From positions 1 to 64,000 of the forward strand of contig NZ_LXYI01000029.1 in assembly GCF_001650875.1 (NCBI RefSeq): a DNA stretch of 64,000 nt. Direction: 5' to 3'. This DNA comes from Sulfitobacter sp. EhC04 (lineage in GTDB: Bacteria; Pseudomonadota; Alphaproteobacteria; Rhodobacterales; Rhodobacteraceae). The notes under the pieces were generated by a model. That model ran no database searches and was not told where the DNA came from. It saw only the letters and a list, made by a program, of their open reading frames with translations. The position numbers and the translations under genes were made by a program. Shown piece after piece: positions 1-64,000 of the stretch. Numbering within the stretch: the first letter of the stretch is position 1; each line of letters opens with the position of its first letter.

Positions 1-96
1 CGCTGCAGCTCCCGCTGACAGCAGCCACAAACCTTGGACTTTGTTGCCGTTGACCTATTCTTTTTGAATGTCTGCTTTGCTCACTGCAGAGGTAAG

Positions 97-969
97 CTAT
101 GATGCCCGCGCAAGGTGGTGTTTGGGGGAGCAACCAAATTTGCGGGAGTAGTCGCGACTGAAATGCGTAGAGCTCTCATAGCCGACTTCAAATCCGGCAA
201 CGGATACAGAAGGGACACCGCGCTCCAAAAGAGCGCGTGCCTCGATCATTCGAAGATCTTTTTGATACTGCAACGGCGTTGTGCCAGTCACAGACTTGAA
301 GTGCTCGTGAAACGACGACTGGCTCATTCCGGCCACCTCGGCCAGTTCACCCACGACCAACGGCTCTCGAAAATTCGTCCTGATCTGTTGGATGGATTTG
401 GCGATACGGCTGGCATGGCTATCGACCGACAACAGGTTCCGCAACATGCCGCCAATCGGCGACAGCAAAAGACGGTAGTGGATTTCTCTCAAGATCATCG
501 GGCCGAGGACCTTCACGTCCAGGGGCGCATCCTTCAATTCCAGATAGCGCAGTATTGGATCGACCCATGCGGGATCAGCGACACTCGCCGAGAGTGACCT
601 TGCATCATGCGCGTCAGACACCGCTTCGCCGACCTGTTCATAAAGGCTGCGCAAAATACTTAAATCCAATGACAGGATAAGTGCGCGGTAAGGGGCGTCG
701 GCACTGGCTTGTGTGATTTTCGACGTCACAGGCAAGTCATGGCTGACCAAAAGCGCATCCCCTTCGCCAAGTTCAACGCATTGCTTGCCGACGTTCATTT
801 CTTTTCGTCCCTGTAGGATCAGACAAATCACAGGGTTATAGACGACAGCTTCGAACGCTGTAATTTCGTCGCGTTGAAATATATGCGCAGCGGGCAGAAT
901 TCTGCCAGAACCTGCTATTTCGCGGACTGAAAGCTCTGCTGACAGGTGTTGCAATCTCTCAAACATCAT
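97..969 (-). CDS. AraC-family transcriptional regulator (YqhC-like)
   Basis: Predicted DNA-binding regulator of 290 residues. The N-terminal ~170 residues resemble the AraC-type regulator N-terminal domain of YqhC-like proteins (cupin-like, with a VICLILQG segment). The C-terminal ~100 residues carry two helix-turn-helix units, including LAEVAGMSQSSFHEHFK and a GYESSTHFSRDYSRKFG signature typical of AraC proteins. I chose the ATG at 969 over an upstream TTG because GAGGAG lies 7 nt before it. It is transcribed divergently from an aldo/keto reductase, an arrangement like E. coli yqhC-yqhD, so it probably activates that gene in response to aldehydes or oxidative stress. The effector is not visible from sequence. 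Confidence 0.9.
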   Translation of the reverse strand: MMFERLQHLSAELSVREIAGSGRILPAAHIFQRDEITAFEAVVYNPVICLILQGRKEMNVGKQCVELGEGDALLVSHDLPVTSKITQASADAPYRALILSLDLSILRSLYEQVGEAVSDAHDARSLSASVADPAWVDPILRYLELKDAPLDVKVLGPMILREIHYRLLLSPIGGMLRNLLSVDSHASRIAKSIQQIRTNFREPLVVGELAEVAGMSQSSFHEHFKSVTGTTPLQYQKDLRMIEARALLERGVPSVSVAGFEVGYESSTHFSRDYSRKFGCSPKHHLARAS

Positions 970-1128
970 CGACGTCTCCTCTACCAATCCTTATCAGGAG
1001 TGTTCCGTGAGATCACGCAATTTCCCAACCATTCGGAGGAATTGGCAGAAATACCGGAGAAATTGGCAGGACGGATCGTCGCCACGCACATAGCTTCCAA
1101 TCAACAAGATGCATGAATGGAGCACTGC

Positions 1129-2037
1129 ATGTCTGGACCACAAACCACCTTCGCCCTCAACGCTGACACCTCGATCCCCGCAGTCGGGTTCGGTACATAT
1201 CTTATCTCGAACGACGATGCTGAAACCGCAATCAGTTCGGCAATCGCCGCAGGCTACAGGCATATCGACACCGCTTCGGGCTATCACAACGAGGAAACGG
1301 TTGGCGCCGGGATCAGGAAAGGGTTGCAGGCCGAAGGGTTATCACGCGCTGATCTGTTCGTTACGGCCAAGCTTTGGCCCGGAAACCCCGCATGGGGCGA
1401 CGCGCCCAAAACCGGTGCGCAAACCCCTGAGGAATGCGACGCAAGCCTGTCACGTCTGGGGTTGGATTATGTTGACCTTTATCTAATCCACGCGCCTTAC
1501 GGCGGCGACATGCGGCTGGAACAATGGCGCGCCTTGCTGGAGTTGCAAGCCATTGGCAAGGCCCGTTCCATTGGCGTGAGCAACTTCAACGAAGGCCATC
1601 TTGATGAGATCAGCGCCGCTGGCCTGCCGATGCCAGATGCCAACCAGATCGAATTGCATCCTTGGTCCCAGAAACCCGGCCTGCTTGCCCATATGGCCCG
1701 GCACAACATCGCACCGATTGCCTATAGCAGCCTTGTCCCGCTCTCCACTTGGCGCACAGAGCCCGGTCAAGACAGTGCCAAGACGGATGACATGAAGGCG
1801 GACGGCGCAGCCTTCAAAGGCATGGCGCAGAAGTACGGCGTGTCTGAGGCCCAGCTTTTGCTGCGATGGGGCGTACAGAATGGCTATGCCGTCCTGCCCA
1901 AAAGTCTGAACCCCGAACGGATGGCTCAAAACCTGGATCTGTTTTCTTTCACCATCGACGACGCAGACATGGCGCAGATGGCGACCATGGATCGCGGTGA
2001 TGGCGTGGCCTGGGCATCAGGCGATCCCAGCAAGTAG
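1129..2037 (+). CDS. Aldo/keto reductase
   Basis: NAD(P)H-dependent oxidoreductase of about 302 residues with the AKR barrel signatures. These include DTASGYHNEE (catalytic Asp/Tyr), TAKLWP (catalytic Lys), LYLIHAP (catalytic His), SIGVSNFNEGHL and the C-terminal VLPKSLNPERM cofactor-binding segment. An ATG lies at 1117, but GGAG at 1119-1122 places a good ribosome binding site 6 nt before the ATG at 1129, so I prefer 1129. The divergent AraC regulator and the secreted SRPBCC protein downstream suggest a small inducible unit, probably for aldehyde or ketone detoxification. The substrate cannot be predicted. Confidence 0.92.
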   Translation: MSGPQTTFALNADTSIPAVGFGTYLISNDDAETAISSAIAAGYRHIDTASGYHNEETVGAGIRKGLQAEGLSRADLFVTAKLWPGNPAWGDAPKTGAQTPEECDASLSRLGLDYVDLYLIHAPYGGDMRLEQWRALLELQAIGKARSIGVSNFNEGHLDEISAAGLPMPDANQIELHPWSQKPGLLAHMARHNIAPIAYSSLVPLSTWRTEPGQDSAKTDDMKADGAAFKGMAQKYGVSEAQLLLRWGVQNGYAVLPKSLNPERMAQNLDLFSFTIDDADMAQMATMDRGDGVAWASGDPSK

Positions 2038-2092
2038 CCACGCCTTCATCCAACCTTTCCGTAACCGAAACATAATCTCGATTGGAATCACC

Positions 2093-2668
2093 ATGCACAG
2101 TTCATTTCCCTTCACATCAACAGCACTTGCCGCCTCATTGCTTGCAATCGCGTTCAGCGCACCTTTGGCGGCAGATACGTCCTGCGATGCACGCTTGATG
2201 AGCGGCAGCATCGCGCAACTCAGCCCAACGCATGCGACAGTCGACACATCGGTGCTTATTAATGCTGCCCCGGAGGATGTCTGGGCGACCCTGACCGACT
2301 TTGACAATATGGCGAACTGGAGCACCAGTACATTGCAAGGCATGACCGGTGACATCCAAGACGGCGGCAGCGTGACCATCACCTTTATCTTTGGCACCGA
2401 TGAGAACGGTGAACCCAATTTGATGGAGATACCTCACACGCTTATCTATGAAGATGGCCAATCATTCGGTTGGTCCGACCCGTTCTCCGAAGACATTGGC
2501 GGCGGTCACGACAATCATCTCTACCGCGTTGAAGCCTGTGGTGATCAGACTCTGTTTGTCCAATCGGACGAGATCGTCGACAACCCCTATGCGGCGAACT
2601 TTGTGGCTCAGTTGTTGCCGATGTATCAAACCTTCAATGTGGAGCTAAAAGCCTCTGTCGAGGACTAA
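2093..2668 (+). CDS. Secreted SRPBCC-family (START-like) protein
   Basis: 191-residue protein with an N-terminal signal peptide (hydrophobic core TALAASLLAIAFSAPLAA, cleavage near ADTSC). The SRPBCC-type fold follows: VDTSVLINAAPEDVWATLTDFDNMANW is the classic start of a polyketide cyclase/START-like domain. The open frame extends upstream into the aldo/keto reductase, but the signal peptide fixes the start at 2093. Proteins of this fold bind hydrophobic ligands in a deep cavity. A periplasmic copy downstream of a reductase could bind or process the same substrate, which is inference. It lies 55 nt after the reductase stop and may be cotranscribed. Confidence 0.8.
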   Translation: MHSSFPFTSTALAASLLAIAFSAPLAADTSCDARLMSGSIAQLSPTHATVDTSVLINAAPEDVWATLTDFDNMANWSTSTLQGMTGDIQDGGSVTITFIFGTDENGEPNLMEIPHTLIYEDGQSFGWSDPFSEDIGGGHDNHLYRVEACGDQTLFVQSDEIVDNPYAANFVAQLLPMYQTFNVELKASVED

Positions 2669-2979
2669 GCACCGGTGTCTTGTGGCGCGAAGCTGTCTGA
2701 AAAGTATTCGCGCCACTCCGGCCAAAGCTGACGTTCACTGCGATGCAGAAAACTGGAGGTTTAGGCTCGGAGCCGCCATCCGCTGCGATCTGTACCAAGG
2801 TCAGCTATGACGTTTTCAATGAATTGCGTCAGTTGTTGACGTAACGGTCAAAGTCATCTTACGTTCAACAGTCAACGCCGTGCCGCCGTCCATTGACAGG
2901 CCTCACACCACCCCTGACGCGCCGGAGATGCGCGATGCGCCCCCCTTGCCACCGCAGGGCCGGTGGCTAATGTCGGCGG
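2669..2979. other. Intergenic stretch with two hairpins
   Basis: No gene seen. A hairpin with 10-bp perfect arms (2682-2691 / 2707-2716, GTGGCGCGAA) starts 14 nt after the SRPBCC stop and may end that transcript, although no T-run follows. A second inverted repeat (2834-2844 / 2859-2870, TGTTGAcGTAA with a one-base bulge) lies upstream of cobK and could be an operator or leader hairpin. No cobalamin riboswitch signature was recognised. Confidence 0.4.
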
Positions 2980-3708
2980 ATGACGTGCAGAATCCTCCTT
3001 CTTGCGGGCAGTGCAGAGGCGCGCCGCATCGCCGTGACCTTGCAGGCGCGGGGCGTGGACGTGCAGGCTCTGGTGTCAGAGCCACCGCGCGGCCCCGATC
3101 CGATGCCGGTGCCCTGCCGCCTGACCACCTTTGACGATGCGGCAACGCTGGCGGGTCAAATGGTCGGCTACGACGCCGTGATCGACGCAAGCCACGGGTT
3201 TGACGGGCAAATGAGCCGGGTCGGACATGCCGCCGCCGGGATCGCGGCGCTGCCCTTTGTCAGCCTGACGCGCCCCGGCTGGGGGCTGGAAGCGGCAAAC
3301 TGGCACGAGGTGTCGGATGTGGCCGCAGCCCTGCCGCTGATCGGGCCCGACATGCGGGTGTTCTCGGCAACCGGCTGGGCCAGCCTGCCGGATTACGCCG
3401 GGTTTCCCGGCGCGCGCCTGCTGCTGCGCCAGACCACACGGCATGACAGGGTGCCGCCCTATGATTTTGTTGAACTGGTGTTTGGCGACCCGCCCTTTGA
3501 TGCAGCACAGGAAGCGGCGCTGTTCCGCGATCTGGATGTGGACCTGCTGATCTGCCGAAACCTGGGCGGACGCCCCAGCCGCCCCAAGCTGGACGCGGCC
3601 AAAGCCCTTGGCCTGCCGGTGATCCTGATTGCGCGGCCAAGGCTGCCCGAGGGGGCAGAGGTGCTTGGCGACATTGACGCGGTGCTGGATTGGGTGGCGG
3701 CCCTGTGA
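2980..3708 (+). CDS. cobK: Precorrin-6A reductase
   Basis: 242-residue CobK/CbiJ family enzyme of aerobic cobalamin synthesis, reducing precorrin-6A to precorrin-6B with NADPH. Visible family features are the N-terminal Rossmann-like start RILLLAGSAEARRIA, YDAVIDASHGFDGQMS, the FSATGWASL segment and the C-terminal LICRNLGGRPSRPKLDAAKALGLPVI block. No other cob gene lies nearby, so it is an isolated member of the pathway in this window. That is of interest because the window also encodes corrinoid-dependent proteins. Its stop overlaps the next gene's GTG start by 4 nt (GTGA). Confidence 0.93.
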   Translation: MTCRILLLAGSAEARRIAVTLQARGVDVQALVSEPPRGPDPMPVPCRLTTFDDAATLAGQMVGYDAVIDASHGFDGQMSRVGHAAAGIAALPFVSLTRPGWGLEAANWHEVSDVAAALPLIGPDMRVFSATGWASLPDYAGFPGARLLLRQTTRHDRVPPYDFVELVFGDPPFDAAQEAALFRDLDVDLLICRNLGGRPSRPKLDAAKALGLPVILIARPRLPEGAEVLGDIDAVLDWVAAL

Positions 3709-4340
3709 CCGGCGCGGGCGGCATCATCCGCAGCGCAGGGGACCTGCAACAGGGCGCCGCATGGCTCGTCACGCGCGAGCCGCGCTTTGCCCCGGTGCTG
3801 GCGGCCACCGGGCCCTTGCCGCTGCGGCTGAAACCACCGGGGTTTGCCGCGCTGATGGAGATCATCGTCAGCCAGCAGGTCAGCGTGGCCTCCGCCAATG
3901 CGATCCGCGCGCGGCTGGCGGCAGCGGGGCTGAACGACGCCGCCGCCATAAGGGCCGTGGATGAGGCAGCCCTGACCGCCGCGGGGCTGAGCCGCCCGAA
4001 AGCGCGCTATGTCAGCGCCCTGGCCCATGCCGACATTGACTTTCACGCGCTGGCGAACATGACAAATGCCGAGGCCGAAGCGGTGCTGATTGCCCAAAAA
4101 GGCATCGGTCCCTGGACCGCGCAAATCTATGTGATGTTCGCAATGGGCCGGGCGGATGGCTTTGCCCCCGGCGATCTGGCCCTGCAAGAGGCCGCGCGGG
4201 TGGTGTTTGACCTGCCCGCACGCCCCACGGCGGAACAATTGGCCGCGATTGCACAGGATTGGTCGCCCTGGCGGTCGGTTGCGGCCCGCGCGCTATTTGC
4301 CTACTACCGGATGCTGAAGAACAGGGAAGGGTTGGGATGA
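3705..4340 (+). CDS. DNA-3-methyladenine glycosylase, AlkA/HhH-GPD type
   Basis: Base-excision repair glycosylase of about 211 residues. The HhH-GPD core shows as MEIIVSQQVSVASANAI, the helix-hairpin-helix KGIGPWTAQIYVMFAMGR, and APGDLALQEA containing the likely catalytic Asp. It removes alkylated purines from DNA. The protein is short compared with E. coli AlkA (282) because it lacks the N-terminal TBP-like domain, as in many alphaproteobacterial homologues. I chose GTG at 3705, which overlaps the cobK stop. A TTG at 3690 in the same frame is less attractive. The stop overlaps the next gene by ATGA, so translation of all three genes is probably coupled. Confidence 0.88.
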   Translation: MTGAGGIIRSAGDLQQGAAWLVTREPRFAPVLAATGPLPLRLKPPGFAALMEIIVSQQVSVASANAIRARLAAAGLNDAAAIRAVDEAALTAAGLSRPKARYVSALAHADIDFHALANMTNAEAEAVLIAQKGIGPWTAQIYVMFAMGRADGFAPGDLALQEAARVVFDLPARPTAEQLAAIAQDWSPWRSVAARALFAYYRMLKNREGLG

Positions 4341-5002
4341 CACGGGTATTGAACGCAGAGCGCCGCGCGCCGAAATCGGGGGACACACGATCCATTGTGG
4401 TCTTCCTGCATGGCTACGGGGCGAACGGGGCCGATCTGCTGGGGCTGGCCGATCCGCTGGGCGAACACCTGCCGGACACGCTTTTTGTCGCCCCCGATGC
4501 GCCGGAGATGGTGGCGGGGATGCCCAATGGCCACCAGTGGTTCCCGATCCCCTGGATCGACGGCTCTTCCGAGGAGGAATCAGAGCGCGGGATGATGCAG
4601 GCGGTGGCCGATCTGAACGCGTTCCTCGATGCGCTGATGGTGGACGAGGACGTGCTGCCCGAGCAGGTCGTGCTCTTCGGCTTTTCCCAGGGGACGATGA
4701 TGGCCCTGCACGTCGCCCCCCGCCGCGAGGATGAAGTGGCCGGAATCGTCGCCTTTTCCGGGCGGTTGCTGTCGCCCGAGGCGCTGAAGGACGAGGCCGT
4801 GGTGCGCCCGCCGGTGCTGCTGGTGCATGGCGACGCCGATGACGTGGTGCCACCGCAATCCCTGCCGCAGGCGGCAGAGGCGCTTCAGGAGGCAGGCTGG
4901 CAGGATGTCTATGCCCATGTGATGAAAGGCACCGGCCACGGCATTGCGCCCGACGGGCTGAGCGTGGCGCTGGCCTTCATGCGCGACAAGCTGGGGCTTT
5001 GA
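4337..5002 (+). CDS. Carboxylesterase / phospholipase-type alpha/beta hydrolase
   Basis: 221-residue serine hydrolase of the abhydrolase_2 family (carboxylesterase/acyl-protein thioesterase-like). The oxyanion region VVFLHGYGANG comes first. The nucleophile elbow GFSQG has Ser at about 117, the acid lies in HGDADDVVP and the His in GTGHGI. The ATG at 4337 overlaps the glycosylase stop (ATGA). No signal peptide, so it is cytoplasmic. The natural substrate is unknown. Confidence 0.9.
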   Translation: MTRVLNAERRAPKSGDTRSIVVFLHGYGANGADLLGLADPLGEHLPDTLFVAPDAPEMVAGMPNGHQWFPIPWIDGSSEEESERGMMQAVADLNAFLDALMVDEDVLPEQVVLFGFSQGTMMALHVAPRREDEVAGIVAFSGRLLSPEALKDEAVVRPPVLLVHGDADDVVPPQSLPQAAEALQEAGWQDVYAHVMKGTGHGIAPDGLSVALAFMRDKLGL

Positions 5003-5127
5003 AACGGTTATAAAACTGTCACGTTTCGGGGCTACTTCTGTCCGCGACATCTTGTGCCACGCTTGGGCTTGCCAGAGCTAAACCACGAGATATAGTCAGA
5101 TAAAACGGGCAGGGGACGATACCGGAC

Positions 5128-5712
5128 ATGGACGGCGATTTCAGGACCGAATTTACCAGGCAGCCGGCGGGGCTGAAACACAGGCCCGCGCTGGTACTGA
5201 ATGCCGATTACCGACCGCTGAGTTACTATCCGCTGTCGCTGTGGCCCTGGCAGGAGGCGATCAAGGCCAAGTGGCTGGACCGGGTCGACATCGTTGCCGA
5301 ATACGACGAAGTTGTCCGAAGCCCCTCGACCGAGATCAGGATTCCTTCGGTTGTCGTGCTGAAAGATTATGTAAAACCTCAAAAGCGCGTGGCCTTCACG
5401 CGCTTTAATTTATTTCTGAGGGATGAATTCCGCTGCCAGTACTGCGGCGCGCGGGGCGATCTGACCTTTGACCATGTGGTGCCGCGCGCCAGTGGCGGGG
5501 TGACCTCATGGCAGAACGTGGTGGCGGCCTGTTCGCCCTGCAACCTGCGCAAGGGGGCCAAGGCGCTGCACCAGACCGGCCTGTCCCTGCGCAAACCCCC
5601 GCGCCAGCCCGGCGCAGAAGAACTGCGCAACATGGGTCGCAAATTCCCACCCGGCCATCTGCATGAAAGCTGGATGGATTTCCTGTACTGGGATGCGGAA
5701 CTGGAGGCCTGA
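5128..5712 (+). CDS. HNH endonuclease family protein
   Basis: 194-residue protein with an HNH nuclease domain in the C-terminal half. A CQYCG...FDHVVPRASGG...NVVAACSPCN arrangement gives two CxxC zinc knuckles around the catalytic DH pair. The N-terminal part (LVLNADYRPLSYYPLSLWPWQEAI) is conserved in a widespread bacterial family of stand-alone HNH proteins whose role is unknown. It is not next to a methylase, so a restriction role is not supported. The transcript ends at a strong bidirectional terminator about 60 nt downstream. Confidence 0.88.
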   Translation: MDGDFRTEFTRQPAGLKHRPALVLNADYRPLSYYPLSLWPWQEAIKAKWLDRVDIVAEYDEVVRSPSTEIRIPSVVVLKDYVKPQKRVAFTRFNLFLRDEFRCQYCGARGDLTFDHVVPRASGGVTSWQNVVAACSPCNLRKGAKALHQTGLSLRKPPRQPGAEELRNMGRKFPPGHLHESWMDFLYWDAELEA

Positions 5713-5769
5713 GGGGGGGACTCGCCAGATTATGTCCCGAGGGTAAAATCATGCCAGCCCAAAAACCAA

Positions 5770-5806
5770 AAAAGCCCTCAAGTCGTTGAGACTTAAGGGC
5801 TTTTTA
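5770..5806. terminator. Bidirectional intrinsic terminator
   Basis: Near-perfect hairpin (AAAGCCCTCAAGTC / GACTTAAGGGCTTT, loop GTTGA) with A-run before and T-run after. It can therefore terminate both the + strand HNH gene and the - strand tRNA-Asn. Confidence 0.9.
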
Positions 5807-5881
5807 TGGCTCCGGCGGTAGGGATCGAACCTACGACCAATTGATTAACAGTCAACTGCTCTACCGCTGAGCTACGCCGGA
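5807..5881 (-). tRNA. tRNA-Asn(GTT)
   Basis: Complete cloverleaf on the minus strand with acceptor stem TCCGGCG/CGCCGGA, D-arm TAGCTCAGCGGTAGAGC, anticodon loop CTGTTAA (anticodon GTT, Asn), T-arm GTTCGATCC, discriminator G and encoded CCA at 5807-5809. The transcript ends directly in the adjacent terminator. Confidence 0.97.
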
Positions 5882-5962
5882 ACGGTCTGGGGCATATAGC
5901 AGTGGCATTTTTCCACGTCCAGAGGGGAAAGGCGCAAAAACGTGATTTTTCCGTCTCCCCGG

Positions 5963-6874
5963 TCAGCGCAGGCGAAAACGGGCGTCGGCCTGCAAATCTT
6001 CCAGCGGCTCCACCTTTGATTTCTGAGTGAGATCAACAAGATGCGCCAGCACATTGCGGGTGGCGGCGGGCAGCAGGGCGGCGGGGGTGTCGGCATAGAC
6101 GCGGGCGGCGAGGGTGGCGGCATCGGTGGGGCCGTCCGACAGGGCCTGCACGATCGCCGCCTCACGCGACAGGCGGTGGCTGACCAGCCAGTCCAGCCGC
6201 GCATGTGGCGCGTCGACCGCGGCGCCGTGGCCGGGGTAGAACACCCGCCAGTCCCGCGCCGCCAGCCGCGCGCAGGAGGCCATGAAGTCGGTCAGGTCGC
6301 CATCGGGGGGCGACACCAGCGACGAGGCCCAGCCCATCACGTGATCGGCGGTGAAACAGGCATCGCCCCAGCCCAGACACAGGTGATTTCCCAGATGCCC
6401 CGGCGTGTGCAGCACCTCCAGCGACCAATCCGCGCCGGTGATGGTCTCGCCGTCCGCCAGGGTGATGTCCGGGGCAAAGCTGTGGTCGATCCCCTCGCCG
6501 CCGCCCATCGGGGTGGTGCGGGCCAATTGTTCCATGATCGCCGAGCGCCCCGCCATCGGCCCGCCGAATGCCAGCACCGGCGCGCCGGTCCGCTCTGCCA
6601 GCGGGCGGGCAAGGGGGGAGTGGTCAAGGTGGCTGTGGGTCACGATGATATGGCTGACCTGCTGACCGGGCGCCAGCGCCGCCAGGATCGCCTCCAGATG
6701 CGCCGGGTTGGCCGGGCCGGGGTCGATCACCGCAATGCCACGGGTGCCCAACAGATAGGTATTGGTGCCGCGATAGGTCATCGGCGAGGGGTTGGGGGCC
6801 ACAATGCGCCGCAGTCCCGGCTGCAGCGCCTGCGCCACGCCGACGGGCGGATTGAAATCATCGGGTGGCAGCAT
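5963..6874 (-). CDS. Metallo-beta-lactamase-fold hydrolase (LACTB2-like)
   Basis: 303-residue MBL-fold protein. The metal-binding HSHLDHS motif is at about residue 82, with further ligands in HTPGHLGNH, CFTADHVMG and FYPGHG. A C-terminal winged-helix-like tail (SREAAIVQALSDGPTDAATLAARVY) matches the LACTB2-type domain. The N-terminal PNPSPMTYRGTNTYLLG is family-typical. It is a hydrolase of unknown substrate, and the family includes RNA- and thioester-cleaving members. It is divergent from the EnvZ-like kinase with a short (57 nt) shared promoter region. Confidence 0.9.
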   Translation of the reverse strand: MLPPDDFNPPVGVAQALQPGLRRIVAPNPSPMTYRGTNTYLLGTRGIAVIDPGPANPAHLEAILAALAPGQQVSHIIVTHSHLDHSPLARPLAERTGAPVLAFGGPMAGRSAIMEQLARTTPMGGGEGIDHSFAPDITLADGETITGADWSLEVLHTPGHLGNHLCLGWGDACFTADHVMGWASSLVSPPDGDLTDFMASCARLAARDWRVFYPGHGAAVDAPHARLDWLVSHRLSREAAIVQALSDGPTDAATLAARVYADTPAALLPAATRNVLAHLVDLTQKSKVEPLEDLQADARFRLR

Positions 6875-6931
6875 CGGCGGGACCTTTCATTTCGGCTTTC
6901 GCGCCGGTCGGGCGCTGGCTAAGGTCTAGCC

Positions 6932-8257
6932 ATGTTCTTTGTCTGGCTCAAACGCTATGTGCCGCGTGGCATCTATGGGCGCGCTGCGCTGATCCTGCTG
7001 TTGCCGGTGGTGCTGTTGCAGCTTGTGGTGGTGGTGATCTTTGCCCAGCGGCATTTCGAAGGGGTCACCAACCAGATGACCGATACGGTCCTGCGCGAAT
7101 TGGCGCAGGTGCTGGAGGTGGTGGCGGAGGCCCCGGCGCGGGACGATGTTGCCGCAGCGGTTCAACAGAGTCTGGGCCGGCTGGCCATCGAGGTGACACC
7201 GGTGCCGGCAGAGGCTGTGCCCGCCGCCAACAGCTACCTGTGGTATGATTATTCGGGCCGGGTGCTGGCGCGGCGTCTGGCGGCACGTCTGCCAGAATAC
7301 CGGGCGGTTGACCTGAGCGATGGCGGGCTGGTCGATCTCTACCTTCAGACCGGCAAGGGGCCGCTGAAGCTGCGCTTTGACCGGCGGCGCATCTCGGCGG
7401 CGAACCCGCACCAACTGTTTGTCTATACGGTCTTTTTCGGCGTGGTGCTCAGCCTGATCGCCTCGATCTACCTGCGCAACCAACTGCGCCCGATCAAACG
7501 GCTGGCCCGCGCGGCAGAGGCCTTTGGCCGGGGTCGCCACGAACCCTACAGCCCCTCCGGCGCGGTCGAAATCCGCGCGGCGGGCAATGCTTTCATCGAC
7601 ATGCGCGCCCGGATCGAACGGCAGATGGAACAGCGCACGCTGATGCTGTCCGGGGTCAGCCACGACCTGCGCACGCCGCTGACCCGGATGCGGCTGGGCC
7701 TGTCGATGCTGGAGGACGACGAAGCGGCGGCACTTTTGCAGGACGTGGAGGACATGCAGCGGATGCTGGATGAATTCCTGAACTTCGCCAAGGGCGCGGC
7801 AGAGGGCGAGCCGGAGCGGGTGGACCCCCATGTCCTGATGGCGGAAGTGGTGGAGGACGCCAGACGGGCAGGGCGCGACGTGACATTGCTGCCGCCCGAG
7901 GGCGACGGCACCGGCACGGTCAAGCTGCGGCGCATCGCGATCCGGCGCGCGGTGGACAACCTTGTGTCCAACGCAGTGCGTTATGGCGCCCGCGCCGAGG
8001 TTTCCGTGATGCTCAGCGACAAGACCCTGCGCATCCGGGTGGAGGACGACGGCCCCGGCATTCCCGAAGCGCAGCGGGTGGAGGCGGTCAAACCCTTCAG
8101 CCGCCTTGATCCCGCGCGCAATCAGGACAAGGGCAGCGGCGTGGGGCTGGGTCTGGCGATTGCCACGGACATCGCCCGCGCCCATGGCGGCGTGCTGCGG
8201 CTGGGAGAATCGTCGCGGCTGGGCGGTTTGCGCGCGGATATCGTGATCGCGCGGTAA
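6932..8257 (+). CDS. EnvZ-like sensor histidine kinase
   Basis: 441-residue membrane sensor kinase. TM1 is at ~18-37, a short periplasmic domain at ~40-160, TM2 at ~163-181, then a HAMP domain, a HisKA domain with phospho-acceptor His244 in GVSHDLRTPLTRMRL, and a HATPase_c domain (NLVSNAVRYG; DDGPGIP; GSGVGLGLAI). The architecture matches osmosensor EnvZ. No response-regulator gene is adjacent in this window, so its partner is encoded elsewhere. The signal is unknown. Confidence 0.92.
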   Translation: MFFVWLKRYVPRGIYGRAALILLLPVVLLQLVVVVIFAQRHFEGVTNQMTDTVLRELAQVLEVVAEAPARDDVAAAVQQSLGRLAIEVTPVPAEAVPAANSYLWYDYSGRVLARRLAARLPEYRAVDLSDGGLVDLYLQTGKGPLKLRFDRRRISAANPHQLFVYTVFFGVVLSLIASIYLRNQLRPIKRLARAAEAFGRGRHEPYSPSGAVEIRAAGNAFIDMRARIERQMEQRTLMLSGVSHDLRTPLTRMRLGLSMLEDDEAAALLQDVEDMQRMLDEFLNFAKGAAEGEPERVDPHVLMAEVVEDARRAGRDVTLLPPEGDGTGTVKLRRIAIRRAVDNLVSNAVRYGARAEVSVMLSDKTLRIRVEDDGPGIPEAQRVEAVKPFSRLDPARNQDKGSGVGLGLAIATDIARAHGGVLRLGESSRLGGLRADIVIAR

Positions 8258-8418
8258 GGCACAGGCCCCGGTGGTGCACCGGGTCAGGAAAACCGGCCCT
8301 AATTTGACAGCTACGGGGAACTGTGCGGTTATCCGCTATCCACATGCCACCTGCCGAAACGACGCGTCAGCGCGCCCCGGCAGCCATTATCAATTTTATT
8401 CGAACCAAAGGATTTATC

Positions 8419-8616
8419 ATGCTCAAAACCCTATCCATCAATGCGCTTGCCACCGCCGCTCTGCTTTGGGCGGGCACGGCCGCTGCCGACAACGTGGTTG
8501 CCGATGATCAGATCGTGCAGCTGAAAAAGATCGAAGAACTGACACTCTATATATTGCAACAGGAGGACCGCACCGCCCGGCTGGAAGCGGCGTTGGAGGC
8601 GGGTTCCACAAGATAG
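8419..8616 (+). CDS. Small secreted coiled-coil protein, related to the C-terminal tail of the next gene
   Basis: 65-residue protein with a signal peptide (NALATAALLWAGTAAA) followed by a short heptad-like helix, LKKIEELTLYILQQEDRTARLEA. That helix matches the tail of the downstream tail-fiber-like protein (LKKVEELTLYTLEQEEHAA). It is effectively a signal peptide plus the trimerising tail without the body. The upstream ORF extension is unlikely because the signal peptide fixes the start. It may be a degenerate duplication or a small partner that joins the same coiled coil. Function unknown. Confidence 0.6.
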   Translation: MLKTLSINALATAALLWAGTAAADNVVADDQIVQLKKIEELTLYILQQEDRTARLEAALEAGSTR

Positions 8617-8878
8617 GGACGCGTCGGAATTTGACAGAACAATCCGGCGAGGTAATATTTCCCGCGATCTGGACCCTGGCCTCCGGGCCACCGTATCCTT
8701 TGCGCATCACGGGAATGCCTGCCAGCCCGCGCCAACTGACGTCAACCGCAGGCGCTGGCTGCACTATTTTGCGCAGCAGAAAATCACCTCTTCCGGGCCA
8801 AAAGGAATATTCAAGGCACGCCCGGGACTAAAGCGCCGATAGCGCGACTGAAATTTCCAACTGAGGGACAATTGAACC
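8617..8878. other. Intergenic, nothing recognised
   Basis: 262 bp between the small coiled-coil protein and the tail-fiber-like gene. No convincing ORF, RNA or terminator was seen. Confidence 0.3.
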
Positions 8879-10147
8879 ATGACCAATTTTCACTTTAGCG
8901 CAGCTTTGCTGGCGACCATTTCGACGATCTCACTGGCCGGACCGGCCACGGGCGAGGAACTGATACACGATGACCTGGTGGTGGACGGTGCCGCCTGCAT
9001 TGGTCTCGGCTGCGCAAGCGGCGAGGTGTTCGGCGGCACCGACCTGAAGATCAAACAGGCTGCGATCAGCATCCTTCTTGAAGACACCAGCACTGGTGGC
9101 AGCTTTCCCACCACCGATTGGGAGATCAAGGCCAATGACATCGGCTCTGGCGGTTCGGATTTCCTTGTCATCCGCAATGTCGACGCGGATTCCGCGCCTT
9201 TCCGGATCTGGGGGGATGCGCCCGACAACACTTTGGCTGTGTCGAATGTGGGGACCGTGGCCGTTCCGGAAGCGGGGCTTGGCATTGGCACACGTATTCC
9301 GCAGGCAAATCTGCATGTCAGTACGGCTGACAACGTCCCTTCCATCCGGCTGACCAGCAACGGATCGGGTGGGTTCACGCCAAGCGACTGGAATATCGAG
9401 TCGAGTTCCTTTGAATTTGCCATACGGCGTGTTGATAACACCAACCAGCGCCCGTTTCGCATCCGGGGCGACGCGCCCGAGAACAGCTTTTATGTCTCTC
9501 CCCTCGGCAATGTCGGGCTGGGCACCAACGCGCCGGAAGAAAAACTGCACATCGTGACCGTGGCGGAAGACACCGATGCCTTCGCCCTGTTCGATGCGGC
9601 GGGTGCCGGGTCTGATGCCGCGTTCCTGCTGCGCCAGAACGGGGTGACCCCCACCACCTGGGAATTCCGCAACCAGCAGGACTCGGGCCGCCTGAACATC
9701 GGCATCGCGGGCGGCAACACCCCACTCAAGATCGACAATGCCGCCGATAACAACCTGCTGAAACTGGGCCGCAACGGCAAACCGGACGAGGTAGTGGTGA
9801 CCGGCACATTGGTGGTGAACAACACCGACATGAACGTGCCGGATTATGTCTTTGCCGAGGATTACGCCCTGCGCCCCCTGGCCGAGGTGCGCGCCTTCAT
9901 CGACACCAACAGCCATCTGCCCGAGGTGCCGTCAGAAGCTGACATCAAGGCCAATGGGCTGGACATGACCGCAATGCAGATGACGCTTCTGAAAAAGGTG
10001 GAGGAACTGACACTGTATACGCTGGAGCAGGAAGAACATGCGGCAGCCCAGGACGTCACGATTGCCACGCAACGGAACAAAGCCGAAAAGCAGGATGCGC
10101 TGATTGCCTCCCTGATCCGCCGAATCGAGGTTCTGGAAGCACGCTGA
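8879..10147 (+). CDS. Secreted tail-fiber-like repeat protein with C-terminal coiled-coil tail
   Basis: 422-residue protein with a signal peptide (ALLATISTISLAGPATG). The body has at least three beta-rich repeats of about 100 residues with recurrent blocks (F..TDWEIKANDIGSG..F.IRNVD...PFRIWGDAPDNTL.V...GTV; SDWNIES..; TTWEFRNQ..) and short NVGLGTNAPEEKLHI motifs. The C-terminus (VPDYVFAEDYALRPLAEV, SHLPEVPSEADIKANGLDM, LLKKVEELTLYTLEQ) is the trimeric tail common in Bacteroidetes tail-fiber-domain proteins. It is probably a surface or extracellular fibrous homotrimer. That tail is unusual in Rhodobacteraceae in my experience, so lateral origin is plausible. Confidence 0.75.
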   Translation: MTNFHFSAALLATISTISLAGPATGEELIHDDLVVDGAACIGLGCASGEVFGGTDLKIKQAAISILLEDTSTGGSFPTTDWEIKANDIGSGGSDFLVIRNVDADSAPFRIWGDAPDNTLAVSNVGTVAVPEAGLGIGTRIPQANLHVSTADNVPSIRLTSNGSGGFTPSDWNIESSSFEFAIRRVDNTNQRPFRIRGDAPENSFYVSPLGNVGLGTNAPEEKLHIVTVAEDTDAFALFDAAGAGSDAAFLLRQNGVTPTTWEFRNQQDSGRLNIGIAGGNTPLKIDNAADNNLLKLGRNGKPDEVVVTGTLVVNNTDMNVPDYVFAEDYALRPLAEVRAFIDTNSHLPEVPSEADIKANGLDMTAMQMTLLKKVEELTLYTLEQEEHAAAQDVTIATQRNKAEKQDALIASLIRRIEVLEAR

Positions 10148-10445
10148 CCCCGTGTTTTCGCAGCTGGCCCCGCGCAACGAGGGGGCGGACCAGAACGACT
10201 CCATGCATCCCGGTGTCTGCTCACCCTCGGCAAAGCGGCATCGGGCGCGGCCATGGCGGGCGCGTTGGCACCGGTGATTCTGGACCCGCGCGCGGTCGCG
10301 GCCAGCGCACAGATTGCCTTCGCGACGCCGGAAAACCACATAAAGTGATAATCACCGCCGTCGCAAGAAAGCTTGTGACAATCGTGAATGCGCTTTGCAG
10401 ATCACGGCAGAATGGGACGGTTCAAGCCGCTTGAAGATACAGGCC
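10148..10445. other. Intergenic with a possible degenerate element end
   Basis: About 300 bp without a convincing gene. At 10433-10449, GAAGAT plus ACAGGCCCTAG resembles the right terminus of the MITE-like element at 59987-60257 with about 8 bp missing, and may be a remnant. Confidence 0.3.
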
Positions 10446-10847
10446 CTAGCTGCTGCCCCTGTAAACGCAACCGAACTTTTTCTGTATCTCCCGGTGTACT
10501 TCCTTTCGCCGCGCATCGGCTTCAGCGATCAAGTCCTCCAACATGGTAAGTACTTCGACGGAAACACTATCTGGCGACATGGCGACAACCATCGCCTTGG
10601 CCTGTACGCGGGCGGTCTCCTGTAGAGCCGGCTCGAAGAGCGCATGGGCGGCGCGGGCGCTTTCCTCCGATATCTTGGTGGTTTCCGTGTCATCGCAGCG
10701 ATAGCCCAACGTGCCTTTACCGTCCGAGGCAGGGAAATTGAAATCGCCGGACCCGGTTGCGAACACCCCGAGGCTGCCAGCCGCCATCGCAACCAGAATG
10801 CCAAGCCCACACACACACACGACAAGTCCGAATTTCATTAAAACCAT
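10446..10847 (-). CDS. Hypothetical membrane-anchored/secreted protein
   Basis: 133 residues (or 130 from the Met at 10838). A hydrophobic N-terminus (FGLVVCVCGLGILVAMAAGSLGVFA) acts as a signal anchor. The soluble part has two Cys (YRCDD and FGCVY) that could form a disulfide, and a charged helical C-terminus. I recognise no family. No strong ribosome binding site decides the start. Its stop codon lies inside the possible element remnant at 10433-10449. Confidence 0.6.
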   Translation of the reverse strand: MVLMKFGLVVCVCGLGILVAMAAGSLGVFATGSGDFNFPASDGKGTLGYRCDDTETTKISEESARAAHALFEPALQETARVQAKAMVVAMSPDSVSVEVLTMLEDLIAEADARRKEVHREIQKKFGCVYRGSS

Positions 10848-10996
10848 CTGTCAATCGTTAACCGGATGAACGGTAACAGCGGAACGTGGCACAATTTTGG
10901 CCCGTCGCTGCCGTTCCACGCAAATCACCTTATCGGCGGCTCTGCGTGCTGCATCCGATCCGTGAGCCTGAAAATGGCGGGTATGAAAGGCAGGTA

Positions 10997-11073
10997 TGGT
11001 AGGCCCGGCAGGACTTGAACCCGCAACCAAAGCGTTATGAGCGCTCTGCTCTAACCAATTGAGCTACAGGCCC
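10997..11073 (-). tRNA. tRNA with CAT anticodon (elongator Met or Ile2)
   Basis: 77-nt cloverleaf on the minus strand: acceptor GGGCCTG/CGGGCCT with G-T wobbles, D-arm TAGCTCAATTGGTTAGAGC, anticodon loop CTCATAA, T-arm GCGGGTTCAAGTCCTGC, A73 and encoded CCA. It is not an initiator tRNA because the three G-C pairs in the anticodon stem are missing. CAT could be elongator Met or lysidine-modified Ile2, and the stem sequence does not decide. Confidence 0.93.
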
Positions 11074-11188
11074 GCCATGGGCGCTTGGGTATGCGCGGGG
11101 CGCGCTTTCGTCAAGGCTTACCGTTGCGCAAAAGGCGGCGATGCACTAACCCCGGCGCGAACGGGATCACTGCGCCGGGGGCCATGCC

Positions 11189-12235
11189 ATGTCATCACCA
11201 CAAAACGGGATCACCTACGCCGATGCAGGCGTGGACATCGACGCCGGCAATACGCTGGTCGAACGGATCAAACCGGCGGCAAAACGCACCGCGCGGCCCG
11301 GCGTCATGTCGGGGCTGGGCGGGTTCGGCGCGCTCTTTGACCTCAAGGGGGCGGGGTTCACCGACCCGGTGCTGGTCGCGGCCACGGATGGCGTGGGCAC
11401 CAAGCTGCGCATCGCCATCGACACCGGCAATGTGGACAGCATCGGCATCGACCTGGTTGCCATGTGCGTCAACGATCTGGTCTGCCAAGGGGCGGAGCCG
11501 CTGTTTTTCCTCGACTATTTCGCCACCGGCAAGCTGGAGCTTGATCAGGCCACCCGCATCATCGAAGGCATTGCAGCAGGCTGTGCCGCCTCGGGCTCTG
11601 CGCTGATCGGGGGCGAAACGGCAGAGATGCCCGGCATGTACCACGCGGGCGATTTCGACCTGGCGGGTTTTGCCGTAGGCGCGATGGAGCGGGGCACCGA
11701 ATTGCCCCGCGCGGTCACCGAGGGCGATGTGCTGCTGGGGCTGCCCAGCGACGGGGTCCACTCCAACGGCTATTCGCTGGTGCGCAGAATCGTGGAGCTG
11801 AGCGGCCTGGGATGGGATGATTCCTGCCCCTGGGGTGACGGCACGCTGGGTGCGGCGCTGCTGACGCCCACGCGGCTTTATGTCAAGGGTGCTGTGGCCG
11901 CCCTGCGCGGCGATTGCGTGCAGGCGCTGGCCCATATCACCGGCGGCGGGCTGACCGAAAACCTGCCCCGCGTGCTGCCCGAAAACCTTGGCGCCGAGAT
12001 TGACCTGGGCGCATGGGAACTTCCCCCGGTGTTCAAATGGCTGGCGGCACAGGGCGGCATGGCCGAGGCCGAGCTGCTCAAGACCTTCAATTCCGGCATC
12101 GGCATGATCGCCGTGGTCTCCCCGGATCAGGTCGACACCGCCAAGGCGGCCTTTGCCACGGACGGCCATGCAGCGATCGAGATCGGGCGCATCACCGAAG
12201 GCAGCGGCGTGGCCTACAGGGGCAGCCTGTTGTGA
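11189..12235 (+). CDS. purM: Phosphoribosylformylglycinamidine cyclo-ligase
   Basis: 348 residues, matching the usual PurM length (E. coli 345). It converts FGAM to AIR with ATP in purine synthesis. Visible motifs are the N-terminal [82 protein letters not shown] and [16 protein letters not shown]. The stop overlaps purN by 4 nt (GTGA), giving a purMN operon with coupled translation. Confidence 0.98.
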
Positions 12236-12828
12236 CAAAAGGCGTTGCGATCTTTGCCTCCGGCGGCGGCTCCAACATGCGCGCGCTGGTGGCGGACATG
12301 ACGGGCGACCACCCCGCGCGGCCCGCCGTGGTGCTGTCGAACAACGCCGAGGCGGGTTGCATCGCCTGGGCGCAGGGGCAGGGGATTGCGACAGTTGTGG
12401 TCGATCACCGGCCCTTTGGCCCCGACCGCGCCGCCTTCGAGGCGGCAGTGACGGCGGCGCTGGCCCCGCATGCGCCCGATATCATCTGCCTTGCCGGTTT
12501 CATGCGCAAGCTGACAGCGGGTTTTACCGATGCCTGGGCCGGTCGGATGATCAACATCCACCCCTCGCTGCTGCCCAAATACAAGGGGTTGCACACCCAT
12601 GCCCGCGCGCTTGAGGCCGGGGATGCGCAGCACGGCTGCACGGTGCACGAAGTCACCGCCGCACTGGATGATGGTCCGATCCTGGGGCAGGCCCGCCTGA
12701 ACGTCACCCCGGATGACACGCCAGAGACTTTGGCCGCACGGGTGCTGACCCTCGAACACCGGCTTTACCCCGCCGTGCTGCGCCGTTTCGCCGCCGGGGA
12801 CCGCGAACAGATCACCCTCAAGGGGTGA
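12232..12828 (+). CDS. purN: Phosphoribosylglycinamide formyltransferase
   Basis: 198-residue N10-formyl-THF-dependent GAR transformylase. The start is GTG at 12232 overlapping the purM stop, which gives the normal N-terminus [15 protein letters not shown]. Catalytic signatures are CLAGFMRKL, the [21 protein letters not shown] segment (catalytic His), and a downstream Asp in DDGPILGQA. Longer upstream frames are shadows of purM. Confidence 0.97.
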
Positions 12829-12888
12829 CTGGCAAAGGTGCCGGACTTGCTGTAGCTGTGATCAAACCAGCAGTCACGAAGTGAATTC

Positions 12889-14046
12889 ATGAAAACGATC
12901 ACCACCACCGCCGAACTTGCCGCCTTTTGCTCAGAAGCCGCCAATCACCCCTATGTCACTGTAGACACGGAATTTTTGCGCGAACGCACCTATTATTCCA
13001 AACTCTGCCTTGTGCAATTGGCGATGCCGGGCACCGATGACAGCAAGGCCGTGCTGGTGGACCCGCTGGCCGATGGCATCGAACTTGACCCGCTCTATGA
13101 TCTTTTTCGCGACACTTCGGTGGTCAAGGTGTTCCATGCCGCGCGGCAGGATCTCGAAATCTTCTTTGTCGATGCGCAGGTCTTTCCCGAACCGCTGTTC
13201 GACACCCAGGTTGCCGCGATGGTCTGCGGATTTGGTGAACAGGTCGGCTATGAGACGCTGGTGCGCAAGATCTGCCACGCCGGTGTGGACAAGACTTCGC
13301 GCTTTACCGACTGGTCGCGCAGGCCCCTGACCGACGCGCAAAAGAAATACGCGCTGGCCGATGTCACCTTCCTGCGCCAGATCTACGAATTCCTGCGCGA
13401 CAAGCTTGAAGAAAGCGGTCGTGCCCGTTGGGTTGCGGAAGAACTGGAAATCCTGACCAACCCGGCCACCTATATCACCGCACCCCAAGATGCCTGGAAA
13501 CGGGTGAAAACCCGGACATCCTCGCCCAAATTTCTGGCGATCCTGCGCGAACTCGCCGCCTTCCGCGAGGAATATGCCCAAACCCGCAACGTGCCGCGCA
13601 ACCGGGTCTACAAGGACGATGCGCTGATCGAACTGGCCAGCCTGAAGCCCGCCAATGCCGAAGAGCTTGGCCGCGCGCGTCTGTTGCTGCGCGAGGGGCG
13701 GCGGGGCGATATTGCCGATGGTATCCTCGCGGCGGTCAAGGCGGGCATCGCCTGCAAATCCGAAGATCTGCCGCAACCCGACCGCAGCCGCGACAAGTTG
13801 CAGGTGAACCCCGCGCTTGCCGACCTTTTGCGCGTGCTGCTCAAGGCCAAGACCGAACAGGCAGGCGTCGCGGCCAAGCTGATCGCGCCTGCCGCGGACC
13901 TTGACGGAATCGCCGCAGGCCTGCGCGATGTGCCGGCCCTTGCCGGTTGGCGGCGCGAGGTCTTTGGCAATGACGCCCTGCGCCTGTGCGACGGAGAGAT
14001 TGCGCTGACGGCCAGGGGCAATGACGTAATCGTTGTTGAGGTCTGA
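12889..14046 (+). CDS. rnd: Ribonuclease D
   Basis: 385-residue 3'-5' exoribonuclease for tRNA and stable RNA 3' processing. The DEDD exonuclease core shows Exo I VDTEFLRERTYY, Exo II FHAARQDLEIFF and Exo III YALADVTFLRQIYEFL. The first HRDC domain (LAILRELAAFREEYAQTRNVPRNRV) and a second helical HRDC-like region follow. Length fits E. coli RNase D (375). It starts 60 nt after purN. Confidence 0.96.
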   Translation: MKTITTTAELAAFCSEAANHPYVTVDTEFLRERTYYSKLCLVQLAMPGTDDSKAVLVDPLADGIELDPLYDLFRDTSVVKVFHAARQDLEIFFVDAQVFPEPLFDTQVAAMVCGFGEQVGYETLVRKICHAGVDKTSRFTDWSRRPLTDAQKKYALADVTFLRQIYEFLRDKLEESGRARWVAEELEILTNPATYITAPQDAWKRVKTRTSSPKFLAILRELAAFREEYAQTRNVPRNRVYKDDALIELASLKPANAEELGRARLLLREGRRGDIADGILAAVKAGIACKSEDLPQPDRSRDKLQVNPALADLLRVLLKAKTEQAGVAAKLIAPAADLDGIAAGLRDVPALAGWRREVFGNDALRLCDGEIALTARGNDVIVVEV

Positions 14047-14106
14047 CAGCACCTGAGGTCTAAGTGCGGTTGAGGTTTAACCCCCAACCCTTTGCAGGAG
14101 AACAGA

Positions 14107-14454
14107 ATGTCGAATATCACCCGTCACCACACCAACGCCCGGATGAGCCAGATCGTCACCCATAATGGCACGGTCTACCTTGCCGGTCAGGTCGGCACGC
14201 CCGGTGCCAGCGTTGCACAGCAGACCCAGGATTGCCTCGACAGTATCGACAAGCTGCTGGCCGAGGTCGGATCGGACAAGTCCCGCATCCTGCAGGCGGT
14301 CATCTGGCTGGCTGACATGGGCGATTTCGAAGAGATGAACGGCGTCTGGGACGCCTGGGTGCCAGCAGGCCAGGCCCCGACCCGCGCCTGCGGCGAGGCC
14401 AAGCTGGCCCGCGCCGATTTCACCGTCGAGATCATCGTGACCGCCGCCGTCTGA
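14107..14454 (+). CDS. RidA family protein (YjgF/YER057c/UK114)
   Basis: 115 residues. Members hydrolyse reactive enamines/imines made by PLP enzymes, or catalyse related deaminations. The family core is visible in LAGQVGTPGASVAQQTQDCLDSIDKLLAEVGSDKSRIL and the C-terminal R-containing VPAGQAPTRACGEAKLARADFTVEI. The start at 14107 is preceded by AGGAG 7 nt upstream. An in-frame TTG at 14092 is not needed. It lacks the usual N-terminal strand spacing of strict RidA and is closer to the Rid2-7 type subfamilies. Confidence 0.9.
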   Translation: MSNITRHHTNARMSQIVTHNGTVYLAGQVGTPGASVAQQTQDCLDSIDKLLAEVGSDKSRILQAVIWLADMGDFEEMNGVWDAWVPAGQAPTRACGEAKLARADFTVEIIVTAAV

Positions 14455-14519
14455 GCGGCAGCGCACATCAAGATCACAGTGTAACGGTTTGAAAAATATC
14501 GCTTCCGCTGGCCTGTCAG

Positions 14520-15044
14520 TCAGCGGCGGCGGGTTTCCTGCGCGTTCAGCGCGCCTTCGACCCGGATCACCCGAACATTGCGCAGCTGCTGGTCGGTCAA
14601 TTTGCGCCCTGCGGTGACTTCACGGGTCGGTTTTGTCCCGACCGGCGTGTTCTTGTCGGGCCGCACACCCTCAAGCCGGTAGGTCAGAACACCGTCCACC
14701 GGCTCCTGCTCGTCATTCTCGGGGGTCAGTTGCACCGCATAGATGCCCTGACGCGCGGCCAGCCCCGTGGCGCGGATGATCGCACCGCCGGGAATACGCT
14801 CCACCGTCAGATCGGTCACCTGTTCAAAAGGACGGCCCAGATAAGCCACCTCTTCCTTGCCGGCCCGCGAAAAGAACCCGCCGCGTCGCGGGATCAGCGG
14901 ATTGGTCTGTTCGGGCGCGGCAGCGGTTGCCACGGACCGGGACTGGCCAAACCAGTTGAACGGGTTGACCCGGCTTTCGCGGATCGCCCCACAGGCCGAA
15001 AGTGTGAGTGTGAGGACCGCCAGAACGGTCAGGGTCTTGCGCAT
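14520..15044 (-). CDS. Predicted lipoprotein, conserved hypothetical
   Basis: 174 residues with a lipoprotein signal peptide (LTVLAVLTLTLSAC, lipobox LSAC). It then has ESRVNPFNWFG, a short linker and a single compact domain (PFEQVTDLTVERIPGGAIIRATGLAARQGIYAVQL...) ending in a basic tail. I believe this is a conserved Rhodobacteraceae envelope lipoprotein of unknown function. The ORF runs further upstream, but the signal peptide fixes the start. It is divergent from the SufE-family gene. Confidence 0.75.
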   Translation of the reverse strand: MRKTLTVLAVLTLTLSACGAIRESRVNPFNWFGQSRSVATAAAPEQTNPLIPRRGGFFSRAGKEEVAYLGRPFEQVTDLTVERIPGGAIIRATGLAARQGIYAVQLTPENDEQEPVDGVLTYRLEGVRPDKNTPVGTKPTREVTAGRKLTDQQLRNVRVIRVEGALNAQETRRR

Positions 15045-15170
15045 GGTGCCGCCTCGGGTGTTTTCTTGATCTTTGACTAGCCTATTCCCCGGTCCTTGGG
15101 AAGGGGGTGGACCTTTGCCAAGGCGCTGCTTACCTCTGACAACACGCGCAGTTACAAAGGACCCCGATCT

Positions 15171-15581
15171 ATGGCCACCGCCGCTTTCGAAGAACTTGTC
15201 GAGGATTTCGAATTTCTGGACGACTGGGAAGACCGGTATCGCCATGTCATCGACCTGGGCAAGGCGATGGACCCGCTTGAGGAAGCCCTGCGCGTGCCTG
15301 CGACCAAGGTGGACGGGTGCGCCAGTCAGGTCTGGCTGCATGCGCAGTTCGACGATGGCACGCTGCATTTCGACGGGGCCAGCGATGCGATGATCGTCTC
15401 GGGCCTGATCGCGGTGCTGCGGGTGCTCTACAACGGGCTGACCCCGGCGGACGTCGTCGCGGTCGATGCGCGGGCCGAAATGGGGCGGCTGGGTCTGAAC
15501 GATCACCTGTCGGCACAACGCTCCAACGGGCTGCGCGCGATGATTGAACGGATCAGGGAAACCGCCGCCCAGACGGTGTGA
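15171..15581 (+). CDS. sufE: SufE family Fe-S assembly sulfur acceptor
   Basis: 136 residues. SufE accepts persulfide sulfur from the cysteine desulfurase SufS and passes it to the Suf scaffold. The catalytic Cys is at about 50 in VDGCASQVWL. The fold signature DWEDRYRHVIDLGK, the SDAMIVSGLIAVLRVLYNG segment and the RSNGLRAMIERIR C-terminus are all present. No other suf genes are adjacent. Confidence 0.93.
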   Translation: MATAAFEELVEDFEFLDDWEDRYRHVIDLGKAMDPLEEALRVPATKVDGCASQVWLHAQFDDGTLHFDGASDAMIVSGLIAVLRVLYNGLTPADVVAVDARAEMGRLGLNDHLSAQRSNGLRAMIERIRETAAQTV

Positions 15582-15670
15582 GGGGAACAGCGCCGCTGTG
15601 CTATCGGCATTGTGCCTGCCCCAAAGGTGCCCCCCCGGCCTGCGCCTGATGGCCTGCCGGGGTTCGGGGC

Positions 15671-16360
15671 CTAAAGACCCGCCAGCGCCGTTTTCAGATC
15701 GCCATAGCCGGTATAGCGCCGCTCGAACGCCAGCCCCAGAACCTCGGCGCAGGCGCGGGCCTTCTCCGTCAATTCCGGATCGTCGGTCTGGGCCTGATAC
15801 ACCAGCTTTTCGTAATTGCCGAAATACATGTCCCGCAGCTCCGGATGCCGGTCAAGCCCCATGGGTTTCATGATAAAGGCATCGAACTGGCGCACCAGAA
15901 AATCGGTCAGATAGAAGCTGGTGAATTCCTCATCCGCCTTGGCGGCAAAGGCGTCGTTGCCTTCGTAAAAACTGTAGCAATGCGGGCCGGCAACCATCTG
16001 CACCCCCAACTCGTCGCAGGCGGCCTGCAAATGCCCCCCGGTGCCACAATCGGCATAGACCACAAAGATATCGTCATAGGTGTCGCGGTGTTTGGCGACA
16101 GCCTCGCGCACGGCGTCTGTGATCTTGTCCGGGTAAAGGTGATACTTGGCGGGCAGGCAGGTCAGATCCAGATGGGTCCAGCCGTTGGCCGCCTTGAGGT
16201 CGAGAATCTCCCGCGCCAGGGCACCGCAGGCAATCAGCAGGATGCGGCCCTTGCGATGCTCCAGTGGCAGGCCTTCTTCGGTCAGCTTTTCGGGGTCTGG
16301 CCGGGGGGCGGTGGGGGGTGTCACAATTCTAACCAATCCGTGTGGGCAGATGACATTCAT
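15671..16360 (-). CDS. DUF1638 domain-containing protein
   Basis: About 229 residues (an in-frame Met at 16408 would add 16). DUF1638 features are ILLIACGALAREI, HLDLTCLPAKYHLYPDKI, YADCGTGGHL, AGPHCYSFYEG and FYLTDFLVRQFDAFI, with several conserved Cys/His that look metal-binding. DUF1638 proteins occur with corrinoid methyltransferase genes in methanogens and roseobacters, and their function is unproven. Here the corrinoid protein lies about 0.9 kb away on the same strand, with a small membrane protein between. A role in corrinoid-dependent methyl transfer is inference from this association. Confidence 0.85.
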   Translation of the reverse strand: MNVICPHGLVRIVTPPTAPRPDPEKLTEEGLPLEHRKGRILLIACGALAREILDLKAANGWTHLDLTCLPAKYHLYPDKITDAVREAVAKHRDTYDDIFVVYADCGTGGHLQAACDELGVQMVAGPHCYSFYEGNDAFAAKADEEFTSFYLTDFLVRQFDAFIMKPMGLDRHPELRDMYFGNYEKLVYQAQTDDPELTEKARACAEVLGLAFERRYTGYGDLKTALAGL

Positions 16361-16429
16361 TGCAAGATAGCACGCACGCCACCTATGTGTATGGAACAGA
16401 TACGACATTTCTCACAAGGATGGAACGAA

Positions 16430-16921
16430 ATGACGGTATATTCAAACAAGGTGGGTGTGAACACAGCCACGCTGGGGCTGATGTTCATTTCGGGGTTTTT
16501 CGCAACGATGGCCTTTGATCTCTGGGGGCAGGTGATCAGCCCCGGTGTGGGTTTTGCCAACCTGTCGCCACACGGGCTGGCCAAGAGCCTGTTTGGCGCG
16601 CTGGGGCTGCCAAATGGTGATTTTGCGGGCTATTTCATGCATTTCTATCTGGTGGGTCTGGTTGGCTATCCGGTCGGTTGGCTGTTCATTTTCAGGCCCG
16701 TCTGGAACCGTGTCATCGGCTCGGGCATCCATTGGTTCATACCTGCGGCAGTCTACGGATTTGGCCTCTGGGTCTTTGCCATCGGCGGGATCACAGCGAT
16801 TGCGGGCCTGCCGTTTTTCCTGAACTTCACCGGAATCACATGGGTCGCACTGGTGGGCCATGTCCTTTATGGCGTGGTCATGGTGGCTGTGATGGTCTGG
16901 CTGACACGCGGCAGGGCCTGA
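16430..16921 (+). CDS. Four-helix integral membrane protein, unknown function
   Basis: 163 residues with about four transmembrane helices (residues ~12-30, 66-86, 100-122, 134-156). AAGGA is 9 nt upstream of the chosen ATG. An upstream in-frame ATG at 16391 would add 13 mostly polar residues. The features NLSPHGLAKSLFGALGLPNGDFAGYFMHFYLVG and GHVLYGVV resemble small conserved proteobacterial membrane proteins without known function. It is divergent from the DUF1638 gene with a ~70-nt shared upstream region. Confidence 0.75.
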   Translation: MTVYSNKVGVNTATLGLMFISGFFATMAFDLWGQVISPGVGFANLSPHGLAKSLFGALGLPNGDFAGYFMHFYLVGLVGYPVGWLFIFRPVWNRVIGSGIHWFIPAAVYGFGLWVFAIGGITAIAGLPFFLNFTGITWVALVGHVLYGVVMVAVMVWLTRGRA

Positions 16922-16923
16922 AC

Positions 16924-17109
16924 CTATTTCTGTCTGGTTCGGCCGCGCAGCAACCGGACCAGCACAATGGCCAGCAAGGCCAGTGGCACCAGCGCCATTG
17001 CGGATTGTGGCAGGCTGAAAGCCGAGGCGGCCCGCATTCCCAGCCAGATGGTGACCGCAGCAGCGGCAATTACCACGGCAAGGAGCAGGACAAGGTGCTT
17101 GAAGGGCAT
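16924..17109 (-). CDS. Small two-helix membrane protein
   Basis: 61 residues with two predicted transmembrane helices (LVLLLAVVIAAAAVTIWLG and ALVPLALLAIVLVRLL) and a basic tail. GAGAGG lies 4 nt before the ATG, which supports translation. It lies between the DUF1638 gene and the corrinoid protein gene on the same strand, and its stop is 2 nt from the convergent membrane-protein stop. Function unknown. Confidence 0.6.
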   Translation of the reverse strand: MPFKHLVLLLAVVIAAAAVTIWLGMRAASAFSLPQSAMALVPLALLAIVLVRLLRGRTRQK

Positions 17110-17203
17110 GGGACCTCTCTTTCATCCCCAAGATAAGACCTGTCAGCCCATATAAAAGCCCCGTGCAGGCAGGACCAGTAACAAGGGGCAGCTCTCCCGG
17201 ATG

Positions 17204-17233
17204 CAAAAAGACCCCCGAAACCGCTTCGGGGGC
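17204..17233 (-). terminator. Intrinsic terminator of the corrinoid protein gene
   Basis: On the minus strand a CCCCCGAA/TTCGGGGG stem (17212-17232) is followed by TCTTTTT. It sits about 30 nt beyond the corrinoid protein stop. Confidence 0.85.
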
Positions 17234-17264
17234 CCTTGTTGTTCACTGCCGCAGGGCAGGGAGG

Positions 17265-17966
17265 TCAGGCCGACGCGGCCCGGTTGTGCTTGCGGTGCAT
17301 CCAGTCCTTGGCGGTTTCCACCGCCACAGCGGCATCGCGGCAATAGGCGTCAGCGCCGATGGCCTTGCCGAATTCCTCGTTCAGCGGCGCGCCGCCCACA
17401 AGAATGATGTAATCGTCGCGAATGCCCTGTTCGATCATCGTGTCGATGACCACCTTCATATAGGGCATCGTGGTGGTCAGCAGTGCCGACATGCCAAGGA
17501 TGTCAGCACCCTCGCGATCCAGCGCCTCAAGATAGTTTTCCACCGGGTTGTTGATGCCCAGATCGACAATCTCGAATCCCGCACCTTCCATCATCATGCC
17601 GACAAGGTTCTTGCCGATGTCGTGAATGTCGCCCTTCACCGTGCCGATCACCATCTTGCCGATGGTCGGCGCGCCGGTTTCGGCCAGCAGCGGCTTCAGG
17701 ATGGCCATGCCGCCCTTCATCGCATTGGCGGCCAGCAGCACTTCGGGCACAAACAGGATGCCGTCGCGGAAATCCGCGCCCACGATGGTCATGCCCCCGA
17801 CAAGCGCCTTGGTCAGGACATCATAGGGCTCCCACTTGCGTTCCAGCAGGATATTCACACCCTCTTCGATCTCTTCCTTGAGACCGTCGTAAAGGTCGTC
17901 GAACATCTGCTGTACAAGCTCTTCGTCATCGAGTTCGGAGAGGATGATTTCTTCATCGTCAGACAT
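17265..17966 (-). CDS. Corrinoid (B12-binding) methyltransferase protein, MtbC/MttC type
   Basis: 233 residues. The N-terminal helical cap domain (residues ~10-95) precedes a B12-binding Rossmann domain. The signature GDIHDIG has the cobalt-ligating His115, followed by GMSALLTTTM and VGGAPLNEEFG. Such proteins carry the methyl group on cobalt between a substrate-specific methyltransferase (for example the MttB family) and an acceptor methyltransferase. The start at 17966 has AAGGA 6-7 nt upstream. An acidic extension (SDDEEIILSELDDEEL) precedes the cap. Partner candidates in the window are the homocysteine methyltransferase at 19757 and the MttB-family gene at 62985. Confidence 0.93.
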   Translation of the reverse strand: MSDDEEIILSELDDEELVQQMFDDLYDGLKEEIEEGVNILLERKWEPYDVLTKALVGGMTIVGADFRDGILFVPEVLLAANAMKGGMAILKPLLAETGAPTIGKMVIGTVKGDIHDIGKNLVGMMMEGAGFEIVDLGINNPVENYLEALDREGADILGMSALLTTTMPYMKVVIDTMIEQGIRDDYIILVGGAPLNEEFGKAIGADAYCRDAAVAVETAKDWMHRKHNRAASA

Positions 17967-18181
17967 GGTGGTTCCTTCTGCCGTCTGTGCAGCTGCGGTG
18001 CGCTTTCGCCTACATGTCACGAATTCCCGCAGTCAGAAGAGCGAATTGCGACATGGACCGCGTAAAGCGCGACGCCATTCGGTTGAGACTACGCTTTTTT
18101 CACCCCAGGGGACAAGGCGCTGGCGTCTTGAATGCGATCTATTTCGATTGCCGGTGTTCCGTGTTTGTTCTAGTGTCAGGT

Positions 18182-19279
18182 ATGGATAACGAAGATCGTC
18201 GTTTCAAAGTGGTCGGACGCGCGGCGGGCAGCAACCATGCCGGGCGGTTCGAGCGGCACGAAAGGGTGCAGGTCGATGACGGCTGGACGCCGGAAACAGA
18301 CCTGCCGGTGCTGCGCACCCAGACCGCAATCGAGGTGCCGCGCAGCCTGATTTCCTACAACGCCTCGCCGGATCTGCCCTTTGACCGGTCGATCAACCCC
18401 TACCGGGGCTGCGAACATGGCTGCGTCTATTGTTTTGCACGGCCCAGCCACGCCTATCTCGGCCTGTCGCCGGGGCTGGATTTCGAAACCCGGCTGGTGG
18501 CGCGCCCCGATGCGCCCCAGGTGCTCAAGAGGGAGCTGGCCGCCAGATCCTACAAGGTGGCCCCGATTGCCATCGGCACCAATACCGACCCCTATCAGCC
18601 GATCGAACGGGAGCATGAGATCATGCGCGCCTGCCTGCGGGTGCTGTCGGATGCCGGGCATCCGGTGGCCATCGTGACCAAGGGCGCGCTGATCGAGCGC
18701 GACATCGACATTCTGGGCGACATGGCGCGGCGCGGGCTGGTGCGGGTCGGCATCTCGGTGACCACGCTGGACGCAAAACTCAGCCGGTTGATGGAGCCGC
18801 GCGCCCCCGCGCCCCGGCGGCGGTTGCAGGTGATCCGGTCGCTGGCCGGGGCGGGGATTCCGGTGCGGATCATGGCCTCGCCGATGATCCCGGCGCTGAC
18901 CGATCCGGAACTGGAAAACATCCTGCGGGCGGGCAGGGATGCAGGCGCGCGCCATGCAAGCTGGATCATGCTGCGCCTGCCGCGTGAGGTCTCTCCGCTG
19001 GTGCAGGACTGGCTGGCGCAGCATTTCCCGGACCGGGCAGGGCGCATCATGGCGCGCCTGCGCGAGATGCATGGCGGCCGCGAATACGATGCCACCTGGC
19101 ACCGAAGGATGCGCGGCGAGGGACCCTATGCCGAGATGGTGGCGCAGCGGTTCAATGTGGCGGTGAAACGTCTGGGCCTCAAACTGCGCGCCAACCCGAT
19201 GCGCTGCGACCTGTTTCATCCGCCGCACAAGGAAACCGCGCAGATGTCGTTGTTCTACAGCGTCCCGCCTTTAACCTGA
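18182..19279 (+). CDS. PA0069-family radical SAM protein
   Basis: 365 residues, related to the SPL-like/PA0069 radical SAM family. The [4Fe-4S] ligands are Cys77, Cys81 and Cys84 in CEHGCVYC, preceded by SINPYRG. The TIM-barrel core includes IGTNTDPYQPIEREHEIMR, IVTKGALIERD, VGISVTTLD and the C-terminal LRANPMRCDLFHPP. The substrate is unknown. An upstream in-frame extension is unlikely. The last residues (about SVPPLT) and the stop codon lie inside a dispersed palindromic repeat (19256-19355), so the natural C-terminus was probably altered by the repeat. It is divergent from the corrinoid protein gene. Confidence 0.9.
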   Translation: MDNEDRRFKVVGRAAGSNHAGRFERHERVQVDDGWTPETDLPVLRTQTAIEVPRSLISYNASPDLPFDRSINPYRGCEHGCVYCFARPSHAYLGLSPGLDFETRLVARPDAPQVLKRELAARSYKVAPIAIGTNTDPYQPIEREHEIMRACLRVLSDAGHPVAIVTKGALIERDIDILGDMARRGLVRVGISVTTLDAKLSRLMEPRAPAPRRRLQVIRSLAGAGIPVRIMASPMIPALTDPELENILRAGRDAGARHASWIMLRLPREVSPLVQDWLAQHFPDRAGRIMARLREMHGGREYDATWHRRMRGEGPYAEMVAQRFNVAVKRLGLKLRANPMRCDLFHPPHKETAQMSLFYSVPPLT

Positions 19280-19355
19280 AGCATACCCCATCGCCAATGT
19301 CCCGAGAGCGCGCAGCGCGGCAGGGTATTGGCGATTCAAGTTTAAGGCGGGGCGC
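19256..19355. repeat. Dispersed nested palindrome, copy A
   Basis: About 100-bp imperfect palindrome. Outer arms AGCGTCCCGCCTTTAA / TTTAAGGCGGGGCGC enclose inner arms CGCCAAT / ATTGGCG around a GC-rich core. It shares its sequence with copies B (33012-33105) and C (50111-50210). It overlaps the last codons and stop of the radical SAM gene. Confidence 0.9.
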
Positions 19356-19756
19356 AGTAGGGCCTAAAGAGTCCGGCCTGCGCAACACCAAATTGATCGT
19401 CCATGTGCAGTGATAACCGACAAGGGTGGTAAGAGACGACCGGCGCCTTCGGCTTGATACCGGGCCTGGGTGAAAGACCGCAAGGTCCCGCTCACCGAGC
19501 TTTCGCGCGCCTTGCGGCGACGGATCGAATGGAGCCCGTTGTTGCATGAGGCGCTGGCCGCCTCGCTTCATTGCGGAAGGCAGGCGATGGGCCATGAACC
19601 GTCGTAAGCCCCCCATGTCGAAACATGCAAGGGACGGCAGCCCTTGGCTGGCTGTCCCGTGCGCAGCGTTAACGGAATAGAAATGTGTATTAACAATGTG
19701 TTGGGTAACCCATGGGTTACCCGCCTGCCAGTTCTGCCGCCCGGTGGCTGCCGGGG
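19356..19756. other. Intergenic between repeat A and the homocysteine methyltransferase gene
   Basis: No gene supported. It contains an imperfect hairpin at about 19631-19660 (GGGACGGCAGCC / GGCTGGCTGTCCC). A perfect 20-bp palindrome at 19703-19722 (GGGTAACCC-AT-GGGTTACCC) lies 35 nt beyond the stop of the convergent methyltransferase gene. Neither has a clear T-run. Confidence 0.4.
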
Positions 19757-20770
19757 TCAGCCCCTGCGGCGGCCCTTGCGTGGGGCGCGTACCGGGCCCT
19801 GGCCGTCGGTGCCGTCGCTTGCCGAGGAAAAATCACCCAATGTGGCGGCGATCTCTTCCAGTGTCGGGGCGTCGCCCTTGGGCTGGCTGTCCAGTGCCGC
19901 GCGCATGGCCACCAGGTGCTCCGGCATGGTGCCACAGCAGCCGCCGATGATCGTGGCCCCGCAGTTGCGCGCCATCACCGCGTATTTGCCCATCAGTTCC
20001 GGCGTGCCGTCATAGTGGATATGACCGTCGTGATACTTCGGAATACCCGCATTGCCCTTGGAGATGATCGGCAATGTGCCGCCCTTGGCAGCAAAGCCCA
20101 GCACCGTGCGCAAAAGGTCCGATGCCCCGGTGCCGCAATTCGCGCCATAGGCCATGGGCCGGTTGTCCAACCCATGCACCATATCGACCATCGCCTCGGA
20201 GGTGACGCCCATCATGGTCCGGCCCGCCGTGTCGAAACTCATCGTGCCGCACCAGTCCAGACCGGCCAGTGCAAAACCTTCGGCGGCGGCCTTGTATTCT
20301 TCCGGCGCGCTGATCGTTTCCAGCCAGCCGATATCGACCCCACCGGCCTTCAATCCATCGGCGGCCTCGTGAAACATCTCGACGGCCGATGCATGGCTCA
20401 GGGTGCCGACCGGCTCCATGATCTCGCCGGTTGGCCCGACCGAGCCTGCCACGATCACCTTGCGCCCGGCGGTGTCAGCCACCTCGCGCGCCAGTTCGGC
20501 AGAGACGCGGGCCAGCTCATGCACCCGCTTTTCCGCGCCATGCAGTTTCAGGCGCGAGGCATTGGCCCCAAAGCTGTTGGTCAGGAACAGGTCGCTGCCA
20601 CTGTCCACCGCGCCCTTGTACAGCTTGATGATGTTCTGCGGCTCGTCAACATTCCACATCTCGGGCGCGTCGCCAGACATCAGCCCCATGTTGAACAGGT
20701 TGGTCCCGGTGGCCCCGTCGGCCAGCAGAAAGCCTTTTTCGGCCAGAAGATCGGTGAATGGATTTGACAT
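19757..20770 (-). CDS. bmt: Betaine-homocysteine/cobalamin-dependent homocysteine S-methyltransferase family protein
   Basis: 337 residues with the homocysteine S-methyltransferase barrel. Key features are LLADGATGTNLFNMG, LTNSFGANASRL, GSVGPTGEI, GANCGTGASD and the zinc-binding GGCCGTMPEHL near residue 290. It transfers methyl groups to homocysteine from a donor such as glycine betaine or a methylated corrinoid. The donor cannot be read from sequence. The C-terminus is a low-complexity basic tail (PVRAPRKGRRRG). It lies 33 nt after the MprF-like gene on the same strand. In roseobacters this gene type often clusters with the corrinoid protein and DUF1638, both present here. Confidence 0.9.
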   Translation of the reverse strand: MSNPFTDLLAEKGFLLADGATGTNLFNMGLMSGDAPEMWNVDEPQNIIKLYKGAVDSGSDLFLTNSFGANASRLKLHGAEKRVHELARVSAELAREVADTAGRKVIVAGSVGPTGEIMEPVGTLSHASAVEMFHEAADGLKAGGVDIGWLETISAPEEYKAAAEGFALAGLDWCGTMSFDTAGRTMMGVTSEAMVDMVHGLDNRPMAYGANCGTGASDLLRTVLGFAAKGGTLPIISKGNAGIPKYHDGHIHYDGTPELMGKYAVMARNCGATIIGGCCGTMPEHLVAMRAALDSQPKGDAPTLEEIAATLGDFSSASDGTDGQGPVRAPRKGRRRG

Positions 20771-20803
20771 CAGCTATACTCCGCGCGTGGTCCTTTGCCT
20801 ATT

Positions 20804-22678
20804 TCACGCAGCCCGCCTTGGGGCAAGTTCATATTCTTCATCACCTTCATGAACCTCAAACCGGGTGCCCGGCGCCGGGTCTGGCGGATGGTGGACTTCG
20901 CGTGCGATATCGGCAAGGCAAAGCGCCAGCGCGATGCGGCTCGGTGCCGCGACATAGCGGGGCGACCAGCGCGGGGCGAAGCCGGATTTGAACTGCCGCA
21001 GCCCCGCCGCTCCGGTCCGCGCCAGCAGACGCGCGCGCAGTGGGGCCGACAGGCGATGTTTCAGCGCCGGTATATCCGGCACGGCAGCCAGGCTGAACCC
21101 GGTCCTGCCCGCCGCACGACCCGCCTCCAGCGCGGCGGTTACCAGCGCCTGCATCGTGCCGTCCGGGGCATCTGCCGACAGGCGCATCAGGTCCAGCGCC
21201 ATGTCCCGCGCGCCCGCGTGAAAGGTGGCAAACCCGATCAGCCTCTCGCCGTGCCAGGCCAGAAAAACCTGCTGACCCGCGATGTAGTCGGGGCAGTACC
21301 GCCCCATGGTGCCGCCGCGTGCCGGGCCGTTCCGGCGCTGCCAGCAGGCATCAACTGCGGCCATCCGGGACAGCGGCAATGGCGTGGCGGGCATCACCCG
21401 CACCCCGGATTTTTCCGCCTGACGCAGCTTGCGGCGCAATCCTCTGCGGGCCGGTTGGTCCAGATCAAAGGTCTGCGGGTTCAGCAATGCCTCCTCAGCG
21501 ATGCGCAGGACCTGCCAGCCCTGCGACCGGGCAAATGCCGCCTCCCGTGCGGTGCATTTGTAAAGACAGGCCAGCCGGTTCTCCCACCGCGCGTGGCCCC
21601 GCAAGGCGGTCAGGGCGGCGGGCGTGGTCAGCGGTGCGGCGCCGGGCAGCACAACCAGCGCCTGACCACTGCGCCAAAGCGCCATTGCACTGCCGCCAAG
21701 CTGTTCCACCTGGCCACCGTTCTGCCGCAACAGACCCAGTTCCGCGCGCCCTTCGCCATGGGGGATTGGCGCGGGCGGTGCCGGAACCTTCAGCGACAGG
21801 GGCCGGATCAGGGCCAGCGCGCCAATCACCGCAGGCAGCGCGTAATACAGTGCGCGGTATCCCATGATCGCAGCAATCAGCGCCGCATCCGGGACAGCAG
21901 GCAGCAGGCTGAGCAGGACCAGCTCAAACGGGCCAACCCCACCCGGCGCGCCCGACAGCAGCCCGGCACCAAAGGCCAGCAGGAACACCGGCAGGAAGAG
22001 GGCGAAGCCGACTGTGCCTGCCGGGACCAGCAGGTAAAGCACCAGCGCCGCTGCCAGCATGTCCAAAGCGGCCCAAAGCACGATGGCACCCTGGGCCCGC
22101 AGCGTCGGCAGGCTGGGCCACCACCGCGCCAGACGCAGGCGCGGGCCAAAGGCCAGCAGACCGGAACAAAGCGGCAGCAGGGGCAGCGCGATGGCGGCAG
22201 GCAATATGGTCCGGCCCGGCGCGGGCAGGACGGTGCAGGCCAGCGCGGTGATCCAGAGCCAGGCGGCCAGAAAACTGAGCGAGACAAAGACCGACAGTTG
22301 CAACGCGCGCCCGACCCCCAGACCGGGCAGCAGGCGATGGCGCACCAGCGCGCCGGTGACCACCCCAAAGCCGAGGGTCTGGGCCAGTGCAATGGCGATC
22401 ACGCCACTGCGCCGGGCGACCGCTGGCGGCACCCCGGTGCCGAAATGGCGGTGCGACAACCCGTCGTATCGTCCCATGGCCCAGAAGCTGACCGCGACAC
22501 AGCCAAGTGCCAGAAAGATGTTGAACCCGCCGCCAGTCAGGCTGGCGGGCAGGGCGGTGGGCATGTTTTGGCCGACCTGCTGATGGACCAGCCACAGACA
22601 GCCCGCCGTGAGGGCCAAAGGCCCCAGAAAACGCGCGCCCCGCGCCAGATGCCGCGATGCGGCTGCGATATTTGCCAT
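20804..22678 (-). CDS. MprF-like protein: flippase-type membrane domain fused to DUF2156 aminoacyltransferase-like domain
   Basis: 624 residues. The N-terminal ~320 residues hold about eight transmembrane helices, with the LSGAPGGVGPFELVLLSLLP signature of LPG-synthase flippases. The C-terminal ~290 residues are a GNAT-like DUF2156 domain (LLRQNGG..., RRGLRRKLRQAEKSG, FATFHAG, DLMRLSADAPDGTMQALV). MprF proteins add Lys or Ala from aminoacyl-tRNA to phosphatidylglycerol and flip the product, giving resistance to cationic peptides. Aminoacyl specificity is not predictable. The overall length is shorter than Gram-positive MprF (~840). Confidence 0.88.
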   Translation of the reverse strand: MANIAAASRHLARGARFLGPLALTAGCLWLVHQQVGQNMPTALPASLTGGGFNIFLALGCVAVSFWAMGRYDGLSHRHFGTGVPPAVARRSGVIAIALAQTLGFGVVTGALVRHRLLPGLGVGRALQLSVFVSLSFLAAWLWITALACTVLPAPGRTILPAAIALPLLPLCSGLLAFGPRLRLARWWPSLPTLRAQGAIVLWAALDMLAAALVLYLLVPAGTVGFALFLPVFLLAFGAGLLSGAPGGVGPFELVLLSLLPAVPDAALIAAIMGYRALYYALPAVIGALALIRPLSLKVPAPPAPIPHGEGRAELGLLRQNGGQVEQLGGSAMALWRSGQALVVLPGAAPLTTPAALTALRGHARWENRLACLYKCTAREAAFARSQGWQVLRIAEEALLNPQTFDLDQPARRGLRRKLRQAEKSGVRVMPATPLPLSRMAAVDACWQRRNGPARGGTMGRYCPDYIAGQQVFLAWHGERLIGFATFHAGARDMALDLMRLSADAPDGTMQALVTAALEAGRAAGRTGFSLAAVPDIPALKHRLSAPLRARLLARTGAAGLRQFKSGFAPRWSPRYVAAPSRIALALCLADIAREVHHPPDPAPGTRFEVHEGDEEYELAPRRAA

Positions 22679-22762
22679 GGTTTGCTGTCCCCCGTATCAC
22701 CCATGCGCAGCGACAATAGGGGGCGGGAGCGGTCAAAAGGTTAAGCTGTGGCCATGAAACGC

Positions 22763-22797
22763 AAAAACGCGCCTTCCATTTGAATGAAAGACGCGTT
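22763..22797 (-). terminator. Intrinsic terminator downstream of the DUF1476 gene
   Basis: On the minus strand a ~15-bp stem (AACGCGTCTTTCATT / AATGGAAGGCGCGTT, with G-U pairs) is followed by TTTTTG, about 55 nt past the DUF1476 stop. Confidence 0.8.
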
Positions 22798-22852
22798 GAA
22801 TTGTTGCGGAAGGCGGGCCTTTGCGGAGGCCCTTCGCGCCGGGTCTCAGATC

Positions 22853-23170
22853 TCAGTCGATCTCGCTCAGGATCTGGGCCTTTGCCTCGGTCATCAGGGC
22901 GGACATCTTGGCGCGGATCGTGGCCTCATCCGCCTTGTCGCCCAGATCGCCCGAGACCTTGCGAAAGACGTCTTCGTCGCCCGCTTCCTCGAAATCCGAC
23001 TTGATCACCTCACGGGCATATTCCGTTGCCGCATCGCCGGTCTTGCCCAGCAGGTCGGCAGCCCAGAGACCCAGCAGCTTGTTGCGCCGCGCCTCGGCCT
23101 TGAACTGCATTTCAGCGTCATGGGCGTATTTGTTCTCAAAGGCGTTCTCGCGGTCTTTCATCGTGGTCAT
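22853..23170 (-). CDS. DUF1476 protein, F1Fo-ATP synthase zeta inhibitor subunit family
   Basis: 105 residues. DUF1476 includes the alphaproteobacterial zeta subunit that inhibits rotation of the F1-ATPase, first described in Paracoccus. Typical features are [31 protein letters not shown] at the N-terminus (the inhibitory helix), then a four-helix bundle with [21 protein letters not shown]. The length fits the family (~104-108). GGGAG is 8 nt before the ATG. It is divergent from purC. Confidence 0.93.
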
Positions 23171-23343
23171 CGGGTTCTCCCTGGCAATATCTGTCTGACC
23201 ATAGATGTGGGTGCAGGGGCGGGCGGACGCAAGGGAAAACCGGCCCAAGGCGTGCTTGCGGTGCGCGCACCCATAGACTAAGAGGAGCGCAAACGGGCCT
23301 TGCATCTTTTCTCCCGGCTGGCCCCCTTGCGGAAAGGACGCCC

Positions 23344-24105
23344 ATGGCCCGGCGCACCAAGATTTACGAAGGCAAAGCGAAAATCCTCTACGAAGGTCCG
23401 GAACCCGGCACCATCGTGCAGTATTTCAAGGATGACGCCACCGCCTTCAACGCGCAGAAGAAGGACGTGATCGAGGGCAAGGGCGTGTTGAACAACCGCC
23501 TGAGCGAATTTTTCATGACCGGGTTGAACCAGATCGGGGTGCCGACGCATTTCATCAAGCGGCTGAACATGCGCGAACAACTGGTGCGCCAGTGCGAGAT
23601 CATCCCGCTGGAAGTGATTGTGCGCAACTTCGCCGCCGGGTCGATGGCCAAGCGGCTGGGGATCGAGGAGGGGCTGCAACTGCCGCGTCCGATCGTCGAA
23701 TATTGCTACAAGGACGACAAGCTGGGCGATCCGCTGGTCACCGAGGAACATATCGCGGCCTTTGGCTGGGCCAGCCAGCAGGACATGGACGATATCCTGA
23801 GCCTTGCGCTGCGGGTGAACGATTTCCTCAGTGGCGTGATGATGGCGGTCGGGATCAAGCTGGTGGATTTCAAGATCGAGATCGGCCGCGTCTATGACGG
23901 CGATTTCCAGCGCCTGATCATCGCAGACGAGATCAGCCCGGACAGTTGCCGGTTGTGGGACATCGAGACTGGTCAGAAGCTGGACAAGGACGTGTTCCGC
24001 CGTGACCTTGGTTCACTCACCGACGCCTATACCGAAGTGGCGCGCCGGTTGGGTGTGATGCCCAAGTCCTCCACGCCGATTTCCAAACCGACCCTCATCA
24101 ACTGA
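23344..24105 (+). CDS. purC: Phosphoribosylaminoimidazole-succinocarboxamide synthase
   Basis: 253-residue SAICAR synthetase, joining CAIR and aspartate with ATP. Motifs are [56 protein letters not shown], the [10 protein letters not shown] block and [13 protein letters not shown]. This is the usual length for alphaproteobacterial PurC. It heads a purC-purS-(DUF3592)-purQ cluster. Confidence 0.98.
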
Positions 24106-24136
24106 GGCGGGCGGGACAGAGGCGGGCGGGGCGCTT

Positions 24137-24158
24137 GAGTATTTTTGGCATAAAGAAG
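24137..24158. repeat. Short repeated intergenic motif (GAGTATTTTTGGC type), copy 1
   Basis: GAGTATTTTTGGCATAAAGAAG between purC and purS, preceded by a GC-rich stretch. It is related to the motifs at 51491-51551 and 62831-62873. It ends about 15 nt before the purS start. Confidence 0.5.
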
Positions 24159-24172
24159 CGAGGGGACGCGCC

Positions 24173-24403
24173 ATGAAAGCACGCGTGCATGTGATGTTGA
24201 AGAACGGGGTCCTGGACCCCCAGGGCGAAGCAGTGCGTCATGCGCTTGGCGCGCTTGGCTTTGACGGGGTCAACGGGGTGCGCCAGGGCAAGGTGATCGA
24301 ACTGGACCTGGCCGAGGGCACCACCGAGGCTGATGTGACGGCGATGTGCGAAAAACTGCTGGCCAATACGGTGATCGAATCCTACGCGGTGGATATCGGG
24401 TAG
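24173..24403 (+). CDS. purS: Phosphoribosylformylglycinamidine synthase subunit PurS
   Basis: 76 residues, the small structural subunit of the three-part FGAM synthase (PurL-PurQ-PurS). Typical sequence includes VHVMLKNGVLDPQGEAVRHALGALG, GVRQGKVIELDL and CEKLLANTVIESYAVDI. purQ follows one gene later. purL is not in the window. Confidence 0.97.
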   Translation: MKARVHVMLKNGVLDPQGEAVRHALGALGFDGVNGVRQGKVIELDLAEGTTEADVTAMCEKLLANTVIESYAVDIG

Positions 24404-24410
24404 TTCCGGC

Positions 24411-24878
24411 GTGAGCCGCCCCTATTTGTGGCGTAACGATGTGACAGGCCGCGCGGTCAGCTGGCGGGTCTGGGTGCTGATCTGGCTTTGTCCGGTCATT
24501 TTCGCGCTGGCTGCGGTCTGGCTTTTTGCCCAGACGTGGTACGATCTGACCCATAGCGTCGAGGCCGACGCGCAGGTCGTGCGCATTTACCGTTGGGATG
24601 ACACCGGCGGGGTCGCGCCCCTGATGCGCTATACAGACCCGCAAGGACAGACGCATGAGGCAACGCCGGGATTGCGTCACCCCGATTGGGATTTCGAGAT
24701 TGGCAGCACCCGTCCGATCCGCTATTTCCCCGACAGGCAGGGCGACATCATCCTGCCCGGTGCGCATAACTGGTTCGTGGCGCAGGTCATCGCGGTGATC
24801 GCGCTGGTTCTTGTGATCCCTGCACTGATTTTGCACAGGCGCTTGCGCCGATGGCTGAAAGAAAGGTCCGTGGCATGA
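24411..24878 (+). CDS. DUF3592 family membrane protein
   Basis: 155 residues with GTG start 7 nt after purS. Two transmembrane helices (about 20-42 and 122-145) flank an extracytoplasmic beta-rich domain ([31 protein letters not shown]...[12 protein letters not shown]), the DUF3592 pattern. Its stop overlaps the purQ start (ATGA), so it is translationally coupled within the purine operon. I know of no role for this family in purine synthesis. Confidence 0.8.
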
Positions 24879-25543
24879 AAGCTGCTGTTGTCGTATTCCC
24901 GGGGTCCAATTGCGACCGCGATCTTGCCGTGGCTTTGCGGGCTGCGGGGGCGGAGGTTCAGATGGTCTGGCACAAGGACAGCGCGCTGCCCGAGGGAATC
25001 GACATGGTCGGCATTCCCGGCGGGTTCTCCTATGGCGATTACCTGCGCTGCGGGGCCATTGCCGCGCAATCCCCGATCTGTGGCGCGGTCAAGGCCCATG
25101 CGGAGCGCGGCGGTTACGTGCTGGGGATCTGCAACGGTTTTCAGGTGCTGACGGAAACCGGGCTGCTGCCGGGGGCCCTGCTGCGCAATGCGGGGCTGAA
25201 ATATATCTGCAAGACCGTGGGCCTGAAGGTGGAGACATCGGACAGCGATTTCACCGCAGGCTATAACGCCGGTGACGTGATCGACATTCCGATTGCGCAT
25301 CACGACGGCAATTATTTTGCCGATGCGGACACCCTTGCCCGGTTGAAGGGCGATGACCGCGTGGCCTTTACCTATACCGACAACCCGAACGGGGCGCAGG
25401 CGGACATTGCCGGCATCCTGTCTGCGAACCGCAGGGTGCTGGGCATGATGCCGCACCCCGAGCGGGCGGCGGACGCGGGCCATGGCGGCACCGACGGGGT
25501 GGCGCTCTTCCGCGCATTGGCCGGGGCGCTGATCACGGCCTGA
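24875..25543 (+). CDS. purQ: Phosphoribosylformylglycinamidine synthase subunit PurQ
   Basis: 222-residue class I glutamine amidotransferase supplying ammonia to PurL. The catalytic nucleophile is Cys86 in [10 protein letters not shown], and the His/Glu pair lies in GMMPHPERA near residue 197. The N-terminus [14 protein letters not shown] is family-typical. I chose ATG 24875, which overlaps the DUF3592 stop, over an upstream ATG at 24851. Confidence 0.98.
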
Positions 25544-25579
25544 CTTGAGTGCGCTGGCCCTTGCGCGTAGATTGCGCGG

Positions 25580-27337
25580 ATGGCGGAAGCAACTGACAAT
25601 CGGCGGACATTGACGGTCTCCTGGCGGGTCCGGGTGGCCATTGGCGTGCTGATGTTGCTGGCGGTTGCGGTGATTTCGGTCACCAACAGCCTGCTGACCG
25701 ACCGTTTTACCGAAAGCACCCGCAGCCGCGCGGAACTGCGGATTGCGCTTTATTCGGGGAACCTGCTGGCGGAGTTGCGCCAGAACGCGATTGTCCCGCA
25801 ACTGCTGGCGCGTGATCCCACGCTGATCGGCGCGCTGGAATCGGCGGATTATTCGCTCTCGACCCAGCGGCTGATCTCCTTTGTCGAGGAGATCGGGGCG
25901 GCGTCGCTGATGCTTTATGATCTGGACGGGCGCACGGTCGCTGCGACGGACCGCAACAAGCTGGGCGCGACCCATCGGTCGGATGCCTATTTTGTCGATG
26001 CGATCCGGTCCAATGCCACGATCTTCAGCACCATCAAGGTGGATGGCGGCGGCTACAAGTTCATGTATTCACGGCGTATTCAGGACGGCGGTGCCACGCT
26101 GGGCGTGATCGCGGTCGAGGTGGATCTGCAAAAGTTCGAACGCGCCTGGGCGGGTATTTCGGACGCGGTGATCGTGATGGACAGCGCCGGAGAGATCATT
26201 CTGGCGACCGAACCGCGCTGGCGTGGCCGGACCGAGCCTGAGGCGCTGTCGACCCAGCCCGCGCGCACTGCCATCGAGCGGGCGATCAAGGTGACCGCGG
26301 ACTGGACCGCGCTGCCGCCCGATGCCTATCTGCAGGGCGAGGCGGTGATGCGGCTGGAAAACAAGATTCCGTTCCGGGGCTGGCGCATGACCAGCTATAC
26401 CACCTACGCCTCGGTGCGCGAAAAGGTGAACGGCGTGCTGGCGCTGGAGGTGATGGGCTTTGCCATCCTGCTGGCGCTGGCGTTCTATTTCCTCAGCCGC
26501 CGCACCGCAGGCAGGCTGGCGATCTTTCAGCGCGAGTCGGCCAAGTTGCGCGCATTGAATGCGGCCTTGCAGCGGGAAATCGCCGAGCGCAAGAGGGTGC
26601 AGGAAACTCTGGCGGTGGCCGAACAGACGCTTGAGCAATCAAGCAAACTGGCGGCGCTGGGGGAAATGTCCGCCGCCGTGAGCCATGAATTGAACCAGCC
26701 GCTGGCGGCGATGAAGACCTATCTTGCCGGGGCGCGGCTGCTGCTGCGGCGCAACCGGCCGGAGGAGGCGCTGTCGTCTTTCGGGCGCATCGACGATCTG
26801 ATCGAGCGGATGGGCGCGATCACCCGGCAGCTGAAATCCTATGCCCGCAAGGGGCAGGAGGCATTTTCGCCGGTCGACATGGGGGCGGCGCTGGCCTCCA
26901 GCCTGTCGATGATGGAACCGCAGCTGCGCCAGCGGCAGGTCCAGATCAGCCGCATCCTGCCCGATGCCCCGGTGATGGTGATGGGCGACCGGATGCGGAT
27001 TGAACAGGTTCTGGTCAACCTCTTGCGCAATGCGCTGGACGCCACCAAGTCTGAAAGGAACCCGCAGGTGGAGATCATGCTGAGCGCGGGGGAGACGGCG
27101 ACACTGACCGTGCGCGACAACGGGCCGGGGATCGAAGACCTCGACGCGCTGTTCGAACCGTTCTACACGACCAAACAGCCCGGTGACGGCGTTGGTCTGG
27201 GCCTTGCCATCTCAAGCGGGATCGTCGCCGATCTGGGCGGCAGGCTGACGGCACGGAACGGACAGGGCGGTGGCGCAGTTTTTGAAATGCAACTGCCCAT
27301 TCTGGGCGACACGACAAATATGGAAGCGGCGGAGTAA
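25580..27337 (+). CDS. dctB: C4-dicarboxylate-type sensor histidine kinase
   Basis: 585 residues. TM1 is at ~16-36, a periplasmic PAS/Cache-like sensor at ~40-290 (LYDLDGRTVAATDRNKLG...YKFMYSRRIQDGG), TM2 at ~292-312, then a coiled coil (LRALNAALQREIAERKRVQETLAVAEQ). HisKA has its His at about 369 in AAVSHELNQPLAAMKTYL, and HATPase_c shows NLLRNALDATKSE, DNGPGIE and GVGLGLAIS. The ELNQPL H-box is the DctB/NtrB-like type. It is directly upstream of its response regulator (5-nt gap). No TRAP or DctA transporter lies nearby, so the regulated target is elsewhere. Confidence 0.92.
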   Translation: MAEATDNRRTLTVSWRVRVAIGVLMLLAVAVISVTNSLLTDRFTESTRSRAELRIALYSGNLLAELRQNAIVPQLLARDPTLIGALESADYSLSTQRLISFVEEIGAASLMLYDLDGRTVAATDRNKLGATHRSDAYFVDAIRSNATIFSTIKVDGGGYKFMYSRRIQDGGATLGVIAVEVDLQKFERAWAGISDAVIVMDSAGEIILATEPRWRGRTEPEALSTQPARTAIERAIKVTADWTALPPDAYLQGEAVMRLENKIPFRGWRMTSYTTYASVREKVNGVLALEVMGFAILLALAFYFLSRRTAGRLAIFQRESAKLRALNAALQREIAERKRVQETLAVAEQTLEQSSKLAALGEMSAAVSHELNQPLAAMKTYLAGARLLLRRNRPEEALSSFGRIDDLIERMGAITRQLKSYARKGQEAFSPVDMGAALASSLSMMEPQLRQRQVQISRILPDAPVMVMGDRMRIEQVLVNLLRNALDATKSERNPQVEIMLSAGETATLTVRDNGPGIEDLDALFEPFYTTKQPGDGVGLGLAISSGIVADLGGRLTARNGQGGGAVFEMQLPILGDTTNMEAAE

Positions 27338-27342
27338 CGGCT

Positions 27343-28677
27343 ATGGCACAGGCAATGAAGATCGCGATTGTCGATGACGAACAGGACATGCGGCAGTCCA
27401 TCAGCCAGTGGCTGGCGCTGTCGGGATATGACACGGAGACTTTCGGGTCGGCCGAGGATGCGCTGAAAAAGCTGGGGCCGGATTACCCCGGTATCGTGAT
27501 TTCGGACATCAAGATGCCCGGCATGGACGGCATGCAGTTCCTGAAAAAGCTGATGGGCAATGACAGCGCCTTGCCGGTGATCATGATCACCGGGCACGGT
27601 GATGTGCCGATGGCGGTGGAGGCGATGCGGGTGGGGGCCTTCGATTTCCTGGAGAAACCCTTCAACCCGGACCGGATGAACGAACTGGCCAAGAAGGCCA
27701 CGCTGGCGCGGCGGCTGGTGATGGACAACCGCGCATTGCGGCGTGAACTCTCTGACGGCGGCCAGCTGATGAAAAAGCTGATCGGCCAGAGCCCGGTGAT
27801 GGAGCGTCTGCGCGAGGATATCCTCGATCTGGGGCAGGCCGATGGCCATGTGCTGATCGACGGGGAAACCGGCACGGGCAAGACCTTGGTGGCCCATGCG
27901 CTGCATGCGGTGGGCAGCCGGGCGGGCAAGAAATTCGTGCTGGTCAGCTGCGGCGCGCTGGAGGAAGACGCGCTGAGCAAGCGTCTGTTCGGCCCGATGC
28001 TGCCCGAGGACACGCAACTGCCCGCCATCGAAGAGGCGCGCGGCGGCACCTTGGTGCTGGAGGACGTGGAGGCGTTGTCAGAAACCCTGCAGGCGCGTTT
28101 GCTGAGTGTGATCAACGAACAGGGCACGCCCGCCGAGACCCGGATCGTGGCGATCTCGAATCTGCAGGAAGCGGGGCGCACCTCGGAAGATGCGCTGCGT
28201 TCGGATCTGTTCTACCGCCTTGCGGCGCTGCGCATCACCGTGCCGCCGCTGCGCCAGCGGGGAGAGGATATCCTGACGCTGTTCACCCGGCTGTCGGATC
28301 AGTTCGCCGATGAATACGGCTGTGACGCGCCGCAGGTCAGCGCGCAGGAGGCCGCACAGCTGTTGCAGGCCCCCTGGCCGGGCAATGTGCGCCAGTTGAT
28401 CAATGTGGCCGAGCGCGCGGTGCTGCAATCGCGGCGCGGATCGGGGACCATCGCATCGCTGCTGATGTCCGATCACGACGAGATGCAGCCGGTGATGACC
28501 ACCGAAGGCAAGCCGCTGAAGGAATATGTGGAAGCCTTCGAGCGGATGCTGATCGACAACACGATGCGCCGCCACAAAGGGTCCATTGCCAGTGTGATGG
28601 ACGAGCTTTGCCTGCCCCGGCGGACCCTGAACGAGAAGATGGCCAAATACGGGCTGCAACGCTCGGATTACCTGTAG
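27343..28677 (+). CDS. dctD: DctD-family response regulator lacking the sigma54-contact motif
   Basis: 444 residues. The receiver domain has phospho-acceptor Asp55 (ISDIKMPGMDG) and Lys106 (EKPFNPD). The AAA+ domain has Walker A GETGTGKT at 174-181, followed by a C-terminal Fis-type HTH (GSIASVMDELCLPRRTLNEKM). The GAFTGA loop that contacts sigma54 is missing: after LFG (215-217) the sequence goes PMLPEDTQLPAIEEARGGTL. Walker B reads LVLED instead of LFLDE. It may act on sigma70-type promoters, as described for Rhodobacter NtrC, but that is inference. It partners with the DctB-like kinase just upstream. Confidence 0.9.
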   Translation: MAQAMKIAIVDDEQDMRQSISQWLALSGYDTETFGSAEDALKKLGPDYPGIVISDIKMPGMDGMQFLKKLMGNDSALPVIMITGHGDVPMAVEAMRVGAFDFLEKPFNPDRMNELAKKATLARRLVMDNRALRRELSDGGQLMKKLIGQSPVMERLREDILDLGQADGHVLIDGETGTGKTLVAHALHAVGSRAGKKFVLVSCGALEEDALSKRLFGPMLPEDTQLPAIEEARGGTLVLEDVEALSETLQARLLSVINEQGTPAETRIVAISNLQEAGRTSEDALRSDLFYRLAALRITVPPLRQRGEDILTLFTRLSDQFADEYGCDAPQVSAQEAAQLLQAPWPGNVRQLINVAERAVLQSRRGSGTIASLLMSDHDEMQPVMTTEGKPLKEYVEAFERMLIDNTMRRHKGSIASVMDELCLPRRTLNEKMAKYGLQRSDYL

Positions 28678-28823
28678 AGCATCGGATATGCGGGATCAGC
28701 AGATTAGAGGCCGGACGCCTTGAACCCGTTGATGCTGGCGCGGTGGCGGAGGTCATGCGCGCCGTCACAGTTGCTGTTTTTCGCGATAGCGCTCTGCAAT
28801 TCTCTGCCCGATGCGGTCTCATG

Positions 28824-28871
28824 ACCCTCCCGTGGAGACATGTCAAAAATGACATGTCTTCACGGGAGGGT
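28824..28871. repeat. Long hairpin with GACATGTC core
   Basis: 22-bp arms (28824-28845 and 28850-28871) matching at 21 of 22 positions around an AAAA loop. Both arms contain GACATGTC. It lies about 150 nt beyond dctD. No T-run follows. Confidence 0.85.
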
Positions 28872-29094
28872 GTGAACTGCCCGGGCGAATGAGCGGGTGC
28901 ATGCAGGTCGCAGGAAAACGGCCAGAGCGGCAGCATTGTGACCCAGTCCCGTGTTTTGGCAAGAGATCGGCATGTATGCTGAATGCCGGAGGGCTTTGGC
29001 CATCGCGTCATAGCCTGACCCAGTTTGAATACCGGATCTTTGCCAGATTGCAGCCACGGGCGGGAACCGGCGGATTACCTTTGATCCAAACGCA

Positions 29095-29166
29095 CCAGGC
29101 CGCCCCCTGGGCGGCCTGGCGGAAATTCTTTCAAAAGAATTTGCCCGGAATTTTCGAAAATTCCGG
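29095..29166. repeat. Three consecutive palindromes
   Basis: CCAGGCCGCCC-CCT-GGGCGGCCTGG (29095-29119), AAATTCTTT-CA-AAAGAATTT (29123-29142) and the perfect CCGGAATTTT-CG-AAAATTCCGG (29145-29166). The last two resemble the pair inside the tandem repeat at 38091-38350. They sit just beyond the stop of the minus-strand lipoprotein gene. Confidence 0.85.
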
Positions 29167-29174
29167 CCCCCCGA

Positions 29175-29465
29175 TCAGCCCCGGCGGTTTTCCACGATGG
29201 ACTGTGCCTGGCCTTCGTCATTGGTAAAGCAGGTCCAGTAGGGGGCGTTGGGCACGTTCACGATATATTGGTTTATCTCGACAATCGGGATCGTCGTATT
29301 GATTGCGGCACCGGTCACGCCGGTTTCATTCTCCACCGCCGAAATGCAGCTTTTGGTGGCGCGCAATTGCGCCCGCGCCACCGGGTCATTGGCCACGGCA
29401 ACCTCGTCACAGGCGGCAAGCGCCAGCAGGGACAGGAAAAGGGCAGGGCGCAGAAGTCTTGGCAT
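29175..29465 (-). CDS. Small predicted lipoprotein
   Basis: 96 residues with a lipoprotein signal peptide (LRPALFLSLLALAAC, lipobox LAAC at Cys19). A short mature domain holds two Cys (KSCISAV and WTCFTND) likely to form a disulfide, and a conserved-looking TTIPIVEINQYIVNVPNAPYW segment. I recognise no named family. The start is set by the signal peptide, although the ORF extends upstream. Confidence 0.7.
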   Translation of the reverse strand: MPRLLRPALFLSLLALAACDEVAVANDPVARAQLRATKSCISAVENETGVTGAAINTTIPIVEINQYIVNVPNAPYWTCFTNDEGQAQSIVENRRG

Positions 29466-30024
29466 GGCAGGTCCTTTGGTATCAAGGCGGCCAGCGGGGG
29501 GCCGCAAAATGCATATTGGCGCGTGCACCGTGCAGCCGGTTTGCGCGCAGGGACTGTCCCCAAGCGGGTGCTTGTTGTCAAGCTTTGCCCCGTTTTGAAC
29601 CGCATTCGATGTGAACCGGAACGATTGCCCATTGTCATTTGTCCCCCAAACCTCTTAACTGGTAACAGGGGGGATTGCGGCTTCAATGCAGCAATCCGAC
29701 ACCCCGCAAACAGTTTCGCTGTTGACGCGCGCCCCACCGGGACCGCCTGAACAGACCGATTGGGCCGGAAACGGCCAAAGAACCGCTGACGGTCCGGGCA
29801 ATGCCCCCTGAAAAACCGCAGTACAATAATGGGTATGGCCGCCTTCGGGGGGATACATATCGGAGAAGAAACGCGATGACGCGCGCGAGTGCCAAGAGCA
29901 GACGATCAGAGGCCGGTATCGGCCCCGTTTTTGCGCCGTCCCCCATCGCCCTGACAAGTCTCATCACGCAGCCTTTGGCCCCCCCTGGGAGGACAGTGGC
30001 GCGCGTGCTGTGCAAAGTGGATTT
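29466..30024. other. Long upstream region of rne
   Basis: About 560 bp with no supported gene. Long 5' leaders are usual for rne, where RNase E autoregulates its own mRNA in E. coli, so part of this may be a leader. A weak C-run/G-run hairpin sits near 29643-29673. The long minus-strand open frame across here and rne is a codon-bias shadow. Confidence 0.4.
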
Positions 30025-32976
30025 ATGCCTAAGAAAATGCTTATCGATGCCACCCACGCGGAAGAAACCCGTGTTGTGGTCGTGGACGGAAACAAGGTTG
30101 AAGAGTTCGATTTCGAATCCGAAAACAAACGCCAGCTTGCTGGCAACATCTATCTCGCCAAGGTAACACGGGTCGAACCGTCGCTTCAGGCGGCGTTCAT
30201 CGACTATGGCGGCAACCGTCACGGTTTCCTCGCCTTTTCCGAGATTCATCCGGATTACTACCAGATCCCAGTTGCCGACCGTCAGGCGCTGCTGGAAGAG
30301 GAACGCGCCTATGCCGAGGCCCAGGCGGCCCGCGAGGAAGAGGAAGACAAGCCCAAGCGGTCGTCTTCGCGCTCGCGGTCGCGCAGCCGGTCGAGTTCCA
30401 AGGCAGCGGATGTCACAACCCAGGATGCCACCACATCCGGCGATATCAACGGGATGGAAACGGTCGATCTGACCGAGGACGACGAGGTCGAGGTCAGCGA
30501 TGACGAGGCTTCCTCTCCGATGGAGCGGGTCAGCGAGACACCTGTTGAAACACCTGCCGTTGACGAGGACGACCAGGACGACGACGGCAACAGCGACACC
30601 TCCGACGATGATGGCGATGACAACAGCGGCGATGCCTCGGACAAGGACGACAGTATCGAATCCGTCGCCGACGAGGACGACAGTGAAGACATCCGCCCGG
30701 CGCGCAAGCCCCGGCCCAAGCGCTACAAGATCCAGGAAGTCATCAAGGTGCGTCAGATCCTGCTGGTGCAGGTCGTCAAGGAAGAGCGTGGCAACAAGGG
30801 TGCGGCGCTGACCACCTATCTGTCGCTGGCGGGCCGCTATTGCGTGCTGATGCCCAACACCGCCCGTGGCGGCGGCATTTCGCGCAAGATCACCAATGCG
30901 GCGGACCGCAAGAAGCTGAAAGAGATCGCAAACGAGATCAAGGTGCCGCAGGGCGCCGGGCTGATCGTGCGCACCGCCGGTGCCAAGCGCACAAAGGCCG
31001 AGATCAAGCGCGATTACGAATACCTGCAACGCCTGTGGGAACAGATCCGCGAGCTGACGCTGAAAAGCATGGCACCCGCCAAGATCTATGAGGAAGGCGA
31101 CCTGATCAAACGGTCGATCCGCGACCTTTACAACCGCGACATCGACGAGATCCATGTGGAGGGCGAGCGCGGCTATCGCATCGCCAAGGACTTCATGAAG
31201 ATGATCATGCCGTCCCACGCCAAGAACGTGAAACGCTATGAAGAACGGCTGCCGCTGTTTGCGCGCTATCAGGTGGAAACCTACCTCAGCGGCATGTTCA
31301 ACCCGACGGTGCAGCTGCCTTCGGGGGGCTATATCGTGATCGGCGTGACCGAGGCGCTGGTGGCCATCGACGTGAACTCCGGCCGTGCCACCAAGGAAGG
31401 CTCGATCGAGCAGACTGCGCTCAAGACCAACCTGGAGGCCGCCGACGAGGTGGCGCGCCAGTTGCGTCTGCGTGACCTTGCCGGGCTGATTGTCATCGAC
31501 TTTATCGACATGGACGAGCGCAAGAACAACGCCTCCGTCGAGAAGCGGATGAAAGACAAGCTCAAGACAGACCGCGCGCGCATCCAGATTGGCCGCATTT
31601 CGGGCTTTGGCCTGATGGAGATGTCGCGCCAGCGTCTGCGCCCCGGCATGATCGAGGCGACGACACAGCCCTGTCAGGCCTGCCATGGCACCGGCCTGAT
31701 CCGCAGTGACGACAACCTCGCCTTGTCGATCATCCGCCAGATCGAGGAAGAAGGCACCCGCCGCCGGTCCCGCGAGGTGCTGATCAAGGCACCGGTGGCG
31801 ATCGCGAACTTTCTGATGAACCAGAAGCGCGAACATGTGGCGCAATGCGAGGCGCGTTATGGCATGTCCGTGCGCATCGAGGGGGATCCGCATCTGATCA
31901 GCCCCGAATTCAGCATGGAAAAGTTCAAGACCGCGACCCGCGTCGTGCCGCCGACCAACCATGTGGTGTCGGTTGACACTTCGCTGATGGACAAGATCGA
32001 CGAGGATGATGCCGCCGCGGCGGAAGAGGCCGACCGCGCCGAAGAAGACGCCGGTGAGGCGGCTGAGGAGCGGGATGGCCAAAGCCAGGCCAGCGGGTCG
32101 TCCTCCAACGGGTCGTCCTCCAACGGGTCGTCATCCAGCGGGTCCTCCTCTGAGGGTGAGGGCAAGCCCAAGCGGCGCCGCAGGCGTCGGCGGAGCCGGT
32201 CCAAGAGCAAATCGAACGGTGATTATCAGGGCGGCGATCAATCCTCCGACAACGCGGAGTCGGGTGACGACGATCAGAAGTCTGATGACGATGCCGGCAA
32301 GGTAGCGGCGAAGTCCGCATCCAATGAGGCTGCCGAAACCGCCGGGGAACCTGCGGCCGAGGAGGCAAAGGCAAAAGACGATCCGGCTGCGGCGGAGACC
32401 AAGAAAAAGCCGTCGACCCGGAGCCGGTCGCGCAGCACATCTGCCAAGGCGAAAGCCGAGGCTGCGGCGGACGCGGATGCCACGTCATCGGCACCTGCTG
32501 AAGCGGCAGAAGCTGCGGATGCCGAGGCTGCGCCCAAGCCCAAGTCGAAGCCGAAATCGACCCGGTCCCGCAGCACGTCCAAGGCCAAGTCAGCGCCAGC
32601 GGCGGAAGAAACCGCCACGGATGCGCCTGCCACGGATGCGCCTGCCAAGGAAACGACGGCCAAGGCTACGGCGGCCAAGCCGAAAACGACCCGCAGCCGG
32701 GCCAAACCAAAGCCCAAGGCTGATCCAAAGGCGGAGGCGCCGGCAGCATCTGCCGAAGGTGCCGCCAAGGTCGAGGACACCGCGCCGGACCCTGTGGTCG
32801 CGGAACAGGCAGAGGACAAGCCAAGCGCCGCCCCGGCGAAACAGGCGGCGGCACCCAGCGTGACGGCAACGCCCGAGCCGGAGGCGGCCAAGCCCGAGCC
32901 CGCGCCAGAGGCGGCACCGGAAGAGGTTGCCGAGAAAAAGCCGAAGAAACGCGGCTGGTGGTCCCTGGGCGGCTGA
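30025..32976 (+). CDS. rne: Ribonuclease E
   Basis: About 983 residues, the essential endoribonuclease and degradosome scaffold. The S1 domain starts at the N-terminus and is split by an acidic insert at ~104-222 (runs of D/E/S). The catalytic core follows, including GGYIVIGVTEALVAIDVNSG and LIVIDFIDM (catalytic Asp residues) and the zinc-link Cys pair in PCQACHGTG. The non-catalytic C-terminal ~330 residues are low-complexity: a Ser-rich run, a basic RRRRRRRSRSKSK patch (likely RNA binding) and long A/K/P/E repeats, ending KKRGWWSLGG. Start ATG 30025 (MPKKMLIDATHAEETRVVVVDG) fits the family. An upstream GTG at 30010 is unlikely. Confidence 0.96.
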   Translation: MPKKMLIDATHAEETRVVVVDGNKVEEFDFESENKRQLAGNIYLAKVTRVEPSLQAAFIDYGGNRHGFLAFSEIHPDYYQIPVADRQALLEEERAYAEAQAAREEEEDKPKRSSSRSRSRSRSSSKAADVTTQDATTSGDINGMETVDLTEDDEVEVSDDEASSPMERVSETPVETPAVDEDDQDDDGNSDTSDDDGDDNSGDASDKDDSIESVADEDDSEDIRPARKPRPKRYKIQEVIKVRQILLVQVVKEERGNKGAALTTYLSLAGRYCVLMPNTARGGGISRKITNAADRKKLKEIANEIKVPQGAGLIVRTAGAKRTKAEIKRDYEYLQRLWEQIRELTLKSMAPAKIYEEGDLIKRSIRDLYNRDIDEIHVEGERGYRIAKDFMKMIMPSHAKNVKRYEERLPLFARYQVETYLSGMFNPTVQLPSGGYIVIGVTEALVAIDVNSGRATKEGSIEQTALKTNLEAADEVARQLRLRDLAGLIVIDFIDMDERKNNASVEKRMKDKLKTDRARIQIGRISGFGLMEMSRQRLRPGMIEATTQPCQACHGTGLIRSDDNLALSIIRQIEEEGTRRRSREVLIKAPVAIANFLMNQKREHVAQCEARYGMSVRIEGDPHLISPEFSMEKFKTATRVVPPTNHVVSVDTSLMDKIDEDDAAAAEEADRAEEDAGEAAEERDGQSQASGSSSNGSSSNGSSSSGSSSEGEGKPKRRRRRRRSRSKSKSNGDYQGGDQSSDNAESGDDDQKSDDDAGKVAAKSASNEAAETAGEPAAEEAKAKDDPAAAETKKKPSTRSRSRSTSAKAKAEAAADADATSSAPAEAAEAADAEAAPKPKSKPKSTRSRSTSKAKSAPAAEETATDAPATDAPAKETTAKATAAKPKTTRSRAKPKPKADPKAEAPAASAEGAAKVEDTAPDPVVAEQAEDKPSAAPAKQAAAPSVTATPEPEAAKPEPAPEAAPEEVAEKKPKKRGWWSLGG

Positions 32977-32992
32977 GGTCGCGACTGACCCT

Positions 32993-33013
32993 GATGAACG
33001 TCCACAGGCCCTA
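32993..33013. repeat. Half-copy of the MITE-like terminal repeat
   Basis: 21 bp identical to the terminal inverted repeat of the element at 59987-60257 (GATGAACGTCCACAGGCCCTA). It directly abuts palindrome copy B. Only one end is present. Confidence 0.7.
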
Positions 33014-33105
33014 CAGCGTCCCGCCTTTAACCTGATACACTCCGTATCGCCGATGTAGCGCGAAGCGCGGCAGGGTATCGGCGATTCAAGTTTAAGGCGG
33101 GGCGC
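33012..33105. repeat. Dispersed nested palindrome, copy B
   Basis: Same outer arms as copy A (AGCGTCCCGCCTTTAA / TTTAAGGCGGGGCGC) with inner CGCCGAT / ATCGGCG arms. It lies between convergent rne and tusA, and its right arm forms one half of the terminator at 33092-33124. Confidence 0.9.
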
Positions 33106-33124
33106 TTTAGCGCCCCGCCTTTTG
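33092..33124 (+). terminator. Intrinsic terminator built from a repeat arm
   Basis: Perfect stem AAGGCGGGGCGC / GCGCCCCGCCTT with TTTA loop and a following TTTT run, placed at the end of the rne transcript and abutting the convergent tusA stop at 33125. The left arm of the stem is the right arm of palindrome copy B. Confidence 0.85.
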
Positions 33125-33352
33125 CTATCCGCCCTTGCGCACGAGATAGACCTGGGCTGCGCCCTCTTCCTGTGTTTCCACCAGGGTGTGACCCGCCTCG
33201 GCGCAGAAATGCGGCACATCCACGATGGCGGCGGGATCATCCGCGCGCATCGCGATGCAATCGCCCGGTGACAATGCAGCCAGACGTTTGCGCAGTTTCA
33301 GCACGGGCAGGGGGCAGAGCAGCCCGATGGCGTCGAGGTCTTGTGTGATCAT
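33125..33352 (-). CDS. TusA family sulfur carrier protein
   Basis: 75 residues with the sulfurtransferase signature LDAIGLLCPLPVLKLRKRL, in which Cys13 of the CPxP motif carries the persulfide. TusA homologues relay sulfur for tRNA thiolation, molybdenum cofactor or sulfur oxidation. The specific pathway here is unknown. It is convergent with rne and divergent from ccdA, with an ~90-nt promoter region. The neighbouring ccdA gene is also linked to thiol chemistry. Confidence 0.92.
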   Translation of the reverse strand: MITQDLDAIGLLCPLPVLKLRKRLAALSPGDCIAMRADDPAAIVDVPHFCAEAGHTLVETQEEGAAQVYLVRKGG

Positions 33353-33444
33353 GTTGCCGGGATAGGACAGATGTTACACCCCGTCCACAGGCTTGTGACC
33401 AGCTTGGGCGTGACGCGGCTGCGCAACGGGTTTATGGGTTGCGG

Positions 33445-34197
33445 ATGTTTGGTATCGAACTCATTGACGCGGGTCTATTTCCCGCCATGCTGGTCGCGCT
33501 TCTGGCGGGGGTGATCAGTTTTCTCAGCCCCTGTGTGCTGCCGATCGTGCCGCCCTATCTTGCCTATATGAGCGGCGTCAGCCTGGGCGATATGTCCAGC
33601 GCGGGTGCGGCGCGCAGACGTGCGGTTGTTGCTGCTGGCTGCTTTGTCCTGGGGTTGAGCACGGTTTTTCTGATCCTTGGGTTCACGGCATCGGCGTTTG
33701 GCGCGTTTTTCCTGCAAAATCAGATCGTTTTCGCGCGAATTTCAGGTGTTGTGATCATCGTGTTCGGTCTGCATTTCCTCGGGCTGTTCCGCATTCCCTT
33801 CCTCGACCGCGAGGCGCGGCTTGATGCGGGCGACAAGGGCGGGTCCAGCTTTGGCGCCTATGTGCTGGGGCTTGCCTTTGCCTTTGGCTGGACGCCCTGC
33901 ATCGGGCCGCAACTGGGCGCGATCCTGTCGCTGGCGGCCTCCGAGGCTTCCGTGACGCGTGGCACGCTGTTGCTGGGGATCTATGCGGCGGGGCTTGGCA
34001 TTCCGTTTCTGCTGGCGGCGATGTTCATCACCCGTGCCATGGGTCTGATGAACCGGATCAAGCCGCACATGGGGTTGATCGAGCGGATCATGGGCATCCT
34101 GCTGGTGCTGGTGGGTCTGGCGATGCTGACCGGGGCATTTTCAAGCTTTGCTTTCTGGCTGCTGGAGACTTTTCCGGCGCTGGGGTCGCTGGGGTAG
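33445..34197 (+). CDS. ccdA: Cytochrome c biogenesis protein CcdA
   Basis: 250-residue inner-membrane protein with about six transmembrane helices, transferring electrons from cytoplasmic thioredoxin to periplasmic thiol pathways for apocytochrome c maturation. The two functional cysteines are in FLSPCVLPIVPPYLAYMSG and GWTPCIGPQLGAILSLA. I chose ATG 33445. A TTG two codons upstream is in frame. Confidence 0.95.
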   Translation: MFGIELIDAGLFPAMLVALLAGVISFLSPCVLPIVPPYLAYMSGVSLGDMSSAGAARRRAVVAAGCFVLGLSTVFLILGFTASAFGAFFLQNQIVFARISGVVIIVFGLHFLGLFRIPFLDREARLDAGDKGGSSFGAYVLGLAFAFGWTPCIGPQLGAILSLAASEASVTRGTLLLGIYAAGLGIPFLLAAMFITRAMGLMNRIKPHMGLIERIMGILLVLVGLAMLTGAFSSFAFWLLETFPALGSLG

Positions 34198-34513
34198 CTG
34201 CGATTCCCGGCATGTGCCGGATGGATGCCAAGGTGGCTCGTCAGATGCTGCTGATGTTCTGCGCCAAGGGGTGATAGCGACAAACCCGCCGGACAAGAAG
34301 ACATGTCATCGCAGACCTGCATAGAATGACATGTCTTCGCCGAGCGGTATGAGACGATCCGACCACGCAAAGCCATCCAGTATGATCCGCCGTGTTTGAC
34401 GGGCGCATGAGCGCCGGGAGGCGCAGGCCTGTTGGCCATGCCCCTTCCGCTAAAGCGCCTTACTCTCGCCCGGATTTTTGGCTAGGCTTGCGCCAACAAA
34501 CGAGCGGCAGGCA
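34198..34513. other. Intergenic with a GACATGTC inverted repeat
   Basis: No gene supported. It contains perfect 12-bp arms GAAGACATGTCA (34297-34308) and TGACATGTCTTC (34327-34338) with an 18-nt loop, sharing its core with 28824-28871 and 56768-56783. Confidence 0.5.
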
Positions 34514-35725
34514 ATGAGCGGACAGAGGCATAATCAGGTGGCGCGGCGCCGGGTGTTTTACATTCCGGGCTATGACCCCATTCATCCGCGCCGCTACCGC
34601 GAGCTGTATCGCAAGGAGGGCGCGGCACAGGCGGCGATTTCGGGCTATGATATCGCGCTCAAGCCGAAACCCAAGGGCGAGAATTACGGCTGGCACGTCG
34701 ATGCTAGTATCGAGGGCGCAACCGTATCGGCGGAAGTCGAGGTGCTGGTCTGGTCCGACATCGTGCGCGACAGCATGAGCAATTCGATCCCCGCCACATA
34801 CCTGCAATTGCTGCGCACGGCCTGGGTCTATATCGCCTCCGGCGCACTCTGGCGGTTGATGAAACTGCGCAAGGGGCCGGTGATCGCGGCACTTTACCCG
34901 GTGGGGATGCTGCTGGGGCAGTTGGGAATTGCCCTGGCATTGTGGCTGTTGATTTTCAAGGTAGTCGGGTTGCTGCACCCGTTGGTTGGTTTGATCACCG
35001 GTGCCTTTGCCTTTCTCTGGCTATTGCGCTGGTTCAAGAAGAAAGACGGCAAGTTCTTTGCCTATTACCTGATGCATGACTACGCCTATGCCGCCGCCAC
35101 GCGCGGGGCCAATCCGCCCGCGCTTGAGGCGCGGATGGCGGCATTCAGGGACAGCATCGCGGCTGCGTTGCACGAAGACGTGGACGAGGTGCTGGTGGTT
35201 GGCCATTCTTCGGGCGCGCATCTGGGCGTGTCGGTGCTGGCCGATCTGATCCGCGCGGGCAGGGTGCCGGGGGATGGACCGGCATTGTCTTTCCTTTCTC
35301 TGGGGCAGGTGGTGCCGATGGTGTCTTTCCTGCCGGATGCGCATCGGTTGCGCGCCGACCTTGCCTATCTCTCGGCCCGCGATGATCTGACCTGGGTTGA
35401 TGTGACGGCCCCCGGCGACGGCTGTGCCTTTGCGCTGTGTGATCCGGTTGCGGTGTCAGGCGTGGCCCCGGTTGGCAAGACATGGCCGCTGGTGTTCTCC
35501 GCCGCCTTCACCCAATCGCTGAGCCCCGCGCGCTGGAAAGAATTGCGCTGGCGGTTCTTCCGGCTCCATTTCCAGTACCTTTGTGCCTTTGACCGGCCAA
35601 AGGACTATGATTATTTCCGGATCACCGCAGGGCCGCTGACCCTTGCCACACGCTATGCCGGGCGGCCACCATCGAAATCGCGCATCGAGCGCGCGGTCAA
35701 CAAATACACCTCGCTGGCCGCATGA
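34514..35725 (+). CDS. Membrane-embedded alpha/beta-hydrolase-like protein, unknown function
   Basis: 403 residues. The N-terminal segment RRRVFYIPGYDPIHPRRYRELYRKEG is strongly conserved-looking. Two transmembrane helices follow (about 116-160: LYPVGMLLGQLGIALALWLL and LVGLITGAFAFLWLL). A hydrolase-like nucleophile elbow VVGHSSGAHLG has Ser at about 231. A His near the end (FFRLHFQYL) may complete the triad. The ATG at 34514 is chosen. The stop overlaps the P450 start (ATGA), so the two are coupled and may act on the same lipid-like substrate, which is inference. Confidence 0.75.
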   Translation: MSGQRHNQVARRRVFYIPGYDPIHPRRYRELYRKEGAAQAAISGYDIALKPKPKGENYGWHVDASIEGATVSAEVEVLVWSDIVRDSMSNSIPATYLQLLRTAWVYIASGALWRLMKLRKGPVIAALYPVGMLLGQLGIALALWLLIFKVVGLLHPLVGLITGAFAFLWLLRWFKKKDGKFFAYYLMHDYAYAAATRGANPPALEARMAAFRDSIAAALHEDVDEVLVVGHSSGAHLGVSVLADLIRAGRVPGDGPALSFLSLGQVVPMVSFLPDAHRLRADLAYLSARDDLTWVDVTAPGDGCAFALCDPVAVSGVAPVGKTWPLVFSAAFTQSLSPARWKELRWRFFRLHFQYLCAFDRPKDYDYFRITAGPLTLATRYAGRPPSKSRIERAVNKYTSLAA

Positions 35726-37074
35726 GCCTGCCGCCGAAACCCGCCAGCCGCCCTGACAGGGTATCGCTGTGGCGCTATGCGCGGCTGTTTCGCGCTGACA
35801 TCCTGTCGGCACAGCCTGCGCGGCTCTACCGCGCCTGGATGGCCGAATTCCGCACGCCCTTTTTTCGCAGCTACCTGATGAACCAGCCCGATCTGATCAA
35901 GACGGTGCTGAAGGACCGGCCCGAGGATTTCCCCAAATCGGAGCGCATCGGGGAGGGGCTGCGCCCGCTGCTGGGCAATTCGGTGTTCCTGACCAATGGC
36001 GAGACCTGGAAGCGCCAGCGTCGCATCATCGACCCGGCGTTCGAGGGCGGCCGCCTGCGCGAGACATTTCCCGCCATGTGGGACGCGGCAGAGGCGGCGG
36101 CGGCACGGCTGGCACCCCACACGGACAGCGTGATCGAGATCGAGGCAGAGACCAGCCATGCCGCGGCCGATGTGATCTTTCGCACGCTGTTTTCGATCCC
36201 CATCGAACACCACCTGGCGCGGGACGTGTTCGAGGAGTTCAAGGCCTATCAGCGCAGTCAGCCGCTGCTGAACCTCGCCGCCTTTGTGCCGCTGCCGCGC
36301 TGGATGCCGCGTTTCTTTCGACGCGGGACAAAGGCAAGTGCCGCCCGCATTCGCCGGTTGATCACCGAATTGACGCAAGGCCGGATGGATGAGATCGCGG
36401 CAGGCACCGCGCCCGACGATCTGGCGACCAAGATCATGACCACCGCCGACCCTGTCACGGGCGCGCGTTTTGACACCGAAGAGATGGTGGATCAGGTTGC
36501 GATCTTCTTTCTCGCCGGGCATGAGACCAGCGCTTCCGCCCTGGCCTGGACGCTGTATCTGATGGCAACCCATCCCGAGTGGCAGGACCGGCTGGCCGCA
36601 GAGGCGCAGGTGCTGGAGGCCTGCGATTTTGCGGTGATGTCGAAACTCAGGCTCAGCCGCGATGTCTTTCGCGAGGCGCTGCGCCTGTATCCGCCTGTGC
36701 CGATGATGGTTCGGGAGAACACCTGCCCGGAGCGGTTTCGCGAGCGTGACGTGAAACCCGGCGCGCAGCTGGTGCTCAGCCCCTGGCACCTGCACCGCCA
36801 TGAACGCCTGTGGGACAATCCGGACGGGTTCGACCCGACGCGCTGGGGCACCGAGAATGGCCAGAAATGTCAACGCGAGGCCTATATTCCCTTTTCCGCC
36901 GGGGCGCGGGTCTGCACCGGGGCGGGATTTGCCATGGTGGAAGGGCCGCTGATCCTCTCCCGCATCCTGCGCGATTACCGGGTGGCGGCGGTGCCGGGCA
37001 AGGTGCCGGTCCCGGTGGCGCATCTGACGGTGCGTTCAGAGCGCGGAATCTGGTTGCGCCTGACGCGGCGCTGA
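35722..37074 (+). CDS. Cytochrome P450
   Basis: 450-residue soluble P450 monooxygenase. The I-helix reads FLAGHETSASALAW, the ExxR motif is in VFREALRLYPP, and the heme-binding loop FSAGARVCTGAGFA has the axial Cys at about 398. No transmembrane anchor is seen. It is close in pattern to bacterial CYP families acting on fatty acids or terpenoids, but the substrate is not predictable. No ferredoxin or ferredoxin reductase gene is adjacent. It is coupled by a 4-nt overlap to the hydrolase-like gene upstream. Confidence 0.94.
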   Translation: MSLPPKPASRPDRVSLWRYARLFRADILSAQPARLYRAWMAEFRTPFFRSYLMNQPDLIKTVLKDRPEDFPKSERIGEGLRPLLGNSVFLTNGETWKRQRRIIDPAFEGGRLRETFPAMWDAAEAAAARLAPHTDSVIEIEAETSHAAADVIFRTLFSIPIEHHLARDVFEEFKAYQRSQPLLNLAAFVPLPRWMPRFFRRGTKASAARIRRLITELTQGRMDEIAAGTAPDDLATKIMTTADPVTGARFDTEEMVDQVAIFFLAGHETSASALAWTLYLMATHPEWQDRLAAEAQVLEACDFAVMSKLRLSRDVFREALRLYPPVPMMVRENTCPERFRERDVKPGAQLVLSPWHLHRHERLWDNPDGFDPTRWGTENGQKCQREAYIPFSAGARVCTGAGFAMVEGPLILSRILRDYRVAAVPGKVPVPVAHLTVRSERGIWLRLTRR

Positions 37075-37193
37075 AGCGCCCGGACGCTTGCAGGGGGCCG
37101 TTTGCGCTATCATGCGGCGGGCTCTCTACCATCGGCTGGCGTCTTGTCTTATGAATGACGCTGACAGGAATCACAGGACAGGCGGAGCTCTTC

Positions 37194-38087
37194 ATGGCGA
37201 TCAACTCAGCACAAAAGATGCAGATGACCAGCGGCAAGGGGTTCATCGCGGCCCTGGACCAATCCGGCGGATCGACCCCCAAGGCGCTGAGCCTTTATGG
37301 CGTTGAGCCCGAGGATTACAACGGCGAAGCCGAGATGTTCGCCGCGATGCATGCGATGCGCGCGCGGATCATCCTGGCGGATGATTTCACCAGCGAAAAG
37401 GTGATTGGCGCGATCCTGTTCGAGCGGACCATGGATGCAGAGATCAACGGCAAGCCTGTGGCGCAACTGCTGTGGGAAGACCGCAAGGTGGTGCCTTTCC
37501 TGAAGATCGACAAGGGATTGGAAGACACCGACCGCGATGTGCAACTGCTGAAACCGATGCCGGGTCTGGAAGACCTGCTGGCCCGCGCGGCGGAGAAGGG
37601 CATTTTCGGCACCAAGGAACGTTCCGTCATTCACGAAGCGAATGAGGCCGGCATCGAGGCGGTCGTGGCGCAGCAGTTCGAGGTGGCCAGGACCGTCTGT
37701 GCCGCGGGTCTGGTGCCGATCATCGAGCCGGAAGTGAACATCAACTCCGAAAGCAAGGCAGAGGCCGAAGAGATGCTGGCCCGCGCGTTGCTGGCACATG
37801 TTTCCGACCTGGGGCCGGACCAACTGGTGATGCTGAAGCTGACGATTCCCGAAGAGGCCGGAATTTACGACCGGCTTGCGGGGCATGACAATGTGCTGCG
37901 GGTTGTGGCGCTGTCAGGGGGCTATTCCACAGATGAGGCCTGCCGCCGTCTCAGCCGCAACCCCAAGATGATTGCGAGCTTCTCACGTGCGCTGACCGAG
38001 GGTCTGAACGTGAAGATGTCGGATGCGGATTTCAACGCGGCACTGGGCGAGAATATCGGCAAGATCTACCGCGCGTCGGTTGGCTAA
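37194..38087 (+). CDS. fda: Class I fructose-bisphosphate aldolase (bacterial type)
   Basis: 297 residues. It reversibly cleaves fructose-1,6-bisphosphate through a Schiff base. N-terminal GKGFIAALDQSGGSTPKAL, EVNINSESKAEAEEML and the Schiff-base segment LVMLKLTIPEEAG place it with the short bacterial class I aldolases (Staphylococcus Fda, ~296 residues). GGAG lies 8 nt before ATG 37194, preferred over an in-frame upstream start at 37155. The transcript runs into a tandem repeat that starts 4 nt after the stop. Confidence 0.94.
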   Translation: MAINSAQKMQMTSGKGFIAALDQSGGSTPKALSLYGVEPEDYNGEAEMFAAMHAMRARIILADDFTSEKVIGAILFERTMDAEINGKPVAQLLWEDRKVVPFLKIDKGLEDTDRDVQLLKPMPGLEDLLARAAEKGIFGTKERSVIHEANEAGIEAVVAQQFEVARTVCAAGLVPIIEPEVNINSESKAEAEEMLARALLAHVSDLGPDQLVMLKLTIPEEAGIYDRLAGHDNVLRVVALSGGYSTDEACRRLSRNPKMIASFSRALTEGLNVKMSDADFNAALGENIGKIYRASVG

Positions 38088-38090
38088 GGC

Positions 38091-38350
38091 GCCGGACTTT
38101 TCAAAAAGTCCGGTTCGTTTTCTTCAAAGAAAACGGGCTCTGATGCATCTCTTCGTCGGGGTTGAGAGGCGTGACCCTCCAGTGTGGACCGGGCGGGTGC
38201 CGGACTTTTCAAAAAGTCCGATCCGTTTTCTTCAAAGAAAACGGGCTCTGATGCATCTTTTCGTCGGGGTTGAGAGGCGTGTCCCTCCAGTATGGACCGG
38301 GCGGGTGCCGGACTTTTCAAAAAGTCCGGTCCGTTTTCTTCAAAGAAAAC
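38091..38350. repeat. 108-bp tandem repeat, about 2.4 units
   Basis: Units begin at 38092, 38200 and 38308 (exact 108-bp period). Each opens with a near-perfect palindrome CCGGACTTTTCAAAAAGTCCGG and a second one GTTTTCTTCAAAGAAAAC. The units differ by only a few substitutions. The first palindrome could terminate the aldolase transcript. 108 is divisible by 3, so open frames cross it on both strands, but these look incidental. Confidence 0.93.
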
Positions 38351-38381
38351 GATACAAGCCCAGCGAATTTCCCATCCGATC

Positions 38382-38654
38382 CTAAAGCCTTTTCAGGCTC
38401 GGCACGGCTTTCTTCGAAAGAATCGTTCTCGACGCGACCCGGACCGGCTCCTGATTGCAGAAGATCACCAGTTGCCCCGCATTCTCGACCGCCGAAAACC
38501 CCCGGCGGTCAAGTTCCAGCAGAAAGGCATCCAGCCCCGCGTAACGCTCAATATCCCTGATCTTGCGGCGCACGACGCCACCCTCGCGGGCGGCTTTCGA
38601 GCTGAAGACATGCGTGACCCAGTGCTGCGGTGACATTTCCATCGGCAAAGACAT
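38382..38654 (-). CDS. Small conserved hypothetical protein
   Basis: 90 residues, soluble, with the conserved-looking N-terminus MEMSPQHWVTHVFSSKAAREGGVVRRKIRDIERY and a compact alpha/beta pattern ending in LVIFCNQEPVR. I recall similar small Rhodobacterales proteins being loosely labelled phosphoribosylanthranilate isomerase, which the length does not support. It follows the RHH gene by 18 nt on the same strand, probably in the fumC operon. Confidence 0.65.
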   Translation of the reverse strand: MSLPMEMSPQHWVTHVFSSKAAREGGVVRRKIRDIERYAGLDAFLLELDRRGFSAVENAGQLVIFCNQEPVRVASRTILSKKAVPSLKRL

Positions 38655-38672
38655 GGCACCAGCCTAAGCCCA

Positions 38673-38897
38673 TCAAGGTAAACGATCCTTTAACCGGCGC
38701 AGCACAAACAGCCGGATGGCAGAGGCAAGGCCGATGTCCATGTCCCGCGCCGCGTCGATCTGTGCCACCAGCGCGTTGATCGGCTGGCCCTGCGCCGCCG
38801 CAATGGCGCGGAACTCATCCCAGAATTCATCCTCCAGCGAGATCGAGGTCCGGTGCCCTTGCAGCGTCACCGAATGTTTGACCGGCCGTCCGCTCAT
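38673..38897 (-). CDS. Ribbon-helix-helix domain protein
   Basis: 74 residues of the RHH_4 type: KHSVTLQGHRTSISLEDEFWDEFRAIAAAQGQPINALVAQID gives the beta strand and two helices. It is likely a small DNA-binding regulator. Its ATG overlaps the stop of the DUF4169 gene upstream (ATGA). Confidence 0.88.
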   Translation of the reverse strand: MSGRPVKHSVTLQGHRTSISLEDEFWDEFRAIAAAQGQPINALVAQIDAARDMDIGLASAIRLFVLRRLKDRLP

Positions 38898-39070
38898 GTC
38901 TCGCGTTTGTGGCCTTCCAGATTGCGGGCGATCTGCTCGGCGCGGGCCTTCAGCGCTTCTTTCTGCGCCCTGGTCTGTCCGAACTGTACCGCGTTTTCAT
39001 CCGCGCGGGCCTTGCGGGAGGCGCGGTTGCGTTCTTTCTTCACCTTGTTGAGGTTGATGGGGGCGCTCAT
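38894..39070 (-). CDS. DUF4169 family protein
   Basis: 58 residues, highly charged: the N-terminus reads [20 protein letters not shown], the middle [19 protein letters not shown], and the end GHKRET. This is the DUF4169 pattern found in Rhodobacterales, of unknown function. Both ends overlap neighbours by 4 nt (fumC stop at its start, RHH start at its stop), so the three are translationally coupled. Confidence 0.88.
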
Positions 39071-40458
39071 TTGGGTCCAATCATCTGTTCCGGCCGCACC
39101 ACGCGGTCGAAGGTTTCCGCATCCACGAAACCCAGCGCGATGGCCTCTTCCTTGAGGGTCGTGCCGTTCTTGTGGGCGGTCTTGGCGACCTTGGTCGCGT
39201 TGTCATAGCCGATGGTGGGGGCCAGTGCCGTGACCAGCATCAGGCTTTCCTTCATCAGCCTGTCGATCCGTTCCACATTGGCCTGCGTGCCCACCACCAT
39301 GTTGTCGGTAAAGCTGCCCGCCGCATCGCCCAGCAGTTGCATGGACTGGATCACGTTATAGCTCATCATCGGGTTATAGACGTTCAGCTCGAAATGGCCC
39401 TGTGAACCGGCAAAGCCGACGGCGGCATCATTGCCCATCACATGGGCGCAGACCATGGTCAGCGCCTCGGCCTGTGTCGGGTTCACCTTGCCCGGCATGA
39501 TCGAAGATCCCGGCTCGTTCTCGGGCAGGATCAGCTCGCCCAGGCCAGAGCGGGGGCCGGAGCCCAGCAGGCGCATGTCGTTGGCGATCTTGAACATCGA
39601 CGCGGCCACGGTTTTCAGCGCGCCCGAGAACATGACCATCGCGTCATGGGCGGCCAGCGCCTCGAACTTGTTGGGGGCGGTGACAAAGGGCAGGCCGGTG
39701 ATATTGGCGATTTCCGCCGCGACCTTTTCGGCAAAGCCCTTGCGGGTGTTCAGGCCCGTGCCCACCGCCGTGCCGCCCTGTGCCAGTTCATAGATGTCGG
39801 GAAGGCAGGCCTCGATGCGCGCGATGCCCTTGGCCATCTGATGCGCGTAGCCGCCGAATTCCTGGCCCAGTGTCAGCGGAGTGGCATCCTGGGTATGGGT
39901 GCGGCCGATCTTGATGATGTCCTTGAATTCCTCGGACTTGGCGGCAAGGGCCGCGTGCAGCTTGCGCAGGCCCGGCAACAGCGTGTCGCGCGCCACCATG
40001 CCGATGGCGACATGCATTGCCGTGGGGAAAGTGTCGTTGGACGATTGCCCCATGTTGCAGTGATCATTGGGGTGCACCGGGCTTTTCGAGGCCATCTGGC
40101 CGCCCATGATCTCGATCGCGCGGTTGGAGATGACCTCGTTCGCGTTCATGTTCGACTGGGTGCCGGACCCGGTCTGCCAGACCACCAGCGGAAAGTTGTC
40201 GTCGAACTTGCCGTCGATGACCTCTTGTGCGGCCTGCTGGATCGCCGGGGCCAGATCCGCATCCAGGTCGCCAAAGCCAAGGTTCACCTCGGCGCAGGCT
40301 TTCTTGATCACACCCAGCGCCCGGATGATCGCTACGGGCTGGCGTTCCCAGCCGATCGGGAAGTTCATGATCGACCGCTGGGTCTGTGCGCCCCAGTATT
40401 TGTCGGCGGGAACTTCGAGGGTGCCAAAGCTGTCGGTTTCGGTGCGGGTGTCGGCCAT
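39067..40458 (-). CDS. fumC: Fumarate hydratase class II
   Basis: 463 residues, the oxygen-stable homotetrameric fumarase of the TCA cycle. Signatures are [67 protein letters not shown] and the lyase signature [13 protein letters not shown]. Length matches E. coli FumC (467). It leads a coupled operon fumC-DUF4169-RHH-hypothetical. Confidence 0.98.
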
Positions 40459-40569
40459 GTCGGGCTCCTGATGTCTTTATAGGTTGGCCAAGGGTGTAGC
40501 GGCCAGCGTGACCCGGCGCAATCGACCGATGGCGCTAACGGGCGACAGAACGGTCAAAGCTGCGGCAAA

Positions 40570-41049
40570 TTACTTGCGAAACGAATCGAGCGAGACGATT
40601 TCGGCGTCCTTGTGGTCTTCCTCCGGCACTTCCAGCTCGTCCTCGGTCTGCTGGGGCAGGTCGGTGCTGTCGGCCTTGTCTGCCGTGGCACCACTGTCCT
40701 GCTGTTCGAATCGCAGGCCAAATTCGACCGAAGGGTCGACGAAGGTGCGGATCGCGTCATAGGGGATATAAAGCGGCTCCGGCGCGTCACCGAAGTTCAG
40801 CGTCACGGCAAAGCCTTCTTCGCCGACGTCCAGCTTGTCGTACCAGTGCTGCATCACCACTGTCATTTCGCCGGGATAGCGGTCAGACAGCCAGTCGGCC
40901 AGTTCCGCATCCGGGTGCGAGGTGTCGAAGGTGATGAAGAAGTGATGATTCCCCGGCAGACCGCGTTCCGCGACATCCAGCAGGACCTTTCGGATCAAGC
41001 CCCGCATGGCCTCGTGCATCAGGTTGCCATAGTCGATCTTGCGGCTCAT
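40570..41049 (-). CDS. sspB: SspB-family ClpXP adaptor (SspB-alpha)
   Basis: 159 residues. SspB tethers ssrA-tagged substrates to ClpXP. The N-terminal beta-rich substrate-binding domain reads IDYGNLMHEAMRGLIRKVLLDVAERGLPG and HHFFITFDTSHPDAELADWL. A flexible acidic linker leads to a C-terminal ClpX-binding tail AEIVSLDSFRK. The matching tmRNA (ssrA) lies at about 48.3-48.65 kb in this window. Confidence 0.93.
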   Translation of the reverse strand: MSRKIDYGNLMHEAMRGLIRKVLLDVAERGLPGNHHFFITFDTSHPDAELADWLSDRYPGEMTVVMQHWYDKLDVGEEGFAVTLNFGDAPEPLYIPYDAIRTFVDPSVEFGLRFEQQDSGATADKADSTDLPQQTEDELEVPEEDHKDAEIVSLDSFRK

Positions 41050-41121
41050 CTCTATCTCCGGTTGTGCCCATGGGCAGCCTCAGCATAGCCCATTCCCCGG
41101 CAAGGAAAAGGGGGTGCCGCG

Positions 41122-42369
41122 TCAAACCAGAGCCATCAGCAGGGCGGCGGCTGTCAGTGCTGCCATTGTCAGCACAAAACCCCGTCGCAACCGCAGCATC
41201 AGGACCATGCCGGCAAGGACAAGAACGCAGGCCAAGATATTGAAACTGCTCAGATCCGGGGCCGGAATCGCGAGAAAGGAGGCGCCCTCGACCCGGTCGA
41301 AGATCACATGCAGCGCAAACCAGACAGAGAGGTTGGCAATCACGCCGACAACGGCGGCGGTGATGGCCTGCAAGGCCCCTGCAAGCCGTGGTTGTGCTGA
41401 AATCCGCTCCAGGTAGGGACCGGCCAGGAAAATCCACAAAAAGCAGGGGGTGAAGGTGACCCAGAGCGCCAGCAGCCCCGCCGCCAATGCGCCGGTGATA
41501 CCCGACTGTGCGAATCCCGCCAGCAGCGCCACGAATTCGGTCACCAGGATCAGCGGCCCCGGCGTGGTTTCCGCCAGCCCCAACGCGTCAATCATCTGAT
41601 CCGTGCTGATCCAGCCGAAATCCTGAACCACGGTCTGCGTCATATAGGCCAGCACGGCATAGGCCCCGCCAAAGGTGACGATTGCCAGTTTGGAAAAGAA
41701 CAGTCCGAGTTGCAGCAGGAAATCCTGATCCAGCGCCCAGAGCATCAGCAGCGGCGCGGCCCAGAGCGCGGACCAGACCAGCAGGGTGCGCCGGGTCTGC
41801 GCCGGGCGGGCAGGCAGGTGGTCCGGCGCGGGCCTGGTGGTCTGCCCGTGCATCATCCCCCACAGCCCCGCGCAGAGAATAATCAGCGGAAACGGCAGGC
41901 CCAGCACAAACAGGGCCAGAAACGACAGCACTGCCAGCACCCAGCCCTGCGCGCCATGCAGCGCCTTGCCCGCCACCTTGCGCAGCGCCTGGAACACCAC
42001 GACGATCACCGCCGCCTTGATGCCGAGGAAGGCGGCCTGCACCAGCGGCAACTGACCGTACCAGGCATAGCCCAGCGCCAGCACGGCAATGACCAGCGCG
42101 CCGGGCACGACAAACAAGAGCCCGGCCAGCAGGCCGCCCGCCACGCCGCGCAGCCGCCAGCCCGCGTATGTGGCCAGTTGCATCGCCTCCGGTCCCGGCA
42201 GCAACATGCACAGCGACAGGGCCCGCAGAAACGCCTCTTCGCTCAGCCAGGGGCGGTGTTCGACCAGCTCGCGGTGCATCACCGCGATCTGCGCCGCCGG
42301 TCCGCCAAAGGACAGCAACCCGATGCGGCCAAAGACGCGGGTCATTTGCGGCCAGCCCGGCGCGCTCAT
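41122..42369 (-). CDS. chrA: Chromate efflux transporter
   Basis: 415 residues with two homologous halves, each of about five to six transmembrane helices. Each half opens with the CHR motif: FGRIGLLSFGGPAAQIAVMHRELVEHRPWL in the first and LFFSKLAIVTFGGAYAVLAYMTQ in the second. It exports chromate from the cytoplasm. Its ATG overlaps the upstream chrB stop (ATGA). Confidence 0.95.
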   Translation of the reverse strand: MSAPGWPQMTRVFGRIGLLSFGGPAAQIAVMHRELVEHRPWLSEEAFLRALSLCMLLPGPEAMQLATYAGWRLRGVAGGLLAGLLFVVPGALVIAVLALGYAWYGQLPLVQAAFLGIKAAVIVVVFQALRKVAGKALHGAQGWVLAVLSFLALFVLGLPFPLIILCAGLWGMMHGQTTRPAPDHLPARPAQTRRTLLVWSALWAAPLLMLWALDQDFLLQLGLFFSKLAIVTFGGAYAVLAYMTQTVVQDFGWISTDQMIDALGLAETTPGPLILVTEFVALLAGFAQSGITGALAAGLLALWVTFTPCFLWIFLAGPYLERISAQPRLAGALQAITAAVVGVIANLSVWFALHVIFDRVEGASFLAIPAPDLSSFNILACVLVLAGMVLMLRLRRGFVLTMAALTAAALLMALV

Positions 42370-43181
42370 GACGGACGGTCCGCGGGCCAGTCGTGGCCTT
42401 CGTCCTGCCCGTCGCGCGCCCAGCGATAAAGCGCATCATACATCACCATGCCTGCCTCAAGCATCATCAGGTCATCGCGGTACTGGCGCGACAGCCCGAC
42501 CGACAGCGCCAGCAGACCCGCCGCCTGGGGGGATTGGTCGTGGGTATCGGTATCGGCGGCGCGCACGACCTGCGCCAACCGGTCAAGCGCGGCAGAGGAA
42601 AGGGCAAATTCGGACAGTATCTTGTCGAATGTGCATAAAGGGCCTTCGTGTGAGAAATGGACATCCAGCACATCGAAAGGCACCGCATCATAGCGCGCGG
42701 CCACGCCCATGACCTCGGCGGGCGAAACAAACAGGAACCGCGCGTCAGGGTCCACAAAGCGGCGGATCAGCCAGGGGCAGGCGATCCGGTCGATCTTGGG
42801 CCGGTGGCGTGTCACCCATAGGGTGGCACCATCCACCGGCGCGGGCAGGGCGGCTGCGGGGATGCGCATCGTGTCGGGATGATCCCGCCAGCCATACATC
42901 CCGCCTGACAGGTATTCTGCCACCAGCCCGTCGGCGCGCAGCCGCGCGGTCAGGCCCTGGCTCAGCTTGATGCCCTGCTGGCAGGTGATCACGCAGGCCC
43001 GCCCGTTCAGCCGCGTCTTGAGGCCCGCAATATCGGTGTGTGGGTGGCGGAACGAACCGGGGATCAGAAAAGGATCCTCGGCAAAGTCGGGATCAATGGA
43101 GATATCGACAATCACCGGGCAATCCGGCGTGCCGATCAGGCGCAGCAGTTGTGGTACGGTTATTTCATTCGGGGCAGCCAT
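42366..43181 (-). CDS. chrB: Chromate resistance protein ChrB with N-terminal rhodanese-like domain
   Basis: 271 residues. Residues ~8-110 form a rhodanese-like domain with the putative active Cys in ITCQQGIKLSQGL. Residues ~125-265 are the ChrB C-terminal domain (LWVTRHRPKIDRIACPWLIRRFVDPDARFLFV, EGPLCTFDKIL). It is the first gene of a chrBA operon. ChrB is implicated in chromate-dependent regulation in Ochrobactrum and Cupriavidus. The ATG at 43181 is the first in frame with this domain, and longer upstream frames look non-coding. Confidence 0.9.
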   Translation of the reverse strand: MAAPNEITVPQLLRLIGTPDCPVIVDISIDPDFAEDPFLIPGSFRHPHTDIAGLKTRLNGRACVITCQQGIKLSQGLTARLRADGLVAEYLSGGMYGWRDHPDTMRIPAAALPAPVDGATLWVTRHRPKIDRIACPWLIRRFVDPDARFLFVSPAEVMGVAARYDAVPFDVLDVHFSHEGPLCTFDKILSEFALSSAALDRLAQVVRAADTDTHDQSPQAAGLLALSVGLSRQYRDDLMMLEAGMVMYDALYRWARDGQDEGHDWPADRPS

Positions 43182-43739
43182 GGCATGCGTCCTCTCAAGT
43201 GGGATACATGCGAACTTTGGCTGGCGCCTCACGGGGCGTTCGCGGAGAACCCCATGCCCCCAGACAGCATCGCAGCGCCGCTCTGTCAAGGTCGGATGGT
43301 GAGGGGCCGGGCCGTCAGGCAATTGTTGAACGGCAGATGACTTTGGCCTTTACGTCATCAATTGACCCAAAATAGAAAACCGGACCTTCGCGCAGAATGC
43401 GGCGAAGGGCGGGGAGGGGGCCCTTAGGGGCGGATGCTGCAGTCATCCTGAAGGTCTGCTATCGCATCCAAAGACGAGAGTCCGGGCAATGAACTGCGTC
43501 TTGCCCAGTGTTGCCTGGATTTCGTTCGCAAGCTGTGAACAACACGTTCAAAGCATTGCCAGCAGACACATTCTGGCGATCGCTGCTACAGCGACGATAT
43601 TCAATGGCCCCAACGCAGTGTCATGTTAATGGGGCCACTCCCGTTCTTGTTGCTTCTGAAATGGTGCGTAATCGTGCGGATGTTTTTTTGTTTGGGAGGG
43701 CAGCATTGCCCTCCCATCAAGGAATCGATTTCGATCAGC
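43182..43739. other. Intergenic between chrB and the haloperoxidase-like gene
   Basis: 558 bp without a supported gene. Hairpins: TGGCCCC/GGGGCCA (43605-43611 / 43631-43637) and GGGAGGGCA/TGCCCTCCC (43694-43702 / 43707-43715). The second is 25 nt beyond the hydrolase stop and is followed on that strand by an A-run, so it is not a classical terminator. Confidence 0.4.
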
Positions 43740-44699
43740 CTAGCTTTGCACAAAGCTGAGCAGGTCCGGGTTCACCAGATCGGGGTGCGTGGCGAAAAAG
43801 CCGTGTGATAGGCCCTCGTAAACCTTCAGCGTTCCGTTCGGCAGAAGCTTGACCGCCTTCTCGGCCGAGTTTGCGATCGGGACGACCTGATCGTCATCGC
43901 CGTGCATCACGAGGGTTGGCACGTTCATCGCCTTGAGATCCTCGGTCTGGTCGGTTTCGGAGAACACCGCGATACATTGGTAATGTGCGGATGCGCTGCC
44001 CATCATGCCCTGACGCCACCAGTTGTTGATCAAACCTTGGCTGACTTCGGCACCGTCGCGGTTGAAGCCGTAGAAAGGACCTGACGGAACGTCGAGGAAG
44101 AATTGCGCGCGGTTGGCGGCCAGTCCGGCCCGCAACCCGTCAAATTCCTCAATCGGAACACCGTCCGGGTTGGCGTCGGTCTGCAGCATCAGGGGGGGGA
44201 TGGCCCCCAGAAGCGCAGCCTTGGCGACACGGCCGGGCTCGGCTTTGGCCACGTAAGCCGCGACTTCACCGCCGCCTGTCGAGTGGCCGATATGGACAGC
44301 GTTTTGCAGATCAAGCGCCGCCGCAAGATCGACAACGTCGTTTGAATAGGTCGCCATATCATGGCCAAGGTCCGTCTGGTCAGACCGTCCATGCCCGCGC
44401 CGGTCGTGTGCGATCACGCGGTAACCGTTGGCGAGGAAGTACAGCATCTGGTTGTCCCAGTCATCGCCGCTCAGCGGCCAGCCGTGGTGAAAGACGATGG
44501 GCTGCGCATCTTTTGGACCCCAGTCTTTGTAGAAAATCCTGGTGCCGTCGCGTGTTTCAATAGTGGACATGATAATGTCTCCTTCTTGTTGAGCAGGGGA
44601 TCGAGCCGCAAGCGCGGCAGGCATCGCGGCGAGCAACGCGGTTGCTGCACCCGCCTGTAGAACGGTGCGCCTGGTCAATTCGTTTTGGGTCATGGTCAT
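43740..44699 (-). CDS. Tat-exported alpha/beta hydrolase, non-heme haloperoxidase type
   Basis: 319 residues. A twin-arginine signal (LTRRTVLQAGAATALLAAMPAALA) precedes a domain that begins like cytosolic cofactor-free haloperoxidases, MSTIETRDGTRIFYKDWG. The oxyanion region is FHHGWPLSGDDWD, the nucleophile Ser lies in IGHSTGGGE, the acid in HGDDDQVVP and the His in GLSHGF. A strong internal site (AAGGAG about 9 nt before an in-frame ATG at 44570) could give a second, cytosolic form. It is divergent from a GlxA-type regulator that probably controls it. Confidence 0.88.
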   Translation of the reverse strand: MTMTQNELTRRTVLQAGAATALLAAMPAALAARSPAQQEGDIIMSTIETRDGTRIFYKDWGPKDAQPIVFHHGWPLSGDDWDNQMLYFLANGYRVIAHDRRGHGRSDQTDLGHDMATYSNDVVDLAAALDLQNAVHIGHSTGGGEVAAYVAKAEPGRVAKAALLGAIPPLMLQTDANPDGVPIEEFDGLRAGLAANRAQFFLDVPSGPFYGFNRDGAEVSQGLINNWWRQGMMGSASAHYQCIAVFSETDQTEDLKAMNVPTLVMHGDDDQVVPIANSAEKAVKLLPNGTLKVYEGLSHGFFATHPDLVNPDLLSFVQS

Positions 44700-44757
44700 C
44701 GGCTTCTCGTTGCTTGTTCGATGACGCCAATGTTGCAATTTGGAGGGTTATCTACGA

Positions 44758-44773
44758 TTGTCACAAATGACAA
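44758..44773. promoter_or_regulatory. Putative operator TTGTCA-N4-TGACAA
   Basis: Perfect 6-bp inverted repeat with a CAAA spacer between the divergent hydrolase and GlxA-type regulator, followed by two direct TGACAAAAG repeats at the regulator start. The position fits autoregulation or control of the hydrolase. No experimental basis. Confidence 0.45.
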
Positions 44774-44787
44774 AAAGAGGTTCAAAA

Positions 44788-45756
44788 GTGACAAAAGTGA
44801 CAAAAGACTGGATCTGCGAGATCGGTCTGTTGATTTACCCCGACTGCCAATTGTCCGCGATTTACGGCCTGACCGATCTGTTCCGGATTGCGGGCGAGTG
44901 GGCAGATAGCGACAACCCGCGACAGGTTCGGGTCACCCATTGGCGCGCCGAGGAAGGTGGGGAGCTCATTTGCGTCTGGGATACCCATCCGAACAAGACC
45001 CATCATTTGGATTACGTTATCACGCCGCCCAGCATCGTCATGCCGGACAAGATGCAGCCCATGCCACAAGAGGCTGCGTGGCTTCGGTCGCAACACAAAG
45101 AGGGCAGCCGCGTTTGCTCGATCTGTGCAGGTGCGTTCGTTCTTGCCGAAAGCGGATTGCTGCAAGGCCGACGGGTGACAACGCACTGGGCTTTCGCCAA
45201 ACACCTTGCACAAAGCTACCAAGATATTGAAGTTGCCGACAGAAATCTGGTGCTGGACGATGGCGACGTGATTTCAGCGGGCGGTATCCTTGCCTGGACC
45301 GATCTTGGCCTGACCCTTGTCGAGCGTCTCTTTGGACGGAGCACGATGCTGTCGACGGCCCGATTTCTGGTCATTCAGCCGCCGCGGGCCACGCAGCTTC
45401 CCTTCACCGAGTTTATCCCGGTGTTCGATCATGGAGACGCGGCGATCCTGCGGGTCCAGCACCATATCCACGCTGATTTGACTGCATCTCTGAACCTCAA
45501 CGATCTCTCCGATGTTGCCCGTCTGGGAAGGCGAACCTTCATGCGCCGTTTTGCCAAAGCGACTTCGCTCAACCCCACCGAGTACATTCAACAGGCGCGT
45601 GTTGCCAAAGCCCGAGGTGTTCTGGAACTGACCAACCGTCCCTTGGATCAGGTCGCGTGGGAGGTCGGGTACAAGGACCCTTCTGCCTTCAGCAAAATTT
45701 TCCAGCGTATCTCCGGAGTTTCAGTCTCAGCGTATCGGCACCAATTTGGTGTCTAA
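44788..45756 (+). CDS. GlxA-type transcriptional regulator (DJ-1/PfpI + AraC HTH)
   Basis: About 322 residues. The N-terminal ~180 residues form a DJ-1/PfpI amidotransferase-like domain (IGLLIYPDCQLSAIYGLTDLF; VCSICAGAFVLAESGLLQGRRVTTHW). The C-terminus has the AraC HTH pair (LNDLSDVARLGRRTFMRRFAKATSLNPTEYIQQARV; GYKDPSAFSKIFQRISGVSVSAYR). I prefer GTG 44788, 7 nt after GAGG, to ATG 44767, which lies inside the TTGTCA palindrome. It is divergent from the haloperoxidase-like gene, its probable target. The stop abuts palindromic element D. Confidence 0.9.
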   Translation: MTKVTKDWICEIGLLIYPDCQLSAIYGLTDLFRIAGEWADSDNPRQVRVTHWRAEEGGELICVWDTHPNKTHHLDYVITPPSIVMPDKMQPMPQEAAWLRSQHKEGSRVCSICAGAFVLAESGLLQGRRVTTHWAFAKHLAQSYQDIEVADRNLVLDDGDVISAGGILAWTDLGLTLVERLFGRSTMLSTARFLVIQPPRATQLPFTEFIPVFDHGDAAILRVQHHIHADLTASLNLNDLSDVARLGRRTFMRRFAKATSLNPTEYIQQARVAKARGVLELTNRPLDQVAWEVGYKDPSAFSKIFQRISGVSVSAYRHQFGV

Positions 45757-45855
45757 AGCGTCCGGCCTTTAAACTGAGGCATCGCACATCACTTTTCGCG
45801 CCCCGCCGCAGGCGAAGGCAGCGAACAAGTGTTTCATGTTCAAGGCCGGACGCTC
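45757..45855. repeat. Dispersed nested palindrome, variant copy D
   Basis: Outer arms AGCGTCCGGCCTTTAAAC / GTTCAAGGCCGGACGCT, inner arms TTCGC/GCGAA and CACTT/AAGTG. The left arm and following GAGGCAT resemble copies A and C, but the core differs. It begins at the base after the regulator's stop codon. Confidence 0.8.
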
Positions 45856-46022
45856 TGGCCAAGGCTACCGTAGGCGTCAGTCAGGACAAGAAGCAGACCT
45901 TGGCGCAACCGCAGCGAATTGGCGCTTTGTCCTGCACGCCGGTCCTTGACCCATACCGCGCCGAAGGCCCGGTTTGGGTCGGAAATGCTTGACGATTGGG
46001 TCAGAATGAATGCGTCCAGAGC

Positions 46023-48113
46023 CTATGCAACCATGTTGTGCCGTTCTTCCTGGGTTTCGGCATTTTCCCCAGGCTCTCGCGGCAGGCGCATGACAAAGGT
46101 GCTGCCCTGACCCGTGACGCTGCTGGCGGTCAGCGTGCCGCCGTGCATTTCGGCGATATCGCGCGAAATGGCGAGGCCAAGGCCTGTGCCGCCGAATTGC
46201 CGGGTCGAGGTGGCATCGACCTGGTGAAACGCCTCGAATACCCGGCTGACCTGGTCTTCGGGGATGCCGATGCCGGTATCGGTGACGCTGAATTCCACCA
46301 CGTTGTCGTTCATGACCACATCCAGCTTGATGCTGCCCGTTTGCGTGAACTTTGCCGCGTTGCCGACCAGATTGATCAGCACCTGACGGACCCGGTTGGC
46401 ATCGGCATAGAGGTTTCCGGGGTCGACGGACACCTCGAATGCCAGGCCTTTTTCCTCGACCATGGGGCGCATCTGGTCTGCGACCGGACCAACGATGTCA
46501 TTTATATCGTAATGTGTCGGCTGGATTGCCTGGCTGCCGGATTCAAGCTTGGCGAAATCAAGGATTTCGCTGATCAGCGACAGCAGATGCTCACCCGACC
46601 GCTCCAGCCGGGTCATCATGCTGACGATCTGCCCGGTGAGCGATTTCAGTTGCGGCTCGATCTCTTTTGCGACTTCGGGATGGGCCTTGAGAGCCTCATT
46701 CAACGCCAGGGCAGGCGGCAGGCGGTCTACATTGCGGGCAAGGCGGGCGTGGCCCAGGATCACGGTCAGGGGGGTGCGCAATTCATGGCTCAGCACGCCC
46801 ATGAAATCGGTCTTGGCCTTGTTGGCGGCCTCTGCCGCCTGCTGCGCGCGTTTCAGGTCGGTGACGTCGATGCGCAGGCCCACGACGCTGCCATCCTCCA
46901 TCAGGCGGTCGGATGTCTGCATGATGCGCCCGTCCGGCAAGATCTGTTCAGGGTCCGAGGAGCCGTCCAGCGGGCGGTTGCGCCATTCCTCAAGCCACTC
47001 TTGCTCGCGCCCGACCGCGCTGCGGATGACCCCCTTGTTCAGGCTGGATTTGACGATGTCCTCGTAATGTACCCCGATTTTCACAACCGAGGAGGGGCCG
47101 TGCATTTCGGCGTATTTCTGGTTCATCGCAATCAGCCTGCCTTCGGGGTCGAACATCACAAAGCCATGGTGAAGTGCCTCGATGCCGTTTGTCAGCCTGC
47201 TTTCGGCCTCCCGCCGGGTGTCGGCCAGCCGCAGGACGTAAAACAGGCCGATTGCAACCAGCGAGATAAAGATGAGGCGCAGGCTCCATTGCCACATGAA
47301 TTGGGGGCGGCGCAGGGGCCAGCCGTCTGCCGGTGTGGCGGCCAATTCCCAAACGCCCATGGGAATGTTCAGTGTCATCACAACCGGGTCCCGGCTGAGC
47401 GCTGCGACGTCACCCAGCAACACATGGGCCACCGGGCCATCGCCAACGCGCCTTTCGCGCAGCACGATATCGTATTTTTCCGACAGGTTCGCGCTGCTGA
47501 TGCTATCAACGAATGAATCGTAATCCAGCACAACGGAAAGCAGGCCCCACGGCTCCCTCTTGCCGTCGCGCATGGTAAAGACCGGCTGTCTGAGGATCAG
47601 CCCGCGTCCGCCCTGCAACAGATCGACTGGCCCGTCGATCTGGCCGTTCCCGGTGCGCATGGCTTCGGCGACCTTCGGGAATTGCAGCGGGTTGGTGCGA
47701 TAATCCAGCCCCAATACCCTTTCATTGCCGGTCTTGGGGAACACCATTGTGACAACAAGGTCAGGCGCTGCGGCGATGTTGATGACATCATTGTTTTCAA
47801 GCAGGAAATCGACCGCCTTGATGTTGAATTCGGTCTGGTTCATGTCGGGATTCTGAGACAGGGCCGCGGCAATTTCGTTCATCCGCAGGACGCGGTTGAC
47901 CATCTCTGACTCGAATTTTTCGCGGATGGCGGACAGTTCGATCGTGGTGTTCAGTCGCAGGCTCTGCAGATAGGTTTGATAAGACAGGCTCTCGATCTTC
48001 CTGCCGAACGCGATGATGACGCCGCAGACAATTGCAATCAGAACAACGCGCGTCATCCAGAGATGCAGTGAACGCTGTGGTGTGGGGCGGATTCCCGTCT
48101 GGCGGCTCACCAT
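46023..48113 (-). CDS. Membrane sensor histidine kinase with CHASE-like sensor and PAS domain
   Basis: 696 residues. TM1 is at ~20-36. A periplasmic CHASE-type domain spans ~50-285 (LGLDYRTNPLQFPKVAEAM, ILRQPVFTM, GLLSVVLDYDSFVDSI), TM2 is at ~289-305, and a PAS-like domain follows (GIEALHHGFVMFDPEGRLIAMNQKYAEM). HisKA has its His at about 440 (FMGVLSHELRTPLTVILGH). HATPase_c shows NLVGNAAKFTQTG, DTGIGIPEDQ and GGTGLGLAIS. It has no receiver domain and no response-regulator neighbour, so it is an orphan here. The ligand is unknown. Confidence 0.9.
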   Translation of the reverse strand: MVSRQTGIRPTPQRSLHLWMTRVVLIAIVCGVIIAFGRKIESLSYQTYLQSLRLNTTIELSAIREKFESEMVNRVLRMNEIAAALSQNPDMNQTEFNIKAVDFLLENNDVINIAAAPDLVVTMVFPKTGNERVLGLDYRTNPLQFPKVAEAMRTGNGQIDGPVDLLQGGRGLILRQPVFTMRDGKREPWGLLSVVLDYDSFVDSISSANLSEKYDIVLRERRVGDGPVAHVLLGDVAALSRDPVVMTLNIPMGVWELAATPADGWPLRRPQFMWQWSLRLIFISLVAIGLFYVLRLADTRREAESRLTNGIEALHHGFVMFDPEGRLIAMNQKYAEMHGPSSVVKIGVHYEDIVKSSLNKGVIRSAVGREQEWLEEWRNRPLDGSSDPEQILPDGRIMQTSDRLMEDGSVVGLRIDVTDLKRAQQAAEAANKAKTDFMGVLSHELRTPLTVILGHARLARNVDRLPPALALNEALKAHPEVAKEIEPQLKSLTGQIVSMMTRLERSGEHLLSLISEILDFAKLESGSQAIQPTHYDINDIVGPVADQMRPMVEEKGLAFEVSVDPGNLYADANRVRQVLINLVGNAAKFTQTGSIKLDVVMNDNVVEFSVTDTGIGIPEDQVSRVFEAFHQVDATSTRQFGGTGLGLAISRDIAEMHGGTLTASSVTGQGSTFVMRLPREPGENAETQEERHNMVA

Positions 48114-48309
48114 ATCTCGGCCTAACTTTCTGTCTTGTGTCGCTCTGTCTTTGTCGCTCGAACCACCTACACAAACATTCCTCTAGATTCGGAAAAAATC
48201 ATGACCAAGTCACTGATTTTTCAATCTAACGGGGAAATTCTGGCGCAGTGTGACCCGATCACATCAACTATAACAGAGCACGAAACGGCGAGATATGCGT
48301 TGGATTGTG

Positions 48310-48650
48310 CGATATTGCGGAAGATGAAAGTGCAGGCTTCTGTTGCCAGGTGCCTGCGAACCCCGCCTTAAGTCGCTAAACCCAAGGACTTAGATTTCAG
48401 TCTCTCCGGTCGCTTACGCGGCCATTGCTACTGGAGCACTATTGTCATTTGCAATTGTACTTTTTACGCCGATAACGGTGGCAGTCAGCCGAGACAAAGC
48501 AAAACCCCTTTAGACGTTCGTCGATCCTGTTTCGACCCCATGATCCCCAAATGAAGGATGTTGGTGGAGTCGCCGGGTACCGCCCCCGGGTCCGATCCGC
48601 TTATTACGAGCGCGTTTATGTCCATAGTTCCGAAGAACAAGCCAGATATA
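48310..48650 (-). ncRNA. ssrA: Circularly permuted two-piece tmRNA
   Basis: Minus-strand tmRNA in the alphaproteobacterial permuted order. The acceptor piece comes first (about 48650-48562), with T-arm CCGGGGGCGGTACCCGG and end CGACTCC-ACCA. A 22-nt spacer (48540-48561) follows. The coding piece starts at 48539 with GGGGTCGAAACAGGATCGACG. Its GGGGTCG pairs with CGACTCC of the acceptor piece, one G-T. The resume codon GCA and tag ANDNSAPVAMAA then TAA occupy 48452-48414, ending in the MAA-type C-terminus recognised by ClpXP. Downstream pseudoknot-like stems include CAGGC/GCCTG near 48330-48355. The outer ends are estimates. It rescues stalled ribosomes, and SspB is encoded at 40.6-41.0 kb. Confidence 0.93.
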
Positions 48651-48700
48651 GGCCAAGGGGCCGGGATTTTCAATCGTCTACGTGATGAAATCGACCGAAA

Positions 48701-49762
48701 TCACAGCAACCCGCCTGCGCCCCAGGCCAGCCCCAGCACGATGGCCGCGGCAGAGAGTGCTGCCGCATATCCGATCAGTTTCAGCCTTGAGAACGGGCGT
48801 TCGCCATAGGTGCGCCCGTCGATGCCGGACACGACCACCTTCATCGGTTTGCCGCCATAGCTGTAATGGGCGATCCAGACCGGCAACAGGATGCGGCGGT
48901 AGTGGATGCCGGTTGTGTCGGTCTGATAGCGAATGCCGTGCACACCGGATCTGTCGATATGGCGCTTGATCCGGTTGCGGATCAGCAGCTTCTTGTCCGG
49001 CGCATTGGCGGACAGCCCCTGTGCCACGCTTTGATGGTGCCGTTCTGCGGCAAAGCCCGCCAGATATGCCGCGCGGTAGGGTCTGAGTGCTGCGGGATCG
49101 AAGTCATGCAGGATGCCGTCGCGGATCAGGGGGGTGACATGCGCAGAGGCGGGCATCAGCAGATCGTCGAAGGTGATGGTCATGCTGCCCGAAGTGCGAT
49201 GCGTCCGCCGCCGATCGCCCGAGCCGGTGGTGTATTTCGCCCAGTATCGCAGGGCCTCATGGCTGTCGAAGGTCCAGAACGGCGCGTAAAGCCCGGCCAG
49301 CCGTGCGTCCTCCAGCAGGGCGGGCAGGTCGCGCGGGGCGGCCAGACGCCTGGCCACCCAGGCGCGCATCTGGCGGCGGGCAAAGCCGGGATCGGTCTGA
49401 AAGGGGATCAGTGCCTTGGTGCGATAGCCGGCATCCGCAGGGCCCAGCACCACCGGGCCATTGCAATAGGGGCATTGTTCGGAAAGCGCTGCACCCACAA
49501 AGAGCACCGCACCGCCGCAGTTGCGGCATTGATAGGTGCGTTCCCGGGTCAACTCGGGCAGATCGTTCTCTGCTGCATCCGGTTCATAGGCGAATTCCTG
49601 CGCCGCATCGGCATCATGGATTGTCTCAAGCGCGTAGAGCCTGCCGCAGCTGCTGCATTCCAGTTTGCCCTGCAACGGCGAAAAGACGCAGTGCCCGCCG
49701 CAACTGGCGCAGGACAGGGCCGCCTGATCCGCCACAACCTGATCCGTCACGTCATGGGGCAT
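48701..49762 (-). CDS. Zinc-ribbon protein with C-terminal membrane helix
   Basis: 353 residues. Two zinc ribbons lie at the N-terminus: CASCGGHC...CSSCG (residues ~18-42) and CRNCGG...CPYCNG (~77-100). A large soluble domain (~115-320) follows, with RYWAKYTTGSGDRRRTHRTSGSM, FDDLLMPAS and ILLPVWIAHYSYGGKPMKVVVSGIDGRTYGERP, then one transmembrane helix (LIGYAAALSAAAIVLGLAWGAG). This resembles the TFIIB-type zinc-ribbon, PriA-like proteins of unknown function. It overlaps the preceding small membrane protein gene by one base. Function unknown. Confidence 0.8.
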   Translation of the reverse strand: MPHDVTDQVVADQAALSCASCGGHCVFSPLQGKLECSSCGRLYALETIHDADAAQEFAYEPDAAENDLPELTRERTYQCRNCGGAVLFVGAALSEQCPYCNGPVVLGPADAGYRTKALIPFQTDPGFARRQMRAWVARRLAAPRDLPALLEDARLAGLYAPFWTFDSHEALRYWAKYTTGSGDRRRTHRTSGSMTITFDDLLMPASAHVTPLIRDGILHDFDPAALRPYRAAYLAGFAAERHHQSVAQGLSANAPDKKLLIRNRIKRHIDRSGVHGIRYQTDTTGIHYRRILLPVWIAHYSYGGKPMKVVVSGIDGRTYGERPFSRLKLIGYAAALSAAAIVLGLAWGAGGLL

Positions 49763-50076
49763 CAGTCATTGTCCCCAAGGGCGGCGGCGATTTCCAGCAG
49801 GATGCGCAGCCGCAGCCAGGATCGGTCGATGGCCCCTGACAGATCACCCGTCACATGCCAGTCGCCGATGATGGTGGCGAAAAACCATGTGGCCATCAGC
49901 CAGAAGGCAATCACCGCCCAGCCGGAGATGGACCGGATGCGCCCGGCGGAACCGGGGCGCAATTCGTGGCGCGCCTCGTAGACCCGGATCAGCTTGACCA
50001 CCGGGCGGATGCCGATGGCGGTGGACAGCGCCAGCAGGGCAAGGGTGGCAAGCAGGGGGGCAAGGGACAAATACAT
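49762..50076 (-). CDS. Small membrane protein, partner of the zinc-ribbon gene
   Basis: 104 residues with two transmembrane helices (LAPLLATLALLALSTAIGI and ISGWAVIAFWLMATWFFATII) separated by a basic loop. Its stop overlaps the start of the zinc-ribbon gene by one base, so the two are probably an operon, with a shared membrane-linked role as inference. I do not recognise the family. Confidence 0.7.
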   Translation of the reverse strand: MYLSLAPLLATLALLALSTAIGIRPVVKLIRVYEARHELRPGSAGRIRSISGWAVIAFWLMATWFFATIIGDWHVTGDLSGAIDRSWLRLRILLEIAAALGDND

Positions 50077-50110
50077 CGGTAAGCCTGTTGTGACGGGACA
50101 GACCCAAGGT

Positions 50111-50210
50111 TACAGCGTCCCGCCTTTAAACAGAAGCATATCACTTCGCCAATGTCCCGAGAGCGCGCAGCGCGGCAGGGTATTGGCGTATCAAGTTTAA
50201 GGCGGGGCGC
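50111..50210. repeat. Dispersed nested palindrome, copy C
   Basis: Outer arms AGCGTCCCGCCTTTAAAC / TTTAAGGCGGGGCGC, with a core nearly identical to copy A (CGCCAATGTCCCGAGAGCGC / CAGGGTATTGGCG). It lies between the start of the small membrane protein gene and the rplM promoter. Confidence 0.9.
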
Positions 50211-50340
50211 GTTGGCACGGGATGCGGACCAACGGGAACCGGGTGATGCGAAGCGGCTGCGGAACCCCGGAATATTGGGGTAAAATAATACCTTAATTTC
50301 AAGCACCTGTTTTGCAACGATAAATATGGATAAGCGGTGC

Positions 50341-50368
50341 TTGACCGGGCGTAGGGGATGGTTATAAC
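50341..50368 (+). promoter_or_regulatory. Probable sigma70-type promoter of rplM-rpsI
   Basis: TTGACC (50341-50346), a 16-bp spacer and TATAAC (50363-50368), placed 64 nt before the rplM start. The -35 box overlaps the right arm of the CAAGCACC/GGTGCTTG inverted repeat. Confidence 0.6.
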
Positions 50369-50431
50369 CCGGCCATCAGATACCAGGCGGGGTGCTTTGC
50401 CCCTGCTGTCACCACCAAACGGGAATTTCCG

Positions 50432-50893
50432 ATGAAAACTTTCTCTGCAACACCGGCAGACATCGACAAGAAATGGATCATCATTGACGCCGAAGGCGTC
50501 GTGCTGGGCCGTCTCGCGTCGATCGTTGCCATGCGGCTGCGCGGCAAGCACAAGCCGTCCTTCACCCCTCACATGGATTGCGGTGACAATGTCATCGTCA
50601 TCAATGCCGAGAAAATCCAGATGACCGGCAAGAAGCGTGAAGAAAACTTCTACTGGCACACCGGCCACCCCGGCGGGATCAAGAGCCGCACCAAGGCGCA
50701 GATCCTTGAAGGCGCGCACCCCGAGCGGGTCGTGACCCAGGCCGTCAAGCGCATGCTGCCCGGCAACCGCCTGAGCCGCCAGATCATGACCAACCTGCGC
50801 GTCTATGCAGGTGGCGAGCACCCGCACGAGGCGCAAAACCCCGACGTTCTGGACGTGAAGTCCATGAACAAGAAAAACACCCGGAGCGCATGA
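50432..50893 (+). CDS. rplM: 50S ribosomal protein L13
   Basis: 153 residues. The typical start is [40 protein letters not shown], then [19 protein letters not shown], a YWHTGHPGG segment and [12 protein letters not shown]. It is slightly longer than E. coli L13 (142), as is usual in alphaproteobacteria. It is in an operon with rpsI, and the stop is next to the rpsI start. Confidence 0.98.
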
Positions 50894-50895
50894 GC

Positions 50896-51384
50896 ATGGC
50901 TGACGAAATCAACACACTCGAAGATCTGGCCGAAGTTGCCGGCGTTGCCGCAGCACCGGAAGTTGAGCTGACCCCGCGTGAGCCCGTGCGTGACGAATTG
51001 GGCCGTGCCTATGCCACCGGCAAGCGCAAAGATGCGGTCGCCCGCGTCTGGATCAAGCCCGGTTCCGGCAAGGTCACTGTCAACGGCAAGCCGCAGAACG
51101 AATATTTTGCACGCCCCGTGTTGCAGATGATCCTGGCGCAGCCTTTCGGCATCACCAACACAGAAGGCCAGTTCGACGTGGTCGCCACCGTCAAGGGTGG
51201 CGGTCTGTCCGGTCAGGCCGGTGCGGTCAAGCACGGTGTCTCCAAGGCGCTGCAGCTTTATGATCCCTCCCTGCGCGGTGCGCTGAAGGCGGCAGGTTTC
51301 CTGACCCGCGACAGCCGTGTCGTCGAGCGGAAGAAATACGGCAAGGCCAAGGCGCGCAAGAGCTTCCAGTTCTCCAAGCGTTAA
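50896..51384 (+). CDS. rpsI: 30S ribosomal protein S9
   Basis: 162 residues. The S9 core is [52 protein letters not shown] and the C-terminal [25 protein letters not shown], which reaches the decoding centre. An alphaproteobacterial N-terminal extension of about 35 residues is present. GGAG lies 9 nt before ATG 50896. An ATG two codons earlier (50890) overlaps the rplM stop but sits too close to the ribosome binding site. Confidence 0.98.
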
Positions 51385-51405
51385 GCTGCTGGTCATATTT
51401 TCGGG

Positions 51406-51437
51406 AAAGGCCGCGCCATCGGGTGCGGCCTTTTTCG
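51406..51437 (+). terminator. Intrinsic terminator of rplM-rpsI
   Basis: Stem AAAGGCCGC / GCGGCCTTT with loop GCCATCGGGT and a following TTTTTC, 22 nt after the rpsI stop. Confidence 0.85.
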
Positions 51438-51490
51438 TTTCTGCGGGCGTTTTCGCATTTGGTTTCGACGCGCTGGCGCGCGCCGACCGC

Positions 51491-51551
51491 CGGGGGAGGC
51501 GCTGCCTCCCCCGGACCCCCACCGGGAATATTTTTTGCCAAAAAGAAAGAG
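51491..51551. repeat. Repeated intergenic hairpin plus GGGAATATTTT-GCCAAAAAGA motif, copy 2
   Basis: GGGGGAGGC-GCT-GCCTCCCCC hairpin followed by GGACCCCCACCGGGAATATTTTTTGCCAAAAAGA, the same layout as 62831-62873. It lies about 60 nt before the LLM oxidoreductase start. Confidence 0.7.
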
Positions 51552-51608
51552 GCAGGGTTTTACCCGGGCTGCGGCTGTCTATCTTGGGAAGCAACAAAGG
51601 AGTTTGAT

Positions 51609-52598
51609 GTGAAATATTCGGTTCTCGATCTGGCACCTGTCCCCGAAGGCAGCGATGCGGCGCAGGCGATGCGCAATACCACCGAACTGGCGCAGCAGGC
51701 CGAGGCGCTGGGGTTTCACCGCTACTGGATGGCGGAGCATCACAACATGCCCGGCATCGCCTCTGCCGCGACATCGGTGCTGATCGGCCATGTGGCAAGC
51801 GTGACCCGAACCATGCGCGTGGGGGCCGGGGGCATCATGCTGCCCAACCATGCGCCGCTGGCCATTGCCGAACAATTCGGCACGCTGGCGACGCTATACG
51901 GTGACCGGATCGACCTGGGCCTGGGCCGCGCGCCCGGTGGCGATCAGGCGGTGTATCAGGCGCTGCGCCGGGTGGGCAGCGACGATTTTGTGGCCGACGT
52001 GGCAGAGTTGCAGGGCTATCTGGGCGATCCGCAGCCCGGTGCAGCGGTGCGCGCCCTGCCGGGCGAGGGCACCCATGTGCCGCTGTGGATTCTGGGCTCG
52101 TCGCTTTATGGTGCGCAGGTGGCGGCGCATTTCGGGCTGCCATATGCCTTTGCCTCGCATTTCGCACCCGATGCGCTGGAGCAGGCGGTGGCGGTTTACC
52201 GACATCAGTTCCAGCCTTCCGCGCAGTTGGACAAGCCGCATTTCATGCTGGCGGTGAATGTCTTTGCCGCCGAGACCGATGCGGAAGGGGCCTATCTGCG
52301 GACCTCGATGCAGCAGGCCTTTGCCCGGATGCGCACCGGCCAGCGCGGCAAGCTGCCGCGCCCGGTGGATGACATCGACGCCGAGATCGGCGGCGCGGTG
52401 CGGCGCGGCGTGGATCAGGCGCTGCGGGTGACGGCAGTGGGCAGCCCCGAGACGGTGCGCGGCCAGCTCGATGCGCTGCGCGCCGAATACCAGCCCGATG
52501 AGATGATCCTGACCGGGCAGATCCACGATCACGCGGCGCGGCTCAGGTCCTTTGAAATCGCGGCGGAGGTGCTGTCGGGCCTGTCCCGCGCCGCCTGA
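51609..52598 (+). CDS. LLM class flavin-dependent oxidoreductase (luciferase-like)
   Basis: 329 residues, the group of luciferase-like monooxygenases with the N-terminus [54 protein letters not shown] and [14 protein letters not shown]-type motifs (here [15 protein letters not shown]). It uses reduced FMN. The substrate is unknown. GTG 51609 is chosen because AAGGAG precedes it by 7 nt. It is convergent with the TetR gene. Confidence 0.93.
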
Positions 52599-52608
52599 AC
52601 GGGCGAAA

Positions 52609-53226
52609 TCACTCGTCCGGGCGCACCAACCCCAGACCCCGAAGGTAGATGCCGATGCCGGTTTCCAGCAGGTCGTCCGCCGGGAAGGGCGAGGCGCGGC
52701 CGGGGGAGTTGCGCGCGAAAAGTTCCACGACACCGTGGCTCAACGCCCAGATATGGGCCGAGAACATCGAGGCGGGCGGGCGCCGGTCCTCGGGGATGTG
52801 CTGGCTGAGGTCGGTGGCGGCGCGTTCCAGCACCGCATTGGCGCGGCCCGCCACGGCGGCCAGGTCCGGCGTCCGGTTCACCGAGATGCCGCTTTCGAAC
52901 ATCGCGATGTAATGGCCGGGATATTTGCGGGCAAAGGCGAGATAGGCCCGGCCCGTGGCTTCGAAGGCCTTGAGGGCGGAGGGCTGGCCGGACTGATAGG
53001 CGAAATCCATCAGATCCGCAAAAATCTCGTAGCCTTGCCGGGCGGCCTCGGCGATCAGATCCTCGCGGCCATCGAAGTGGCGGTAGACCGCCGCCGGGGT
53101 CACGCCCGCCTGTTTGGCCGCCTCCGACAGGGTAAATCCGGTTGGGCCGCGCGCCTCGATCAGTTCAAGTGCGGCCTCGATCAGCGCCTGTCGCAGGTTG
53201 CCGTGATGATAGCCGCGTTTAGGCAT
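52609..53226 (-). CDS. TetR/AcrR family transcriptional regulator
   Basis: 205 residues. The N-terminal HTH is in GFTLSEAAKQAGVTPAAVYRHFDGREDLIAEAARQG, with a ligand-binding helical C-terminus (YLAFARKYPGHYIAMFESGI, a WHG-type tail). The ligand is unknown. The ATG lies inside the end of ppk2 (8-bp overlap), so it is probably cotranscribed with ppk2. It is convergent with the LLM oxidoreductase, which could be a target. Confidence 0.93.
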   Translation of the reverse strand: MPKRGYHHGNLRQALIEAALELIEARGPTGFTLSEAAKQAGVTPAAVYRHFDGREDLIAEAARQGYEIFADLMDFAYQSGQPSALKAFEATGRAYLAFARKYPGHYIAMFESGISVNRTPDLAAVAGRANAVLERAATDLSQHIPEDRRPPASMFSAHIWALSHGVVELFARNSPGRASPFPADDLLETGIGIYLRGLGLVRPDE

Positions 53227-54088
53227 CCCAGATGTCCGGACCGCCGCAGATCAGCGGGTCGATCGCACCGATGGCACGCGCATCTTTCTGTGGATACTCA
53301 AAGGCATGGCAGAGCACCCGCATGGCATTCAGACGCGCGCGGCGCTTGTCGTCAGAGCGGATGATGGTCCAGGGCGCGTGGTCGGTATGGCTGCGCGTCA
53401 GCGTGTCCTGGATCGCGGCGGAATAGGCGTCCCATTTGGCCAGCCCCTGGACGTCGATGCTGCTGAGTTTCCATTGCTTCAGCGGATCGCTTTCGCGTGC
53501 CAGCATGCGGCGCAACTGTTCGGCGCGGCCCACGTTCAGCCAGAACTTGAACAGGTGAATGCCGTCATCCACCAGCATCTTTTCGAAATCCGGCACCTGG
53601 TTGAAGAAATGCCGGTTCTGATCCGGCGTGCAGAACCCGAAAACCGGTTCGACCACGCCCCGGTTGTACCAGGACCGGTCGTAGAAAACGATCTCTCCCG
53701 CGGTGGGCAGATGAGTCACATAGCGCTGGAAATACCATTGGCCCTGTTCCGTCTCTGTCGGTTTGGACAGGGCGACGACGCGCGCCGCGCGAGGATTAAG
53801 ATTGGTGCGCATCCGGTTGATTGTGCCGCCTTTTCCGGCGGCATCGCGGCCTTCGAACACCATGACGATGCGGGTGCCGCTGTCACGGACCCAGGATTGC
53901 AGCTTGACCAGTTCGATCTGCAGCTTGTCATAGGCACGGTCATAAACCTTGCGCGCCAGCCGCTCCGAATGGGGGTAGGACGCCGAAATCACGTCTCCCT
54001 TGTCGGCGCGGCGGATCGCGTTGCGGATCTGGTCGGGCGCGTCGTTTTCGTAAAAGGCGCTGATCGCGCCGTCAAAGGGCAGGTCCAT
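53219..54088 (-). CDS. ppk2: Polyphosphate kinase 2
   Basis: 289 residues of the PPK2 class I family, phosphorylating nucleoside diphosphates with polyphosphate. Walker A is VMVFEGRDAAGKGGTINRM, with the lid/Walker B region VALSKPTETEQGQWYFQRYV and FYDRSWYNRGVVEPVFGFC. The C-terminal SSIDVQGLAKWDAYS and IIRSDDKRRARLN are family-typical. Its 3' end overlaps the tetR start. Confidence 0.96.
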   Translation of the reverse strand: MDLPFDGAISAFYENDAPDQIRNAIRRADKGDVISASYPHSERLARKVYDRAYDKLQIELVKLQSWVRDSGTRIVMVFEGRDAAGKGGTINRMRTNLNPRAARVVALSKPTETEQGQWYFQRYVTHLPTAGEIVFYDRSWYNRGVVEPVFGFCTPDQNRHFFNQVPDFEKMLVDDGIHLFKFWLNVGRAEQLRRMLARESDPLKQWKLSSIDVQGLAKWDAYSAAIQDTLTRSHTDHAPWTIIRSDDKRRARLNAMRVLCHAFEYPQKDARAIGAIDPLICGGPDIWDA

Positions 54089-54136
54089 GGGGCCTCCTCA
54101 AATGGTCTTTGAATTCAATATGGGATGTTAAGGGGA

Positions 54137-55108
54137 TTAACGCAAACCCGCACGGGCCGCGGCCCTGTCGATGGCGGCAGTCAGTTCCTCGGGCGCGGTA
54201 TGTTGCAGCATGTGGCCCTGACCTGGCAGGATCTTCAATGCGCCACGGGGGACGTCGCCCATCAGCACCTCGGCGTGGATATGTGCGGGCACGATGGTGT
54301 CGGCATCGCCGTGGACCGCCTCGATGGGCATGGTCAGATTGCCGTATTGCTTTTGCATTTCAACCACATGCGGGCGCAGGGCATTGACCTGCTGGGCATT
54401 GGCGCGCAGCGACGTCCGGCGCAGGGTCAGCCCGGTGCCCAGATGGTCGCCATAGCCCGCCGGGGCCTCTTGCGGGGCAAAGATGGCGTTGATGCTGCCC
54501 TCGATATAGGTCCTGGGGACAAAGGCGGTGACCATCGGCACAAACAGCGCCCCACCGGGCAGGGAGCCATTGACCGTATAGGTCCAGCCCAGCCCGCCGG
54601 GCCAGGGTTCCGACACCGCACCGGCCAGCACCAGCGCGGCGGTATCATCGGGGCGCGACAGGCCCCAGGCGAGGGCCACGATGCCGCCAAAGGAATGGCC
54701 CAGCACGATGGGATTGCGCACATCCAGCGCATCGGCGGCCTTTTGCAGCAGCGCGGCCTGTGCCTGTGGCGTTTCTTCGGTGGTGTTCCAGGCACCGCCC
54801 GATCCGGGCAGGCGGCCCGTCCAGCCCATGCCGGGCCGGTCGAACAGGATCACCCGGTAGCGGTCGGTCAGGCGGCTGGCGAATCCCATGGTCAGGTCCC
54901 GCAGGTTGCCGCTGGCCCCGTGGATCAGCACCAGGTCGGGGCCGCTGCCCATGACCAGCGCATGCACCGGCACGCCGTCGATATCCAGCATCCGGCCCAG
55001 GGGCGGCGTGGCCGCTTCTGCCGCCGCTTCACGGGCTGCCGCGCGCCATTGAACGATGCCGATCAGCGCGGCCAGAAGGACAACAGCAATCATCATTCCG
55101 GTCCTCAT
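54137..55108 (-). CDS. Membrane-anchored alpha/beta hydrolase
   Basis: 323 residues. The N-terminal helix (GMMIAVVLLAALIGIVQW) acts as a signal anchor. The hydrolase domain has VLIHGASGNLRDL (oxyanion), LFDRPGMGWTGR, nucleophile GHSFGG, acid in HGDADTIVP and His in GQGHML. It lies 4 nt after metA on the same strand, so cotranscription is likely. Why a hydrolase follows metA is unclear. It is not a MetX-type acetyltransferase by length or motif. Confidence 0.88.
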   Translation of the reverse strand: MRTGMMIAVVLLAALIGIVQWRAAAREAAAEAATPPLGRMLDIDGVPVHALVMGSGPDLVLIHGASGNLRDLTMGFASRLTDRYRVILFDRPGMGWTGRLPGSGGAWNTTEETPQAQAALLQKAADALDVRNPIVLGHSFGGIVALAWGLSRPDDTAALVLAGAVSEPWPGGLGWTYTVNGSLPGGALFVPMVTAFVPRTYIEGSINAIFAPQEAPAGYGDHLGTGLTLRRTSLRANAQQVNALRPHVVEMQKQYGNLTMPIEAVHGDADTIVPAHIHAEVLMGDVPRGALKILPGQGHMLQHTAPEELTAAIDRAAARAGLR

Positions 55109-55112
55109 CTGC

Positions 55113-56030
55113 TCAGGTGCCGATCAGCGAAATATCATAGGGGCAGCTTTGGTAGATCTCGTTGATCCAGTTGCCATAAAGCAGATGCGCATGGCTGCGC
55201 CAGCGGTTCATCGGCGCGCGCGACGGGTCGTCATCGGGGTAGTAGTTGCAGGGCACGTTGATCGGCGTACCCGAAGCCACGTCACGGTCGTATTCCTGTT
55301 TCAGCGTATCGCTGTCGTATTCGAAGTGGTTGAACACATAAAGCGCGCGGTGCTCCGGGTCTTCGATCAGGCAGGGGCCGACCTCATCGCTCGCCAGCAG
55401 GGTGGTCAGCTTGGGGTGGGTGTCGACCTCGTCCTGGCGCATCTCTGTCCAGCGCGACACCGGCACGACGCAATCATCGGAGAACCCGCGCAGATAGGGT
55501 GACGCGGGGGCGAGGTTGCGGTGCCGGAAACAGCCGAATGCCTTTTCGCTCAGGATGTGCTTTTTGACGCCGTGAAAGTGGTTGATCATGGCCATCCCGC
55601 CCCAGCAGACGCCGAAGGTGGAATGCACATTGGTCTGGGTCCAGTCCATCACCCGGCGCAATTCCTCCCAATAGGTGACATCGGTGAAATCCATATGCTC
55701 GATGGGCGCGCCGGTGATGATCAGCCCGTCGAATTTCTCGTCCCAGACCTGGCTGACGGGGCGGTAAAAGCTCTTCATATGTTCGGCGGCGGTGTTGCGG
55801 GTGCGGTGGTCCGACATGCGCAGCAGGCTGAATTCGATCTGCAAGGGCGTGGCCCCGATCAGCCGGGCGAACTGGTTCTCCGTCTGGATTTTCTTGGGCA
55901 TCAGGTTCAGCAGCGCGATCTTCAGCGGGCGAATGTCCTGATGGTCGGCCAGCTCATCGTCCAGCAGCATCACGCCCTCGCGGTTCAGCACGTCATAGGC
56001 GGGCAGGGTGGCGGGTATCTTGATGGGCAT
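55113..56030 (-). CDS. metA: Homoserine O-acyltransferase, MetA family (probably acetyl-specific)
   Basis: 305 residues. It acylates homoserine at the start of methionine synthesis. The nucleophile is Cys142 ([12 protein letters not shown]), with His/Glu in FNHFEYD near residue 235, exactly the E. coli MetA numbering. Residue 111 is Glu (GAPIEHMDF). In this family Glu111 is associated with acetyl-CoA use and Gly with succinyl-CoA, so homoserine O-acetyltransferase is predicted despite MetA ancestry. The start at 56030 matches the family N-terminus. Longer upstream frames are not supported. I see no SAM-II riboswitch in the ~150-nt leader. Confidence 0.95.
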
Positions 56031-56181
56031 GAGTTTGGCGATCCGTGTATTGAATGGTTTAGATAGACCGGGCAGGCTGCGCTGCCAAGGGGCCGGGGCG
56101 GCGGAGAACGCGGATGTGACATTGCATTTTCCGCAAGCTGACGCATCATGGCATTCTGTTGCGCCATGCACCGAGGTTTCC

Positions 56182-56757
56182 ATGCGTCTGACCCTGCTTC
56201 TTCTCTGTCTGTTGTCCCCGCTTTCCGTTGCCGCGCAGCAAGGCGATCCCATGGATGTTCAACGCTGCATCTGGCGCTGCCTTGCCGATTCCTCCGGTCC
56301 GGCAAGTTCCGAATACAATCAATGCGTTGCGCGGCTTTGTTCAGGTGAACCCGTTGCGCCGCTCAGCACGCCTGCACCACCACAGCCAGTGCCGCTGGCC
56401 TGGCGCGCGGGGCTGGCCAGTGACGGGGTCCACCGCTTTGCGGGTGCCGATGCCGAGCAGGGCTATGGGTTCTACTATTTCTGCACGCCGCAGGTCAGTT
56501 TCTTTACCCTGATCGGCCTGCCGATGGATGCCGGACAATACAGGTTTGTGATCGGTGACGTCGCCTATCTGGTGCCGCTGGACCGCAGCCGCGGCGATCT
56601 GAGCGTGAACATCCCGCCGGGCGATGTGTTCATGCAGGGCGTGCAGGCGGGGTCCTGGCTGCGGGTGGAGGCGCTGGATGGCACATCGCTGATCCAGTTT
56701 TCGCTGTCCGGTGCCGGGGCCAGCATCAACAACGCGGTGCAGGGGTGTTTTGGCTGA
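56182..56757 (+). CDS. Secreted hypothetical protein
   Basis: 191 residues with a signal peptide ([17 protein letters not shown]). A Cys-containing N-terminal stretch ([27 protein letters not shown]) looks like a small disulfide-linked helical pair. A proline-rich linker and a beta-rich domain follow ([29 protein letters not shown]...). GAGG lies 6 nt before the ATG. Divergent from metA. No family recognised. Confidence 0.72.
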
Positions 56758-56767
56758 GGTTGATGAA

Positions 56768-56783
56768 AGGTGACATGTCACCT
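56768..56783. promoter_or_regulatory. Perfect 16-bp palindrome AGGTGACATGTCACCT
   Basis: Perfect dyad 10 nt after the secreted hypothetical's stop and 111 nt before the lipoprotein gene start. Its TGACATGTCA core also occurs in the long inverted repeats at 28824-28871 and 34297-34338. Possible operator. Confidence 0.4.
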
Positions 56784-56893
56784 GACTGTGGCTTAAATCT
56801 TGTGCCATTTCTGCTCTACGACATTTTAACGATTAACTCACGCTTCTGCCTTGGCGGTGACTGTATCGTGGTGCAAACAAAAGGGGTATCTGG

Positions 56894-57820
56894 ATGCGTT
56901 CAAGAATTGGCATTGAACTGGCCGCCGTTATTCTGTTGGTCGGGTGTGGTGTACCCGCGACCGAAACTGAGGTAGCAGGTTTTGCAAACAGCCTTTCAGA
57001 AGTGGAAGCACCGCTTGCGCCGGTACTTAAGGCCGGAACAGAGCGAGAGACCAGCGCGGAGAAGGCGCGTTTCCTCGCGCGAGGCGAACTGGTCTATGAC
57101 AGACCGCTCGATTGCATCGAAATCGTGTTCGGTCCCCGGACCGCAACAGAAAAGCTGGACCGGCGCAGCGCCGCCTGTGATGCGGCCCCAAGGTTCAGAG
57201 CCCCGTTGGTGCGTGGGAGCGCGGCTTATGCCGCTTCGGGACTTTCTGCTTTGCGAAGCTATGCGACTGTGCTGGAGCAGATTAGCGGATCGGACGTTTC
57301 TGCGCAGGTCAATGCGAATTTTCAGGAGTTCCTGACGTCGATCAACGCCTTTGCTACGGCAAACAATGCTGCCGGTGCGGAAAACGGCGTGATCAAGACG
57401 GATCAGATCGAACCGCTAGGCAACATTGTTGGACGCGCGGTAGAGGCACGGCGCGGTGCGATCCTGAAAAGGCTGGTGAACGCGGCTCATCCGCAGATCA
57501 AAGTGATCATCGCAGAATTGATCGCATATCGCGAGCCATCCGAAAGGCTGCTGTCGCAGGCGCGCGCGTTGAACACCGCATATGAGAATTTGACAACTGC
57601 ACAGGATTCAGGAAACCCGGAATATTATGCCCGGATGACAGCACGCTACGAGGCCGAGCTTGCATCATTCCAGAAATCGGTCGGCGCCAGTGATGCGGGC
57701 CGACTGATGGCGCTCTGGCGGGCGCATCAGATACTGCACGCCCAGATCAACGGACCCGGTGATCCGGTAGAGTTGATTGGACTGCTGGAAGACTTCAAGG
57801 CTTTGGCCAAGACCAACTAG
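56894..57820 (+). CDS. Hypothetical lipoprotein, helical
   Basis: 308 residues with a lipoprotein signal (IELAAVILLVGC, lipobox LVGC, Cys18). The mature part is mostly alpha-helical (long stretches such as AAYAASGLSALRSYATVLEQISG and EPSERLLSQARALNTAYENL) without recognised motifs, and resembles an extended helical bundle. AAGGGG precedes the ATG by about 8 nt. The next gene starts 19 nt downstream and is probably cotranscribed. Codon use is less GC-biased than in neighbouring core genes, suggesting an accessory origin. Confidence 0.7.
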   Translation: MRSRIGIELAAVILLVGCGVPATETEVAGFANSLSEVEAPLAPVLKAGTERETSAEKARFLARGELVYDRPLDCIEIVFGPRTATEKLDRRSAACDAAPRFRAPLVRGSAAYAASGLSALRSYATVLEQISGSDVSAQVNANFQEFLTSINAFATANNAAGAENGVIKTDQIEPLGNIVGRAVEARRGAILKRLVNAAHPQIKVIIAELIAYREPSERLLSQARALNTAYENLTTAQDSGNPEYYARMTARYEAELASFQKSVGASDAGRLMALWRAHQILHAQINGPGDPVELIGLLEDFKALAKTN

Positions 57821-57839
57821 GTAGAAGGAGATAGGGGAC

Positions 57840-58193
57840 ATGACACAGTCCGGCGATATCCGCGGGATGAAGACTTATCAGCAACTCTATGACTACGGGT
57901 TTGCTGCTGTAGGGAAACTAGACGCGCGAGCGAGTGAGGAAACCGATGTCACGAAACGCAAGGCCTTGCGCGCAAAGTCATCGGAAATAATGGATTTCCT
58001 ATTCCGGCTGCGGGCTGCTGAATTGGTCGAACTTTCGACGCCAACCTCCCAGATTTCAGCAGGCACACAATTGAGAAACGCAGTGGAAACAGCTAAAAAG
58101 GAGATGCGAAAACTCGAAAAGCTAGCGACTGCGCTTAAGGCCGCGTCGGACCTCCTGAAGATGGCAACGCTGTTGGTCAAACTAACCGTCTGA
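57840..58193 (+). CDS. Hypothetical helical protein
   Basis: 117 residues, no signal peptide, mostly helical and charged, with a coiled-coil-like C-terminal half (NAVETAKKEMRKLEKLATALKAASDLLKMATLLVKL). AAGGAG is about 9 nt upstream. Its 3' end overlaps the convergent P-loop gene by 12 bp. Together with the upstream lipoprotein it forms a two-gene unit of unknown function. Confidence 0.6.
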   Translation: MTQSGDIRGMKTYQQLYDYGFAAVGKLDARASEETDVTKRKALRAKSSEIMDFLFRLRAAELVELSTPTSQISAGTQLRNAVETAKKEMRKLEKLATALKAASDLLKMATLLVKLTV

Positions 58194-59039
58194 CAGACAG
58201 CCCGCAATCAACTCCACGAAATCCGCTTCACTCTTCAACCCGCCGATCTGGTCGGGGGTGATGGTGACACCCCATTTCGCCATCGCCTCATAACGCGGCT
58301 GGCGGTGTGATAGGGCTTGCGCATAGGTCCAGCGGACAAAGGCATCAGGATCAACTTCATCCGCTGTGCATTTGTTTTCATTCAGATAATCCGTCCAGAC
58401 CCGCGCAAGGAAAGCGGGCTGATAGGCCATCGGTTTGGGCGCGCGGTCAAAGCGGCGGATCAGCTCTTGCGTGTGGGCCTCATCGCCCCTGATCCAGACC
58501 AGCAGGCATTCCTCCGACAGGGTATTCAGCAGCGGATCATCCGGGTTTTCCGGGTCCACCCATTCGCAGATCGACCCGCCGGTGTCGCAGATGAAATGGT
58601 CGTAGCCATAAAGCGCCTTGGCGCGCTCAGCGAAATGCGGCGTGTCGTTCAGCGCCGCGATCTCGGCCAGGCGAAACGCCTCTTGCCGGGTGGCGTATTC
58701 GGCCATCGGCAAGCCGCCCTTCTGCGGCGAACCGGGCTTGCCTAAGAAAGTAGCGACTGCAGTAAGATCATGTGTATGCACATTTGGAGCAATGTATATT
58801 GCGTCATTTATTAGCATTTCTTTGAGATAGGGATGTGACATCGCGGCAGCTAAGCACGAATCCACGATCGCCTCGCCCATGTAGCGGGTGCCGATGCGGT
58901 AGTCGATGGAGTAGTGGAACCAGCCGCCCGAGGCGCGCAAAAGCCCGCTGAGGTGGGTTTTGCCCAGTCCCGACATGCCGAAAACCAACACTTTGCGGCG
59001 CGGCGCGGCGCGCCAGTCTTGGGCGGTGGGGTACAGCAT
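58182..59039 (-). CDS. P-loop NTPase, hypothetical
   Basis: 285 residues with a clear Walker A GMSGLGKTHLSG near residues 21-32, a putative Walker B in YGYDHFICDTGGS and CLLVWIRGDEAHTQELIRRFD downstream. This resembles small ATPases of unknown function found in Rhodobacteraceae. About 110 bp (58740-58850, encoding HPYLKEMLINDAIYIAPNVHTHDLTAVATFLG) are distinctly AT-rich compared with the rest of the gene, although the frame is intact. It is 12 bp from the DMT transporter gene upstream on the same strand. Confidence 0.75.
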   Translation of the reverse strand: MLYPTAQDWRAAPRRKVLVFGMSGLGKTHLSGLLRASGGWFHYSIDYRIGTRYMGEAIVDSCLAAAMSHPYLKEMLINDAIYIAPNVHTHDLTAVATFLGKPGSPQKGGLPMAEYATRQEAFRLAEIAALNDTPHFAERAKALYGYDHFICDTGGSICEWVDPENPDDPLLNTLSEECLLVWIRGDEAHTQELIRRFDRAPKPMAYQPAFLARVWTDYLNENKCTADEVDPDAFVRWTYAQALSHRQPRYEAMAKWGVTITPDQIGGLKSEADFVELIAGCLSDG

Positions 59040-59051
59040 GGGGCAGGTCCG

Positions 59052-59984
59052 TCAGGTTGATTTCGCCCCCTGTCTAGCGGAGCGGCGGCGCGGACGCCAG
59101 ATGCGGCCGTTCAGGATCAGCAGCCCCGCCGCCAGCAGCGCAAAACCCGCATAGGCCGCCGGGCGCAGGGCCTCACTCAGCATCAGCGCCCCCAGCACAA
59201 TCGCAAAGGGCGGGATCAGCAGCGTGACCAGCATCAGGTTGCCGCTGCCCGCCATGCCCAGTACCCGGTAATAGAGCAGATAGGCCAGCGCCGTGCCCAG
59301 CAGCGCGTAATAGCCGATGGCGGCCCAGGTGCGGGGGCCGAGCGACAGATCGACCGGCCCCTCAATGCTCCAGGCGACCGGCAGCATGATCAGCGTCGAT
59401 CCGGTGACCATGCCCGCCGCGGCGACCTGTGGCGGCTGGCCCGACAGCATCTTGCGCGCCCAGACAGAGGCGAGCGCATAGGACACCGTGCCGCCGATCA
59501 CCGCCAATTGGGCCAGTGACCGGATGTCGAACTGGGCCAGATTCTCCAGCCCGATGGCGGTGGCGACCCCGGCAAAGCCCAGCATGACGCCCGCGGCCTT
59601 GCGTGGGGTGATCCGCTCATCCGCAAAAAAGACCGCCGCCGCGATCACGCCAAAGATCGCCGTGGCGGCATTTAGGATCGAGGTCAGGCCGCTTTCGATG
59701 TGCAACTGGCCCCAGGCCATCAGGCCGAATGGGACCACGTTGTTCAGCAGCCCCATGACCAGGAAAGCCCCCCAGACCCGCAGGTCGCAGGGCACCGGCA
59801 GGCGCATCAGCAGCACAGCCCCCCAGAGCGCCAGCATCGCCCAGCCAACCCGGTGGGCCACGGCCCAGAGCGGCCCGATTTCATCAAGCGCGACCCGGAT
59901 GGAGACAAAGGACGCGCCCCAGATCGCCGCCAGCAGCAGCATCTCGGTCCAGGCGCGGGGGGTGATTGATTTCTGCGGGCTCAT
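59052..59984 (-). CDS. EamA/DMT family transporter
   Basis: 310 residues, about ten transmembrane helices in two EamA repeats (WTEMLLLAAIWGASFVSIRVALDEIGPLWAVAHRVGWAMLALW; LAVIGGTVSYALASVWARKML). Members export metabolites or drugs, and the substrate is unknown. The frame is open further upstream (VEDERPQAL), but that is the terminal repeat of the adjacent MITE-like element. ATG 59984 is 3 nt from the element's edge, so its promoter probably lies within the element. Confidence 0.9.
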   Translation of the reverse strand: MSPQKSITPRAWTEMLLLAAIWGASFVSIRVALDEIGPLWAVAHRVGWAMLALWGAVLLMRLPVPCDLRVWGAFLVMGLLNNVVPFGLMAWGQLHIESGLTSILNAATAIFGVIAAAVFFADERITPRKAAGVMLGFAGVATAIGLENLAQFDIRSLAQLAVIGGTVSYALASVWARKMLSGQPPQVAAAGMVTGSTLIMLPVAWSIEGPVDLSLGPRTWAAIGYYALLGTALAYLLYYRVLGMAGSGNLMLVTLLIPPFAIVLGALMLSEALRPAAYAGFALLAAGLLILNGRIWRPRRRSARQGAKST

Positions 59985-59986
59985 GA

Positions 59987-60257
59987 CTAGGGCCTGTGGA
60001 CGTTCATCTTCGACCACCCGTTTCTGCCCAAAATTGCTCAGTTCCAGGCAAGAGAGCGCAGGAATAGCCAGCTATTTCAAGCGCTCTTAACGCAGAAATG
60101 GGCAATTTTGGCGAAACCCCTGCGGGGCGCGGCGGATTTTGCCTCTGCCATCCCGGATGTTCGCTTCCAATGATCACATTGCTGCGCTCACATCAGGGCG
60201 CCAGCGGCAAAATCCGACTCGCGCGGGTGGTCGAAGATGAATGTCCACAGGCCCTAG
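59987..60257. mobile_element. 271-bp MITE-like element with 34-bp terminal inverted repeats
   Basis: Left terminus 59987-60020 and right terminus 60224-60257 are inverted repeats matching at 33 of 34 positions (ends CTAGGGCCTGTGGAC...). Internal inverted segments include GGATTTTGCC / GGCAAAATCC (60133-60142 / 60206-60215) and a partly inverted TTTCTGCCCA / TGGGCA pair. There is no coding capacity. It lies between two DMT transporter genes, touching the start of one. A terminal fragment also occurs at 32993-33013. Confidence 0.8.
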
Positions 60258-60293
60258 CGTTTTACGCCGCAAGAGCGCACACCGCGACCCGGA

Positions 60294-61187
60294 TCATGCT
60301 GGTTTTCTGCGGGTCTCGACCCAGATGTTCAGATAATTCCCGGCAAAGATGATGACGGCACCGACGAACACCCAGATGTCCACTGTCTCGCCATAGACCA
60401 GCATGGCGAGGATGGCGATGACGGGCAGGCGGGCAAAGTCGATGGGAGAGACCACCGCAGCCGGGGCCAGCCGGAGCGCATTGGTGATACAGAAATGCGC
60501 CAGCAGCCCGCAGAGCCCGACCAGCGCCAGCAGCGGGGCGCTGGCCAGCGTCGGCAGGGCGATGTCTCCGTCATATCCGGCAGTGATCAGCCCGAAGATC
60601 AGTTGCAGCAGCGTCAGGTAGAACATGATCGCGGTGATGCTTTGCCGGGCGGTCAGTTTCTTGGTGGTGATGAAGGTCAGCGCGAAAAAGACGGCACAGC
60701 CGGCGGCGGCCAGCACGCCCGCGTTCATCCCCGCAACCGTGGGGCGCGCCACGATCAGGATGCCGATGAACCCCATCAGCGCCGAGATGGAGCGGACCCT
60801 GGTCAGCCGCTCGCCCAGTAGGAAGGGGGAGAGCACGATCACCCAGAGCGGCGTGGTGAATTCAAAGGCAAAGACCTGCGCCAGCGGGATCACCGTCACC
60901 GCAAAGAACCAAAGGTTCTGGCCGGTGAAATGCACCATATTGCGCAGGACCTGAAGGCCCAGCGCATCGCGGTTGATCTCGTGCCAGGTGCCGACGCGAT
61001 ACGCCACGCCGATCACGATGAGAAAACCGAAGACCGAGCGATAAAGCATGATCTCGAAAGTGTCGTAATCGGTCCCCAGCTTGCGCCCGGCCATTGCCAT
61101 CGCGGTGAATGAGGTGATGGCACCCAGCATCCAGAACGCTGCGCGCAGCGTCTGGTTGATCGGGGGAAGTACGGTATTCTCGGTCAC
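60294..61187 (-). CDS. DMT family transporter
   Basis: 297 residues, about ten transmembrane helices in two EamA repeats (AAFWMLGAITSFTAMAMAGRKLG; VLAAAGCAVFFALTFITTKKLTARQS). GTG start at 61187. It is similar to riboflavin/SAM-type DMT permeases but not assignable. It is not an obvious recent duplicate of the neighbouring DMT gene at 59052, and shares only the family fold. It lies 24 nt after guaA's stop on the same strand. Confidence 0.9.
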   Translation of the reverse strand: MTENTVLPPINQTLRAAFWMLGAITSFTAMAMAGRKLGTDYDTFEIMLYRSVFGFLIVIGVAYRVGTWHEINRDALGLQVLRNMVHFTGQNLWFFAVTVIPLAQVFAFEFTTPLWVIVLSPFLLGERLTRVRSISALMGFIGILIVARPTVAGMNAGVLAAAGCAVFFALTFITTKKLTARQSITAIMFYLTLLQLIFGLITAGYDGDIALPTLASAPLLALVGLCGLLAHFCITNALRLAPAAVVSPIDFARLPVIAILAMLVYGETVDIWVFVGAVIIFAGNYLNIWVETRRKPA

Positions 61188-61211
61188 GGGTGGGCAGGGG
61201 TCATTGTGTGA

Positions 61212-62792
61212 TCATTCCCACTCGATCGTGCCGGGGGGTTTGGAGGTGATGTCATAGGTGACCCTGTTGATGCCGGGCACCTCGTTGATGATGCGGGTGG
61301 CGGTTTCGCCCAGAAATTCATGGGTGAAGGGGTAATAATCCGCCGTCATCCCGTCCACCGATGTCACCGCGCGCAACGCGCAGGCGAAATCATAGGTGCG
61401 CCCGTCGCCCATCACGCCCACGGTGCGCACCGGCAGGATCGCGACGAAGGCCTGCCAGATTTCGTCATAGAGGCCATGTTTGCGGATCTGGTCGATATAG
61501 ACGGCATCGGCCTCGCGCAGGATGTCGAGTTTCTGGCGCGTAATCTCGCCGGGGCAGCGGATCGCGAGACCGGGGCCTGGGAAGGGGTGGCGCCCGATAA
61601 AGCTGGGCGGCAGGCCCAGTTCGGCACCCAGCGCGCGGACCTCGTCCTTGAAGAGTTCGCGCAGCGGTTCGACCAGTTTCAGGCCCATCTTTTCGGGCAA
61701 CCCGCCGACGTTGTGGTGGCTCTTGATCGTGACAGAGGGGCCGCCGGAAAAGGACACGGATTCAATCACATCGGGGTAAAGCGTGCCCTGTGCCAGGAAC
61801 TCCGCCCCCTCGATCTGGTTGGCGTATTTCTGGAACACGTCGATGAACAGCCTGCCGATGATCTTGCGCTTGGTTTCGGGGTCGCTGACGCCGTCAAGTT
61901 CACCCAGAAACAGCTCAACCTCGTCGGCGTGGATCACATGCAGGTTCATGTGGTCGCGGAACATGCCGACGACCTCCTCCGCCTCGTTCTTGCGCAACAA
62001 CCCATGGTCGACAAAGACACAGGTGAGCTGGTCGCCCACCGCCTCGTGAATCAGGGCGGCGGCAACCGAAGAATCGACCCCGCCGGAGAGGGCGCAGATC
62101 ACCTTCTTGTCGCCGATCTGGTCGCGAATGGCGGCGACCGCCTCTTCGCGGTAGGCGCGCATGGTCCAGTCGCCCTTGAAGCCCGCAAGCCGCACGAAAT
62201 TCTCGTAAAGCCTTGCGCCGTTGGGGGTGTGATGGACTTCCGGATGGAATTGCACGGCGTAGAAATGACGCGACGGATCGCCGGTGATGGCAAAGGGCGC
62301 ATTGGGCGAGGTGCCGTAGACTTCGAAGCCCGGCGCGATCTTGCTGACGTGGTCGCCATGGCTCATCCAGACCTGTTCGCGGTCGGTGGCGAACCAGCCC
62401 TGCAGCAGGTCGAGCGGCTGGCCGGTGGGTTTGACAAAGGCGCGGCCGAATTCGGCGGTGCCGTGGCCGCGTTCGACGTGACCGCCAAGGCAATGCATCA
62501 TCACCTGCTGGCCATAGCAAATGCCAAGGATCGGCACGCCGAGGTCAAACACCGATTGCGGCGGCATCGGCGCGCCTTCGGCAAAGACCGAAGAAGGCCC
62601 TCCCGACAGGATGACGGCCTTGGGCTGGAATTCGGCGAGAAAGGCGTCGTCCACCGTGTTGAACGGATGGATTTCGCAGAAAACGCTGAGCTCGCGCAGG
62701 CGGCGCGCGATCAACTGGGTGACCTGGCTGCCGAAATCTATGATCAGCAGGCGGTCGTGGGCGGCGGGGGAAATGAGTTCTGTCATGGCCAT
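61212..62792 (-). CDS. guaA: GMP synthase (glutamine-hydrolysing)
   Basis: 526 residues, converting XMP to GMP. The N-terminal class I amidotransferase has Cys92 in [10 protein letters not shown], and the HPEV triad lies in [11 protein letters not shown]. The ATP-pyrophosphatase domain has the P-loop [15 protein letters not shown], and the C-terminal dimerisation domain ends [13 protein letters not shown]. Length fits E. coli (525). ATGs at 62792 and 62786 are both possible, and neither has a strong ribosome binding site. Confidence 0.98.
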
Positions 62793-62830
62793 TGATTAGG
62801 CAGGGTTTCGCGGCGTGGCAAGTGGCGGAC

Positions 62831-62873
62831 TGGGGCGCTGCCCCAGACCCCGGGAATATTTTGGCCAAAAAGA
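62831..62873. repeat. Repeated intergenic hairpin plus GGGAATATTTT-GCCAAAAAGA motif, copy 3
   Basis: TGGGGC-GCT-GCCCCA hairpin, then GACCCCGGGAATATTTTGGCCAAAAAGA. Same layout as 51491-51551, between divergent guaA and the mttB-family gene. Confidence 0.7.
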
Positions 62874-62984
62874 GCATGGAGGGATCGGGGCGATGTCGTT
62901 TTTCTCCCCCCGGCGGCGGAAATCGCGCGAACCGGGGCGGGGGGATACGTTAGGAGAAGGAAATTTCTGAGCAAGGGTCATATC

Positions 62985-64000
62985 ATGGCGGAATCAGCAC
63001 GGCGCGGACGGACACGGGGTGGCGGCGGTGCAGCGCGCCGGGCGGAGCGCACGGCGGTGTCTTTCGAAACCGCGCGCTTTATCGAACGCAACATCCCCAA
63101 TTTCGAAGTGTTGAACGAGGAAGCGCTGCAGATCATCGAGCGCAACGCGGATATCATCCTCGAAGAGGTGGGCGTCAATTTCCCCGAAAACCCCGAAGCC
63201 TTGCAGATGTGGCGCGATGCCGGTGCGGACGTGCGCGGCGAGCGGGTGCATATCCCCAAAGGGCTGGCGCGCAAGCTTTGTGCCACCGCGCCCTCCACCT
63301 ATACCCAGCACGCGCGCAACCCCGAGCGCAACGTCGAGGTCGGTGGCCGCAATCTGGTGCTGGCACCGGTCTATGGCCCGCCTTTCGTGCGCGATATTGC
63401 AGGGGGCCGACGCTATGCCACCATGGCGGATTTCAACAAGTTCGTGAAACTGGCCTATATGTCCAAGTGGCTGCACCATTCGGGCGGCACGGTCTGCGAG
63501 CCGACGGACATTCCCGTCAACAAGCGGCACCTCGACATGCTGCATGCCCATATGACGCTGAGCGACAAACCTTTCATGGGCTCCGTGACCGAACCCAGCC
63601 GCGCGCAGGATTCGGTGGACATGTGCGGGCTGCTCTTTGGCGAGGAGTTCGTGCAGCAGAACACGGTGATGACCTCGCTGATCAACATCAACTCGCCGAT
63701 GACCTTCGACGATGTGATGATGGGCGCGCTCAAGGTCTATGCCGAGAACAATCAGGCCTGCATCATATCGCCCTTTATCGTGGGCGGCGCGATGGCGCCC
63801 ACCACGGTGGCGGGGACGCTGACGCAGGTGCTGGCGGAAACGCTGGCCGGTGTCGCCTACAGCCAGCTGTGCCGTGCCGGTGCACCGATTGTCATGGGGG
63901 CCTTTGTGACCTCGATCGACATGAACTCGGGCGCGCCGACCTTTGGCACGCCGGAAGCGGCGCATATCACCTATGGCGCGGGGCAGCTTGCCCGGCGGCT
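62985..64000 (+). CDS. Trimethylamine methyltransferase (MttB) family protein, 5' part
   Basis: Incomplete at the window edge, with 338 codons visible and no stop. A basic Arg/Gly-rich N-terminus is followed by the MttB barrel: TARFIERNIPNFEVLNEEALQIIERNADIILEEVGVNF, PVYGPPFVRDIAGGRRYATMADF, MTSLININSPMTFDDVMM and FVTSIDMNSGAPTFGTPEA. No in-frame amber codon occurs in the visible part. Archaeal MttB uses pyrrolysine, whereas proteobacterial homologues lack it and act on betaine-like quaternary amines or unknown substrates. The likely methyl acceptor is a corrinoid protein such as the one at 17265. Confidence 0.92.
   Translation, partial: MAESARRGRTRGGGGAARRAERTAVSFETARFIERNIPNFEVLNEEALQIIERNADIILEEVGVNFPENPEALQMWRDAGADVRGERVHIPKGLARKLCATAPSTYTQHARNPERNVEVGGRNLVLAPVYGPPFVRDIAGGRRYATMADFNKFVKLAYMSKWLHHSGGTVCEPTDIPVNKRHLDMLHAHMTLSDKPFMGSVTEPSRAQDSVDMCGLLFGEEFVQQNTVMTSLININSPMTFDDVMMGALKVYAENNQACIISPFIVGGAMAPTTVAGTLTQVLAETLAGVAYSQLCRAGAPIVMGAFVTSIDMNSGAPTFGTPEAAHITYGAGQLARR

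Follow-up and report, generated by a model that had tools for sequence, protein, structure and literature searches.

The four palindromes of about 100 bp found at gene ends in the window (the whole 64,000-nucleotide stretch of Sulfitobacter sp. EhC04 DNA analysed here) raise the question of what kind of repeat they are and why they sit where they do. The original prediction offered two options, and our results support one of them, a non-autonomous mobile sequence, based on IS630-type ends, TA boundaries, empty sites and identical copies, while the other, a REP/BIME-like element, did not hold. All four copies were found in their predicted places and each read back as described. Counting the terminal TA positions, copy A spans 19256..19359 (+, 104 bp, with TA at 19256-19257 and 19358-19359), copy B 33012..33109 (+, 98 bp, with a 6-bp internal deletion), copy C 50111..50214 (+) and copy D 45754..45857 (+), the last two being 104 bp long with a right TA that is now TG. 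When aligned, A, B and C make up a single sub-family, F1, in line with the common layout proposed for them. Copy D has this layout as well, but rather than being a loose variant it belongs to a sister sub-family, F2, with at least 10 copies of its own. A lone arm-like match with 1 mismatch at 28704..28718 (−) is possibly the remnant of an F2 end, and lies inside 28676-29056, a stretch missing from the closest relative, G077.

A closer reading of the flanks changed part of the picture at the stop codons. The gene upstream of copy A is a PA0069-family radical SAM gene (17987-19279), and the element does overlap its stop codon, but G077 keeps the native TAG at the position taken here by the first TA of the element, and the frame in our own genome now reads YSVPPLT and stops at a TGA (19277-19279) within the element. 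Copy D had been thought to begin at the base directly following the stop codon of an AraC-type gene (44740-45756); instead, its own TA and the following A form that stop codon, so that TAA (45754-45756) is the first three bases of the element. Copy B lies between convergent genes as predicted, with the RNase E gene (30010-32976, +) facing a short frame on the opposite strand (33125-33352), and the rplM-rpsI genes (50432-51384) are downstream of copy C.

The repeat is genome-wide and extends well beyond the four window places. The arm pattern GCGTCCSGCCTTTAA, allowing up to 3 mismatches, matched 11 times in the window against 3.5 expected, a number reached by none of 100 shuffles, and across the 4.85 Mb genome it had 39 exact matches compared to 0 for the reversed control. 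With copy A as the query at least 43 places were found in the genome (40 of 104 candidates scored), and copy D retrieved 11 near full-length copies as well as a third group with a D-like core and different arms. The stretches fetched from this genome hold 65 full-length copies in 64 distinct contexts, of which 46 are F1 (starting TACAGCGTCCCGCCTTTAACCTGA), 10 F2 (starting TAAAGCGTCCGGCCTTTAACCTGA) and 9 F3 (starting TACAGCGTTTCGGGATAAACTTGA). Besides the sub-family of A to C and that of D there are at least two more, with outer arms that vary in concert like the ends of insertion sequences (IS), and arm types beyond F1 to F3 are present, one of them broken by an F1 copy (L002). Ten F1 copies have identical 96-base cores. 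Elements range from 97 to 107 bp among the copies read, and from 120 unique hits, 109 were full length, 98 of these 109 being exactly 104 bp. They have a GC content of 57% (window, 62%), hold no transposase gene and are shorter than the 300 bp that limits miniature inverted-repeat transposable elements (MITEs).

In a search of 60 genomes with a covariance model of the element, for which no more than 66 candidates were scored in each, 15 genomes had a match, our own included; all 15 are among the 36 genomes of the genus, and the 24 that represent other families of the class had none. At least 40 matches were found in three of the 15 (our own, G010 and G018) and 1 to 4 in the rest. G077 was searched later and gave 119 rows at about 90 distinct places; the row counts (132 for our own genome, G000, and 119 for G077) include places matched on both strands and are not copy numbers. 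Named genomes with a pattern match are Sulfitobacter sp. M05 and DFL-14. Searches against the 4227 Rfam families at gathering scores gave no match at A to D, and six loci with F1, F2, F3, G018 and G010 copies gave a single sub-threshold match (E 0.47), which lies outside the element.

The ends of the elements read TANAGCG, and logos were made from the 98 of 109 full-length copies with a score above 90. A TA was found at the left end in 82 of these 98 copies, at the right end in 68 and at both ends in 57. Where both TAs are kept, a Y precedes and an R follows in 48 of 57 copies, compared to 91 of the window's 973 TA sites, giving YTAR as the target. Adjacent copies can overlap by exactly the 2-bp TA, seen in our own genome at C31:25045/25147 and in G077 for three elements in a row (C28:8542-8855) and two pairs on C29, a pattern that fits insertion of one element into the terminus of its neighbour. 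We conclude that the elements are MITEs of the IS630 (Tc1/mariner) type, with a probability of roughly nine in ten. Points against this are that only 57 of the 98 copies have an intact TA at both ends and, as set out below, the missing partner IS, the weaker end matches and one empty site that reads AA.

The ends link the elements to this IS family. Model NF033545 was used to gather the IS630-family elements of the genus; it had some match in 49 of 62 genomes and one over the cut-off in 13. Several IS of about 1055 bp have the same kind of ends as the elements (L159, L160, L179-L183, L158 and L186), with those of L159 reading TAAAGCGTCCCGCCCGAAACCTGAAT and TAAAGCGTCCCGCCTTTAACCTGCGA; no matching ends were seen at some of the other collected IS copies (L161, L184, L185 and others). 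The left end of F1 matches the right end of the L159 IS at 24 of the 28 positions after the TA, and 23 of 28 positions agree between the right end of F1 and the left end of this IS. This crossed orientation was the best fit for 9 of the 10 ends of five element groups, the exception being the F2 right end. As a chance control the TA sites of the window were scored, 971 on the plus and 973 on the minus strand, and values above 18 occurred only at element ends. End sharing is strong for F1, the F2 left end and the G010 left end; the F3 ends (19 of 28 on each side) and the right ends of G018 (19), F2 (20) and G010 (20) exceed the chance maximum of 18 only just.

The IS themselves have the features of their family. 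A DDE_3 domain was found in the transposases of L160 (2e-32) and L159 (3e-28), the latter spread over two frames across a run of A, and 3 of the 4 named plasmid copies opened are annotated "IS630 family transposase". Such ends were found on 12 distinct IS. Of these, 11 carry a TA at each end, preceded by a Y in 10 and followed by an R in all 11. Plasmid pSMR1-1 of Pseudosulfitobacter pseudonitzschiae SMR1 bears an F1-like MITE together with an IS whose ends match, a testable IS630-type pair in a cultured marine strain. An IS630-family transposase would recognise the terminal 22-28 bp or so, excise the element and insert it into the TA of a YTAR site, duplicating the TA. We infer that it acts in trans and by such cut-and-paste steps, and the crossed match of MITE left end to IS right end, and vice versa, would go back to a roughly 1055-bp IS that lost its internal transposase gene.

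A search with the IS protein as query matched 18 of 62 genomes, our own only in part, with stretches of 131 residues at C49 and 41 residues at C8; near the former, the best inverted pair reads TAACGTGACAACACCC. An intact partner IS of this clade was not found in our own draft genome by this search, and the element-rich G018 and G077 had no match at E 0.001. These three assemblies are drafts of 89 (own), about 20 (G018) and about 50 (G077) contigs, and draft assemblies easily lose repeated IS. Seemingly intact IS were found in G023 and G025, two genomes that have no element match. The IS630-like genes at C49, C50 and C22 of our own genome were rejected as partners, having no matching ends there, and a DDE_3 search of G077, G018 and G010 for a partner gave a single match, a 119-codon frame in G077 without matching ends.

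The original prediction had also proposed looking for a RAYT-type transposase elsewhere in the genome. REP sequences are short units with a conserved tetranucleotide head. A REP/BIME-type element spread by RAYT, a transposase of the Y1 family, would share with the elements described here their many copies, palindromic form and mostly extragenic position, and one Y1_Tnp match was indeed found in our own genome. The 3.3 kb fetched around that match (own genome only) did not contain any element. Furthermore, the repeat is about 104 bp long with TANAGCG ends, not a short unit with a tetranucleotide head, and its ends match an IS630-family DDE element, with TA boundaries and a YTAR target. We therefore consider this origin highly improbable.

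Insertion sites differ between close relatives, as alignment of the window with 100 kb of G077 showed. Five copies were found on our own 89-kb contig and none of the five is present in G077. The site of copy C is empty there and reads CTAG, and at the site of copy A the gene ends with TAG (only the left junction was compared). For a further copy, E (C29:84021), the corresponding TA of G077 is occupied by a different inverted-repeat element. At the site of copy B the alignment is poor and G077 is without the element, with a different, shorter inverted repeat seen there by eye; the region of copy D is absent from G077. In the reverse case, a G077 F3 copy is absent from our own genome and the site reads AA, not TA. 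The orthologous site thus has TA in 3 of 4 comparisons, namely at C, at E and at A, where it is part of the native TAG. Three more empty-site matches were in paralogous repeats (L005, L016 and L026, reading TT or TG), and were left out of this judgement as those repeats need never have had TA. Some insertions look older than the species split, since locus L019 of our own genome and L066 of DFL-14 have the same flanks and the element in both. The palindromes could also be read as static intrinsic terminators, or as a host repeat that never moved, which would suit their place at gene ends. The species-specific sites, TA-sharing tandems, identical copies and IS-type ends all argue against this, and we give it next to no credence.

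To examine the clustering at gene ends, elements were removed in silico for 97 of the 109 full-length copies, all from stretches of G000 or G077 that extend 500 bp or more to either side. Genes were then called on the flanks by codon usage, with a home-made program for which the window served as training set, in place of a standard annotator. Of the 97 insertion points, 29 were in a stop codon, 25 between convergent, 26 between co-directional and 7 between divergent genes, 9 inside genes and 1 at an edge. Among YTAR sites, stop codons make up 36 of 306 (11.8%) in the same flanks and 25 of 267 in two long contigs; the excess at stop codons is significant against both controls (p 6e-5 and 4e-6, respectively), with the native stop confirmed in the relative for copy A only. 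The caller probably misses genes in the G077 contig, where 83 of the 159 YTAR sites were assigned to gaps between divergent genes. YTAR sites are themselves rare inside genes (38 of 267 in the two contigs, with 229 of 267 outside gene interiors), and the 9 of 97 insertions inside genes do not differ from this background (p 0.29); consequently the intergenic bias needs little selection. We suggest a simple account of the clustering from target composition and stop-codon rebuilding, in which insertions end up in intergenic DNA and at stop codons, since GC-rich coding sequence offers few YTAR sites and both TAG and TAA fit this target.

Insertion into a stop codon probably costs the host little, because the element ends mostly rebuild TAA or TAG. 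Of 22 F1 copies at stop codons, 17 have their right end toward the gene (p 0.017), and TAA results in 16 of these 17. The other five face left, copy A among them, and all lengthen the protein by YSVPPLT. TAA or TAG also results at F2 copies, five of them facing left and one facing right, and at one F3 copy, and in total 23 of the 29 stop-codon insertions have an immediate stop rebuilt from the element end. It is possible, though we hold the idea only tentatively, that the element ends are adapted to stop codons, with YTAR targeting and terminal TAA or TAG making for a self-repairing landing site where near-neutral 3′ additions accumulate. The F1 left end, reading TAC, would then have lost this property, being under-represented facing genes and adding a YSVPPLT tag, and arm types would change with IS lineages. 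If true, transposon and host would have an arrangement whose safe haven comes from the genetic code itself.

The elements also fold well, and the question arises of whether the fold matters to the host. Seven copies folded with z-scores of −4.5 to −7.9. Using 54 copies from four genomes, and a scored structure that was derived from part of the same copies, paired cells came to 90.7% compared to 83.5% in shuffles and the covariation score to 0.260 compared to 0.149, with both-side changes in 15 of 33 pairs (a number reached by 19 of 500 shuffles) and, in the inner helix, in 4 of 11. Compensatory changes between the arms, proposed earlier as a check on the fold, are thus present, and with the repeat being genome-wide both refutation tests of the original prediction came out in its favour; we nevertheless set the arm changes aside as proof of an RNA function because the two ends of a 1-kb IS change in concert too. 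Recognition of the ends leaves the covariation of the inner stem unexplained, and either selection on the fold or hairpin-templated correction, which can keep inverted arms paired, may be its source.

Elements that are MITEs by origin could since have been retained at gene ends for a role as structured RNA, in 3′ protection, RNase processing or termination, which would maintain the inner stem. The strong folds, the doubly changed inner pairs and the share of sites between convergent genes (25 of 97, against 41 of 267 YTAR sites in the two contigs; p 0.03) agree with this, as does a perfect 12-bp hairpin at 33094..33121 (+), formed from the right arm of copy B and the adjoining GCGCCCCGCCTT and followed by TT in a terminator-like arrangement. 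However, the gene-end bias is mostly explained by where YTAR sites lie, close species differ in insertion sites, and the correction mentioned above can likewise preserve such pairing between the arms, so we regard retention as RNA as rather unlikely. A terminator reading of copy B was rejected, since the terminator scan lists none on the plus strand there even though the 12-bp hairpin folds strongly. Our confidence is high in filing the elements with the IS630-type MITEs and low in any host function. A conspicuous gene-end repeat of Sulfitobacter is then a transposon derivative with an identifiable partner type, and caution is needed before such palindromes are taken for regulators or terminators.

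Among known systems, the closest described element is RUP, which is reported to be 107 bp long, with 108-110 copies, ends like those of IS630-Spn1 (IS630 family) and a TA target, and to be enriched between convergent genes with a GC content below that of its genome (PMC3049150, PMC2229807). By description, it is alike in size, copy number, IS630-type ends, TA, convergent sites and low GC, whereas its host is Streptococcus, and the Sulfitobacter elements have several sub-families with differing arms, and no partner IS of theirs turned up in the host genome. The Correia/NEMIS and ERIC elements are listed with inverted repeats, target duplication and 5′-TA-3′ termini (Table 1 of PMC2229807); compared by description they are alike in their TA termini and inverted repeats, but have other hosts. 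ISY100 is described as duplicating TA on insertion and moving by cut-and-paste, and its mini-transposons, which keep 30 bp per end, as being just as good as the whole IS (PMC2170065); the title of a study cited there gives TA in CTAG as the preference of IS630. ISY100 and other IS630/Tc1-mariner IS are autonomous, while the Sulfitobacter elements lack a transposase. MITEPye1 of Paracoccus yeei, with predicted long stem-loops, is assigned to IS1182, and MITEPsy1 of Pseudomonas syringae, a 100-bp element that lands at CTAG or YTAA and duplicates 4 bp, tentatively to IS5 (PMC11578231, PMC3189936). Both are short and IS-derived like the Sulfitobacter elements, but with few copies and from other IS families. 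REP/BIME elements with RAYT are likewise palindromic, extragenic and present in many copies, and differ in origin, ends and target. Among the matches listed in the literature on IS630 MITEs, on repeats of Rhodobacteraceae, Roseobacter and Sulfitobacter and on stop-codon insertion, the titles and abstract openings contained no description of this element family. We file the Sulfitobacter elements as a new family of a known kind, the IS630-type MITE.

Three copies of the MITE, namely copy E at C29:84021 on the 89-kb contig (stretch L026) and those in stretches L008 and L146, each lie within a similar short sequence, GGGAATATTTA/RGGCCAAAAAG or near it, and this surrounding sequence looks like a separate dispersed repeat. 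At the position corresponding to C29:84021 in the genome of the closest relative (G077), the same TA is occupied by another inverted-repeat element (TTAGGCTCTGGACCC...). At approximately 1434-1640 of stretch L002, a copy of F1, the sub-family of copies A, B and C, splits a second palindromic element whose ends read TATAGCGTTTCGCGTTAAACCTGAATC / TACAGCGTTTCGCGTTTACCTTGAG; these ends represent an additional version of the arms.

Copy A was matched by 86 plasmid records, mostly as partial matches, and 80 of the 86 were typed as conjugative. An element sharing the MITE core but having different arms was also observed in L271 (Phaeobacter piscinae plasmid pP13_b, ~1166-1270), L059 and L060, located in the plasmid backbone near a partition gene, and it may be an old copy that became fixed on these plasmids.

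The window also contains a chrB-a RNA motif (RF03078; 43179-43258, minus strand), scoring 55.5 bits, above the gathering score, and an alphaproteobacterial (permuted) tmRNA gene (48329-48677, minus strand). On contig C49 of the same genome, a fragment matching the DDE_3 transposase domain (L051, ~1456-2669) is flanked by the inverted pair TAACGTGACAACACCC, and a second frame adjoining it appears transposase-like by eye.
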